From assembly GCA_020627825.1 (NCBI GenBank), contig JAHDGD010000021.1, forward strand, positions 1-39,797: a DNA stretch of 39,797 nt, written 5' to 3'. Made by a program: the position numbers and the translations under genes. This DNA comes from Saprospiraceae bacterium. GTDB taxonomy: Bacteria; Bacteroidota; Bacteroidia; Chitinophagales; Saprospiraceae. Below the pieces are notes generated by a model that saw nothing but the letters and a program-made list of their open reading frames with translations, ran no database searches and had not been told where the DNA came from. This document shows, piece after piece, positions 1 to 39,797 of the stretch (positions are counted from its first letter, which is position 1; each line of letters begins with the position of its first letter).

Positions 1-60
1 AACCATTTAAAAGGTTTCTGATAAAATTCCTTATCCATTATTCACGTTATTTTAAAAAAA

Positions 61-95
61 GAGGGATTCAAGTAAAAATGAATCCCTCTTTTTTT
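61..95. terminator. Bidirectional intrinsic terminator
   Basis: A perfect 10-bp inverted repeat (GAGGGATTCA at 61-70, TGAATCCCTC at 79-88) with an 8-nt loop is followed by a T-run to 95 and preceded by an A-run at 54-60. It can therefore stop transcription from either side. It probably ends a gene lying left of the window. Confidence 0.8.
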
Positions 96-440
96 CAATA
101 TTTTATACATTAATAAAAATAGTTATATGAAAATGCTAAATTTTCATATTAAAAATATTAACAATGTGTAATAGTTTAATTATCTTTGTTTTGTTATAAT
201 ATTAACCCAACATATTATTTTACTCCACATCACCTGGGATAAATTCATGTTGGTTGTTTCATTTCATAAATTGAGATGATTCGTTGTATATATATTCAAA
301 ACAGTAACTACATCACATCCTAAAAACTAAGAGTTATATTCTATTGAATCCGAGCGTCTGTACTTATTAAGAGCTGAATACACTTCTTTTCCCTTTGTTA
401 TACAATACAACTGAGCGTAATACAATTTAAACTTAGTAAG
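96..440. other. A+T-rich leader region upstream of the giant T9SS gene
   Basis: This 345-bp stretch has no credible ORF. It is strongly A+T-rich and contains one TAnnTTTG-like element at 181-188. No repeat or RNA gene was recognised in it. Confidence 0.5.
181..188 (+). promoter_or_regulatory. Candidate Bacteroidota -7 element (TATCTTTG)
   Basis: TATCTTTG matches the TAnnTTTG consensus of the Bacteroidota primary sigma factor. No clear -33 TTG lies about 19-21 bp upstream, and the leader to the ATG at 441 would be about 245 nt. The call is weak. Confidence 0.25.
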
Positions 441-3400
441 ATGGAATCCAAAATCCGATATACACTAAAGCAACTTGTTGTTATCACCTTGCTTTGTTCT
501 GTATTAATTCCAATACAGGCACAACTCATTATTTCTGAAATTTCGCCGAACTCTGAAATTGAAGCTCTTGAACAATATGGTGGTGGTGAATGGTTTGAAA
601 TATGTAATGTAGGTGAAGAAAGTATGGATATAAGTGGATACACAATTGGTCATTATGAAGATGCTTCTTTCGGTCAATCTGACTTTTATTTGGGTATGGA
701 TCAGGATAATTGCGATTGTGGTGGCTCTTACGGGGTTGTAAAGCTTGCTGGATCGAATACATCAGGAGACGTCATTTTACCACCTATGGAATGCCTTGTT
801 ATCTCAGGGATGAATATTGATTGCTCTGATGCTTACTATTGCATAAATGCTCGAGATCTTATGCTCAATGGTCCAAGTGGGATCGTTTCAGCATACAACT
901 CATCAAGAACTGACTATCCAGGTTCAGGAAACGGAAATGGACAAGGAGCACTGGAAGGTCATTATTGGAGACAAAAAAATTATGAATGCAATGCATACTA
1001 TATATGGAATGCACAAAATGAAATTATTGATGCCGTAAATTTTAATTGTTTGCCTCAAACAGGGCCAAGTTCCAATGCAAATGTCCTTTCGGGAGGTTTT
1101 CACTATCCTGATGGTAATGGCGGCTATTATAGTTATCCTCCATCCTTTCCCACTCCTCCCGCAGGAGGTCCATTTCCTGTAGGAATTGAAATTACAAATG
1201 AATTGTACACTTGGGTAGGTGAAAGTATAGAAGAAGGGTTTACTTTTCAACGATGTTCCAATGATCCAACTTTTGTTTTTCCTCCTATGAAATATGGGCA
1301 AGATGGACAACCAACTGGAAATTATTATACTCCTACTTGCGGACAACCAAATGACAATTGTTGTAGCTCATGTGATAACAATGACTTTTTCCAAGGCATT
1401 CAACTTCCCGCTTGTACAAACGGCTCAGCCATAGGGTTAGTCATTGAAATCAATGAACAAGCTGCTGAACAAGAAGTCCTCACTTCTCAAGCACCATCTT
1501 GTAATACTTCAGAATCAAGATTGCGAAGTAATTACGATGAAAACACCATAAGTTTTTGTACCATCATACAAACACCAAATTCACTTGTCACTTCACAAAT
1601 AGGATTTGTTCATACGCTTGATGAAGTTATTGCTGAAAATGAATGTGCCGACTTTACATATGCTGAACTTTATAAAACAGATGAATGTGATGTCCTTCAG
1701 GTCAATGCCATAGTTTCAACCAATGGTAGGCCCATTTTCAATATGGAGGCCAATACAGAATATACGCTGTGTTTTAATTATGACATCAGTTCTTGCGCTT
1801 TTAAAAATAGAATGTACTGGGATAATCCTTGTTTTTCACCATACTATTGCGCACTACAAATAGAATGTCCTGATGTGATCCAAGATACCGTTTTATGTTT
1901 GGCAGATGTTCCTAATGGTATAACGGATACTATGTTGTTCAGAACAGAACTTGGAGGAAAGATAGTAAACTCGTGCGATGATGTAACCCTTTCTTTTCAA
2001 GATTCATTAGGTGAAGTATCTGGTCCAAAACACCAAAAGATTTATTACCGTGAATATTTTTTAACAGATGGGCTAACTGTTGATAGCTGCACAGTTCAAT
2101 ATTATATAATCAACACAATCAATCCTGACTTAGAATTATATGAAGACACATTATATTTAAATGCTACTGGTAGTTTAACTCTTACAGAGGAATTACTTGT
2201 TTCTTTTAGTGCTGACTACTGCACAGATCCCGTGGAAATGACCTTCATTGATCCTTCTTCGGTGGATGGTACAGATCTTGGATTGCTTGATATTACAGTA
2301 ACCGTTATTGATAGTGCAGAGAATCAAACAAGTCTGACTACACCTGTATTAATTGCAGATAATACACCTCCATCTGTCGATTGTCCCAATGATACAACAT
2401 TGATCGTCCAACCTTGCATTTGCGAGACCTCTTTTGAATTTTCTACTCCTATTGCGATAGATGAGCTCGGGCAAACAATCACAATAATCAGAACGGATAC
2501 AACAGGTCTTGAATCAGGTGATTTGTTTCCTGTTGGAATAACTACACTTAGTTATGATTTTATAGATGAAAGTGGAAATATAACTGTATGTACATATGAT
2601 GTAGAAGTAATATCTGCAGATCCTGGACCTATAACCTTAAAAGATAGCCTCCATTTTTCATTATCAGAAATTTGTGATGGATATCCTACGGCAGCTATGT
2701 TTTTACTTGGATCACCAGCTTGTTCCATAGACCTCTATGAACTTACAATATTGGATCCCGATGGAAATCCAATAATCGAGGATTCCTTGAGATATTTTAG
2801 AAACATGCTTTTGGATGTAGAAATTACGTACCCTTGTTTTGACTTAATAGGCACCTCTCAAATCTTGATTGAGGATAAATTTGAACCCGTTATTACATGT
2901 ATTAGTGATACGATCAGTTGCAATGAGATTCCTGTCTTTGGCATGCCGATGGCAGAGGATAATTGCGACCCAAATGTTCAAATTATCTTATTGAATGAAA
3001 CCCTAGAGAATGTATCTTGTACAGATCCTAATTTATCCAGAATCATTACACGAACCTATACGGCAATAGATGATGATGGAAGCCAGGCTGACACTTGTTA
3101 TCAAGTATTATCTATAGAAAAATTTGATCTTAACACTGTTACATTTGATGGAATTGACACATTAATTTATTGTGGGTTTAATACTATTTTGGATGATCAA
3201 GGTCATCCTTCTCCTGAAATATCGGGAAGTCCGATGGCAGGTGAACTCCCCTTATGGCCTGATCAGAATTCAATGTGTGGTGTAAGTTCCATGTACGAAG
3301 ATCTTGTCATTTCTGACAATCCCTGTGGAACAACAATTGCACGTGAATGGACTGTATTTTACTGGGATTGTTTCCAAGATGGGATGCGTCAATTTCTTCA

Positions 3401-6400
3401 AGAAATTAATATTGTAGATACTGTTGGTCCTACATTTACATGCTATGAGGACATTACATTGGCAACTGAACCATTTGGATGCCAAGCAACACTTGCTCTT
3501 GATTTACCGATGGTAAATGATTTGTGTAATAATGGGACAACATTCAATATACAATTACCTGATGAATACATTCAAAATATCACTTCAATTCATACCGTTT
3601 TGCCTCTAGGAGAGCATCTTATAACGCTTGAAGCAGAAGATAATTGCGGCAAGATCAACAGTTGCGCTTTTTCAGTCACAGTGATTGATAATGAGGATCC
3701 TATCGCCATTGTTACGAATGGATTCACTGTAAGCCTTACTAATGAACCAACAGAGCTTCAAGCTGAAGTTCTTAACAATGGCAGCTTTGATGCATGTGGT
3801 GATGTAACATTTAGCATAGCAAGAATGGACAATGCTTGTTCTTCGCTTGCACATGATTTTCAAGCTTCAACATCTATTTGTTGTGAAGATGTAGGAAATT
3901 CAATTATGATTCAGTTTCTTGTAACAGATCAAAGTGGTAATACCAATTTAGCAATGGTTGCCGTACAGGTAGAAGATGAAGAAACTCCTCAATTAGTGGA
4001 ATCGCTTCCAAATATTTCCATCCCTTGTACATATAATTATGTGTCAAATGAAACTGCTGCATTCGGGACATTCACTAGTCCTGATGAGCGAGACACCTTA
4101 TTGCAAGGCCTTGAAGGTGTTCTGTTCGACGGAACCGATCTGGATGGTGTCGTACTAGACAATTGTTCAACTTTCACCATAGAAGAAACAATAACAGAAG
4201 ATTATAATCCAACTTGCGGAACTGGCATCGTTACACGTGATTTTATCATCACTGATATAGCTGGAAATAGTATCAGTTCTCAACAAGTTATAACGTTTTA
4301 CAATCCTTCGCCTGTTACATTACTCGATATCGATTGGCCATCAAATGAAGTTTATGTGAATGGATCATGTACCCCTGCTGACTATCTTCCGAGTAATATT
4401 GGGTTGGACCCAAATGCTCCTTTCGAGGTTCAATCCCCTTGTTCGGATGTTGCTTTTGATTTTGGAGATGATATTGATTATGGGCCATTTGAACAGGATA
4501 CCTTATTCATCATTAACCGCCAATGGACCGTTGCAGACTGGTGTCAGAACTTGAATGGTACATTTGCAAGCTTTGACAGTACCCAACTAATAGTGGTTCT
4601 TGATACAAGAGAGCCGATAATTACGAATGCCTGTGAAGAAATCAGTGCTTGTAACTTTAGTCCAACATGTGAAGATTATATCGTTTCAAGCTCCATTCAA
4701 GCGATGGATGAATGCACCTCTGTGGAGTTACTTACTTTTTCTTTTGAAATAGACTTTTACTCGGATGGAACGATTGATGCGATAGGACAAAATAGTAGTT
4801 TAAGTCTTGGATTTCCTTTAGGAGAACATCTTATCATATGGACGGTAAAAGACGAACAAGCTAATACAGATATGTGCTTTCAAACTGTTTCCATTGAAAG
4901 TTGCCAATTTCCTACACCAATATGTCTACAGAATCAAGACTTTTTCCTAGAAGCAATAGATACAAATGATGATGGAACCCTTGATGCAGAACAAGTTCTT
5001 ATTCACCCTTTAGATATTGATGGAGGATCTTTCTCAACATGTGGAGGAACTCTAGCTTATTCTTTCAGCACTGATATAAACGATACCATTAGACTATTCG
5101 ATTGTGAAGATTTAGGTGAACAAATCATTCAACTTTATGTATTGGATGAGAATGGAAATCAAGATTTCTGTGAAGTTAGTATCGATATTTTAGACAACAA
5201 TTCAGACGAGATTTGTCTTCCGGATGCTCCAGAGCCTTTAATGATTCAAGGTGTAATAACAAATGAACTTGGTTCATCTCTTGATGATGTAACTGTTCGT
5301 TTGAAAGGGACTGATATGGCTACCTCAACTTTTGATGGGCAATATGCTTTTCCTGAAATGCAGTCGAATCAATTTTATACCTTATATCCTAGTTATGATG
5401 GTGATCCATTGGATGGTATTTCAACACTTGATATTATAAAAATCAGAAAACACATTTTGGGGCTTGACCCCATAACTTCTCCTTATCTTCTTCTTGCAGC
5501 AGATGTTAACGCATCCGGAAGTATAAACGGTCAAGATATTATTGAACTGAGAAAACTTATTCTAGGAAAAACACTTGAATTCCAACAAAAAGAAGCATGG
5601 GAGTTCATTCCGTCTGAAATGGATTTTATAGACCCGCATAATCCTTGGTTGAACACAATAGAAGACGTTACTCTTGAAGAAATGGAAGGTACCCAACAGG
5701 TTGATTATTTTGCGTTGAAAACTGGAGACATGAATTTTTCAGCAGCCCCTTTCGGACATGAAGAAATCTTAACTCGAAGCAGTACGAATTTAAATTATAC
5801 AATAAATGAAGAACCTGAATCTATAAGAATAGATGTCGCTATTGAAAATGAAGCAGATCTCACAGGATTCCAATTTAGTTTCCAATATAACAGCGATCTA
5901 TATGCTTTCAGAACAGTAGAAAAAGGTGCTATTTCTATAAATACGGAACATGTTAATGACGCATTTAGGAAAATCGGAATTATTGATATAAGTTGGGACC
6001 GAAATCAGGATTTCACGCCTTCCGCGCCTTATAGTTTTTCTATTATTTTCGATAAAATCACAGAGCACAATGCCTCCTTTTTCACCATTTCGATATTCAG
6101 TGAAGGATTAAATCCACAAGCATATTATCAAAATGGCGATATTTCTTCCTTACGATTTCAAACAAAACAGAAAAACACTGAAGCCATTGAATTGAAGCAG
6201 AACCACCCAAATCCATGGAAAGATCAAACGAATATTTCTTTCTTTATGCCGCAGTCACAATACATTGAATTTACTGTATATGATCAAACAGGAAAAATCT
6301 ATGTAAGTAAACAAGGCATATATCCAGCAGGCGAATCGAATATTACATTAGATAAATCGAATTTTGGTGGAGCGGGATTGTATTATTATGTAGTAAAAAC

Positions 6401-6443
6401 AGCAACAGGACAGTATACGAAAAAGATGATACGTATAGATTAA
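441..6443 (+). CDS. Giant T9SS-secreted surface protein (lamin tail, HYR/Ig-like modules, dockerin, cohesin-like)
   Basis: This 2000-residue exported protein has a signal peptide at 1-27 (cleavage IQA|Q). A lamin-tail-domain-like module follows (about 28-230: LIISEISPNSE, GEWFEICN). A long series of Cys-containing HYR/Ig-like modules comes next, with the recurring pattern D-x-x-x-P-x-x-x-C near residues 640, 812, 993, 1083, 1180 and 1388. Then come a carboxypeptidase-regulatory-like segment (about 1598-1650), a type I dockerin-like pair of Ca-binding loops (about 1655-1710: TLDIIKIRKHILG, DVNASGSINGQDIIELRK), a cohesin-like beta domain (about 1783-1907) and a T9SS type A sorting domain (about 1918-2000, NHPNPW...KKMIRID). 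It is likely anchored or released at the cell surface and acts as a large adhesin or scaffold. The ATG at 441 is the only good start before the signal peptide. It is a stand-alone gene with its own terminator. The domain calls are by eye; the specific role is unknown. Confidence 0.9.
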   Translation: MESKIRYTLKQLVVITLLCSVLIPIQAQLIISEISPNSEIEALEQYGGGEWFEICNVGEESMDISGYTIGHYEDASFGQSDFYLGMDQDNCDCGGSYGVVKLAGSNTSGDVILPPMECLVISGMNIDCSDAYYCINARDLMLNGPSGIVSAYNSSRTDYPGSGNGNGQGALEGHYWRQKNYECNAYYIWNAQNEIIDAVNFNCLPQTGPSSNANVLSGGFHYPDGNGGYYSYPPSFPTPPAGGPFPVGIEITNELYTWVGESIEEGFTFQRCSNDPTFVFPPMKYGQDGQPTGNYYTPTCGQPNDNCCSSCDNNDFFQGIQLPACTNGSAIGLVIEINEQAAEQEVLTSQAPSCNTSESRLRSNYDENTISFCTIIQTPNSLVTSQIGFVHTLDEVIAENECADFTYAELYKTDECDVLQVNAIVSTNGRPIFNMEANTEYTLCFNYDISSCAFKNRMYWDNPCFSPYYCALQIECPDVIQDTVLCLADVPNGITDTMLFRTELGGKIVNSCDDVTLSFQDSLGEVSGPKHQKIYYREYFLTDGLTVDSCTVQYYIINTINPDLELYEDTLYLNATGSLTLTEELLVSFSADYCTDPVEMTFIDPSSVDGTDLGLLDITVTVIDSAENQTSLTTPVLIADNTPPSVDCPNDTTLIVQPCICETSFEFSTPIAIDELGQTITIIRTDTTGLESGDLFPVGITTLSYDFIDESGNITVCTYDVEVISADPGPITLKDSLHFSLSEICDGYPTAAMFLLGSPACSIDLYELTILDPDGNPIIEDSLRYFRNMLLDVEITYPCFDLIGTSQILIEDKFEPVITCISDTISCNEIPVFGMPMAEDNCDPNVQIILLNETLENVSCTDPNLSRIITRTYTAIDDDGSQADTCYQVLSIEKFDLNTVTFDGIDTLIYCGFNTILDDQGHPSPEISGSPMAGELPLWPDQNSMCGVSSMYEDLVISDNPCGTTIAREWTVFYWDCFQDGMRQFLQEINIVDTVGPTFTCYEDITLATEPFGCQATLALDLPMVNDLCNNGTTFNIQLPDEYIQNITSIHTVLPLGEHLITLEAEDNCGKINSCAFSVTVIDNEDPIAIVTNGFTVSLTNEPTELQAEVLNNGSFDACGDVTFSIARMDNACSSLAHDFQASTSICCEDVGNSIMIQFLVTDQSGNTNLAMVAVQVEDEETPQLVESLPNISIPCTYNYVSNETAAFGTFTSPDERDTLLQGLEGVLFDGTDLDGVVLDNCSTFTIEETITEDYNPTCGTGIVTRDFIITDIAGNSISSQQVITFYNPSPVTLLDIDWPSNEVYVNGSCTPADYLPSNIGLDPNAPFEVQSPCSDVAFDFGDDIDYGPFEQDTLFIINRQWTVADWCQNLNGTFASFDSTQLIVVLDTREPIITNACEEISACNFSPTCEDYIVSSSIQAMDECTSVELLTFSFEIDFYSDGTIDAIGQNSSLSLGFPLGEHLIIWTVKDEQANTDMCFQTVSIESCQFPTPICLQNQDFFLEAIDTNDDGTLDAEQVLIHPLDIDGGSFSTCGGTLAYSFSTDINDTIRLFDCEDLGEQIIQLYVLDENGNQDFCEVSIDILDNNSDEICLPDAPEPLMIQGVITNELGSSLDDVTVRLKGTDMATSTFDGQYAFPEMQSNQFYTLYPSYDGDPLDGISTLDIIKIRKHILGLDPITSPYLLLAADVNASGSINGQDIIELRKLILGKTLEFQQKEAWEFIPSEMDFIDPHNPWLNTIEDVTLEEMEGTQQVDYFALKTGDMNFSAAPFGHEEILTRSSTNLNYTINEEPESIRIDVAIENEADLTGFQFSFQYNSDLYAFRTVEKGAISINTEHVNDAFRKIGIIDISWDRNQDFTPSAPYSFSIIFDKITEHNASFFTISIFSEGLNPQAYYQNGDISSLRFQTKQKNTEAIELKQNHPNPWKDQTNISFFMPQSQYIEFTVYDQTGKIYVSKQGIYPAGESNITLDKSNFGGAGLYYYVVKTATGQYTKKMIRID

Positions 6444-6488
6444 CAAGGATTATAACCACAGGTCAGGTTATCAGTATGGGTATTTAGT

Positions 6489-6523
6489 AAGAGGGATGGA
6501 CATCATCCCTCTTGCTTTTTTTT
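6489..6523 (+). terminator. Intrinsic terminator of the giant T9SS gene
   Basis: The 10-bp stem AAGAGGGATG/CATCCCTCTT (6489-6498, 6504-6513) has a 5-nt loop and is followed by a T-rich run to 6523. Its right arm overlaps the 3' end of the convergent glycosyltransferase gene, so the last codons of that gene double as terminator sequence. Confidence 0.8.
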
Positions 6524-7387
6524 CAGATCAATAAAGCGAAATAATTTATACAGTTGGAATGCCGTCATTGAAGGCTTTTCTGAGTATATAGATTGATTTA
6601 TCCATCGTTCTAGCGGTTTTCGAAATATCAATAGAACTTGAAGTAAACTGGAGCGATTCAGTTTAGAATAAAATCTGACCAATCTGGTTTTCACTCCTTG
6701 GTCAATTAATACAGGTAAATGTTCAATAGCTTGATTTGTTTTATCAAGGAATACTTCATTTTTCTCAAGACCAGCATGCTCTACAGGATTATCCAGATGC
6801 TGTATCAAGATATTATGCTCTTCCAATTGGAGGGCTAATAGGGTATCTTCATGACCATAAGATGTGAGTTGTTCTTCAAATCTGAACTTAAGAAAAAGGT
6901 CTCTTTTAATTAAAAAATTATTGGATCTGAAACTAAGATAAGGGTTCCTTTTTCGTTTTCTAGCAGGTTGCGCCTCAACTTTGCGTCCGTAGGTCCAATG
7001 TAATATTTTACTTTTACCTGGTTTTTTCTTTTTATAGGTTGTGCCTCCATATAAAACATCAGCTCCATCCATATGCTTTATGTACTTTTGGACGAAAGTC
7101 CTATGCCGAATAAATTGATCACAATCAAGAAACACTATGGTATCAAAGCGAGCATTTTTAGCTAGCCAATTTCGTATTTTCGAACGCCCCATATTCTTGG
7201 ACAACTCTATATATCCTACGCCTGACTTAGAAGCTAAAACAGCATTTTTATCGCGGTATTTTTGAAGAGAATAGTCGTCATAGACGAGGATTTCGAATTC
7301 TATATTCAATTTTTTACATTGGTCAAAAAGCTCGTTAACTAATGTGTTTACATCACGGTTATAAACAGGAATCAAAAAAGAAATCAC
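6503..7387 (-). CDS. Glycosyltransferase family 2 protein
   Basis: This 294-residue GT-A fold glycosyltransferase transfers a sugar from a nucleotide-sugar donor. The N-terminal strand is ISFLIPVYNRD; VYDDYS is the first acidic motif and FLDCDQ (near residue 90) takes the place of the DxD metal site. GHEDTLLALQLEE (near 178) is the C-terminal E-D motif common in GT2 enzymes. The start is a GTG at 7387: an in-frame stop lies 13 bp upstream and no ATG exists between. It begins 7 bp after the stop of the upstream GT2 gene, so the two are surely co-transcribed. A GGACGAAAGTCC palindrome (7090-7101) lies in the coding sequence. The acceptor is unknown; cell-surface polysaccharide or glycolipid is likely. 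Confidence 0.88.
   Translation of the reverse strand: MISFLIPVYNRDVNTLVNELFDQCKKLNIEFEILVYDDYSLQKYRDKNAVLASKSGVGYIELSKNMGRSKIRNWLAKNARFDTIVFLDCDQFIRHRTFVQKYIKHMDGADVLYGGTTYKKKKPGKSKILHWTYGRKVEAQPARKRKRNPYLSFRSNNFLIKRDLFLKFRFEEQLTSYGHEDTLLALQLEEHNILIQHLDNPVEHAGLEKNEVFLDKTNQAIEHLPVLIDQGVKTRLVRFYSKLNRSSLLQVLLIFRKPLERWINQSIYSEKPSMTAFQLYKLFRFIDLKKKQEG
7090..7101. repeat. Palindrome family member, GGAC-GAAA-GTCC variant (coding)
   Basis: GGACGAAAGTCC is preceded by CTTTT. The 17-bp string from 7085 to 7101 is identical to 11355-11371. Here it encodes part of RTFVQK in the GT2 gene. It has four-base arms around a GNRA-type loop and lacks the A-run on the right. It could be chance within a normal codon context. 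Confidence 0.4.
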
Positions 7388-7394
7388 AAAGCTA

Positions 7395-8105
7395 TTATTT
7401 TAAGCTAAAGCTATACATTTTTTTCAGAGTACTGGGGCTTACGCCCAAAAGGAATGCTAAGAATACCATGAAATTTACGAGATTGACCTTGAGATAAGAG
7501 TTTTTATGATACTTTCTACTGCTGACTATGGCAGGGTTCTGAATGATAGCGAGTGGAATCGATGCACGTTTTAACTTGCGAATAAGTGCAAAGTCTTCCA
7601 TAATCACATAATTCGCATCATATCCATTATGATTTTGAAAAAGTTCTCTTGTAAAAAATTGGCATTGGTCACCTCCACCAGCAAAGAGTCCATCTTTTCT
7701 GGTAAACTTTGCATTAATAGCTAGCCATTTATTGGAAGGGTTAAAATCATAGGCAAAAAAGCCTGCACGATATCCATCTTCTATTTGTTCAATTATATCC
7801 TTCTCAAATGTGCTTGGCGGAATTACATCAGCATGTAAAAACATGAAGATATTACCTTGAGCTATCTTAGCTCCATGGTTCATTTGAAGCGCTCTACTAG
7901 CGCAAGATATTGAATAGTAAGGTATCGAAAAAGAATTGCAGACTGCTTCTGAACGATCTGTAGTCGCATCACATGAGACTACTATAATTTCAGAATTCTT
8001 CGTATGTTTTAATAGATATGGAAGTAACTTTTCCAATCTTTTTTCTTCATTCAGAATCGGAATGATGATGCTAATTAAAGGAGAACTATCTTGCTTTACT
8101 GCCAT
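7395..8105 (-). CDS. GT2 glycosyltransferase, TIGR04283-like
   Basis: This 236-residue protein matches the TIGR04283 subfamily of GT2 enzymes as I know it. It has SIIIPILNEEKRL at the N-terminus, SRALQMNHGAK near residue 70, MFLHADVIPP (DxD-type site), GGGDQCQFFTRELF, YVIMEDFALIRKL and a conserved hydrophobic C-terminus FLLGVSPSTLKKMY. Members are often next to radical-SAM or arsenic-related genes; here the partner is a second GT2 gene 7 bp downstream. The substrate is unknown. A GGGC-TTAC-GCCC palindrome at 7435-7446 falls in the LLGVSP codons. Confidence 0.88.
   Translation of the reverse strand: MAVKQDSSPLISIIIPILNEEKRLEKLLPYLLKHTKNSEIIVVSCDATTDRSEAVCNSFSIPYYSISCASRALQMNHGAKIAQGNIFMFLHADVIPPSTFEKDIIEQIEDGYRAGFFAYDFNPSNKWLAINAKFTRKDGLFAGGGDQCQFFTRELFQNHNGYDANYVIMEDFALIRKLKRASIPLAIIQNPAIVSSRKYHKNSYLKVNLVNFMVFLAFLLGVSPSTLKKMYSFSLK
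7435..7446. repeat. Possible palindrome family member, GGGC-TTAC-GCCC (coding)
   Basis: On the minus strand this reads GGGC-GTAA-GCCC, a 4-bp stem with a GNRA-type loop, followed on the plus strand by AAAA. It encodes LGVSP, which is also the expected family sequence at this position, so its membership in the repeat family is doubtful. Confidence 0.3.
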
Positions 8106-8256
8106 ATCTTAAAAACTTAAATATACTGGTAATTCTTTAAGTAAACCTTTCTCTTTGCGTAAATTTTAAGATAAGTTTAAGCAATAAGAATCAAACAAAT
8201 TGTTGTAATTTGAACTTTTACTTTCATTCAATCAACGAACAATCTAATCAAAGCAT

Positions 8257-9009
8257 ATGAAATGGATATTGCTCTTAGCCATCACCTTTGTTGCGCTTCA
8301 CATTGATGCCCAAACAAGTAACAAACATGTTCAAACTTCAAAAGATTTTCTTAACGCCTTAAAGAATGGAGAGAATACAGATCAATATGCTAAAGCTTAT
8401 GAAGGTTTTACTGTAGAGGAATTAACACAGTCACTTGATACAGATTCGAAGCGCTATGCTTTCTGGATTAATACGTACAATGCGTTCATCATCAGAAAAT
8501 TAACTGCTAATCCGTCCTTGTACGAGAATAGAGGATCATTTTTTAAAAATCGATTTATACATATAGGAGGTGAAATGATTGCCTTTGCAGATATTGAACA
8601 TGGTTTGTTGCGTCATTCACAATTTGAATATTTCCTAGGGTATGTTACCAATCCTTTTGCAGGTAGTTGGGAAAGAAAACTACGAGTTAAAGAAAGAGAC
8701 TATAGGATACATTTTGCATTAAATTGTGGAGCGAATGCTTGTCCACCTGTAGGTATATACGACGACACCTTACTAGATCAGCAATTAGACAATAATTCTA
8801 AAAAATTCCTTACAAAATTTACATCCGTAAAAGATGGAAAAATTTATAGTACAAGTCTTTTTTCGTGGTTCAGAGGTGATTTCGGAGGAATAAAAGGTGC
8901 AAAAAATATACTAGTGGAATACGGTATAATCGGTGAAGAAGATAAGTCCAAAGACTTTGACTTAAGTTACGACTGGACTTTAAATATAGACAACTACGTA
9001 GAATATTAA
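8257..9009 (+). CDS. Secreted DUF547 domain protein
   Basis: This 250-residue protein has a signal peptide (residues 1-18, IDA|Q) and one DUF547 domain. The diagnostic blocks are YAFWINTYNAFI (near 67), the HFALNCGANACPP block (near 150) with conserved His and Cys, and LSYDWTLN near the C-terminus. The biochemical role of DUF547 is not established; the conserved residues suggest a peptidase-like or hydrolase-like activity, which is inference. It is divergent from the glycosyltransferase pair and 48 bp upstream of the DUF4272 gene. Confidence 0.85.
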   Translation: MKWILLLAITFVALHIDAQTSNKHVQTSKDFLNALKNGENTDQYAKAYEGFTVEELTQSLDTDSKRYAFWINTYNAFIIRKLTANPSLYENRGSFFKNRFIHIGGEMIAFADIEHGLLRHSQFEYFLGYVTNPFAGSWERKLRVKERDYRIHFALNCGANACPPVGIYDDTLLDQQLDNNSKKFLTKFTSVKDGKIYSTSLFSWFRGDFGGIKGAKNILVEYGIIGEEDKSKDFDLSYDWTLNIDNYVEY

Positions 9010-9057
9010 ATTCGTTCTGTATTCGAAATAAAGGCAAACATTCTATATTTACTCCAT

Positions 9058-10266
9058 ATGGAACATTGCACATTATACAGTCACTATTTAAAATTTGATA
9101 AAATAGTCGATATTTTAAAAGATCACCTTCCCCACGCTAAAATTGAGAAAGAAGAGAATGGCATTCACAAAAAAATTGTAGCAACAATAAAGGGTGGAAT
9201 CTTTAGCAAAACTAAAACCTTAAGTCTCAACTATAGAGAGCGAACAACACCATCATACAATCTTGAACATGCTACATGTCCATTAAGTAAAAACTTGAAA
9301 GGGATGACACAATTTGTGCATTCTATTCCATTTGAAAATCAAGCCTTAAAGTCAAAATTTCTCCATAAAATAATGGCCTCTAATGCTGAGATAGCTTTCA
9401 TAGGTGATCCCAAAATCAATGAACAATTTCGTTTAATTTTAAAAAGGATTACAGTAGAATTAGACGCCTTTATTTTTACAAATTCGAATTCTATTTTTCA
9501 CTTATCCGAACATCAACATTTTGTGGACAAACACTTCAAATTGATTATTGATGCACATGGTAATAGTAAAGTTGATGCAATTGATGTCCAAATTGAATCA
9601 AAATATCATGCGTCACATAAAGATGAAATTTCAGAAGAACAACAATTGAGAAAAGAAAAATCAGAACGTTATCTAACATCTAAAGGCGTAAAAGTCAATG
9701 TTCATCTTCCATGTGTAGAGTCAAGTACACAAATCAAATTACGTACGAAATCAGAATTGATTCATAGGATTTATGCTTTGCTTGTTATAGCAGCTCGAGG
9801 AGAAGGAGTTGAACAAAAAAGGCTTCAACAATTGATGGAAGAAAAAAACATTATTTCGTTGTCACCAAAAGAAAAATCTGTTTTTTATCAAGATGAATTA
9901 AGTCCAGAGGATCAGGCGTATGCAACATGGAGATACGAAAGTTTAAATACCTTATTATGGGCAGTTCATGAAGCACCACTCCCCTATCCTTCAGCTATTT
10001 GCAATGTTCAAGAAATAGTAGGGAAACTTGTCCAAAAAGATAAAGCGACCTTTACGAAATCTTGGACCATCAGGTCAGCACATGAAGTTCTTGATGCACT
10101 AGATGAAATATATCGTATGAATTGGGCATGTGTTGATGCAAGATTAAAAGGAACTTCACCAGAGGGAGAATTAAATCCAGGGGTCGTTTATGAACGTCAT
10201 TACGCCTTAAATTGGCTGACTAATTATCAAGATTTGGAGTGGGATGATGTAACAACAGATACTTGA
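9058..10266 (+). CDS. DUF4272 domain protein
   Basis: This 402-residue protein has no signal peptide and is probably cytoplasmic. Residues about 195-400 match DUF4272: SERYLTSKGVKVN, RIYALLVIAARGEG, LSPKEKSVFYQDELSPEDQAY broken by family-typical spacing, WRYESLNTLLWAVHEAPLPYP, ILD-like VLDALDEIYRMNWA and YERHYALNWL...WDDVTTDT at the end. The first ~190 residues form a separate region I do not recognise. The function is unknown. It follows the DUF547 gene by 48 bp and is convergent with the barrel gene. Confidence 0.85.
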   Translation: MEHCTLYSHYLKFDKIVDILKDHLPHAKIEKEENGIHKKIVATIKGGIFSKTKTLSLNYRERTTPSYNLEHATCPLSKNLKGMTQFVHSIPFENQALKSKFLHKIMASNAEIAFIGDPKINEQFRLILKRITVELDAFIFTNSNSIFHLSEHQHFVDKHFKLIIDAHGNSKVDAIDVQIESKYHASHKDEISEEQQLRKEKSERYLTSKGVKVNVHLPCVESSTQIKLRTKSELIHRIYALLVIAARGEGVEQKRLQQLMEEKNIISLSPKEKSVFYQDELSPEDQAYATWRYESLNTLLWAVHEAPLPYPSAICNVQEIVGKLVQKDKATFTKSWTIRSAHEVLDALDEIYRMNWACVDARLKGTSPEGELNPGVVYERHYALNWLTNYQDLEWDDVTTDT

Positions 10267-10318
10267 TTTTGGAACAAAAATCGAAGAATCTTATTGAAGA
10301 AATAATCTTACATTAATG

Positions 10319-11410
10319 TCAAAACGCTTCTCCTATTGTAATATAAAATTGAACATCTTCCACCCCTTTAGCAAAGTCTAGTCTAAGATTACTTTTTTCT
10401 TTTTTTGTAAGTTGAAATCTAAGTCCTATACCAAATGCAGGTTTCCAACTTTCGTTAAATTGTCCTAAATACGTTGAAGAAAAAGTGCTTATGGAAGTAA
10501 ATGCCACGCCAGTCAACCTTTTATAAATGGGATAACGATATTCTATTTGGGCTAAAGTATTATTGCGGTCAATAAATCTCCTATCGTTATATCCTCTTCC
10601 TGCAAAAAAATAATAATTGAAAAAAGGAACATTACCAAATTGAGTTCCTGTAAAAAGATTGAGTCCGATAATGTGCTGCTTTTTAATAGGGACAAATTTT
10701 CTAGCGATCAATGAAACACCTGTAAAAGTGAAATCTGAAAAACTATAAGCACTTCCATGTTCCAATATCAATTCTGTAAAATTTCCTTTGCTCGGATAAA
10801 ATATGTTATCCCTTGAATCGTATGAAATACTTAACCCTATGGTACTTACTGTTCCCCCTTCAATACCTAAGGGATTATCATTTGATAGAACTTCACCAGT
10901 TGTAGGGATTTCAAAAACATCAATTTTATTTCGAATACCTACAAACACTTCATCTGTCAACCTGTATGAAACTGTATTAATAATTCTAGGAAAATTAGCT
11001 CCATAAATTTCCAGATTAGAAGCAGGACTATCTATTCCAATTCCGTAGTAATTGTAGAAATATCTATAAAACCCAAGTTCACCTTGTGTCTTCCATTTAT
11101 CGTTAAAATACAACTCGTAAGGTACGAATACTAAAATTTGATTCTTAAGTGTATAGGCTAGCCCAATCCCTACTTGTGATTTCCTCCACTTTTCTTTTTC
11201 ACCAATATTAAAAATTGAAATACCAAGAGCTCCGAAGGCCAAACCAGTTTCAGGTAAGAAAAACGCAATAGGAAAAGCTGTTATACTAAAATCTTTTGCA
11301 GTATTGTACAAGCTATCGTTTTCCAGAGTATGATCTTCCTCATTTTGTGCAAAGCTTTTGGACGAAAGTCCCAAAAATAATGCGAGTAAAAGCGCAAATA
11401 ATCTCATCAT
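10319..11410 (-). CDS. BamA/TamA-type outer-membrane beta-barrel (Omp85 C-terminal domain, no POTRA)
   Basis: This 363-residue protein has a signal peptide (about 1-21, SFA|Q) followed directly by a 16-strand-type bacterial surface antigen domain. Visible motifs are YDSRDNIFYPSKGNF (near 195), GRGYNDRRFIDRN (near 270, the equivalent of the conserved RGY lid-lock loop), QIEYRYPI and a terminal Phe (YITIGEAF). At 363 residues there is no room for POTRA domains, as in the short patatin-associated or stand-alone Omp85 barrels common in Bacteroidota. It starts 1 bp after the TauE gene ends. The signal peptide contains a palindrome (11356-11376) coding FLGLSSK. Confidence 0.87.
   Translation of the reverse strand: MMRLFALLLALFLGLSSKSFAQNEEDHTLENDSLYNTAKDFSITAFPIAFFLPETGLAFGALGISIFNIGEKEKWRKSQVGIGLAYTLKNQILVFVPYELYFNDKWKTQGELGFYRYFYNYYGIGIDSPASNLEIYGANFPRIINTVSYRLTDEVFVGIRNKIDVFEIPTTGEVLSNDNPLGIEGGTVSTIGLSISYDSRDNIFYPSKGNFTELILEHGSAYSFSDFTFTGVSLIARKFVPIKKQHIIGLNLFTGTQFGNVPFFNYYFFAGRGYNDRRFIDRNNTLAQIEYRYPIYKRLTGVAFTSISTFSSTYLGQFNESWKPAFGIGLRFQLTKKEKSNLRLDFAKGVEDVQFYITIGEAF
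11356..11376. repeat. Palindrome family member in a signal-peptide coding region
   Basis: TTTTGGAC-GAAA-GTCC is followed by CAAAAA: 8-bp arms with one bulged C around a GAAA (GNRA) loop. Read on the minus strand it encodes LFLGLSSKS just before the signal-peptidase site of the barrel protein, the same relative frame as the T9SS-tail copies (LFLGSSPKK). Confidence 0.6.
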
Positions 11411-11411
11411 A

Positions 11412-12137
11412 CTAAAACAGAATAAAAATAGCTCCTATTGCTGTTGCAATTAATAAAAATTTTCGATACCAATCCTCTGTAAAATAACGGACAATCCGCA
11501 GCCCCAAAAAGAAACCAATGATCACAGCTGGAACTAAATATACATCTATGAGAATAGATTCTCGCGTTATGGTATGCCAAGAAAAAATGTGGACGGGTAA
11601 TTTGACAACATTCGTTAATAAAAACAACCAAGCAGCAGTCCCTATGAATTCATTTTTTGGTAGTCGTGTTGATAAAAAATAAATATTAGCAAAAGGTCCG
11701 GCTAGATTACCTATCATAGTTGTAAATCCAGCTGTTACTCCCATAGCATATCCGAACCATTTACTGTGAGATACTGATTGAGAATTTTGTAGATCTCTAT
11801 AAAATAAAACGACTACAGATATTAAAATAATAACCGCCATCCAGAATTTAAATGCTTTTTCATCCAAAAAATGACCCACAAAAGCTGCTAGAATTACACC
11901 GAGTAGAACAACAGGTAGAAAAGACCAGAGATACTTCCACTTTACATGCTTTTTATAATATACAACACTTAGAACATCACCAACTAATAATAAAGGTAAT
12001 AAGATTCCTGTGGAGGCCTTTGCATCAAATGCATTCGCCATGAGAGCCACTATGATAATCCCTACTCCTTTAACACCAGCTTTGGCGACACCAAGAATAA
12101 AAGCAGAGATCAAAGCCAGAATGATAGGAATACTCAT
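11412..12137 (-). CDS. TauE/SafE (TSUP) family membrane permease
   Basis: This 241-residue integral membrane protein has about 8 hydrophobic helices. It carries the family pattern of two repeated halves: GVAKAGVKGVGIIIVALMA in the first and GVTAGFTTMIGNLAGP in the second. TSUP members export or import sulfite, sulfoacetate or other small anions; the substrate cannot be read from the sequence. It lies in a tight minus-strand run, 22 bp after the methyltransferase and 1 bp before the BamA-like gene. Confidence 0.87.
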   Translation of the reverse strand: MSIPIILALISAFILGVAKAGVKGVGIIIVALMANAFDAKASTGILLPLLLVGDVLSVVYYKKHVKWKYLWSFLPVVLLGVILAAFVGHFLDEKAFKFWMAVIILISVVVLFYRDLQNSQSVSHSKWFGYAMGVTAGFTTMIGNLAGPFANIYFLSTRLPKNEFIGTAAWLFLLTNVVKLPVHIFSWHTITRESILIDVYLVPAVIIGFFLGLRIVRYFTEDWYRKFLLIATAIGAIFILF

Positions 12138-12159
12138 AAATTATCGATAAAATTTATCC

Positions 12160-12891
12160 TTATTTCTTTTGACCTACCACAATTACTGATAGTCCTGCAA
12201 TATGTTTAAAAGGAATGTCAATTATTTTGAAAATAGGAACAAAGGAATTATATAATGTCATCTTACCTTTTTTAACAGTGGAATCTCTGAAAATCTTCCC
12301 TCCTATAAACCAAGCAAAAATACCTGTAAAATTAAAATATCTAGAGGTATGAATGTGGTAATGATTCGGGTCAAAAATTTTCATTAATGATTTCCTCGTA
12401 TACCGCCTAAAATGAAATAATTCTTTATCAATCCGATTATATAAAGATTGGAAAGCAGGAACTAATATAATCGCTTTACCACTCGGTTTCAAAAGCTTGT
12501 AAATATTAGCCAATGCTAAGTGGTCATCTTCTATATGTTCAATTACGTTCAAAGCAAAAACCGCATCAAATGATTGCAGATAAGTAGCATATTTTTCATC
12601 GAAATCCGGTGCCACTAAATCCAATAAGATTACATGTTTTCCGTTGAATTTTTCATGTAAAATTTGAACATAACTTGACCGTACATCGCTAAGGGTAAGA
12701 TCTTGATTGTCAGCAATAAAAAAACTTGAAATGTTTCCGATTCCTGAGCCCACTTCTAATATTTTACCCGTACAAAAAGGCGAAATGGTATTGTACATCC
12801 ATCGATTAAACTTATCTGCTTTGGTAATTGCCTCGAGGGTTTCATGACCTTCCTTATCAATTTCTTTGAAATCAAATTTACTTTCCTCCAT
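12160..12891 (-). CDS. Class I SAM-dependent methyltransferase
   Basis: This 243-residue cytoplasmic methyltransferase has motif I ILEVGSGIGN (near 44-53), an acidic motif II TLSDVRSSYV, post-motif FDAVFALNVIEHIEDD (near 108) and motif III region LLKPSGKAIILVPA. The C-terminal half carries hydrophobic, membrane-associating-like segments (FNFTGIFAWFIGGK). Such proteins often act on lipid or polyisoprenoid-linked substrates, but the substrate is not determinable here. It is first or second gene of the minus-strand run leading into TauE and the barrel. Confidence 0.85.
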   Translation of the reverse strand: MEESKFDFKEIDKEGHETLEAITKADKFNRWMYNTISPFCTGKILEVGSGIGNISSFFIADNQDLTLSDVRSSYVQILHEKFNGKHVILLDLVAPDFDEKYATYLQSFDAVFALNVIEHIEDDHLALANIYKLLKPSGKAIILVPAFQSLYNRIDKELFHFRRYTRKSLMKIFDPNHYHIHTSRYFNFTGIFAWFIGGKIFRDSTVKKGKMTLYNSFVPIFKIIDIPFKHIAGLSVIVVGQKK

Positions 12892-12936
12892 CTATACTTT
12901 TGACTTTAAATACATACTAAGATTATCAAGCATCAG

Positions 12937-13158
12937 TCAAGATGATAAAGGTGTCCTATCATCATCAAAATCGATGATGTATTTGTCAACATCTATGTGC
13001 TTTTCAAAATAAGATGGAGTCATATGAACTGGTACATCAGAAAAAGGAAAGTAAACACTTAAGGTATTGTTTGTAGAATTTCGCACTTTCAAAATAGGGC
13101 GATCATCTCCATTTGGGATGGACTTATTTGGCTCAATTATCATATTCATTATTTTCAA
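12937..13158 (-). CDS. Small hypothetical protein (73 residues)
   Basis: It starts at the first of three clustered ATGs (13158, 13149, 13143). The product has a beta-rich look (RPILKVRNSTNNTLSVYFPF) and an acidic C-terminus (IIDFDDDRTP). There is no signal peptide and no family I recognise. It sits 45 bp upstream of the methyltransferase gene on the same strand and has no competing ORF, which supports it being real. The function is unknown. Confidence 0.5.
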   Translation of the reverse strand: MKIMNMIIEPNKSIPNGDDRPILKVRNSTNNTLSVYFPFSDVPVHMTPSYFEKHIDVDKYIIDFDDDRTPLSS

Positions 13159-13455
13159 TTATTCAAAAATGATATTGAATAAAAGCTGCTTAAATATATG
13201 ACAAATATTTATAATATATAGGAATTTACAGGTATTCATTTCATCAAAAACGAATCTCTATTAGCGACGTGTGAATTCAGTTGGTGTTCAGGATTATTTT
13301 ACTTTGGACGTAAGTCCCTTCATCTTAAAACACAATCCCCTATATGTGTCAGTAAAAATGATTTCATCTCCTTTATTCACGATAAAATAAAAGTTTATGG
13401 CTAATTGAGTGATACAAAGTAATGATTCTTATTATTTTTACGTTTTTCGTATTAA
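13159..13455. other. Intergenic region between divergent genes, with one palindrome
   Basis: This A+T-rich region separates the minus-strand run from the helicase. It contains the GGAC-GTAA-GTCC palindrome at 13306-13317. A 12-codon ORF starting at the ATG at 13423 ends in TAG just before the helicase frame opens. No RNA gene was recognised. Confidence 0.5.
13306..13317. repeat. Palindrome family member, GGAC-GTAA-GTCC (intergenic)
   Basis: A 4-bp stem closes a GTAA (GNRA-type) loop, preceded by ACTTT and followed by CTT. It differs from the 7090 and 11356 copies by one base in the loop, and it lies in non-coding DNA. Confidence 0.5.
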
Positions 13456-15015
13456 AATAGAGAGATCGTCGAGACAACAGATAAGCAAGAAAAAGTAATA
13501 GGTAAAAGATTATATGACTACCAAAAAAAGTCCTTGGATGATATATTCAAGAAACTGAAAGACCCAGAAACTAAAGGAAATATTCTGTTTCAATTACCAA
13601 CTGGTGGAGGAAAGACAGTTATCTTTTCTGAGATAACCAGACGATACATTGAGGAAATGGATAAGAAAGTCATGATTCTTACCCATCGTATAGAATTGTG
13701 CAAGCAAACATCTAGGATGCTGGATGAATTTGAAGTAACAAACATGATAATCGATTCGAATGTAAAAGCATTACCTACGCAGAATCCTTATCGATGTTTC
13801 GTTGCTATGGTAGAAACGCTCAACAACAGATTGAATGATGAAGTAATCGATGTGGCAAATGTGGGATTGGTGATCATTGATGAGGCGCATTACAATTCAT
13901 TTACGAAACTATTCAAATTTTTTGATCAAGCTACGATATTGGGGGTAACGGCAACACCTTTGAGCTCCAATATGAAATTACCGATGAAAGATAACTACAA
14001 ACATTTGATCATCGGAGAATCTATACCCAATCTTATTAAAAATGGTTTTTTAGCCAAGCCAAAAGTTTTTACGTATGATGTAGGACTTACATCTCTTAAA
14101 ATAGGAATGAATGGTGATTATACAGTAAAATCATCGGAAGCTTTATATACGAATTTCAACATGCGAGAAAAGCTTTTATATTCTTATAACCAGAGAAGTA
14201 AAGGTAAAAAAACATTGATTTTCAATAACGGTATCAAGACATCAATATACGTCTATAATACATTCAGAGAAGCAGGATATGATATTCGTCATCTCGACAA
14301 TACCCATTCAAAAAAAGAAAGACAAGAAATATTATCGTGGTTTCACACTAAACCAGATGCTATTTTATCTTCTGTTTCCATCTTAACAACAGGATTTGAT
14401 GAGCCGACCGTCGAAACTGTTATATTGAATAGAGCAACCCGATCACTTACTTTGTATTTTCAGATGATAGGTAGAGGATCAAGGGTGTTAGATAACAAAA
14501 AAGAGTTTAACATTATTGATTTAGGTAATAATGTCGCTCGATTTGGTGCATGGGACGGACCTATTGATTGGCATAAAATCTTCCGCAACCCTGATTTTTA
14601 CTTGGAAAATCTTATGGCTGATGCAGAATTGGAAAGAAGATTTAAATATGTCATGCCGGATGAACTAAGACAAAAGTTTGCGAATTCAGAAGATGTTTCA
14701 TTTGATATCAACTCAACATATGATGAGGTGGTAAAGAAAAGAGAAAAACCACAGATGGTTCTGGAATATTCAATCGAGCAGCACAAAACAATTTGTATAG
14801 AGAATTCGGAAGATTTATTTGATGCTTGGTCTCTAGCAAGATTATTGGCTCCGGATATAAATCACAGGGTAAAGGCTTATGCATATTGTATTACAAAAAG
14901 TACCTTGAATTATAGAAAGTGGTTACAAGAAGAATACATGCGAAAGCTCAGAGCAAGCATAAAATCGCATTATGATGATTTGGCATTTGCTGACGATGAC
15001 GAAGATCAAGACTAG
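13456..15015 (+). CDS. DEAD/DEAH-box helicase (SF2), start codon unclear
   Basis: This is a superfamily 2 helicase of the type III-restriction/SSL2-like class. Counting from the TTG at 13534, Walker A is LPTGGGKT (residues 21-28); the other motifs are VMILTHR, Walker B IIDEAHY, GVTATP (motif III), the helicase C domain with HLDNTHSKKERQ, TTGFDEPTVETVI and QMIGRGSR (motif VI). A ~130-residue acidic tail ends FADDDEDQD. The frame stays open upstream to a stop at 13453. The stretch 13501-13533 encodes GKRLYDYQKKS, the expected Q-motif-like region, so the protein surely begins before the TTG. No ATG, GTG or TTG exists in that stretch, so initiation is non-canonical (ATA at 13498 or ATC at 13465) or an ATG has been lost. 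The interval given is the whole open frame. Confidence 0.75.
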   Translation, partial: NREIVETTDKQEKVIGKRLYDYQKKSLDDIFKKLKDPETKGNILFQLPTGGGKTVIFSEITRRYIEEMDKKVMILTHRIELCKQTSRMLDEFEVTNMIIDSNVKALPTQNPYRCFVAMVETLNNRLNDEVIDVANVGLVIIDEAHYNSFTKLFKFFDQATILGVTATPLSSNMKLPMKDNYKHLIIGESIPNLIKNGFLAKPKVFTYDVGLTSLKIGMNGDYTVKSSEALYTNFNMREKLLYSYNQRSKGKKTLIFNNGIKTSIYVYNTFREAGYDIRHLDNTHSKKERQEILSWFHTKPDAILSSVSILTTGFDEPTVETVILNRATRSLTLYFQMIGRGSRVLDNKKEFNIIDLGNNVARFGAWDGPIDWHKIFRNPDFYLENLMADAELERRFKYVMPDELRQKFANSEDVSFDINSTYDEVVKKREKPQMVLEYSIEQHKTICIENSEDLFDAWSLARLLAPDINHRVKAYAYCITKSTLNYRKWLQEEYMRKLRASIKSHYDDLAFADDDEDQD

Positions 15016-15098
15016 TCATTTACGCATAAAATAGGTCAAATTCCTATTAATCATTAGTTTAAAATTTAGCGAAAGTATGATGTTGATGGTGGGCGAAT

Positions 15099-15130
15099 TT
15101 TATAAGTCTTGCTGGTACAAGACTTATAAA
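15099..15130. repeat. 13-bp perfect inverted repeat
   Basis: TTTATAAGTCTTG (15099-15111) and CAAGACTTATAAA (15118-15130) are exact reverse complements around a CTGGTA loop. No T-run follows on either strand, so it is not a standard terminator. Confidence 0.8.
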
Positions 15131-15220
15131 AACGGAGTATTTCAGGGTTCGCATGCTCCGTCTCTGCGCAGGCTTGAGACCCTTCCCGGTGGTCAGGCCT
15201 TTCATGTTCCTTTCGCGGGC
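15131..15220. other. G+C-rich non-coding island (candidate structured RNA or REP element)
   Basis: By hand count 53 of 90 bases are G or C in a strongly A+T-rich background. It contains CGGAG/CTCCG (15133-15137, 15156-15160) and GTCTC/GAGAC short stems and no long ORF. The strand is undetermined. Confidence 0.45.
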
Positions 15221-15236
15221 ATATTAAAAAGGGCAC

Positions 15237-15256
15237 TATATAATTGAAATTATATA
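15237..15256. repeat. 9-bp perfect inverted repeat, A+T only
   Basis: TATATAATT and AATTATATA flank a GA dinucleotide. It closes the right side of the G+C-rich island. Confidence 0.7.
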
Positions 15257-15337
15257 AATGTTCAAAATTTTACGATTGATTTCAGCTTTCGTGGTAAAAT
15301 AGGAGAAGAAATTACCGAAATGATGGAGGTTTTTGGA

Positions 15338-15967
15338 TTATGGGGGTGGGATGTGGGAAGAAAAAGTGGAAATGATTAATTTTCGTACTACGAAATCTGG
15401 AAAAGCCTTGTAGCAAAGCCCTCCGACAAAATCTACCCCTCTAAATATAGCCCAATTCACCCTGTCAATCCATGCTTTTTCTACCCTATACCTCTTCTCT
15501 TTTTGCCCCTCTATCTCCTTGCCTGTTTCCATCTCGTTTTCATAAGCCATATATTCAGAAATTGAATCAAAATAATATCGAGTAAAGCGCTTTTGAACCA
15601 ATACCCCTTTTCGACCTCGTATCTTATTTACACACTTCACATATCTACTATGAAATATCCGAATTCGCTCACTAATTATACGCCATGGCTCTTTTATGAA
15701 AATCAATTTAATTTCTTTACCCTTTCGTTCTATTTCACTTTGATAGTTCTTAATGACCACCGGTTTACTTTTAACCCGCAACAATATCTGATAACCTTCA
15801 CTTGATACATATAACTTTTGGATGTGAAGATAATCTGATAAATATCTATTTAATAAAACCTTAAAAATTCGAATCTCCTCTGATGATTCAAAATAACAGC
15901 TTCGGCTACTTGATAAACTTTCAAACATGTAATACCCCCCTGGAACAATTTCTTTCGTTTCTTGCAT
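15338..15967 (-). CDS. Decayed REP-associated / IS200-like (Y1) transposase homologue
   Basis: This 209-residue protein keeps the outline of Bacteroidota REP-associated (RAYT, TnpA Y1) transposases. It has VPGGYYMFESLSSSRSCYF where the family has PGGYYHIYNRG...F, then YVSSEGYQILLRVKSK where the family has the HUH block NHFHLLIRVK. IFHSRYVKCVNKIRGRKG follows, then VLVQKRFTRYYFDSISEYM where the family has SLFQKRFKR...Y. Both HUH histidines are replaced (Tyr and Ile) and the usual YIHxNP is YMAYENE, so DNA nicking is unlikely. The reading frame is nevertheless intact at full family length, which suggests a retained non-catalytic role or recent death. The assignment is by eye from family knowledge. 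Adjacent DNA carries clustered inverted repeats. Confidence 0.7.
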   Translation of the reverse strand: MQETKEIVPGGYYMFESLSSSRSCYFESSEEIRIFKVLLNRYLSDYLHIQKLYVSSEGYQILLRVKSKPVVIKNYQSEIERKGKEIKLIFIKEPWRIISERIRIFHSRYVKCVNKIRGRKGVLVQKRFTRYYFDSISEYMAYENEMETGKEIEGQKEKRYRVEKAWIDRVNWAIFRGVDFVGGLCYKAFPDFVVRKLIISTFSSHIPPP

Positions 15968-16184
15968 AAATGTGTCTTTCTTATTAGTGTAACGAATCGA
16001 GATTTTGTGACACTTTTTTGCAAGTATTTTGAAAATAATTTATAATCTACTGAAATACAAATATTTATAAGTGACAAATTCTACATATCATATTAAATTA
16101 AAGTTTAATATGATTGTGCCTTTTGTCTTAATTTGTGTAATTAAAATGCTTTAAGAATCAAGCATATTTTGTAACGAAAAGTAT

Positions 16185-19088
16185 TTATTTTGCATAGATT
16201 TCTAAAGTCTCGCCATTTTTTCCTCCACTTTCTACAATCGTCTTTGATGCTTCCAATGCGATTCCCAGACGAGGAAATATAAGCTTATAGTCAGTTCCTT
16301 CTTGCAATAGTCCTGCATCGGTCAATTCAAGTACAATATCTGAACCTGTCATATTGGAGGGCAACTCCAGTTCATATTCTTCTCCTTCAACAACTAAATT
16401 TATATCAAAATTCTCCGCTTCTACTGCTGATTCACCGGTCGAACTATTGTCCATTGCTTGTACCTCTTCCAGCTTATTTTCCAATTCCTTATTTAACTCC
16501 TGTGCTTGGTCAAGTTTTTGCGTCACATCTTGCACTTGTATTTCCAACTGCTTTATTGAATCCTGAGCTTCTTCTAACTTTGTTTGTAATGCATTAATAT
16601 CATCACTTGAAGATGTTACATCTGCTAAACTTGATGTCAATTTGGTAATCTCTGCATTCAAATTTGCATTTGTATCCATCAAGCTATTTTCTGTTTTCAA
16701 TAACTCATTGTACTTTGTTTGCAACTCCTCGAAAGCACTATCTGCATTTGATGACAAACTTTCTATTGTTGAATCTTTATCTTCAAGTTGTTTCTTTAGT
16801 TGCTCAAACTTTTTCTCTAATTCCGATTTCTCCTTTTCATTTGATGTAAGTAAATCTTTATGATCTGAAATTTCTTTTTCTAAGGTGTTAACGGTTTCCA
16901 TCAACGTTTTTAATTCTTCCGATGACTTACCTTCAGTCTCTGTCTGATTTGTCTTGATATCAATTAATTCAGACTGTAATTCTTTTATCTTTTCATCTTT
17001 TGAGCCAATCATTTCTAGCTGTGCGTCTAATTGACTTTTAAAGGCAATGAAATCTTCCTGATTCGTTTTCAACTCATTTTCTTTTTCTTCAAGTTCTTTC
17101 TTTAAAACTTCATTTGTTTCTTTCGTTGATTTTACCTCGCTTTGCAAAGCATCCAATTCAGTTGAAGATTGTTTTGATGCTTCAGAAAGATTTGCTTTAG
17201 TCGCATCAAACTCTTCGCTTAAAGAATTAAGTTCTTGTTGGCTAGATTGAAGCTTTTCTGTTATGCTTTCAACTTCTTTTTTCAACCTTTCACACTCATC
17301 AACCTTCTCTTTTAAACTGGTTTGCGCATTTTCTAACTCACTTTGTAAAGCAGTAGAATGTTGCTCAAGACTATCCGTTTTGGAAGAATGGACTTCAAGC
17401 TCCACTAATTGTGATTGAATAGCTTCTCTTTCTTTATCTTTTGAAGCTAAAACTTCTTGTAAAGCATTCATTTCAAGCTGTTTAGCATTGAATTTCTCTT
17501 CTAAGGCTAATTTTTCCTTTTCAAATTCCGAAAGCAGAGTTTCTTTTTCTTTTTGGAATGAAGCAGCCATATTACTTACCTCCGAAGAAGATTTTGCTGA
17601 AGCTTCTTGTAATGCATTTAATTGTTCTTGCGAAGCTTTTAATGCCTCCTCTAATTCGGATAATTCAGCTTTGTACTTTTCTATTTCTCGATTATTAACT
17701 TCTTGAACTTCTCTTAATGTTGCTAATTCACTTACCACTGATGAAGAACTTTCTGCTTGTTCTTCCATGTCGGATTGCAACATAAAGATCTTATCTTCCA
17801 ATGTTATTTTTTCGGCTTCAAGCTCCTTGAGTTTATCATTAGCCTCACTTAATTTTTCATTGGCATCAATAAACTTCTCCTCCGAATCTAGATACTCCTC
17901 TATGATGGTATCTTTTTCATTAATATCAAGTTTTAATTGCTTATTCTCAGCTTTTAACTCCTTTATATTTTTAGTTGCTTCTCCAGCATTTTCAGTTAAT
18001 CTTACAATCTCAGCATCTTTTACTTCCATCATCTTTTGCTGCTGTTCTTCTGCACTTTGCTCAAAAGTATCTTTCAATTCGGATATGTGAGCGCTTAGTT
18101 CATTAACCATAGTCTCATATCTAGCATTCTCCTTTTTCAGGTTCGCTAATTGGTTGCTTAGATCAGTAGTTTTTGTATGTTCGTCTTTTAATTGAAGCTG
18201 AATTGAAGACATCTCATCTCTTGGAACAGAGGTTGAACTAAGTTCTTCAAAATCAGCACTAAGCACCTCATAGTCAGATGTTAGTTGTTCCAGGTCTTGA
18301 ACATTAGAATCGTAATCATCTTTTAGAATTAAGTACTCATCTTGGATGGAAGAAAAATTAGTCTCTAAATTCTCTATTGTTTCTTTTAAGCTTGCCTTCG
18401 ACTCTTCCGTCTCCTTTTCCAAACTATCCATGCCTGCAATCAACTTACGATTTTCTGCGAGTAACGTGTCGACGCTTTCTTGCAATTTTGCATTTGCTTT
18501 TGATACACTTCCTTGATTGGATTGTAGGCTTTGATTTTCTTCAGCTAAAACTTGTTTTTCCTCTTCTAAGCTAAGCTTTTCTTGAGCTATTGTTAAATTT
18601 TCCTGATATATCTCATGCTTCTCTTGTGCTAAAAGCTCATTTTGCTGCAACAACAAATCTTTTTCCTTTCTTAAGCTTTCTACCTCTAAATCTTGTTGCT
18701 TTTTTTCTAAAGTTAATTTTTGAAATGCGCGCTCGAGTTCGGTAAGTTTTGCTTGCAAAGCTAAATCTGGATCAACATGTACAGGTCTTTGCTCAACAAT
18801 TGGTGCTACTGGAATTGGTGTTTCAACTACCGGTTCTGGAACAACAGACTCTACTACTTCCTCTATCTCTGGTTCTAGAATAACTTCTTTTTGTATTACT
18901 GGAGGACGTTCTATTTCAGGTTCTGGAGTAGGTGGGATTGTTGGTTCTGAATAGGATCGATTTATAATTTGATCAGGTACTGGAGACGTAGAAGGTCTTC
19001 GTTTTTTGATAACGATCTTCGGTCGGTCACTATTGGAAGGGGGATTTTTTTCCTCGTCATCCGACTTTTTAAATAATTTTTTGATCAT
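16185..19088 (-). CDS. Long coiled-coil protein with C-terminal YukD/ubiquitin-like domain
   Basis: This 967-residue cytoplasmic protein has no signal peptide. Residues 1-30 are basic (KKLFKK, IVIKKRR) and 30-105 are Pro/Glu-rich and low-complexity (TPEPEIERPP). From about 106 to 885 there is nearly unbroken coiled coil (Leu/Glu/Lys heptads). Residues 893-967 form a separate compact domain: FDINLVVEGEEYELELP, DIVLELTDAGLL, YKLIFPRLG, IALEASKTIVESGG, KNGETLEIYAK. This follows the strand-helix-strand order and the final G-x-x-x-G-[DE]-x-L-E-I signature of YukD/EsaB ubiquitin-like proteins. There is no terminal Gly-Gly. It is a single gene with 180 bp of A+T-rich DNA upstream. A structural or cytoskeletal role is inference; the beta-grasp call is by eye. 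Confidence 0.75.
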   Translation of the reverse strand: MIKKLFKKSDDEEKNPPSNSDRPKIVIKKRRPSTSPVPDQIINRSYSEPTIPPTPEPEIERPPVIQKEVILEPEIEEVVESVVPEPVVETPIPVAPIVEQRPVHVDPDLALQAKLTELERAFQKLTLEKKQQDLEVESLRKEKDLLLQQNELLAQEKHEIYQENLTIAQEKLSLEEEKQVLAEENQSLQSNQGSVSKANAKLQESVDTLLAENRKLIAGMDSLEKETEESKASLKETIENLETNFSSIQDEYLILKDDYDSNVQDLEQLTSDYEVLSADFEELSSTSVPRDEMSSIQLQLKDEHTKTTDLSNQLANLKKENARYETMVNELSAHISELKDTFEQSAEEQQQKMMEVKDAEIVRLTENAGEATKNIKELKAENKQLKLDINEKDTIIEEYLDSEEKFIDANEKLSEANDKLKELEAEKITLEDKIFMLQSDMEEQAESSSSVVSELATLREVQEVNNREIEKYKAELSELEEALKASQEQLNALQEASAKSSSEVSNMAASFQKEKETLLSEFEKEKLALEEKFNAKQLEMNALQEVLASKDKEREAIQSQLVELEVHSSKTDSLEQHSTALQSELENAQTSLKEKVDECERLKKEVESITEKLQSSQQELNSLSEEFDATKANLSEASKQSSTELDALQSEVKSTKETNEVLKKELEEKENELKTNQEDFIAFKSQLDAQLEMIGSKDEKIKELQSELIDIKTNQTETEGKSSEELKTLMETVNTLEKEISDHKDLLTSNEKEKSELEKKFEQLKKQLEDKDSTIESLSSNADSAFEELQTKYNELLKTENSLMDTNANLNAEITKLTSSLADVTSSSDDINALQTKLEEAQDSIKQLEIQVQDVTQKLDQAQELNKELENKLEEVQAMDNSSTGESAVEAENFDINLVVEGEEYELELPSNMTGSDIVLELTDAGLLQEGTDYKLIFPRLGIALEASKTIVESGGKNGETLEIYAK

Positions 19089-19268
19089 TTTCTTAACGGT
19101 TTACTTCACAATATAAATAGAAAATTTGGAAAAATCTACTCTATTCAAAGCCCCTGGTGTTTACTGACAATTTTATTTCATTAATGGAATTCTATTAAGA
19201 AATCCAAACAATTGACAATTACAAAGAATAAATATAACAATTAATTAGTATATGATATTTCTCATAAT

Positions 19269-19856
19269 TCATAGCTTCTTCAATAGAGCATACCAATTTC
19301 TATGCCTCATTTTATAAAATGAACGCAAATACTGCGCAAATATTGGGGTCAGAACTCCAGCATACAGCTCAATGGTATCAGTATAAATAACTTGATCACC
19401 TCCTGATTCTTCCCATGAAAGTCTGTGATCCCATACCTTTGCTATGGAATTATATTCTCTCGTTTGAATGTAATACTCATCATGATTGATCTCTTCAATA
19501 TAAATAGTGTGTTCTCCTCCTATTGGTAAAATCCCATATGACAATGGCTTAAGAATATACGTCGAATCTTCTATAAAATAAGGACTTTGTGGAGCTTTTA
19601 TGACGTTTAGTTTTGTCATAGGTTGTGTCACCATTTTTGTATGCTCGATTAGTTGTTCTGCTTCCCAAAACTCTTCTTTTGTGTATGGAAATAATGTTGT
19701 GACTCTTATTTTGACTCCTTTCCTTTCTTTTCCTTTGTACTGTATTGTAATCCGTTCAAGTCTGGTTTCAGATCGACTTCTTTCAGTAGTTTGACCATAA
19801 AAAATGCACCAACTAAAAGAAAATATAAAAACTAAAGTCATTTCTTTCATCACCAT
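19269..19856 (-). CDS. Exported START/SRPBCC-like hypothetical protein
   Basis: This 195-residue protein has a hydrophobic N-terminus ending YGQ (signal peptide). The body resembles SRPBCC/START-fold ligand-binding proteins: an early FPYTKEEFWEAEQL, then IYIEEINHDEYYIQTREYN, VWDHRLSWEESGG, VIYTDTIELYAG, and a long C-terminal helix FAQYLRSFYKMRHRNWYALLKKL. The function is unknown. Its ATG overlaps the stop of the NTF2-like gene (ATGGTGA), so the two are translationally coupled and may handle the same small molecule. Confidence 0.7.
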   Translation of the reverse strand: MVMKEMTLVFIFSFSWCIFYGQTTERSRSETRLERITIQYKGKERKGVKIRVTTLFPYTKEEFWEAEQLIEHTKMVTQPMTKLNVIKAPQSPYFIEDSTYILKPLSYGILPIGGEHTIYIEEINHDEYYIQTREYNSIAKVWDHRLSWEESGGDQVIYTDTIELYAGVLTPIFAQYLRSFYKMRHRNWYALLKKL

Positions 19857-20329
19857 GTATTTTCAGGAATTTCACATGTATCTTTATAACGTGTATCAGC
19901 TATGTTATAGATTTTCCAGCCCTCTGATGTCTTGAAAAAACTAAAAAAGTTCGTTCCACAATGACTAAATTGATCATCGAGAAAGAAATAATATTTAACT
20001 GCCATAGTAGCAAGAAGTCCATCTACATAAATGGCATACTCCCCTAATCTTTCATCATAAATTTCTTTATGTTCAGCTCCTACAGATTTCAAAAAACCTT
20101 CAACATCTGAAGCGAATAATTTCCGTTGATCTCCTCTTTGCATAGCTGTAAACATAGAACATTCATCATGGAAACATGCCGCCATTAATGATGTATCACT
20201 TGATCTCATACCATCAAATAATTGACCTACAAGTTCTTTTATTTGAAGCGTATCATTTTGCTGGGTCCATCCATATTTGGCTAGAAAACAAAGCATACAA
20301 ATCATTCCCCATTGCACTACTCTATTCAT
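19850..20329 (-). CDS. Exported NTF2-like (SnoaL/DUF4440-type) protein
   Basis: This 159-residue protein has a signal peptide (1-22, GWT|Q) and a cone-shaped NTF2-like fold pattern: IKELVGQLFDGMRSSD, LMAACFHDECSMFTA, a central VEGFLKSVG, YAIYVDGLLATMAVKYYFFLDDQFSHCG and FFSFFKTSEGWKIYNIADTRY. Such domains bind small ligands or act as simple lyases or isomerases. It overlaps the downstream START-like gene by 7 bp. Confidence 0.82.
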   Translation of the reverse strand: MNRVVQWGMICMLCFLAKYGWTQQNDTLQIKELVGQLFDGMRSSDTSLMAACFHDECSMFTAMQRGDQRKLFASDVEGFLKSVGAEHKEIYDERLGEYAIYVDGLLATMAVKYYFFLDDQFSHCGTNFFSFFKTSEGWKIYNIADTRYKDTCEIPENTW

Positions 20330-20415
20330 AAAAACTCTTTGTTAATTAAAATTTAAATATAAAGAAATTAGATGGCGTATTTAAATCACATATCGTTTGC
20401 CTCAAAAATTATCGT

Positions 20416-20823
20416 ATGATGAAAAACATAATCTTAAGCATGATCCTTCTAATATTACTTTGGTCATGCTCCTCCGACAACTCTATTATTGATCGTGCAC
20501 AAGGGCAATGGAATCTGCAATATACCGAAGGTCCTGATGGAAACAATATCTTAACTATGCCATGGACCGTTTTAATCATAGAGGATCATTTATTTACTTT
20601 ATCCGACAACAAAGAGGAGGATATAAAAGAAATTGCTAACGGTCAATTAATCCCATGTGATAATGCTATTTTAAACAATTGTTTCACATTTGAATTTGAG
20701 CAAAAAAATACGGATGCTCAAATGGACTTAGAAATTAATACGTCTAAAATATTAAGGTTTAATAATGGTAAATTTAGTGTAGAAGGAATTCACAATATGG
20801 AAGTATCTTATTTTTTTGAATAA
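20416..20823 (+). CDS. Small lipoprotein, unknown function
   Basis: This 135-residue protein has a lipobox LLWSC (Cys18) followed by SSDNS. The body begins AQGQWNLQYTEGPDG, reminiscent of small lipocalin-like Bacteroidota lipoproteins, but I cannot assign a family. It is divergent from the NTF2-like gene. A GGGCTCGAGCCC palindrome starts immediately after its stop codon. Confidence 0.75.
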   Translation: MMKNIILSMILLILLWSCSSDNSIIDRAQGQWNLQYTEGPDGNNILTMPWTVLIIEDHLFTLSDNKEEDIKEIANGQLIPCDNAILNNCFTFEFEQKNTDAQMDLEINTSKILRFNNGKFSVEGIHNMEVSYFFE

Positions 20824-20824
20824 T

Positions 20825-20848
20825 TTTTTTGGGCTCGAGCCCAAAAAA
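20825..20848. repeat. Palindrome family member, perfect 24-bp copy (intergenic)
   Basis: Six T, GGGCTCGAGCCC (20831-20842) and six A form a perfect 24-bp palindrome starting one base after the lipoprotein stop codon. The A-run follows the hairpin on both strands, so it is not an intrinsic terminator. Confidence 0.85.
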
Positions 20849-21022
20849 TAGTTGGCGAAAATCCACCTTAAATACGCAATACATGCTAATATCTGGTTGG
20901 TGAATAATTAAAAATGGAACTAAAAATAATAAAGAAAAGTTATTACTACGGTTGTCTTTATGACATGCTATTTTTTTATGAATATTTAGCTTAAAAATTA
21001 TGTTTTAAGTTAATTTATATAG

Positions 21023-21030
21023 CATATTTG
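21023..21030 (+). promoter_or_regulatory. Candidate ssrA -7 element (CATATTTG)
   Basis: CATATTTG is a 7/8 match to TAnnTTTG, about 39 bp upstream of the mature tmRNA 5' end. A short leader would be removed by RNase P. The -33 element is not clear. Confidence 0.3.
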
Positions 21031-21068
21031 AGGGCTGAAATCATAAAAAAGAAGTTGATTGAAAAAAT

Positions 21069-21435
21069 GGGGCTGAACGGTATCGACAGGAATGATATTC
21101 GGTTAGTAAGCATGCAGGGGAATGATTGTTTACTCCTTAAAGATGACAATCGAACTATAATTGGCGAAAGAAACTTCGCACTAGCTGCCTAATCTAGGAT
21201 TAGAAAGCTTTTTGGGCCGCTCGCTTGACGTCTGATACACAGCGATGCCGCCTATCAAACAACTTTCGGACTAGGGAAAGAGGATGTTCCGACTCCTACC
21301 CGAAATTTAGGAAATAAGCTGATGGCCGGTGGCTTTTACACCACGCCTGATGACGAAAATCTAAAGTAAAAGCTAAGCATGTAGAAAGCTCTCCGTTGCT
21401 TTCTCTGGACCAGAGTTCGAATCTCTGCAGCTCCA
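21069..21435 (+). ncRNA. ssrA: tmRNA (transfer-messenger RNA)
   Basis: The 5' end GGGGCTGAACGG (21069) pairs with CAGCTCC (21428-21434) to form a 7-bp tRNA-like acceptor stem with one G-U pair. The 3' arm includes GTTCGAATC, the T-loop motif. The CCA tail is not encoded in full (the DNA reads CCACAA), so it is added later. The tag frame runs 21163-21192, GGC GAA AGA AAC TTC GCA CTA GCT GCC TAA, giving GERNFALAA, a degradation tag of the Bacteroidota ALAA-ending type. tmRNA with SmpB rescues stalled ribosomes. Confidence 0.96.
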
Positions 21436-21462
21436 CAAGAACTATTTTATGTCAATTAGTTA

Positions 21463-21503
21463 AGCTGAATTTCTCACAAGAGAAGTTCGGCTTTTTTATT
21501 TTT
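21463..21503 (+). terminator. Intrinsic terminator of ssrA
   Basis: A 13-bp stem (AGCTGAATTTCTC, 21463-21475; GAGAAGTTCGGCT, 21480-21492, with two G-U pairs in RNA) has an ACAA loop and is followed by a T-rich run. Confidence 0.88.
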
Positions 21504-21527
21504 GGCAACAATTCATTTCGATTTTCT

Positions 21528-21535
21528 TAGTTTTG
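21528..21535 (+). promoter_or_regulatory. -7 element TAGTTTTG for the first barrel gene
   Basis: This is an exact TAnnTTTG match 40 bp upstream of the ATG at 21576. A TTTGG lies about 23 bp upstream as a loosely spaced -33 element. Confidence 0.4.
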
Positions 21536-21575
21536 TAATTGTTCTACTTAACATCAAAAATCTAATTTTTAAAAC

Positions 21576-22232
21576 ATGAAAAATTACGTAACACTCCTTT
21601 TCTTTTTGATCACTCCTCTTTTCGTATTCGCTCAAGAAAGCATTGAAAAAAACAATAAATCCATCACAAAAAAAGAGAACTCTCGTTTAAAAACAAAGTA
21701 CAAGCCCTTAAGACAACAAAGACCATTCGCAATAAAATTAGAAGCTGGCTTCAATTCTATTGCAGGAGGCGGATTAACAACATCAATTTATCCAAATAAG
21801 AATCTTGTTTTTGATGTTGGTGGAGGTTACGGAATAAAGGGTTTTCGCTTTGGTTTACAATGTAGATATTTAATTAAAACAAAATCTTTTTCTCCTTACT
21901 TAGGTCTAGGCGTATCGAGGAGTATGTCTCAAAGTAATGTCATCAATTTAAATTCGAGTTTCACTGATGAAAATAATGTTACAACAACGGAAACAATTAT
22001 ATATTCAATCAATAATGTAAACCATTTACGTCCCACTTTAGGCATAGAATTTTTCTCAAAAAATGGGTTTATTTTTGAATGCAGTGCTGGATATGCATTT
22101 ACATTAAATGATCCGTATAATCTTATAGGAGGAGGGGGAGAACGAGTTGAGAAAGAACTTAATTTTACCTATGGTAACGGAATCATTCTCTCATTCTCAC
22201 TTGGCTATTCTTTTGCATTCAACATTCATTAA
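21576..22232 (+). CDS. Outer-membrane beta-barrel protein (paralogue of 22918-23547)
   Basis: This 218-residue protein has a signal peptide (1-19, VFA|Q), a basic linker (about 20-50) and then amphipathic strands typical of an 8-strand porin-like outer-membrane protein: FAIKLEAGFNSIAGGG, VGGGYGIKGFRFGLQCRY, FSPYLGLGVS, LRPTLGIEFFSKNGFIF, YGNGIILSFSLGYSF. The strand order and the SPYLGLG and GNGIILSF blocks are shared with the protein at 22918-23547, so they are paralogues. The function is unknown. It is followed after 5 bp by a small secreted protein gene. Confidence 0.8.
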   Translation: MKNYVTLLFFLITPLFVFAQESIEKNNKSITKKENSRLKTKYKPLRQQRPFAIKLEAGFNSIAGGGLTTSIYPNKNLVFDVGGGYGIKGFRFGLQCRYLIKTKSFSPYLGLGVSRSMSQSNVINLNSSFTDENNVTTTETIIYSINNVNHLRPTLGIEFFSKNGFIFECSAGYAFTLNDPYNLIGGGGERVEKELNFTYGNGIILSFSLGYSFAFNIH

Positions 22233-22237
22233 AGTAG

Positions 22238-22666
22238 ATGGGAATGTTAAAAAAAGCTGACGTTTTTTCGATACTTTTTACCTTCTTTTTCATATCCAAC
22301 ATATGTTTTGGTCAATCTTCTGAATTTCATAAAAGTACAAAATCAAAACTAAGCTTAATGTACGATAAATGTTATGCCTCGAGTGACTTAGTTCTAGAGG
22401 GAAAAGTTACTGATATTAAAGTTGTTTTTGATCCGAATTTCAATATGAATACAACTCAATATCACTTACAAGTCCTTCAGCAATTAAAAGGTCAACAAGT
22501 ACAATATTTAATAGTAACAATCAAAGGAGGTGGGAACGTTGAACTGTCCCATACTACCGCTTTAACAAATCAAGAACGGTACATTCTTTATCTGAACAGC
22601 ACGTCAATTAATGGAACAAATTATAATATGCTTAAAGGACTAAACTGTCATTGTATTCTTAAATAA
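22238..22666 (+). CDS. Small secreted protein, netrin/OB-like in appearance
   Basis: This 142-residue protein has a signal peptide ending CFG|Q. The body CYASSDLVLEGKVTDIKVV, YHLQVLQQLKGQQVQYLIVTIKGGG and NQERYILYLN follows a pattern seen in small extracellular Bacteroidota proteins where a strand-rich domain precedes a longer secreted protein. There is no T9SS tail. It begins 5 bp after the first barrel gene and is presumably co-transcribed. The function is unknown. Confidence 0.7.
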   Translation: MGMLKKADVFSILFTFFFISNICFGQSSEFHKSTKSKLSLMYDKCYASSDLVLEGKVTDIKVVFDPNFNMNTTQYHLQVLQQLKGQQVQYLIVTIKGGGNVELSHTTALTNQERYILYLNSTSINGTNYNMLKGLNCHCILK

Positions 22667-22845
22667 AGCAGACATATTTCATACGTAAAGATATATATAT
22701 GAAGTAAGCTTTAAGATTCAATCCCGCAAATGATACAATACAATAAACCTCCACATTGAATTCGTATTCTAAAAAAAACATAATGAGCAAATCTCTTTAT
22801 ATATTGGTCATTTAAAGTGAAAACTGATTTTTTTACTTATAATGC

Positions 22846-22872
22846 TTGGTTTAACTATTTTCGTTACCTTTA
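22846..22872 (+). promoter_or_regulatory. Candidate Bacteroidota promoter (TTG-N16-TACCTTTA)
   Basis: The -33-like TTG is at 22846-22848. After 16 bp comes TACCTTTA (22865-22872, 7/8 match to TAnnTTTG), 46 bp before the ATG at 22918. It gives the second barrel gene its own promoter. Confidence 0.4.
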
Positions 22873-22917
22873 AGCTTAAATATGTAACACGATTTACTTA
22901 ATATAAAACAAACAATT

Positions 22918-23547
22918 ATGAAAAAATTGAACATCTTTTTACTAATCCTTTTATGTCCTATTCTACTTTTGGCAAATGGAATGGAGGATGATAAAAAAAG
23001 AAAAAAGAAGAAAAAAAGAGGTGCAGCTACGGAAATAAGAGCTGAAAGACAAATTGGAATAACTTTAGATGGTGGTTGGAATACTCCGGGAGCAAATGGA
23101 GTTCTTGTCTCTTATTATGCTACTCCTAGAATTGGAATTGATGGTGGTGTTGGGTTTGGAGTTAAAGGTCCTAAACTAGGTGTACGAGGAAAATACATGT
23201 TATCTACAAATAATTTTGCTCCTTATGTTGGTCTCGGTCTTTCTGGTAAATTAGGAAGAACTCAAGGAATTGAGACGTTTGAAACGATTGAAGATCCCGA
23301 TTCAGGGCTATTTGTCAATTTACCTTTGACTTATAATACCAATAGAGCTTTGTATATTCAACCAACTATTGGTTTTGAATTCATGTCGAATGGTGGCTTT
23401 GTTGTAGGACTTGCTACAGGTTATTCGATTGCTGCAACAGCTCCTTATGAATTTACTCAGAATTTTGGACCGGAAACAGATGCTGCATTAAATCTTATAT
23501 TTGGTAATGGAATTATACTTTCTTTCAATATTGGATATGCATTTTAA
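22918..23547 (+). CDS. Outer-membrane beta-barrel protein with Lys-rich N-terminal tract
   Basis: This 209-residue paralogue of the 21576-22232 product has a signal peptide (about 1-20), then a strikingly basic tract DDKKRKKKKKRG (about 24-36). Barrel strands follow: IGITLDGGWNTPGANG, IGIDGGVGFGVKGPKLGVRG, FAPYVGLGLSG, YIQPTIGFEFMSNGGF and the C-terminal FGNGIILSFNIGYAF, ending in Phe as expected for Bam-dependent insertion. The role of the lysine run at the mature N-terminus is unknown; it could bind LPS or nucleic acid (inference). Confidence 0.8.
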   Translation: MKKLNIFLLILLCPILLLANGMEDDKKRKKKKKRGAATEIRAERQIGITLDGGWNTPGANGVLVSYYATPRIGIDGGVGFGVKGPKLGVRGKYMLSTNNFAPYVGLGLSGKLGRTQGIETFETIEDPDSGLFVNLPLTYNTNRALYIQPTIGFEFMSNGGFVVGLATGYSIAATAPYEFTQNFGPETDAALNLIFGNGIILSFNIGYAF

Positions 23548-23609
23548 TGCCCTTTAAATTTAAGATTTTGAAATAATACTATTTGCATTTCAAAGAAATT
23601 CTAAATAAA

Positions 23610-23646
23610 AAAAGCGCTTAAGTTTTAAAAAGACTTAAGCGCTTTT
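23610..23646. terminator. Bidirectional terminator between convergent genes
   Basis: AAAAGCGCTTAAGT (23610-23623) and ACTTAAGCGCTTTT (23633-23646) form a 14-bp perfect stem with a 9-nt loop, with T/A runs at both ends. It separates the barrel gene (+) from the DUF6428 gene (-). Confidence 0.85.
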
Positions 23647-23677
23647 CTATTGTTATTATATCAATTAAACACTTTAC

Positions 23678-24142
23678 TTAACAACATCCTGTTCCAGGCT
23701 CGCAAGTAGACTTTGCTGTTAAACTAGATAAATCAATCATTTTCTTTTCAGGAATTCCGCATGCATCTTGTGCAAGACATGCAGTTCGAGTAGACAACAG
23801 ATAATATGCTCCATCTTTATACGCCAACTCATACCGTCCTATTGTGGCGCCTTGATATTCTACTTCGACCTCTAAATCTCCTAGTCCAAGCCTTTCTTTC
23901 GATAGTGCGATAATATGTCTTAATTTTTCGCCCTTCAATCTATGATCGAAGTCATTGGCTTCCCATAATTGCAGACTAACTTTCTTCTCTATTCGTTCAA
24001 CTCCTCCACAATCAATAAAATGTTTCGTAACCAACCCCACTTCTGTAACATGAAAATGTGAGGCCACTTTCGAACCATCTGGTAAAATAAAATCGATACC
24101 TTCTTTACCGAGCAGAGACTCCTGGAATTCTGATAATTTCAT
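23678..24142 (-). CDS. DUF6428 family protein
   Basis: This 154-residue cytoplasmic protein carries the DUF6428 signature blocks: MKLSEFQESL, DFILPDGSKVASHFHVTEVG, HFIDCGGVERIEKKVSLQLW, EANDFDHRLKGEKLRHII, EVEYQGATIGRYEL and ACLAQDACGIPEKK. It ends in a Cys-rich tail STCEPGTGCC. Relatives are usually found beside ArsR-type regulators and arsenic-resistance genes; none are in this window, so it is an orphan here. Metal or metalloid binding through the many cysteines is inference. Confidence 0.8.
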   Translation of the reverse strand: MKLSEFQESLLGKEGIDFILPDGSKVASHFHVTEVGLVTKHFIDCGGVERIEKKVSLQLWEANDFDHRLKGEKLRHIIALSKERLGLGDLEVEVEYQGATIGRYELAYKDGAYYLLSTRTACLAQDACGIPEKKMIDLSSLTAKSTCEPGTGCC

Positions 24143-24161
24143 AATTATAATTTTCTTTGTA

Positions 24162-25112
24162 TCATTCTTTAATAAAGGAACTTATAAACTGTTCACCTTT
24201 TTTGTCTGTAACTCTTATCATATAATACCCACTTACTAAATCTTGTAACTGTATCATATTTCCAGGATTCTTCTTAAGGTAAACCACTTGTCCATCAGCT
24301 GCTAAAATTTCTACTTTTTCATAGGTTTTCTTTGGGCTCGAGCCCAAAAATAATTGATCATAAACTGGATTCGGATAAAACGTAATAGTTTCTTTTTCCA
24401 GTCGCGCATGTACAACCTCAGAATACGAATAGGTGCCATTATAATCTACTTGTTGTAAACGATAATAATTTATTCCACTCATGGGTTCAATGTCTGTAAA
24501 TCCATATTCTTGATGGCTAACCGAAGTACCTTGACCATTCACTTTTGCAAGTGTTTTCCAATTTCTTAAGTCTGAACTTCTTTCCAATATAAAATGACTA
24601 TTATGTATTTCAGATTCTGTTTCCCATAATAGATCAACTTCGTATGCATCGATATACGCCTCAAATTTTGATAGCTGGACAGGAAGAGGTGCTTCTACTG
24701 TTAAAAGACCATTCGTTTCATCATCAAATGTCCATAAAACACCGCCATCCGTTGTACAACGACATTTGTACTCGTAAAATCCTTCAGGTAAGTCAAGTGT
24801 GCCTACATATTCATCATTATTCCCTATATCAACATTATACGTCATAGGAACACTTGTAATATTCGTCCATGTATCTCCTACTCCAACCATGCTAACTTCT
24901 CCATAATAAATCTCGCAATCTATTCCAGCACCTTGTCCTGCTGGTTCTGTTATCCCCGGTTCATATACTTGGACATAAATAGTAAAACTCTCTCCTTCAT
25001 TTATTGTCCCCACATCGGGAAAACGATTGCCCACATAGTCAGGTTGTGCAATTCCTAAATAAGCTGTAAAGGTTAATAAAAGTGTAAGTAGTTTGGTAAC
25101 ATTTTTCATCAT
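24162..25112 (-). CDS. T9SS-sorted protein with N-terminal Ig-like domain
   Basis: Translation from the tandem ATGs at 25112 gives 316-317 residues. An in-frame ATG at 25154 would put 14 polar residues before the signal peptide and is less likely. A signal peptide (AYLGIA|Q) leads into a beta-sandwich module (about 25-140: INEGESFTIYVQVYEPG, YVGTLDLPEGFYEYKCR). A fibronectin-like segment common before T9SS tails follows (LPVQLSKFEAY...VDLLWETESEIHNSHFILERSSD...YYRLQQVDYNG), then a T9SS type A sorting domain (FYPNPV to FIKE). The palindrome at 24331-24348 encodes FLGSSPKK inside the tail. It is divergent from the alpha-amylase, so a starch-related role is possible. Confidence 0.82.
   Translation of the reverse strand: MMKNVTKLLTLLLTFTAYLGIAQPDYVGNRFPDVGTINEGESFTIYVQVYEPGITEPAGQGAGIDCEIYYGEVSMVGVGDTWTNITSVPMTYNVDIGNNDEYVGTLDLPEGFYEYKCRCTTDGGVLWTFDDETNGLLTVEAPLPVQLSKFEAYIDAYEVDLLWETESEIHNSHFILERSSDLRNWKTLAKVNGQGTSVSHQEYGFTDIEPMSGINYYRLQQVDYNGTYSYSEVVHARLEKETITFYPNPVYDQLFLGSSPKKTYEKVEILAADGQVVYLKKNPGNMIQLQDLVSGYYMIRVTDKKGEQFISSFIKE
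24331..24348. repeat. Palindrome family member inside a T9SS sorting domain
   Basis: TTT-GGGCTCGAGCCC-AAA (18-bp perfect palindrome, core 24334-24345), followed by AATAA. Read on the minus strand it encodes LFLGSSPKK directly after the YPNPVYDQ start of the sorting domain. Confidence 0.85.
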
Positions 25113-25476
25113 CTCAATTTTAATAGGTTGGCATTTTATCATACAATTATACAATCAAAATAAATTGCTTTCGGTTTAATGCAGTTCGTTGAATATTTTT
25201 GGAATATGGATGTGTAATCTAAAATAAAGCATACATAATAAAACATAAAATATATGTACATTTTCTATGTATAAAGATATTAGTTTTTCATTAAATTTGA
25301 ATACTATACACCCCTTTTAACTTCAGCTGGAATTAATTGAGCTGGAAAAATCAAAGAAAACTTTTTAATTTAGGTATTTGGTTGCACAACAGGCAAGTCA
25401 TATTGACTACAACTTGGATATCAACAACCAAAATTACCTAAAAAAAACACCCAAATGGGTTCTTAAAAAACAGCGT
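25113..25476. other. Divergent intergenic region
   Basis: This 364-bp A+T-rich region lies between the T9SS protein gene (-) and the alpha-amylase gene (+). An open frame begins at a TTG at 25378 but encodes a polar stretch before the signal peptide, so I treat it as leader. No repeat or RNA was recognised. Confidence 0.5.
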
Positions 25477-28017
25477 ATGAAAAGGTGTCAAGATTGTTTG
25501 AATAAAATCATAGTATTAATTTCATTTTGTATAGGCTCAATTTATTCATTAAGCGCACAGGACTTTATGATGCAAGGCTGGTTTTGGGATTACCCCAAGA
25601 CTGCGAACGGTGCATTATGGGCTGACACTCTAGAAAATAAAGCGGCTGATTTAGGAGCCGCTGGGTTTACATATGTTTGGTTACCTCCACTTTCAAGAGC
25701 TAGTTTTGGAGATAATTCGAATGGATATGATCCTCAAGATCTTTATGATTTGGGTATCCCAGAAGGTGGAGGAGCTACAGGATTCGGTACACGAGCTAAT
25801 GTGGATGATGTAATTGCTGCATTTGATGCTAATGGAATTCAAGCGGTTGCAGATGTGGTGTACAATCACAGAGATGGAGGTGCTCCAGAAGAAAATCCTT
25901 CCGTTGAAGGTTGGATTGAAAATTTTAATTGCACAAAAGTAAATAGCGGAGATAATGCCTTTCCTTCTGACCGATTTCGCTGTTATTTACCACTTGGTGG
26001 TAGTACTGGCAACGGTGCTGGCACCTATTATTTTAAAATCCGTTCTGCATCGAAACACCCTAATTATTATGGAAAAGAATATACCTTATATATGGAAACG
26101 AACACCACTGGTTTTCAAGGTCTATCAGCAGATTCTGAAGATGAAAGCAGTGGTGGAAATGGAGGTGGCGATTGCGGGCAAGGAAACAACACCATTCAAT
26201 TAGGAGTAGATATGATAGCTGCAATTGACAATGTAGGAAATTGCAGTGGTGGATGCGGAATAGATGAGTTTGCTCTTTCAGTTGGCAGTAGTGACTTTAA
26301 TGCTGCAGGCGATACCCTATGGATCTACATGACCAACCCCAATGGTAATTACTCAGACCATTTCATCACTGGATTGTGGGATGGAAGTGCAGATATTCAA
26401 AGTCAGATTCGGTATCAAACCTATACAGATTTTACCAACATGCCAAGTGGAAGAGGTGGCATGGATTATACCTTTTTTAAACCCAATGGGAATCCTACGC
26501 AATTAGAAGGAGACTGGGATTGGATGTGGTTTTTTTACGATTATGACCAACGGTACAATCAAGCAGTAAAAGACACACTCAATGAATGGTCTAAATGGCT
26601 TTGGGAAGATGTGGGAATAAGAGGATATCGTATGGATGCTGTGAAACATTTCAATCATGAATTTACCGGTGATCTTATGGACTATTTACATGACCAATCA
26701 ATAGATCCTGGGATGGTTGTAGGCGAATTCTTTGATGGAAATGCAGGTGTTTTAAGCAATTGGGTAGCGACCGTAGAATCATTCATGGATGCTGATACAC
26801 GTTCAAGTATACAGGTGCGTGCATTTGATTTCGCAATGAGGGATGCACTAAAAGCAGCATGCGACAACTTCGGATATGATGTTCGAAATGTATTCAATTC
26901 TGGAATGGTTGATGGATCTAGTTCCTCAAGTTCCAACGTCGTAACATTTGTAAATAATCACGATTTCAGAGAAGAAGGCCAACCTGTGCAAAATGACCCT
27001 ATGTTAGCGTATGCTTACATTCTTACCAATAATCAGATAGGTCTTCCCAGTGTTTTTTACCCTGACTATTTCGAATCGGATATTCCACATGCACCTTCTT
27101 TATTTTTAAAAGCTGAAATTGATGAATTGATGCAAATTCATCAAGATTACATTTATCAATCATCAAGTGCTGATTATTTAAACAGGATAGGAACTCCTTA
27201 TGCACATAATTATATCGAAGGTTTCGAGAATACCACTTTATTGTATCAACTTTCAGGTGGCATTGGTGGTCAAGAAGTGATTGTTGCGATTAATTTTGCA
27301 GGCGAAACTCTTAAAGTTGACCATGAAATCAATATGACCAATGTTAACATTGGTGATCAATTTACAGATATTCTTGGACGATCAAATTTTCCAGTTGCTA
27401 TTGTAAATGGATCAAACCAATTATACTTCGAGTTACCTCCAAGATCCTATTCCGTTTGGGTAAACAATGTTGCTCCATTAGCTGCTGATCTCATTGAATT
27501 TGATGTTACTCCTATTATAAACGAAGTACAATTATCTTGGACATCAGCTGATGAACTTGATTTGGAGTCCTATGAAATACAAAGATCAAAAGATGGAATT
27601 TCATTTGAATCAATAGGGATAAAGAATGCAGTTGGTCCAGGAAACTACACATATATTGATCGTCAACCTCTATATAATATGCCAATATATTATAGGCTTA
27701 AAATGCAGAATATAGATGGATCGTTTGAGTATTCATCTATAAAGACTGTGCAAATTGATCAATCGCTTCGTGATGTGGTTTTACTTCCTAACCCAGTAAT
27801 CGAAACGGCTACTTTATCGCTCTCCAGTGACCGAAATCTGGTTGCATATTTAACCATTACTAATGCTGCTGGCGAAAAGGTTTATGTCGAACAAATTATA
27901 CTAGTTGAAGGAGATCAACAGGTAGGTATTCAAATGAAAAATATGCCTGCAGGTTTATATACTTTCCGTATTCAAGCTGGTTCGGAAGCATACACTTTCA
28001 AGCAGATTAAATTATAA
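25477..28017 (+). CDS. Secreted GH13 alpha-amylase with T9SS sorting domain
   Basis: This 846-residue glycoside hydrolase family 13 enzyme cleaves alpha-1,4-glucans. The start is set at the ATG at 25477, directly before the signal peptide (1-27, LSA|Q). GH13 conserved regions are DVVYNH (126-131), GYRMDAVKH with nucleophile D387, VVGEFF with acid/base E417, and FVNNHDF with N494-H495-D496. GYDPQDLYDLG (83-93) is the usual substrate-side block. Between regions I and II a long Gly/Asn-rich insertion (about 165-330) contains a beta-module that may bind glycan. After the barrel come an all-beta domain, a fibronectin-like domain (about 675-770) and a T9SS type A tail (LLPNPV to FKQIKL). No palindrome lies in this tail. 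It is convergent with the GH5 gene 15 bp away. Confidence 0.93.
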   Translation: MKRCQDCLNKIIVLISFCIGSIYSLSAQDFMMQGWFWDYPKTANGALWADTLENKAADLGAAGFTYVWLPPLSRASFGDNSNGYDPQDLYDLGIPEGGGATGFGTRANVDDVIAAFDANGIQAVADVVYNHRDGGAPEENPSVEGWIENFNCTKVNSGDNAFPSDRFRCYLPLGGSTGNGAGTYYFKIRSASKHPNYYGKEYTLYMETNTTGFQGLSADSEDESSGGNGGGDCGQGNNTIQLGVDMIAAIDNVGNCSGGCGIDEFALSVGSSDFNAAGDTLWIYMTNPNGNYSDHFITGLWDGSADIQSQIRYQTYTDFTNMPSGRGGMDYTFFKPNGNPTQLEGDWDWMWFFYDYDQRYNQAVKDTLNEWSKWLWEDVGIRGYRMDAVKHFNHEFTGDLMDYLHDQSIDPGMVVGEFFDGNAGVLSNWVATVESFMDADTRSSIQVRAFDFAMRDALKAACDNFGYDVRNVFNSGMVDGSSSSSSNVVTFVNNHDFREEGQPVQNDPMLAYAYILTNNQIGLPSVFYPDYFESDIPHAPSLFLKAEIDELMQIHQDYIYQSSSADYLNRIGTPYAHNYIEGFENTTLLYQLSGGIGGQEVIVAINFAGETLKVDHEINMTNVNIGDQFTDILGRSNFPVAIVNGSNQLYFELPPRSYSVWVNNVAPLAADLIEFDVTPIINEVQLSWTSADELDLESYEIQRSKDGISFESIGIKNAVGPGNYTYIDRQPLYNMPIYYRLKMQNIDGSFEYSSIKTVQIDQSLRDVVLLPNPVIETATLSLSSDRNLVAYLTITNAAGEKVYVEQIILVEGDQQVGIQMKNMPAGLYTFRIQAGSEAYTFKQIKL

Positions 28018-28032
28018 AATAATAATTTCAGC

Positions 28033-30759
28033 TTATTTTTTAACAAATGATTGAGTCCAAATAGAACCGCTTTCATCTGTAATTTTAAGCACATAATACC
28101 CTGAAACAAGTTGTTGAACTGCAATAGAATGACCAGGTGATGTTTCACTATACACCAATTGTCCGTTTGTATTTATTATCTCTACTTTTTTAAACGATTT
28201 TTTTGGGCTCGAGCCCAAAAATAAATATGGTCCTACAGGATTCGGATATAATTCAATGCTTGAAACTTCATTTTCTTCCGTAGTACTAAGAAAATCGAAA
28301 TCCATCCAATTGAGATTAAATAATGGCTGTGTAATTCTCAATCTCATAGTATATCTTCCACTTGGCAAAATGGCATAAGATTCAGTAGTTGTCCAATTTT
28401 GCCAACCATCTGTAGAAGTGAATTGCACTTCCTCTATCTTTGTTTCTTCATTTTCTTCATCAATCAAGATCAACTCAAGACCTCCTGATCCTCCATCAGA
28501 CGCATTTCTGAACTTGATTCGATAACTTCCTCCTGTAGGAATATAAACATCATAATCACAAAAATCCCCTACATCCAAATAACCAATATTCTCTCCTCCT
28601 CCCACATCAGTGGTATTTTCCAGTTGAATTCCTTCATGATAAATGTATTCTTCTGCCTGGATTCGAGTAGGAATCGTAAAAAATGAAGGCAGGTTGTTCT
28701 TGATATCTTTTTTATCAAATGCTTCCAAAGGATCATCATCTGTTGACACTATGGTGTTACCAGTATAACTCAGTTGTACTTTGTCTGAGTAGATGATCTC
28801 CTCATTTATCGTTAAATCAATAAAACGTACTTCACCTTGAGTAAAGTTAGCTTCAGAAACTGAAAAAGCTACATCATTGATGTATACAGTGAAATCCTCC
28901 TTTTTAAGTGTATTCGTGGCAAAGGAAAGATATTTATTAGTATTAAATGAAACAACAGTATTGCTATCAACTGTTCCCGACACAAATTGAGTTTCAACAT
29001 CAGATATTTCACCTGTTTTGTTAAACTCAAACCAACCTACGTTATATCCTGCTCCATCAATATGAAAAGCAATGTGATCAGTATCTTCATAGATCGGTAT
29101 ATTATGTACAGCTGTGGTCTGCCAATTTTGATATCCTCCTGAAAAAGGAACAAAAGGCGTATTACTAATTATGGCACCATCTGCCGAAAAGTAAAACCGT
29201 CCGCCTTCCGAACCTGCCGCAGTTCTAACATTAATCGAATATCTACCTTCTTCCAGATCCGTCATGCTATATTTCAACCATTCATCTTTACTGGTCCACC
29301 CTACATTATATCCTACGTCATTTTGAACATCCTCTGTAGGTTCTATGTCAACACCATCATTTCGATATGACCATCCATTATTCCATGCCGTGTACGTACC
29401 CGTGCTCACATGATAGGTGGCAACATCTTGATCTTTATAGGCTACCCCATTGGGACCATAGTCATAATGTACAGCATAAATCCTTCCCGGTATATAATGA
29501 TCGATGAAAGGAATACTCCCCTCCTCTTGCACTTGTCTGAACATGGCATCAATTACTCCCGCTTCAACAGTACAATGTTGCAATTTATAATCTTCCACTA
29601 AAGCGAATAAAGCATCACTTGCTTCAGCAGCAGAGGGTTTCGGACCTGATCCATTCCCGTAATCTAAGATGGCTTGATACCCTTCTGTTTTTGACACAGA
29701 TAACGGTCCAGCTATAGCCTCAACTTTTTTTAATGGCCACCAAGCCCAACCAATATTATGCTCTTCCAATAAAGCGATTGCATCGCGAAACCATTGATTC
29801 GAATTCTCACCACTTTCTCCAAGATATAAAGGGACATTATGGGCATCTCGTATATCCAACACCCATTGAATAGATGCTTGATCATTAATGCTCCAGTACT
29901 TATGTGGACTATATACGATCTCTTCATCCCAAGGAGGTGTTAAACCAGTAAAATCATTCGCGAACCAATTTCCTTCAATGAATAAAATATGTTCTTGATC
30001 TACGGTTCTTATACTATCCGTTATTCTTTCGTACACTTCTCTTAATAAGGTTCCTCCAGGTAAATTCCAGTTGGGTTCATTAATTAAGTCATATCCAGCA
30101 ACCCATTTTTCATTTTTATATCGAATCGCCAGTTGCTTCCATAATGAAGCTAACTTTTCTTGATTTGCAGGGCTTTCCCACAAAGAAGGTTTACTTGCAT
30201 CATAGTCAGAGATACCTTCGTCGTAACCTTGTCCGCCTGGCGTGGCGTGCATATCAAGGATTACATACATATCATAAGCTGCACACCAAGAAATCAATGA
30301 ATCCGTTAATTCAAAGCCTTTTTCAAGCCATGTATTTTCTCCGGGAATTGGTTCTTCTTCGATAGGAAGCGTATACAGATTATAGTGCATGGGCAGACGA
30401 ACCGAATTGAATCCCCATTCTTTTAATTGTTCCACATCTTCTTTCGTCATGTAATTTGCCAACCATTTCGAGTAAAATTCTTCTGTTTCAGTTTCACCGA
30501 TAAGGTCTTCAATAAAGGACTTAATTTTATGTTGTGGGTTCGCAAAACCAGCTGTTTGCAGCATATAGCCTTCTTGAACCATCCATCCACCAAGTCCCAT
30601 TCCACGAAGTAAAACTTCTTCTCCTTGTTCATTAACAATCTGTGTTCCGTTAGTGGTTAATAGACTTTGGGCTCGAGCCCAAAAAGAAAAAAATACACAT
30701 AGAATGACAACGAAAAACTTCGTTCTAGTTTCTTTCAAAGACGCGGACATAATCAACAA
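28033..30759 (-). CDS. Secreted GH5 glycoside hydrolase with CBM6 modules and T9SS sorting domain
   Basis: This 908-residue protein has a signal peptide (cleavage WARA|Q, residue 30) and a GH5 barrel at about 35-380. The acid/base is E228 in DLINEPNW and the nucleophile E315 in LYLGESGENS; further barrel signatures are RLPMHYN and ILDMHATPGG. A CBM6-like module spans about 420-560, an X2-like beta domain about 570-680, a second CBM6 (RIQAEEYIYHEG...NLNWMDFDF) about 700-830 and a T9SS type A tail 837-908. With the GH16 partner this points to beta-1,3/1,4-glucan breakdown. It overlaps the GH16 stop by 26-35 bp and no start codon lies further in, so it is translationally coupled. It carries the palindrome twice: at the signal-peptidase site (30666-30683) and in the sorting tail (28200-28221), in different frames. 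Confidence 0.92.
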   Translation of the reverse strand: MLIMSASLKETRTKFFVVILCVFFSFWARAQSLLTTNGTQIVNEQGEEVLLRGMGLGGWMVQEGYMLQTAGFANPQHKIKSFIEDLIGETETEEFYSKWLANYMTKEDVEQLKEWGFNSVRLPMHYNLYTLPIEEEPIPGENTWLEKGFELTDSLISWCAAYDMYVILDMHATPGGQGYDEGISDYDASKPSLWESPANQEKLASLWKQLAIRYKNEKWVAGYDLINEPNWNLPGGTLLREVYERITDSIRTVDQEHILFIEGNWFANDFTGLTPPWDEEIVYSPHKYWSINDQASIQWVLDIRDAHNVPLYLGESGENSNQWFRDAIALLEEHNIGWAWWPLKKVEAIAGPLSVSKTEGYQAILDYGNGSGPKPSAAEASDALFALVEDYKLQHCTVEAGVIDAMFRQVQEEGSIPFIDHYIPGRIYAVHYDYGPNGVAYKDQDVATYHVSTGTYTAWNNGWSYRNDGVDIEPTEDVQNDVGYNVGWTSKDEWLKYSMTDLEEGRYSINVRTAAGSEGGRFYFSADGAIISNTPFVPFSGGYQNWQTTAVHNIPIYEDTDHIAFHIDGAGYNVGWFEFNKTGEISDVETQFVSGTVDSNTVVSFNTNKYLSFATNTLKKEDFTVYINDVAFSVSEANFTQGEVRFIDLTINEEIIYSDKVQLSYTGNTIVSTDDDPLEAFDKKDIKNNLPSFFTIPTRIQAEEYIYHEGIQLENTTDVGGGENIGYLDVGDFCDYDVYIPTGGSYRIKFRNASDGGSGGLELILIDEENEETKIEEVQFTSTDGWQNWTTTESYAILPSGRYTMRLRITQPLFNLNWMDFDFLSTTEENEVSSIELYPNPVGPYLFLGSSPKKSFKKVEIINTNGQLVYSETSPGHSIAVQQLVSGYYVLKITDESGSIWTQSFVKK
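28200..28221. repeat. Palindrome family member inside the GH5 T9SS tail
   Basis: A 22-bp perfect palindrome centred on GGGCTCGAGCCC (28205-28216) encodes LFLGSSPKK on the minus strand, at the same place in the sorting domain as the 24331 copy. Codons on both sides have diverged between the two genes, while the core plus the right-hand AAAAATAA is identical. Confidence 0.85.
30666..30683. repeat. Palindrome family member forming a signal-peptidase site
   Basis: An 18-bp perfect palindrome (core GGGCTCGAGCCC, 30669-30680). On the minus strand it is read as TTT TGG GCT CGA GCC CAA, giving FWARAQ, i.e. the A-R-A|Q cleavage motif of the GH5 signal peptide. This is a different frame from the copy in the same gene's tail. 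Confidence 0.85.
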
Positions 30760-31909
30760 TCATGCGCTGTGGAAACTCAGTACTTGCATCTGGATATCCA
30801 GGCCATGTTCCTCCTACAGCAATATTAAAAATAAAAAAGAAAGGTGCGTTGAACGGATAATCTCCATTAACTAACTGATCCGTAAGTGTAAAATATTCTA
30901 CATCATCAACATACCAAGATATTTTGTTTAATTCCCAAATGATACTAAAAACATGGTATTCGTCAATAAATTTTTCTCCTGATAAAGAATAAGCTTTTCC
31001 TTCATTGAAACTCCATGAATTCCCTTCAGGTCCCCAGTGAGCAGTTCCATGTACCGTGCCAGCTTCGTGACCTACTAATTCCATAATATCAATTTCTCCA
31101 CAATGCGGCCAACCTACAACATCAATATTATCTCCTAACATCCATAGTGCAGGCCATATTCCTTGGCCTTCTGGTAATATTGCTCGAATATCAACACGAC
31201 CAAAAGTAAAATCTTGTTTATCTTTTGTAATCATTCTCGCTGATGTATACGGAGCTCCTTCGAAATCTTCTTTTATTGCTTCAATGACTAGATTTCCATC
31301 GGAGATGTAACTATTCTTTGGACTACTTGTGTAATATTGTGACTCTTGATTACCCCATCCTGAAGCACCAATTTCATGTGTCCAATCATCCGAATTAATC
31401 GTTGTACCATCAAATTCATCTTGCCATACTAAGGTATATCCACCATAAGAGTCTGGTGTTGCATATCCATCTTCTGGAATTTCAAAAACGGTATCTTCAT
31501 TTCGGATAGTAGCTGTACCTGTGGCCTTTATAATTTTTGCATTGACAGCATTGGAAAGGACCATAAAGAATTGTTCATCACCTTCTTTACTTTCATCACC
31601 TATTACTTCCACATCAATGCTTAATGTTGTTGTTCCAGGAGCAAAGGTTAACACGCCATTTGTAGGAATAAAATCATCGTTTTCTTCTGCCGTGTCACCA
31701 TCTGTTTCATATTCTACGGTTACTTCCTGGTCAGAAGCTTCCGTTAGTACAACTTCGAATGAAAACATCGTATTTTCTTCTGTCTCAAATTGTGTAACGT
31801 CTTGGATGGCTATACTCGTTGAAGGTTCTCCGTTCCCATTATTCCCTTTATCACCACAGCTTAATACGGCAAATGTGACGATAAAAAATAAAAACAACTT
31901 ATTCATCAT
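30725..31909 (-). CDS. GH16 laminarinase-type lipoprotein with Calx-beta domain
   Basis: This 394-residue protein has a lipobox AVLSC (Cys18) followed by GDKGNNGN, so it is probably an outer-membrane, surface-facing lipoprotein. A Calx-beta domain spans about 32-140 (VTVEYETDGDTAEENDDF, GTATIRNED). The GH16 jelly-roll is at about 155-394, with the catalytic motif GEIDIMELVG (E272 nucleophile, D274, E277 acid/base), WPALWML before it and the concave-face strand IAVGGTWPG near the end. GH16 enzymes with ExDxxE act mainly on beta-1,3- and beta-1,3-1,4-glucans. It is first gene of a two-gene operon with the GH5. Confidence 0.93.
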   Translation of the reverse strand: MMNKLFLFFIVTFAVLSCGDKGNNGNGEPSTSIAIQDVTQFETEENTMFSFEVVLTEASDQEVTVEYETDGDTAEENDDFIPTNGVLTFAPGTTTLSIDVEVIGDESKEGDEQFFMVLSNAVNAKIIKATGTATIRNEDTVFEIPEDGYATPDSYGGYTLVWQDEFDGTTINSDDWTHEIGASGWGNQESQYYTSSPKNSYISDGNLVIEAIKEDFEGAPYTSARMITKDKQDFTFGRVDIRAILPEGQGIWPALWMLGDNIDVVGWPHCGEIDIMELVGHEAGTVHGTAHWGPEGNSWSFNEGKAYSLSGEKFIDEYHVFSIIWELNKISWYVDDVEYFTLTDQLVNGDYPFNAPFFFIFNIAVGGTWPGYPDASTEFPQRMIVDYVRVFERN

Positions 31910-32247
31910 TGTAATTTAATATGTTTTGTAATTTCATTCCTGTATTGTGATGTATTAAAAACATCAAAACTTCAATAAATATTTGATTTGATCCTTGTTG
32001 ATGTAGTTAGAGAATTGACAAGAGATAATAAAAAAAGGCGATCAAATATATACTAGGCTAAAGGTAAAAAAAGTTTAACTGTTTAACCTGCATAATCAAA
32101 TAGAACTTCGCAATCAAGACTTAAATGCCATAGAAAAATAATTCTTAAAATGAAAAAGAAAAGATTTCATATGGTATAATGCAGGTCATACCATTAAAAT
32201 GCTAAATTGTATTAATTCAATAAATTTATCTTCATAAATTCATCTAT
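31910..32247. other. Divergent intergenic region
   Basis: This 338-bp A+T-rich region lies between the GH16 gene (-) and the ClpP-like lipoprotein gene (+). A weak promoter-like TTG (32207) with TATCTTCA (32227-32234) precedes the latter. Two tandem GTTTAAC units lie at about 32070-32086. No gene was seen. Confidence 0.45.
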
Positions 32248-32844
32248 ATGTCATTATCCTCGAAATTCAAAGTGTTATTTCTATCTGTTTCTATTCTGGT
32301 ATGTACTAGTTGTAGAGAGCATAATGAAACGGATGTTTACGGAATTTTTCAAGTTTTGGATGAACAAACTGTCCAAATTGATGGAGTAGTTTCCACTTCA
32401 ACAATAGAAGACTTTGAATTGATGCTTGAAGATTACCCCTTACTTAAAGACATTCAGATCAAAGAAATTCCTGGATCAAATGATGATGAAATCAACTTAG
32501 AAATCTCGTTAATGATACATGAGAAAGGGATGTCGACACATCTTCTTGAAAATGCTGTTATTGCTTCAGGAGGTGTAGATCTTTTTTTAGCAGGTATAAA
32601 TAGAACAAGTGAAGGAGGAACAATGATTGGTGTTCATTCTTGGAGTAATGGCACTGACGAAGCTACGGATTTTCCAGAGGGCCATGAGGAACATCTTCCC
32701 TACATCGAATATTTTATGAATATAGGTTTCACCCAGCAGGAAGCTGAGGATTTCTATTATTTTACAATAAATGCAGCTCCTTTTTCATCCATACATTATA
32801 TGACGGAAGAAGAGATCGACTTGTACTCCATTTTTACTGAATAA
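32248..32844 (+). CDS. ClpP/crotonase-like periplasmic lipoprotein
   Basis: This 198-residue protein has a lipobox VCTSC (Cys22). The body resembles the ClpP-like COG3904-type family: QIKEIPGSNDDEINLEISLMI without the usual long gap, then AVIASGGVDLFLAG (candidate nucleophile Ser107), INRTSEGGTMIGVHSWSNG (His130), EHLPYIEYFMNIGF and a C-terminal TINAAPFSSIHYMTEEEI block. A serine-hydrolase role in the periplasm is inferred from these blocks; the third catalytic residue is not obvious. It is a single gene. Confidence 0.72.
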   Translation: MSLSSKFKVLFLSVSILVCTSCREHNETDVYGIFQVLDEQTVQIDGVVSTSTIEDFELMLEDYPLLKDIQIKEIPGSNDDEINLEISLMIHEKGMSTHLLENAVIASGGVDLFLAGINRTSEGGTMIGVHSWSNGTDEATDFPEGHEEHLPYIEYFMNIGFTQQEAEDFYYFTINAAPFSSIHYMTEEEIDLYSIFTE

Positions 32845-33049
32845 ACCTATTGAGAATCTGATTTTGAGATCACGAACACCCTCATTATAGAATTGACCTT
32901 CAAGGCTATACATTCAATCTAATCAGGATTGCACATTGAAAAACCAAACTCAAGAGCACAGAATGTAAACCCGAATAGGTGAAGGAAGCGACAAGGTTGA
33001 ATCAATACATAAATCAGCCTGAATAACTGTTCCTAAATAACTGCCCAAA

Positions 33050-33092
33050 TAAAAATAATAAAGCGCCTTTATCACCAGTGGATAAAGACGCT
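33050..33092 (-). terminator. Intrinsic terminator of the DUF937-OmpA gene
   Basis: Read on the minus strand, AGCGTCTTTATC and GATAAAGGCGCT form a 12-bp stem (one U-G pair) with a 7-nt loop, followed by a T-rich run. It lies 42 bp past the stop of the gene at 33134-34777. Confidence 0.75.
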
Positions 33093-33133
33093 CCATTTCG
33101 TCTATTGTAGTTTCTTATTTACGCTTTATATCG

Positions 33134-34777
33134 TTACTTGGATGCGATTTCAATTTTGTTATCACCAGTTCCCATTCCTTTGAAAGAAATTTGACCATCT
33201 TTTACACCCAAAGTTACAAGCATATTATGCACGATCTCTGCTCTTGTTTTAGAGATTGCCTTATTTTTCATATCTCCACCACCGTCATTCGTATATGCTT
33301 GAACGACAACTTTTCCTGTAGGATTTGCTTTCAATGCTTCAGCAAGACCTTCAATTTCGTTTTTGCTAAAGTTTGTAATTCTAGTTCCTTCATCATTGAA
33401 TTCGATGTCATGTAACATATAGTTAGTAGCTGCGCCTTCTTTCTTCGTTATCAATCCAGTGAATAAACCGGTCATTGCTTCTTTTGTCTTCATTGCAGCA
33501 TCACCAACAGCGTCTGCAGCAGCACCAGCAGCATCAGTTACAGCTCCAGCTGCACCTTTAAGCATGTTCACAAATTTTGCCCAAGCTCTTCCTAATTTAT
33601 TTCCGTCTTTATCGTAGAAAAATCCGTTTTTAACTTCGAACTCTCCAGCTTTAGAAATGATATTACCATCAGCATCAACTAAGTCACCAGCATCATTCAA
33701 CATCAATTTTGTACCGCTGTATTTACCTAAGAAAGCTTTAATTCTGTCTAATAAAGTAGATGGAACTTTTGACGCCTCTACCAAAATACTTCCATTTTCA
33801 CCTATAATGTTACCATCAGCATCAAGTGCATAGTTATTTCCAGATAGAATTACATTTCCATCAGCATCAACGAAATCTCCATTTGCATTCAAAGTTGCTT
33901 TTGAAAGATCATACCCTCCATCAGGAACAGAAATAGTCGTAGTTGTTGTTCCAGAAGTTGTTGTAGAAGAACCACCGTCAGTTGACATATCTGTTGTCGT
34001 AGTTGTTGTTCCAGAAGTTGTAGTCGCGTCTCCTGTCATCTCTGTTTTGTCTTCTGCATCATCAGCCATTTTATCTTTTGAACCAAAAATTCCAGCTTTA
34101 CTTAATCCAAATAATACAGCACCGATCAGTAGAAGTGGTAGCAACCATTTCCACCATCCTCCACCGCCATTGTCATCGTTTCCACCTGAAGTAACTGCTC
34201 CTCTTGCAGCGCTTGCAGTAGCTCCTACTTTTGAAGCCGCAGAATCTGCAAATCCCATTAACCCTGACATACCTGGTATAAGTCCTGATATACTAGATTT
34301 TTGATCTGTAAGATAAGAGCTTAATTTTTTTGCTCCCCATCCGTTTTTGAAAACCATTCCTGCTAATTTTCTCATCACGATTGGTGCTAAAAATTTCAAC
34401 AACATAGAACCACCAGCTTTTTTAATACCAGTCATTCCTATTAATTTTTCAAGGATACTATCTTGTTTGTTACCAAAAATACTTCCTAGTAAATCCCCAC
34501 CTGATTCTAACATGGATTTACTTTTATTAGGATTTCCCATCACATCCATTAAGTCATCCATTCCTAAGTCCGAAAGACCTTTATTCTTAAAAATGTCCAA
34601 TAACCCTGCTGCTCCTGATTCTGTATTCCCTTTAGAAATAAGTCCTCCAATAATTGCAGGTAAAAATTTACCGACTGCAGACCCCATAGATGAGGAATCC
34701 AATCCGATTAATGATGATGCTTTGCTAATTACCGCATCTGTAAGCATTGACTTCGCACTGTCAAGTAAAGTAGTCAT
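33134..34777 (-). CDS. DUF937 and OmpA-like envelope-spanning protein
   Basis: This 547-residue protein has an N-terminal DUF937 domain (about 1-180: FLPAIIGGLISKG) and no signal peptide. A single transmembrane helix WKWLLPLLLIGAVLFGL lies at 209-226. Then come a Thr-rich spacer with two copies of TTTSGTTTTT, a run of four D-[AK]-DGN loops (about 304-392) that look like short Ca-binding or YD-type repeats, an Ala-rich amphipathic stretch (about 405-435) and an OmpA-like domain (451-547, VQAYTNDGGGD...KTRAEIVHNML with Asp and Arg at the peptidoglycan-binding positions). The topology would put DUF937 in the cytoplasm and OmpA on the cell wall. Similar DUF937-OmpA proteins are common in Bacteroidota; the function is unknown. 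Confidence 0.87.
   Translation of the reverse strand: MTTLLDSAKSMLTDAVISKASSLIGLDSSSMGSAVGKFLPAIIGGLISKGNTESGAAGLLDIFKNKGLSDLGMDDLMDVMGNPNKSKSMLESGGDLLGSIFGNKQDSILEKLIGMTGIKKAGGSMLLKFLAPIVMRKLAGMVFKNGWGAKKLSSYLTDQKSSISGLIPGMSGLMGFADSAASKVGATASAARGAVTSGGNDDNGGGGWWKWLLPLLLIGAVLFGLSKAGIFGSKDKMADDAEDKTEMTGDATTTSGTTTTTTDMSTDGGSSTTTSGTTTTTISVPDGGYDLSKATLNANGDFVDADGNVILSGNNYALDADGNIIGENGSILVEASKVPSTLLDRIKAFLGKYSGTKLMLNDAGDLVDADGNIISKAGEFEVKNGFFYDKDGNKLGRAWAKFVNMLKGAAGAVTDAAGAAADAVGDAAMKTKEAMTGLFTGLITKKEGAATNYMLHDIEFNDEGTRITNFSKNEIEGLAEALKANPTGKVVVQAYTNDGGGDMKNKAISKTRAEIVHNMLVTLGVKDGQISFKGMGTGDNKIEIASK
33936..34021. repeat. Pair of 26-bp direct repeats (60-bp period) in the Thr-rich linker
   Basis: Identical 26-bp units at 33936-33961 and 33996-34021 encode TTTSGTTTTT twice in the DUF937-OmpA protein. 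This is a probable recent tandem duplication in a flexible periplasmic spacer. Confidence 0.8.
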
Positions 34778-34939
34778 AAAAATTGTTTGAAAATGAGTTA
34801 ATATAATTTTTTAAGATGTGTAACTCTAAAGTTAATAGTTAAGTGTGAAAAAAAGTTCCTTTAAGAAATCTAAATTTTAACACTTTTCTATTGCTTAGAC
34901 TTAACAGATATTCAACCCCACATTTTTTCTTAACAATTT

Positions 34940-36997
34940 TTATTCTATTATTCGATATTTATCACACCATGCGACGGTGTATGCTACTTTATTAATTAGA
35001 TTACTTGGACGTGAAGCAATCCCATGTGACGCACCAGGTATTTCAACCAACATTGTTTCAATCTTTCTTAATTTAAGGGCATGATACAATTGCTTCGCCT
35101 CACTAGGAGGAGTCCTTAAGTCATTCATACCTACCATTACCATTGTAGGTGTTTCTATATTACCCACTAGTGAGATAGGTGAAAACTTCCAGTAATTATC
35201 GACGTTTTCCCACGGCTGACCTGGATATCTGTAATTTGCATATCCATAATAATTATCTGCAACCAAGGTCTTACTTATCCAATTCATCACAGGTTTGTGC
35301 ACCACAGCTGCTTGAAAACGATTATTCTTCCCTATAATCCAGGCCGTCATTATGCCTCCTGCAGATCCTCCAGTTACATATAATTGATCTTCCGTTGTGA
35401 TTCCTCTTTTAATTAATTCATCAACTCCATCCATGACATCTTGATAATCATCACCTGGATAATTATTATACAATAAGTCACCAAATTCTTCTCCATAACT
35501 TGTAGAACCTCTAGGGTTTGGATAAAAAACGATATATCCTTTTGATGCATACAACTGAAGCTCTGCACTGAACCTTTCTCCATAATTTAAAATAGGACCT
35601 CCATGGTTTTCAATAAGAAGCGGTCCTGGTTTATCTTTATCATATGCTGGTGGATAAATAATCCATCCTTGAATTTCCCTATTATCTACTGTAGATTGAT
35701 ACTTGATCTCTTCAACTTCTCCCCATTCAACAATGTTATTTAATTCTTGATTCAGATCGGTCAATTGTAATTCCTTCCCTCTTTTATTTACAATGGCTAA
35801 ATTCGACAATGAAGTAGTACTTGTCTTTGTATAAACTACTGCGCCTTTTTCACTTACATCAAATTGGCCACTGGCATAAGGCCTTCCTACTGTAGTGCCT
35901 CCCATATCCTGAGCTATTGGCTTAAGAAAGCCAGCTGAATTCACTGATGCGATCTTTGTTACACCATAATCGTCATAACTAAAAACAATTTCTTTTCCGT
36001 TTTTCCTCCATTGAAAATCTTTTATGCTTCTATCTAATCCTCCCGTCCATATCGTCTTTTGTGAACCATCGTTTTGCATAACATGTAACTGAGTTAGCTG
36101 ATAGGTTCTGATTTTATCCTCATACCCCAAATAAGCTATCCACTTACCATCAGGAGATACTTTTGGACTATATTCTGGGCCAAAATTTGCTGAAACTTGT
36201 GTAATTTCCTTTGTATCAATATGAACTTTGTAAATATTAGAGTTTCGAAATTGATATTCACGATCTTGTTCTCTATTTGCTGAAAAGACGATATGCTTTC
36301 CATCTTGCATCCATGAAATTCCTCCAGAATAATTAAAATCTCCTGTACTACATTGCCTTACTTTTCCACCATTGGAAGGAATAATAAAAATATGCGTAAA
36401 TCCATCTTTTAAATATCCTCTTCCATCAGCTTCATGATTCAGTCTAGTTGTTAATCTCGGTTTTTTTGCCCACTCTGCTCCTTTCGGTGCAGCTATTCTG
36501 GGCACTTCGAGTTTAGGCCCCTTGCCTGAAACAAACATTTTAAACGCTATGTAACTATCGTCAGGTGACCACATCAAGGCAGATGGGGAACTACTCAACT
36601 GAGAAATACTTGCTATCACACCACTTTCTTTCCATAAAACGTGAATTTCTGAACCTTCTTCTGTTCGACTTACAAATGCAATGCGCTTACCATCATGTGA
36701 CCAACATGCAGCATATTCACCTGATTTTAAGTTCGTCAACTTGCGATGTTCAGAACCATCTTTATTCACAATCCATAATTCACCTACACGCCGATCTTTC
36801 ATCACATCAAATGAATTCCTAGTATATATGATTTCTTTCCCATCAGGTGAAATCTTCGGATTACTAGCATATTGTAAATCGAATACATCCATATAATCGA
36901 ATGGTCTTTTCTCTACCTGAGCGTGAGAGAAACATAGACCGAAAAACGCAATAATGAATAGGTTGATTGCTCTTGATTTATTAAAATAGAAATGCAT
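34940..36997 (-). CDS. S9 family prolyl oligopeptidase-type serine peptidase
   Basis: This 685-residue exported peptidase has a signal peptide (1-26, SHA|Q), a WD40-like/PD40 beta-propeller (about 30-410, repeated SPDGKWIAY- and SHDGKRIAF-type blades) and a C-terminal alpha/beta-hydrolase domain. The catalytic triad by position is S545 (GGSAGG), D626 (GMNDLRTPP) and H658 (GASHGIA). The family cleaves dipeptides or acyl-amino acids from short peptides in the periplasm. It stands alone, 163 bp downstream of the DUF937-OmpA start on the same strand. Confidence 0.92.
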   Translation of the reverse strand: MHFYFNKSRAINLFIIAFFGLCFSHAQVEKRPFDYMDVFDLQYASNPKISPDGKEIIYTRNSFDVMKDRRVGELWIVNKDGSEHRKLTNLKSGEYAACWSHDGKRIAFVSRTEEGSEIHVLWKESGVIASISQLSSSPSALMWSPDDSYIAFKMFVSGKGPKLEVPRIAAPKGAEWAKKPRLTTRLNHEADGRGYLKDGFTHIFIIPSNGGKVRQCSTGDFNYSGGISWMQDGKHIVFSANREQDREYQFRNSNIYKVHIDTKEITQVSANFGPEYSPKVSPDGKWIAYLGYEDKIRTYQLTQLHVMQNDGSQKTIWTGGLDRSIKDFQWRKNGKEIVFSYDDYGVTKIASVNSAGFLKPIAQDMGGTTVGRPYASGQFDVSEKGAVVYTKTSTTSLSNLAIVNKRGKELQLTDLNQELNNIVEWGEVEEIKYQSTVDNREIQGWIIYPPAYDKDKPGPLLIENHGGPILNYGERFSAELQLYASKGYIVFYPNPRGSTSYGEEFGDLLYNNYPGDDYQDVMDGVDELIKRGITTEDQLYVTGGSAGGIMTAWIIGKNNRFQAAVVHKPVMNWISKTLVADNYYGYANYRYPGQPWENVDNYWKFSPISLVGNIETPTMVMVGMNDLRTPPSEAKQLYHALKLRKIETMLVEIPGASHGIASRPSNLINKVAYTVAWCDKYRIIE

Positions 36998-37185
36998 AAA
37001 TATTATGATCTTGATGAGCAGTAAATATATACCTATCCTATATACTGCACAATGAAGGCAATATTTAAGTCTACAAATAGATCATAGTCTTACCTCCTAT
37101 TTTTACGTATTCCTAGTTTAACTTCTTTTTCACTTTTACTTTATAAATCATATAGTATCTTTACCATACACTAATACAACTCATC

Positions 37186-37746
37186 ATGAAATATATTACT
37201 TCCACATTTCTTTTTACTTTTCTATTACCAATTTTTCTTTTTAGCCAACAAACAGAGCATGTCCATAAACTTTACATGCCACTTCTCCTTGGATCTGGAT
37301 ATGGGTACGAATGGAGTATAATTTCTCCTGTCACACTGAATGTCGGAATAGATTATCGCTCGTACATTGGTGACGAAGATTTTGCTTTGGACAATGTTGT
37401 TTTTTCACCAAGAATACATGTTGAACCAAGATATTACTACAACATAAAGAAACGCCATGCAAAAGGAAAAAATACAGCATTCAATTCTGCAAATTATTTC
37501 TCAATAGCTATTAGTAGAGAGTTTGAAGGATTTGATTTTGGTGCAATTCGAGATTCACCAGAACATGTTATTCGCATGCTTCCTTCCTTAGGCTTAAGAA
37601 GAGTTTTAGCGAATCATTTTACAATAGACTTGAGTATATTTGCTGGCTACAAAACTGGGCCACTGGACCAATTGACATTTATTGAAGCAGTAGAAAATGG
37701 CAAAAGAACTTTTGGAGGTAATGTTATTTTAGCGCATGTCTTTTGA
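37186..37746 (+). CDS. Exported hypothetical protein, probable small beta-barrel
   Basis: This 186-residue protein has a signal peptide (1-20, LFS|Q), then alternating hydrophobic strands (LYMPLLLGSGYGYEW, VTLNVGIDYRSYIG, HVEPRYYYNI, YFSIAISREFEG, FTIDLSIFAGY) and a C-terminal Phe (NVILAHVF). This fits a small outer-membrane protein. I recognise no family. A palindrome lies 30 bp after its stop. Confidence 0.7.
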   Translation: MKYITSTFLFTFLLPIFLFSQQTEHVHKLYMPLLLGSGYGYEWSIISPVTLNVGIDYRSYIGDEDFALDNVVFSPRIHVEPRYYYNIKKRHAKGKNTAFNSANYFSIAISREFEGFDFGAIRDSPEHVIRMLPSLGLRRVLANHFTIDLSIFAGYKTGPLDQLTFIEAVENGKRTFGGNVILAHVF

Positions 37747-37775
37747 TTGTGAGATAGGTATAGAATGTGTTTTTA

Positions 37776-37800
37776 TTTTTTGGGGCTTTAAGCCCAAAAA
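37776..37800. repeat. Palindrome family member, odd-centre variant (intergenic)
   Basis: T-run, G, then GGGCTTTAAGCCC (37783-37795) and five A. The centre is an unpaired T, so arms are GGGCTT/AAGCCC. It lies between the small exported protein and the CoA-transferase, 67 bp before a second copy. Confidence 0.75.
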
Positions 37801-37866
37801 GAATATGAAATCATATTGCTGACTCATAAAAGAAGAGGCCCTATCTTTATTTTGCAATTATTTTAT

Positions 37867-37888
37867 TTTTTGGGCTTGAGCCCAAAAA
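37867..37888. repeat. Palindrome family member, GGGC-TTGA-GCCC (leader)
   Basis: Five T, GGGCTTGAGCCC (37872-37883) and five A. It sits 45 bp upstream of the GTG start of the CoA-transferase gene. If an upstream TTG were used it would encode FLGLSPK. Confidence 0.8.
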
Positions 37889-37932
37889 TCAAGAGCAAAC
37901 AAACAATACTTCGTATACTTACATATAAAAAG

Positions 37933-38994
37933 GTGAGCGAAATTTTTAAAAATTTAAAAATAGTAGAAATAGCATCAGTTCTTGCCGGACCTGCTGTCGG
38001 TATGTTTTTCGCAGAACTAGGAGCACATGTACTAAAAGTAGAAAATAAAGCGACAGGAGGCGATGTTACCCGAAAATGGCACATTTCTTCAGAAGATAAA
38101 TCTAAAACTGCTGCTTATTATCATTCCATCAATTTTAATAAAGAATCTGTGTTTTGGGATTTAAAAAACAAAGAGGATTACGAAAAATTACAAAATGAAT
38201 TAGCGGAAGCAGATGTACTAATTAGTAACTTCAATGTCCATACAGCTAAAAAATTCAAGGTAGCTTATGAGCAAATAAAAGAACAATTCCCCCAATTGAT
38301 TTATGCCGAATTAAATGGATTTGCTGAAGATGCATATCGACCAGCGTATGATATTGTATTACAAGCTGAAACAGGGTATTTAAGTATGTGTGGCCTTAAT
38401 AAAACTCATAAAGCCAGAATGCCTGTTGCCCTTATTGACATTCTAGCTGCTCATCAACTTAAAGAAGGTATTCTAATTGCTTTACTTGAACGTTTCAAAA
38501 CAAATAAAGGATGTAAAATAAGCTGTTCGCTGGAAGAAAGTGCAATTGCTTCATTGGCCAATCAAGCCACCAATTATTTGATAGCAGATCATGTACCAAA
38601 ACCAATGGGAACAAAACATCCCAACATTGCTCCTTACGGAGATATATTTAACACATCAGACGGTGAAGAGATCACTTTAGCGATTGGTTCAGATAAACAA
38701 TTTGATAGTTTATGTCGTGTTCTTGGAATAAAAAACATCGCCGCAGATAATAGATTTCATTCAAATGCCGAACGGGTAAAAAATCGAAAGGAACTCTTAT
38801 CCGTTTTAGCTACAGAGATAATCAAGATTCCGTTGCATTCTTTTTCAGATACTTGTAAAAAGGAAAAAATACCAATGGGGCATGTCAAAGATCTTGAAGC
38901 TGTCTTTCAATCCCCTGTTGCTAAGAAGATGACGCTTGAAGATCGTGATGGAATAAAAAGAGTTTCTACAATTGCCTTTCATATACATACTTAA
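37933..38994 (+). CDS. CaiB/BaiF (family III) CoA-transferase
   Basis: Translation from the GTG at 37933 (preceded by an A-rich AAAAAG) gives 354 residues beginning with the family N-terminus: SEIFKNLKIVEIASVLAGPAVGMFFAELGA. Other blocks are VLKVENKATGGDVTRKW, YHSINFNKESV, YDIVLQAETGYLS (region of the catalytic Asp in family III CoA-transferases), MPVALIDILAAH and HPNIAPYGDIFNTSDGE. The enzyme moves CoA between carboxylic acids in the cytoplasm; the acid is unknown. The frame is open up to 37816 but that extension would translate a palindrome and non-family sequence. About 50 residues are missing compared with the commonest ~400-residue members. Confidence 0.88.
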   Translation: MSEIFKNLKIVEIASVLAGPAVGMFFAELGAHVLKVENKATGGDVTRKWHISSEDKSKTAAYYHSINFNKESVFWDLKNKEDYEKLQNELAEADVLISNFNVHTAKKFKVAYEQIKEQFPQLIYAELNGFAEDAYRPAYDIVLQAETGYLSMCGLNKTHKARMPVALIDILAAHQLKEGILIALLERFKTNKGCKISCSLEESAIASLANQATNYLIADHVPKPMGTKHPNIAPYGDIFNTSDGEEITLAIGSDKQFDSLCRVLGIKNIAADNRFHSNAERVKNRKELLSVLATEIIKIPLHSFSDTCKKEKIPMGHVKDLEAVFQSPVAKKMTLEDRDGIKRVSTIAFHIHT

Positions 38995-39228
38995 GTCTGA
39001 ATTTTGCGTAAAACAACGCTATTGTGGTCTTGAAACTGCGCCAAATTCTTCTTATAGCTTAAATATTTAGTATTTTCTCCCAGCCCATCATAGCTCTATG
39101 CATATTAAAATGCCTGCAAAGCAAATGCTCAGACAACTTTTTTTCTTTCACCATTAAAAGGACTATTCTTCAATTACAAAAGTTGTAATTTCTTCGGCAT
39201 TTCAGGGCTCATCACGAAGTTCTATTAT

Positions 39229-39478
39229 CCTGAGTTCGGGATTAATTGCGAAAGCAAAAATTAAAGGAAACGCTTTATTCAAGATGTTTTGTTGAAAATG
39301 TGGCGAGCCACATTGAAATAAAACAACGTAGAAGAAAGTGGAATACTTTGATTTCCCTTAAAATTTGTAGACCAAAGATTGATTCTTAAAATCCAAAATT
39401 GCACAAATCCTATGTAACCAATTGATAACCAATTGTATACAATACAATCAATTGCGAACTAGTAATCCCGAACTCAGG
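39229..39478. mobile_element. MITE-like element with perfect 16-bp terminal inverted repeats
   Basis: CCTGAGTTCGGGATTA (39229-39244) and TAATCCCGAACTCAGG (39463-39478) are exact reverse complements 250 bp apart end to end. The interior has no ORF. No convincing target-site duplication is visible (ATTAT left, TTAAT right). It is likely a non-autonomous transposable element, or two solo repeats. Confidence 0.5.
39297..39314. repeat. Hairpin inside the MITE-like element
   Basis: AATGTGGC (39297-39304) and GCCACATT (39307-39314) flank GA: an 8-bp perfect inverted repeat near the left third of the 250-bp element. Confidence 0.7.
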
Positions 39479-39797
39479 TTAATACATAATTCAGGTTAAA
39501 AAAAAACTTCTGTAGGCAACATTTAAAAATAAAATGGTATCTTTAATTTGTATCGATCGTACATACATTAATGTATAAACACATGAAAAATACTATTTAA
39601 GCATACTATATGTGTTGGAATATAGTATTTCTTGAATTGCGCACCTACTCCGTCAAACCCACCTTACTTTCACTGTTTTAATTGATTTTAAACACATGGC
39701 ACGCTTTGCAGTGAGCGTAGCTAACAGTCTAGACTTTTCCCAAACCCGATTTACCCTATTTTTTTAATCTGTAGGAAGTCTATATTCCATTTGGCTA

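Follow-up and report, generated by a model that had tools for sequence, protein, structure and literature searches.

We found that a small hairpin in the genome of an uncultured Saprospiraceae bacterium is one dialect of a DNA-level signal, which occupies hundreds of sites per genome and whose orientation is untied to transcription. The hairpin family is patchy across Saprospiraceae, and the base preceding its T-tract is a dialect marker, with each copy-rich genome having its own dialect. We consider it very probable that the family is a maintained genome signal recognised through pairing. Such a tiny hairpin word looks like an unrecognised genome 'watermark', for example a self-DNA uptake signal.

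The window, the whole stretch of 39,797 nt that was analysed, belongs as contig C114 to the 4.46 Mb draft assembly G000 (an uncultured Saprospiraceae MAG whose family assignment was inferred from named genus-mates), and ORFs were called mechanically. An earlier note on this DNA had described exact copies of GGGCTCGAGCCC at 20831, 24334, 28205 and 30669, and all four were borne out, together with the T and A runs beside them, which give palindromes of 18-24 bp. The related copies GGGCTTTAAGCCC and GGGCTTGAGCCC and the GGAC subgroup (GGACGAAAGTCC twice, GGACGTAAGTCC once) were also at the positions claimed for them (Table 1). Two window copies, GGGCTTACGCCC at 7435 and GGGGCTTGACCCC at 5459, came in addition to those of that note.

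Table 1. Hairpin copies in the 39,797-nt window of G000
Feature	Position	Strand	Location
Variant hairpin TTGGGGCTTGACCCC, CTTGA loop; GGGGCTTGACCCC at 5459	5457..5471	+	inside ORF 441-6443
GNAA-type TTTGGACGAAAGTCC; GGACGAAAGTCC at 7090	7087..7101	+	antisense inside ORF 6503-7387(-)
GNAA-type TTTGGGCGTAAGCCC; GGGCTTACGCCC at 7435	7435..7449	-	inside ORF 7395-8105(-)
GNAA-type TTTGGACGAAAGTCC; GGACGAAAGTCC at 11360	11357..11371	+	antisense, signal-peptide codons of ORF 10319-11410(-)
GNAA-type TTTGGACGTAAGTCC; GGACGTAAGTCC at 13306	13303..13317	+	intergenic
Perfect 24-bp palindrome TTTTTTGGGCTCGAGCCCAAAAAA; exact GGGCTCGAGCCC at 20831	20825..20848	.	after stop of ORF 20416-20823
18-bp palindrome TTTGGGCTCGAGCCCAAA; exact GGGCTCGAGCCC at 24334	24331..24348	.	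T9SS sorting-domain codons (LFLGSSPKK), ORF 24162-25154(-)
22-bp palindrome; exact GGGCTCGAGCCC at 28205	28200..28221	.	T9SS sorting-domain codons, ORF 28033-30759(-)
18-bp palindrome; exact GGGCTCGAGCCC at 30669	30666..30683	.	signal-peptide codons (FWARAQ), ORF 28033-30759(-)
GGGCTTTAAGCCC, 5-nt-loop variant	37783..37795	-	intergenic
One-base variant TTTTTGGGCTTGAGCCCAAAAA; GGGCTTGAGCCC at 37872	37867..37888	.	start of ORF 37816-38994 (start codon used uncertain)

The core of the 24-bp palindrome lies 7 nt past the stop codon, with a tmRNA gene downstream; this tmRNA was the sole Rfam match in the window, and no family related to the hairpins was matched there. The palindrome at 28200 is homologous in position to that at 24331, and the reading frame of the one at 30666 differs from both. 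A protein-level cause residing in sorting tails and signal peptides was rejected, since the frame in which the palindrome is read varies and copies also lie in spacers.

The abundance of the word agreed with the earlier description of a dispersed family that far exceeds chance: when as many as 2 mismatches were allowed, GGGCTCGAGCCC had 6 matches in the window against 0.15 expected from shuffles, and the whole G000 genome held 129 exact copies against 0 for the reversed control. Exact GGGCTCGAGCCC numbered 1-5 in genus-mates of G000 and 0-1 in the remaining Saprospiraceae, which indicates a recent expansion of the exact word in one lineage. When TTTKGRCGNAAGYCM was surveyed in 150 Saprospiraceae genomes, G113 had 385 copies, G000 286, G003 137, G164 136, G002 120 and G101 109, and both genomes of genus g27 were rich (108 and 100), whereas most genera had 0-2; counts were broadly consistent within genera, and controls were mostly 0-3 (0-1 in G113, G000, G003, G164 and G101). 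In wider Bacteroidota TTTKGRCGNAAGYCM was at background, with one genus slightly raised. In IMG/VR the 18-mer was absent, and 15-mers matched singly, once per viral stretch. The genomes are mostly metagenome-derived drafts. From G000 we sampled 601 kb, part of it picked around known sites and part not; because G101 and some G000 stretches were chosen in this way, local densities are biased upwards, while whole-genome counts are unbiased. Taken as a whole, the earlier reading was partly supported: the family is real and its members are not terminators, but the mechanisms proposed for it (a mobile palindrome, a site for a dimeric protein, an RNA hairpin) fared worse.

The general form of the element is 5'-TTTT-stem-GNAA (or another small loop)-stem'. 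In the G000 sample, GGGC-N4-GCCC and GGGC-N5-GCCC were strongly enriched and drew on a small set of loops (TCGA, GAAA/TTTC, TTAAA/TTTAA and CCCA/TGGG), the 5-nt-loop variant GGGCTTTAAGCCC alone had 18 copies, and further stems were GGAC..GTCC and TGGC..GCCA. TTTTGG...CC peaked at gaps of 6-9 and at no others, above a flat background, in G000, G001 and G003, and a weak one in G002. Among loop-4 arms of G000 that deviated in both halves, 33 were complementary versus 49 other doubles, where about 4.5 complementary ones were expected by our own arithmetic. The innermost variable pair of G101 was complementary in 155 copies (G-C 107, C-G 24, A-T 20, T-A 4) versus 9 non-complementary. In a separate count, decoys with altered prefix or loop stayed at background level, whereas the true pattern had 155 paired and 7 unpaired copies. 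Conservation ended at the hairpin and T-tract, with nothing conserved beyond.

These arms vary yet co-vary around a loop of 4 or 5 nt, a pattern that is more in keeping with pairing than with independent half-sites and speaks against the dimeric double-stranded DNA-binding site suggested earlier; half-site binding was likewise rejected, as TTTTGGGC was rarely partnerless (32 copies versus 147 with a pairing partner). Pairing could also serve chromosome architecture, if hundreds of extruded hairpins or cruciforms were bound by a nucleoid protein. The sites are dispersed and strand-symmetric with random-like spacing, and GC stems between T and A runs could extrude under supercoiling, but in G101, the densest dialect, the stem is only 2 bp long and its predicted fold is weak (-1.5 kcal/mol), which would make a poor cruciform, and the strict dialect base ahead of TTTT demands sequence-specific reading; we regard an architectural site as unlikely.

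Copies are created and kept by changes of single bases. Ortholog alignments were built from the sampled genome stretches wherever a genic copy had an ortholog in a second sampled genome; 76 were gapless over the site and 13 gapped, so that copies were made by substitution rather than insertion. At the window site 7087..7101, the G003 ortholog aligned without a gap and without a hairpin. Elsewhere the hairpin was orthologous and its letters were swapped, such as GGGCTCGAGCCC (LGSSPK) in G000 versus GGGTTTAACCC (LGLTQK) in G001, GGACTTACGTCC in G001 versus GGCCTTTCGGCC in G113, and GGGCTGGGGCCC versus GGGTCAAGCCC in one signal peptide. Some orthologous sites retained 15-18 identical bases, where the G000/G001 ortholog baseline was 0.8% for identical 15-nt windows and 0.31% for identical 18-nt windows. 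Most sites were not common to more distant genomes, so turnover is also real.

The mobile palindrome raised in the earlier note, a REP-like or Rickettsia-type element inserted in genes and spacers, would suit the dispersed and species-specific way in which one sequence has expanded in G000, but it is mostly refuted and now highly improbable: orthologs are gapless in 76 of 89 cases, the REP-type Y1 (RAYT) transposase PF01797 had no match in G000-G003, and nothing is conserved outside hairpin and T-tract. Template switching, by which imperfect palindromes are perfected as a functionless mutational product, would yield paired arms and substitution-only change; it does not account for one strict prefix base per genome, for fixed GNAA loops and a patchy phylogeny, or for retention at orthologous sites, and we disfavour it as very improbable.

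Strand and gene context set the signal apart from transcription. Genome-wide, GTTTTGGCGNAAGC in G101 was found 392 times forward and 388 times reverse. Most GNAA sites were genic and in both orientations (sense/antisense: G101 62/71, G113 15/20, G001 16/23, G000 19/26, G003 3/17), adjacent copies alternated in strand, and spacing was indistinguishable from random. One count summed over G000, G001 and G003 leaned antisense at 41:17, which may come from codon constraints. Given no consistent strand preference in genes, the general signal is unlikely to have a role in mRNA. In G000 the palindromic form is mostly in spacers, often 11-37 nt past stop codons, and element density in this genome was highest in convergent spacers (2.3/kb), followed by codirectional (1.33/kb) and divergent ones (0.61/kb). 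At 442 stops of G000, a T..A hairpin was present at 28 versus a classical A..T terminator at 7.

An intrinsic terminator was rejected, since it needs a hairpin followed by a T-run and the palindromes have T before and A after. This order, which the earlier note had called wrong for terminators, was confirmed, and the sample contained no GGGC hairpin preceded by A and followed by T. The order applies to the palindromes, but not to the GGAC/GNAA subgroup, in which constancy is limited to the T side. A further reading takes the elements as RNA hairpins that, at the 3' ends of transcripts, stop an exonuclease or act in termination or stability, the genic copies being incidental. It would explain the position of many G000 elements shortly past stops, their excess in convergent spacers and the 28 versus 7 stops. 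Against this, the T-before/A-after order cannot terminate transcription, genic GNAA forms occur in both orientations, and clustering at 3' ends was absent in G003 and not clear in G001; as an account of the family this is quite unlikely. The RNA hairpin of the earlier note is accordingly unlikely for GNAA copies, given the strand counts of G101, while a 3'-end role is possible for the palindromic G000 copies clustered past stops. This clustering is not predicted by the transformation reading discussed below.

Dialects were separated in whole-genome counts: G101 had 780 GTTTTGGCGNAAGC and 3 CTTTTGGCGNAAGC, G000 had 1 and 45, and G113 had 9 and 66. GT preceded TT in 36 of 36 first-round G101 copies, and TTT-KGRC-GNAA-GYCM forms were carried by G001 and G113.

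Strand symmetry, dispersal over genes and spacers, gain by substitution, partial retention and clade dialects together make up the profile of the DNA uptake sequences DUS and USS. Self-DNA recognition in transformation of DUS/USS type, without type IV pili, is our leading candidate, although we would put it at somewhat below an even chance. More tentative still is the fuller proposal of a pairing-defined signal, a clade-specific T-tract plus mini-hairpin made by point mutation, that may mark DNA as self for a machinery of transformation or recombination which Bacteroidota would run without pili. The unit is a short T-tract preceded by the dialect base, after which comes a hairpin of 2-4 bp whose closing element is C-GNAA-G or a different small loop; this hairpin, single-stranded or extruded, would be read by a sequence-plus-structure reader. 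Of the candidate processes natural transformation is the likeliest, in which a T4P-independent receptor or ssDNA-handling protein might favour DNA with the clade's dialect; copies would pile up through biased recombination, a route already suggested for DUS and USS, and the dialect base would track changes of the reader. In G000 the fully palindromic TCGA-loop form has expanded, mainly in spacers just past stop codons, which may reflect a secondary use or simply the least harmful place.

The T4P/T2SS ATPase PF00437 was not found in G000, G003, G113 and G101; its absence from these motif-rich genomes makes the known DUS/USS receptor class unusable. PilM_2 gave a single weak match per genome, which is FtsA-sized and probably not the pilus PilM, and pilus-borne uptake was rejected on the negative PilM and T2SSE searches. 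ComEC was present in 146 of 150 genomes, motif-poor ones included, and therefore does not track the motif. In G101 motif density was not higher in conserved genes (0.45/kb core versus 0.58/kb accessory), a comparison that proved uninformative. Transformation without pilus homologs exists in Bacteroidota, in Riemerella (PMC8459023), and Riemerella columbina favours its own DNA (PMC7965970). Together these make a pilus-independent uptake signal plausible here.

A Chi-like signal for recombination or repair would be a single-stranded hairpin that, when encountered in resection or in the repair of forks, controls a helicase-nuclease or loads a recombinase. The motif is species-specific, genic and frequent, as Chi is, and most genomes, G000, G003 and G113 among them, have a PDDEXK nuclease of the AddB type. 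Such a signal is rather unlikely all the same: the motif has no strand bias and adjacent copies alternate, in contrast to Chi in the majority of species, Chi itself is linear and involves no pairing, and no such nuclease was found in G101, where the motif is densest (this genome is just 85% complete). Presence of PDDEXK_1 did not track the motif.

The literature searched held no description of the hairpin family, in line with the earlier note, which knew of none in this lineage; all papers in which the 12-mer GGGCTCGAGCCC occurred dealt with other topics, and no paper contained the GNAA forms. A self-DNA signal would bear on how pilus-less Bacteroidota choose DNA, and a dialect-bearing signal offers a concrete word to test, whose reader could be found by comparing gene presence with motif count. 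Should that reader serve a purpose other than uptake, this would still be a genome-wide signal recognised through pairing, and we know of no other genome-scale motif recognised in that way.

Known uptake signals are those of Neisseriaceae (DUS) and Pasteurellaceae (USS), with type IV pilins as their presumed readers; to our knowledge, none relies on base pairing. DUS and USS are short genome-specific words with hundreds to thousands of copies on both strands, in genes and spacers, and with dialects by clade (Frye et al. 2013, PMC3630211). The Saprospiraceae signal resembles them in the excess of one word (780 GTTTTGGCGNAAGC in G101 and 129 GGGCTCGAGCCC in G000, controls 0), in a strand balance untied to transcription (392:388, and 62 sense/71 antisense in G101) and in clade-specific dialects. 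It differs in its base-paired, co-varying stem, in a usually lower copy number and in the absence from G000, G003, G113 and G101 of the type IV pilus ATPase of the pilin-receptor (ComP class) machinery. Chi is short, species-specific and frequent in coding DNA, as is the signal described here, but Chi is linear, unpaired and usually strand-biased, whereas ours is paired and, in the forward and reverse counts of G101, strand-balanced. HIP1, the highly iterated palindrome of cyanobacteria, is similarly over-represented in genes and spacers, but it is one fixed octamer, while our signal has several stems and loops within one genome and changes letters while pairing stays. REP/RAYT palindromes share a short prefix plus hairpin dispersed by hundreds; they are mobilised by a Y1 transposase and mostly extragenic, unlike our family with no insertion signature (76 gapless/13 gapped), mostly genic GNAA sites and no Y1 transposase in G000-G003. 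DNA mini-hairpins of the d(GCGNAAGC) type are stable in vitro, and we know of no genome-wide biological role for them. Mini-hairpin DNA is in use for stabilisation (PMC4686876). The core NCGNAAGN' of the Saprospiraceae signal belongs to that same loop class.

Adjacent GNAA hairpins, the copies of the element with a GNAA loop, tend to alternate in strand: in the sampled loci of the Saprospiraceae genomes G101, G113, G001, G000 and G003, neighbors lay on the same strand in 92 of 243 cases versus 109 +/- 6.6 after shuffling (p ~0.005).

In the window, the element occupies the same position in two paralogous T9SS sorting tails, and because of this shared position the two copies may represent a single event that was duplicated along with the domain. 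A tmRNA gene lies immediately downstream of the palindrome at 20831.

Coordinates of features in the window
Feature	Position	Basis
tmRNA gene	21069-21438	Rfam RF00023, 118.9 bits
ORF with first sorting tail	24162-25154	
ORF with second sorting tail	28033-30759	

Outside Saprospiraceae, TTTKGRCGNAAGYCM was mildly in excess in four genomes of a single genus of another family (G239, G313, G371, G387; 10-13 copies versus 1-3 for the control). In genome G025, TTTTGGGCTAAAGCCC falls within a longer exact repeat, ACCCAACAAAGTGCTATTTTGGGCTAAAGCCCGATATTTTTAATGC (sampled stretches L151:15447 and L152:3989), and therefore the motif counts of this genome are in part those of another repeat family. TAGC-CTTA-GCTA, with 7 copies in 266 kb of sampled G001 loci, is perhaps an unrelated repeat. 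TGGCCGAAGGCCAgacc was located inside a longer palindromic repeat, distinct from the element, that is common to two other Saprospiraceae genomes, G083 (L137, L138) and G124 (L147), and looks REP-like.

Follow-up and report, generated by a model that had tools for sequence, protein, structure and literature searches.

A palindrome translated in several frames in a Saprospiraceae genome: a candidate dispersed DNA hairpin signal of the TTTGG type

The window analysed here, a stretch of 39,797 nucleotides, is contig C114 of a Saprospiraceae MAG (4.46 Mb, 297 contigs; G000 in the following). It contains two minus-strand ORFs with T9SS tails, one of them GH5-like, a CoA-transferase-like ORF and several copies of a short palindrome. 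The sequence TTTGGGCTCGAGCCCAAA occurs four times and once more with one mismatch, against an expectation of 0.11. Matches with up to three mismatches amount to five per 39.8 kb, a number that was reached in none of 100 shuffles. The positions of these copies and of related hairpins are given in Table 1. An Rfam search of the window revealed tmRNA only and no known RNA family at the palindromes.

Table 1. Palindrome copies and related hairpins in the window
Feature	Position	Core start (16-mer)	Strand	Host or setting	Remark
One-strand hairpin TTTGGAC-GAAA-GTCC	7087..7101		+		
One-strand hairpin TTTGGGC-GTAA-GCCC	7435..7449		-	minus-strand ORF 7395-8105	sense orientation
One-strand hairpin TTTGGAC-GAAA-GTCC	11357..11371		+	within signal peptide, minus-strand ORF 10319-11410	
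One-strand hairpin TTTGGAC-GTAA-GTCC	13303..13317		+	intergenic	
Palindrome TTTTTTGGGCTCGAGCCCAAAAAA	20825..20848	20829		intergenic, directly 3' of stop codon of plus-strand ORF 20440-20823	
Palindrome TTTGGGCTCGAGCCCAAA	24331..24348	24332		T9SS type A tail, minus-strand ORF 24162-25112	frame LGSSPK; tail is TIGR04183
Palindrome TTTTTGGGCTCGAGCCCAAAAA	28200..28221	28203		T9SS tail of GH5-like ORF, minus strand, 28033-30750	frame LGSSPK
Palindrome TTTGGGCTCGAGCCCAAA	30666..30683	30667		signal peptide of GH5-like ORF 28033-30750	frame FWARAQ
F2 hairpin GGGGCTTTAAGCCC	37780..37798			intergenic	loop TTTAA; 88 bp from 37870 copy
Variant palindrome	37868..37888	37870 (one mismatch)		upstream of called start (37933) of CoA-transferase-like ORF	loop TTGA

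Read on the coding strand, the copies in the two T9SS tails encode LFLGSSPKK and the copy in the GH5-like signal peptide encodes FSFWARAQ. Positions and translations thus agree with the initial annotation, which had described the three copies as FLGSSPKK and FWARAQ and had pointed out that the GH5 gene carries two palindromes; there is indeed one near each end of that ORF. The two tail copies are not independent, as they lie at the same place in homologous tails with 77% DNA identity over 74 nt.

In the whole genome 148 sites match the palindrome when one mismatch is allowed, and the number rises to 190 when two are allowed; the reversed control gives 0 and 1. We read most of the sites, 119 distinct ones, calling genes with a simple codon-usage script. 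Only 31 of them lie in ORFs, while 88 (74%) are intergenic, although the coding share of the DNA read is 85%. The in-ORF copies are distributed over the frames LGSSP (15), FGLEP (10) and WARAQ (6). The third frame, FGLEPK, which had been predicted to be open, is therefore in use elsewhere in the genome but is absent from the called ORFs of the window. The palindrome is free of stop codons in every frame on both strands, as had been proposed, and is therefore tolerated in genes in any register. The palindrome is not restricted to secreted proteins: besides T9SS tails and signal peptides it occurs in Gnd, AroB, TruC, an MBL-fold hydrolase and a glycosyltransferase, so that secretion is not the common factor.

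These numbers also bear on the explanation that the encoded peptides are conserved as ordinary protein sequence. Signal peptides of relatives likewise end in AQ, and similar residues were already present in some hosts, such as FGVEPQK in a glycosyltransferase of the congener G003. However, most copies are intergenic, unrelated proteins use three different frames, and the relatives mostly have other residues. The same peptide written with other codons, which was named in advance as the observation that would speak for protein conservation, was not generally seen. Due to the intergenic copies and the switching of frames this explanation is refuted and its probability is practically nil. The assumption that the constraint acts on the DNA rather than on the protein was right.

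The intergenic copies often lie 2-30 bp past a stop codon, and all orientations of gene pairs are represented. Their median distance is 52 bp to 3' ends and 120 bp to 5' ends, and copies are densest between convergent genes. Perfect hairpins, nearly all of the TTTGG family described below, are present at 52 of 439 gene ends, in stretches which were picked around the palindrome and whose densities are therefore not genome averages. Hairpins outside that family are rare at gene ends in the same stretches. The placement is what would be expected of hairpins acting at RNA 3' ends, as terminators or as processing and stability elements, with the in-gene copies being stray. Against this stand the 31 copies in ORFs and 17 of the 119 copies which lie between divergent genes. 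Moreover, the order on both strands is T tract, stem, A tract. Intrinsic terminators, in which the GC stem is followed by the T tract, are ruled out by this reversed order. We regard a role at RNA 3' ends as unlikely.

The palindrome is far rarer in the congeners, with 13 sites in G001 (a genome of 51% completeness), four in G003 and one in G002; all these assemblies are Saprospiraceae MAGs, the relatives are 66-74% identical at the DNA level and the congener genomes were read in part. Among 56 more distant genomes there is a single one-mismatch match, in one genome, and a contig search with the 18-mer gave only single matches outside Saprospiraceae among the matches listed. No exact 20-mer was found in IMG/VR, and a phage origin was rejected. 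A literature search revealed no description of this motif.

It had been suggested that the palindrome follows the logic of the Rickettsia palindromic elements, and that homologues should show a clean in-frame gap at its place. We compared the hosts with orthologous proteins of the congeners and with solved structures. Most of the checkable hosts align over the palindrome in ordinary columns and without a gap of 6-7 residues: the L043 protein (KLPFGLEPKKK, ILPESLKPEGQ in G003), the glycosyltransferase (HFGLEPKKITVAYNALP versus QFGVEPQKVSVAYNALP), the MBL hydrolase, the pseudouridine synthase and one signal peptide. 6PGDH has no extra residue at this place. The TIGR04183 model has 72 positions, of which the two T9SS tails cover 70 and 72 in an unbroken row. 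A one-strand hairpin in leucyl-tRNA synthetase is also gapless (RDQAFAQKFDL versus RDYEFASKYGL). In the GH5 signal peptide and tail the gap to the orthologues is at most two residues. AroB and L090 can be counted neither as gapless nor as gapped; for AroB the solved structures vary by 3-4 residues in both directions. A gap, of nine residues, was found only at L060, in one weak alignment (31% identity). As the alignments are mostly gapless, the palindrome in most testable genes substitutes residues at near-constant length. The orthologues of the GH5 signal peptide are several residues shorter, and together with the gap at L060 and the cases of L090 and AroB this means that some insertions are possible.

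A mobile palindromic insertion of the Rickettsia, REP/RAYT or MITE type would fit the many mostly intergenic copies and their recent expansion in one species, as well as the L060 gap. The lack of a length gain in most orthologues, the short conserved unit (about 18-24 bp, whereas the Rickettsia elements have about 150 bp) and the loop variants found on one stem speak against it. The search for Y1_Tnp (PF01797) gave no match in the 96%-complete G000, while five of 14 control genomes were positive, and no RAYT-type transposase was found in G000. This explanation is largely refuted and very improbable.

The comparison of G000 with G001 indicates that the sites, once present, change less than their surroundings. 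The flanks are about 70% identical, whereas the hairpin is 100% identical at L043:7197, L063, L072 and L101, four loci which were fetched for exact G001 matches. It is also fully identical at L102:547 and L059:2839, which were not chosen in that way. At L043:4587 the two species share the stem but differ in the loop, with TCGA facing GGAA, and at L059:1574 the loops are TCGA and TTGA. The site in the GH5 signal peptide corresponds to TTTGGG-TGGA-CCC in G001, and the hairpin at L101:5045 is absent from that genome. In the ligA gene (L059:2839) another TTTGG hairpin is found in G003 at almost the same position but on the other strand, and two further G003 hairpins (L154:19465 and L175:6149) are identical in G000 or G001. 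Judged from these alignments, selection appears to maintain the hairpin sites; the contrast to the flanks is large, although the sample is small.

The palindrome is not the only over-represented word of this kind. In G000 and G003 we also found TTTTGGGC-GNAA-GCC, TTTTGGGC-TTGACC, TTTTGGGC-TTTAA-GCCC and TTTGGAC-GNAA-GTCC. Most of these words have a T tract, a stem starting with GG and an A as the last loop base in common, and the family can be summarized as 5'-TTTGG-xy-loop-y'x'-CC with a loop of 4-6 nt ending in A, of which the palindrome is the commonest form in G000. For a test which assumes no stem sequence, all TTTGG-xy-N4..6-zw-CC sites were collected and the number with zw complementary to xy was compared with 2000 permutations. 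Complementary stems were found at 74 of 324 sites in G003 (26.8 expected), at 14 of 64 in the G001 contigs (5.3 expected) and, after removal of the AAA-flanked, palindromic sites, at 36 of 175 in G000 (18.0 expected). None of these values was reached by any permutation. Six control prefixes are far weaker, the strongest being TTTGC in G003 with 35 sites where 22.3 are expected (10/2000 permutations). The last loop base is A in 61 of 74, 14 of 14 and 29 of 36 complementary sites of G003, G001 and G000, but only in 84 of 250, 20 of 50 and 59 of 139 non-complementary ones. One dominant palindrome in G000 stands beside a variable family in the relatives. The forms TTTGGGC-TCGA-GCCCAAA and TTTGGGC-TTTAA-GCCCAAA belong to both strands at once; the symmetry of the palindrome with its loop TCGA and of the F2 form (TTTAA/TTAAA) arises because the loop and stem rule is satisfied on both strands. 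The same motif also scores in G082, a closed chromosome of 4.35 Mb, but the GC-rich intergenic repeats there are different and lack the loop-A rule, and this candidate was rejected.

Two further explanations have to be weighed against the covariation. The palindrome could be a double-stranded operator bound by a dimeric DNA-binding protein, either a regulator or a nucleoid factor, in agreement with the perfect symmetry and the near-uniform core of the main form. The related forms, however, have loops of four or five nt and asymmetric flanks, and the stem letters of the relatives vary yet remain complementary, a pattern not expected of a protein that reads fixed half-sites in duplex DNA. An operator is accordingly improbable. 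The hairpins could also be the by-product of a biased process, hairpin-templated correction or mismatch-repair bias, which makes and maintains them without a selected function. Gain in place and the retention of stems under changing loops are in line with this, and a model of the same type is published for HIP1 (PMC4390886). Templated correction, on the other hand, would perfect any stem, whereas only the TTTGG prefix with A at the loop end is enriched. We therefore consider a mere by-product rather unlikely.

The one-strand hairpins of G003 are found 35 times in sense and 38 times in antisense orientation and 15 times between genes, which matches the coding fraction. Those with A at the loop end are evenly distributed along genes, about 9 kb apart with near-random spacing. 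The one-strand family of G003 shows neither a sense/antisense bias nor an excess at gene ends. Both observations weigh further against an RNA 3'-end role, and the G003 data are difficult to square with an action through mRNA alone. The one-strand forms of G000 lean to antisense (23 versus 14) in a small sample. A replication-strand signal was also considered and rejected: in G003 orientation relative to GC skew is 52 lagging to 36 leading by hand count, which is not significant.

The DNA mini-hairpins d(GCGAAGC) and d(GCGAAAGC) are extraordinarily stable, and the one-strand form TTTGG-GCGAAAGC-CC contains the latter exactly. They are however a physical motif and not a genomic repeat family, and stability in the TTTGG context was obtained by computation. 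Among genomic systems the uptake sequences DUS of Neisseriaceae and USS of Pasteurellaceae, which are denser than the roughly one hairpin per 9 kb of G003, are similar as short dispersed motifs that arise in place within genes as well as in intergenic DNA, and on either strand. They differ in being a fixed linear word, whereas here stem and loop letters vary and complementarity is kept. Intergenic inverted pairs have been linked to terminators (PMC2346458), and dialects between relatives are described (PMC3630211). HIP1 of cyanobacteria is likewise a massively over-represented perfect palindrome, of uncertain function and with mismatch-repair bias proposed as its origin (PMC4390886), but it is an 8-mer tied to methyltransferases, while the hairpins vary in stem and loop and lack a single methylation word. 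REPs are 20-40 bp long and many carry GTAG or CGTC tags (PMC3733652). They resemble the present family as short, mostly intergenic hairpins in high copy with a fixed tag on the 5' side. The present family differs in its tag, TTTGG, in the origin of its in-gene sites in place and in the lack of a Y1_Tnp match. The Rickettsia palindromic elements, which integrate in frame as insertions (PMC10969869), share the translation of palindromic DNA within unrelated proteins but differ from a palindrome of about 20 bp that in most testable cases is not an insertion.

Taken together we favour, at somewhat better than even chance, the reading that the palindrome is a dispersed DNA hairpin signal of the genus which evolved in situ and is selected, with a role as a mark of self as the leading guess. 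The palindrome would be the two-strand form of the TTTGG hairpin signal of this genus. Sites would arise from existing sequence by substitution, with length unchanged or nearly so, in whatever frame the host tolerates, and once formed would be held by purifying selection. In G000 the two-strand form would have expanded mainly into the least constrained spots just past stop codons. The genome-wide excess, the gapless gain in most checkable genes, the stem covariation, the loop preference, the strand neutrality in G003 and, in a small sample, the conservation between species are observed. A protein may recognize the hairpin when the DNA is single-stranded; we infer recognition of folded single-stranded DNA because stems covary, loop length varies, one-strand forms have no second half-site and the G003 family is strand-neutral. 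A strand-neutral DNA signal would require neither the near-uniform palindrome of 18-22 bp in G000 nor its clustering past stop codons. Both count against this reading, as do the antisense lean of the one-strand forms in G000 and the small conservation sample. More tentatively, the hairpins may mark 'self DNA' in the manner of uptake sequences or Chi, so that DNA carrying them would be favoured in uptake, protection or recombination. Our guess at the function puts uptake, self-recognition or recombination first, a role at RNA 3' ends second and a mutational epiphenomenon third. It is likewise conceivable, but still doubtful, that the genus as a whole uses a signal written in structure, a selected, strand-neutral TTTGG hairpin of single-stranded DNA with covarying stem and A at the loop end that came to lie in genes through point substitutions, together with a dedicated reader of such hairpins serving uptake, self-recognition or recombination.

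To our knowledge the known dispersed genome signals (DUS, USS, Chi, KOPS and HIP1) are linear words. The constraint visible in the three species consists instead of base-pairing, a tag and one loop base, lies in genes and is strand-neutral where measured (G003). Such a constraint without strand preference points to the recognition of folded single-stranded DNA. A palindrome of this kind can come to be translated in three frames of proteins although it was never inserted, and the hairpin family would offer a directly testable case of a DNA signal that is coded in structure.

Within L083, a fetched stretch that carries the palindrome, two near-identical short ORFs (FGLEPKKMESVVLVHHDEVYLKSRAVLKIVE) each begin with a copy of it, and this pair is a local duplication. 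The intergenic palindrome of the window has a tmRNA gene about 220 bp downstream.

Features in the window and in L083
Feature	Position	Remarks
Palindromes beginning the short ORFs	L083:3001 and L083:11445	8.4 kb apart
Intergenic palindrome	window 20829	
tmRNA gene	window 21069-21438	RF00023, 118.9 bits
Inverted repeat TATTATCCTGAGTTCGGGATTA	window 39223-39244 and 39463-39484	arms 95% complementary, 218 nt apart

In the DNA fetched from the source genome, the pieces CTGAGTTCGG and TAATCCCGAA of the inverted repeat show an over-representation of 8-12 times. The inverted repeat therefore probably belongs to another repeat family, which may be a MITE.

In the relative G082 (closed chromosome of 4,345,237 bp and plasmid of 54,948 bp; stretches L188-L189 and L210-L229), composite GC-rich repeats that form hairpins (TTTGGGG-CTG-CCCC..., GCAGGGCCGAGCAGACC...) are densely scattered between genes, at 42-51 copies per 440 kb, and almost never lie inside genes. 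They are a repeat system different from that of the palindrome. In Saprospiraceae of other genera (G005, G025, G029, G031, G063, G068 and G081) the pattern TTTTGGGC-N3-5-GCC is several-fold more frequent than its reversed control, which suggests that the hairpin signal or a cousin of it may extend outside the genus.
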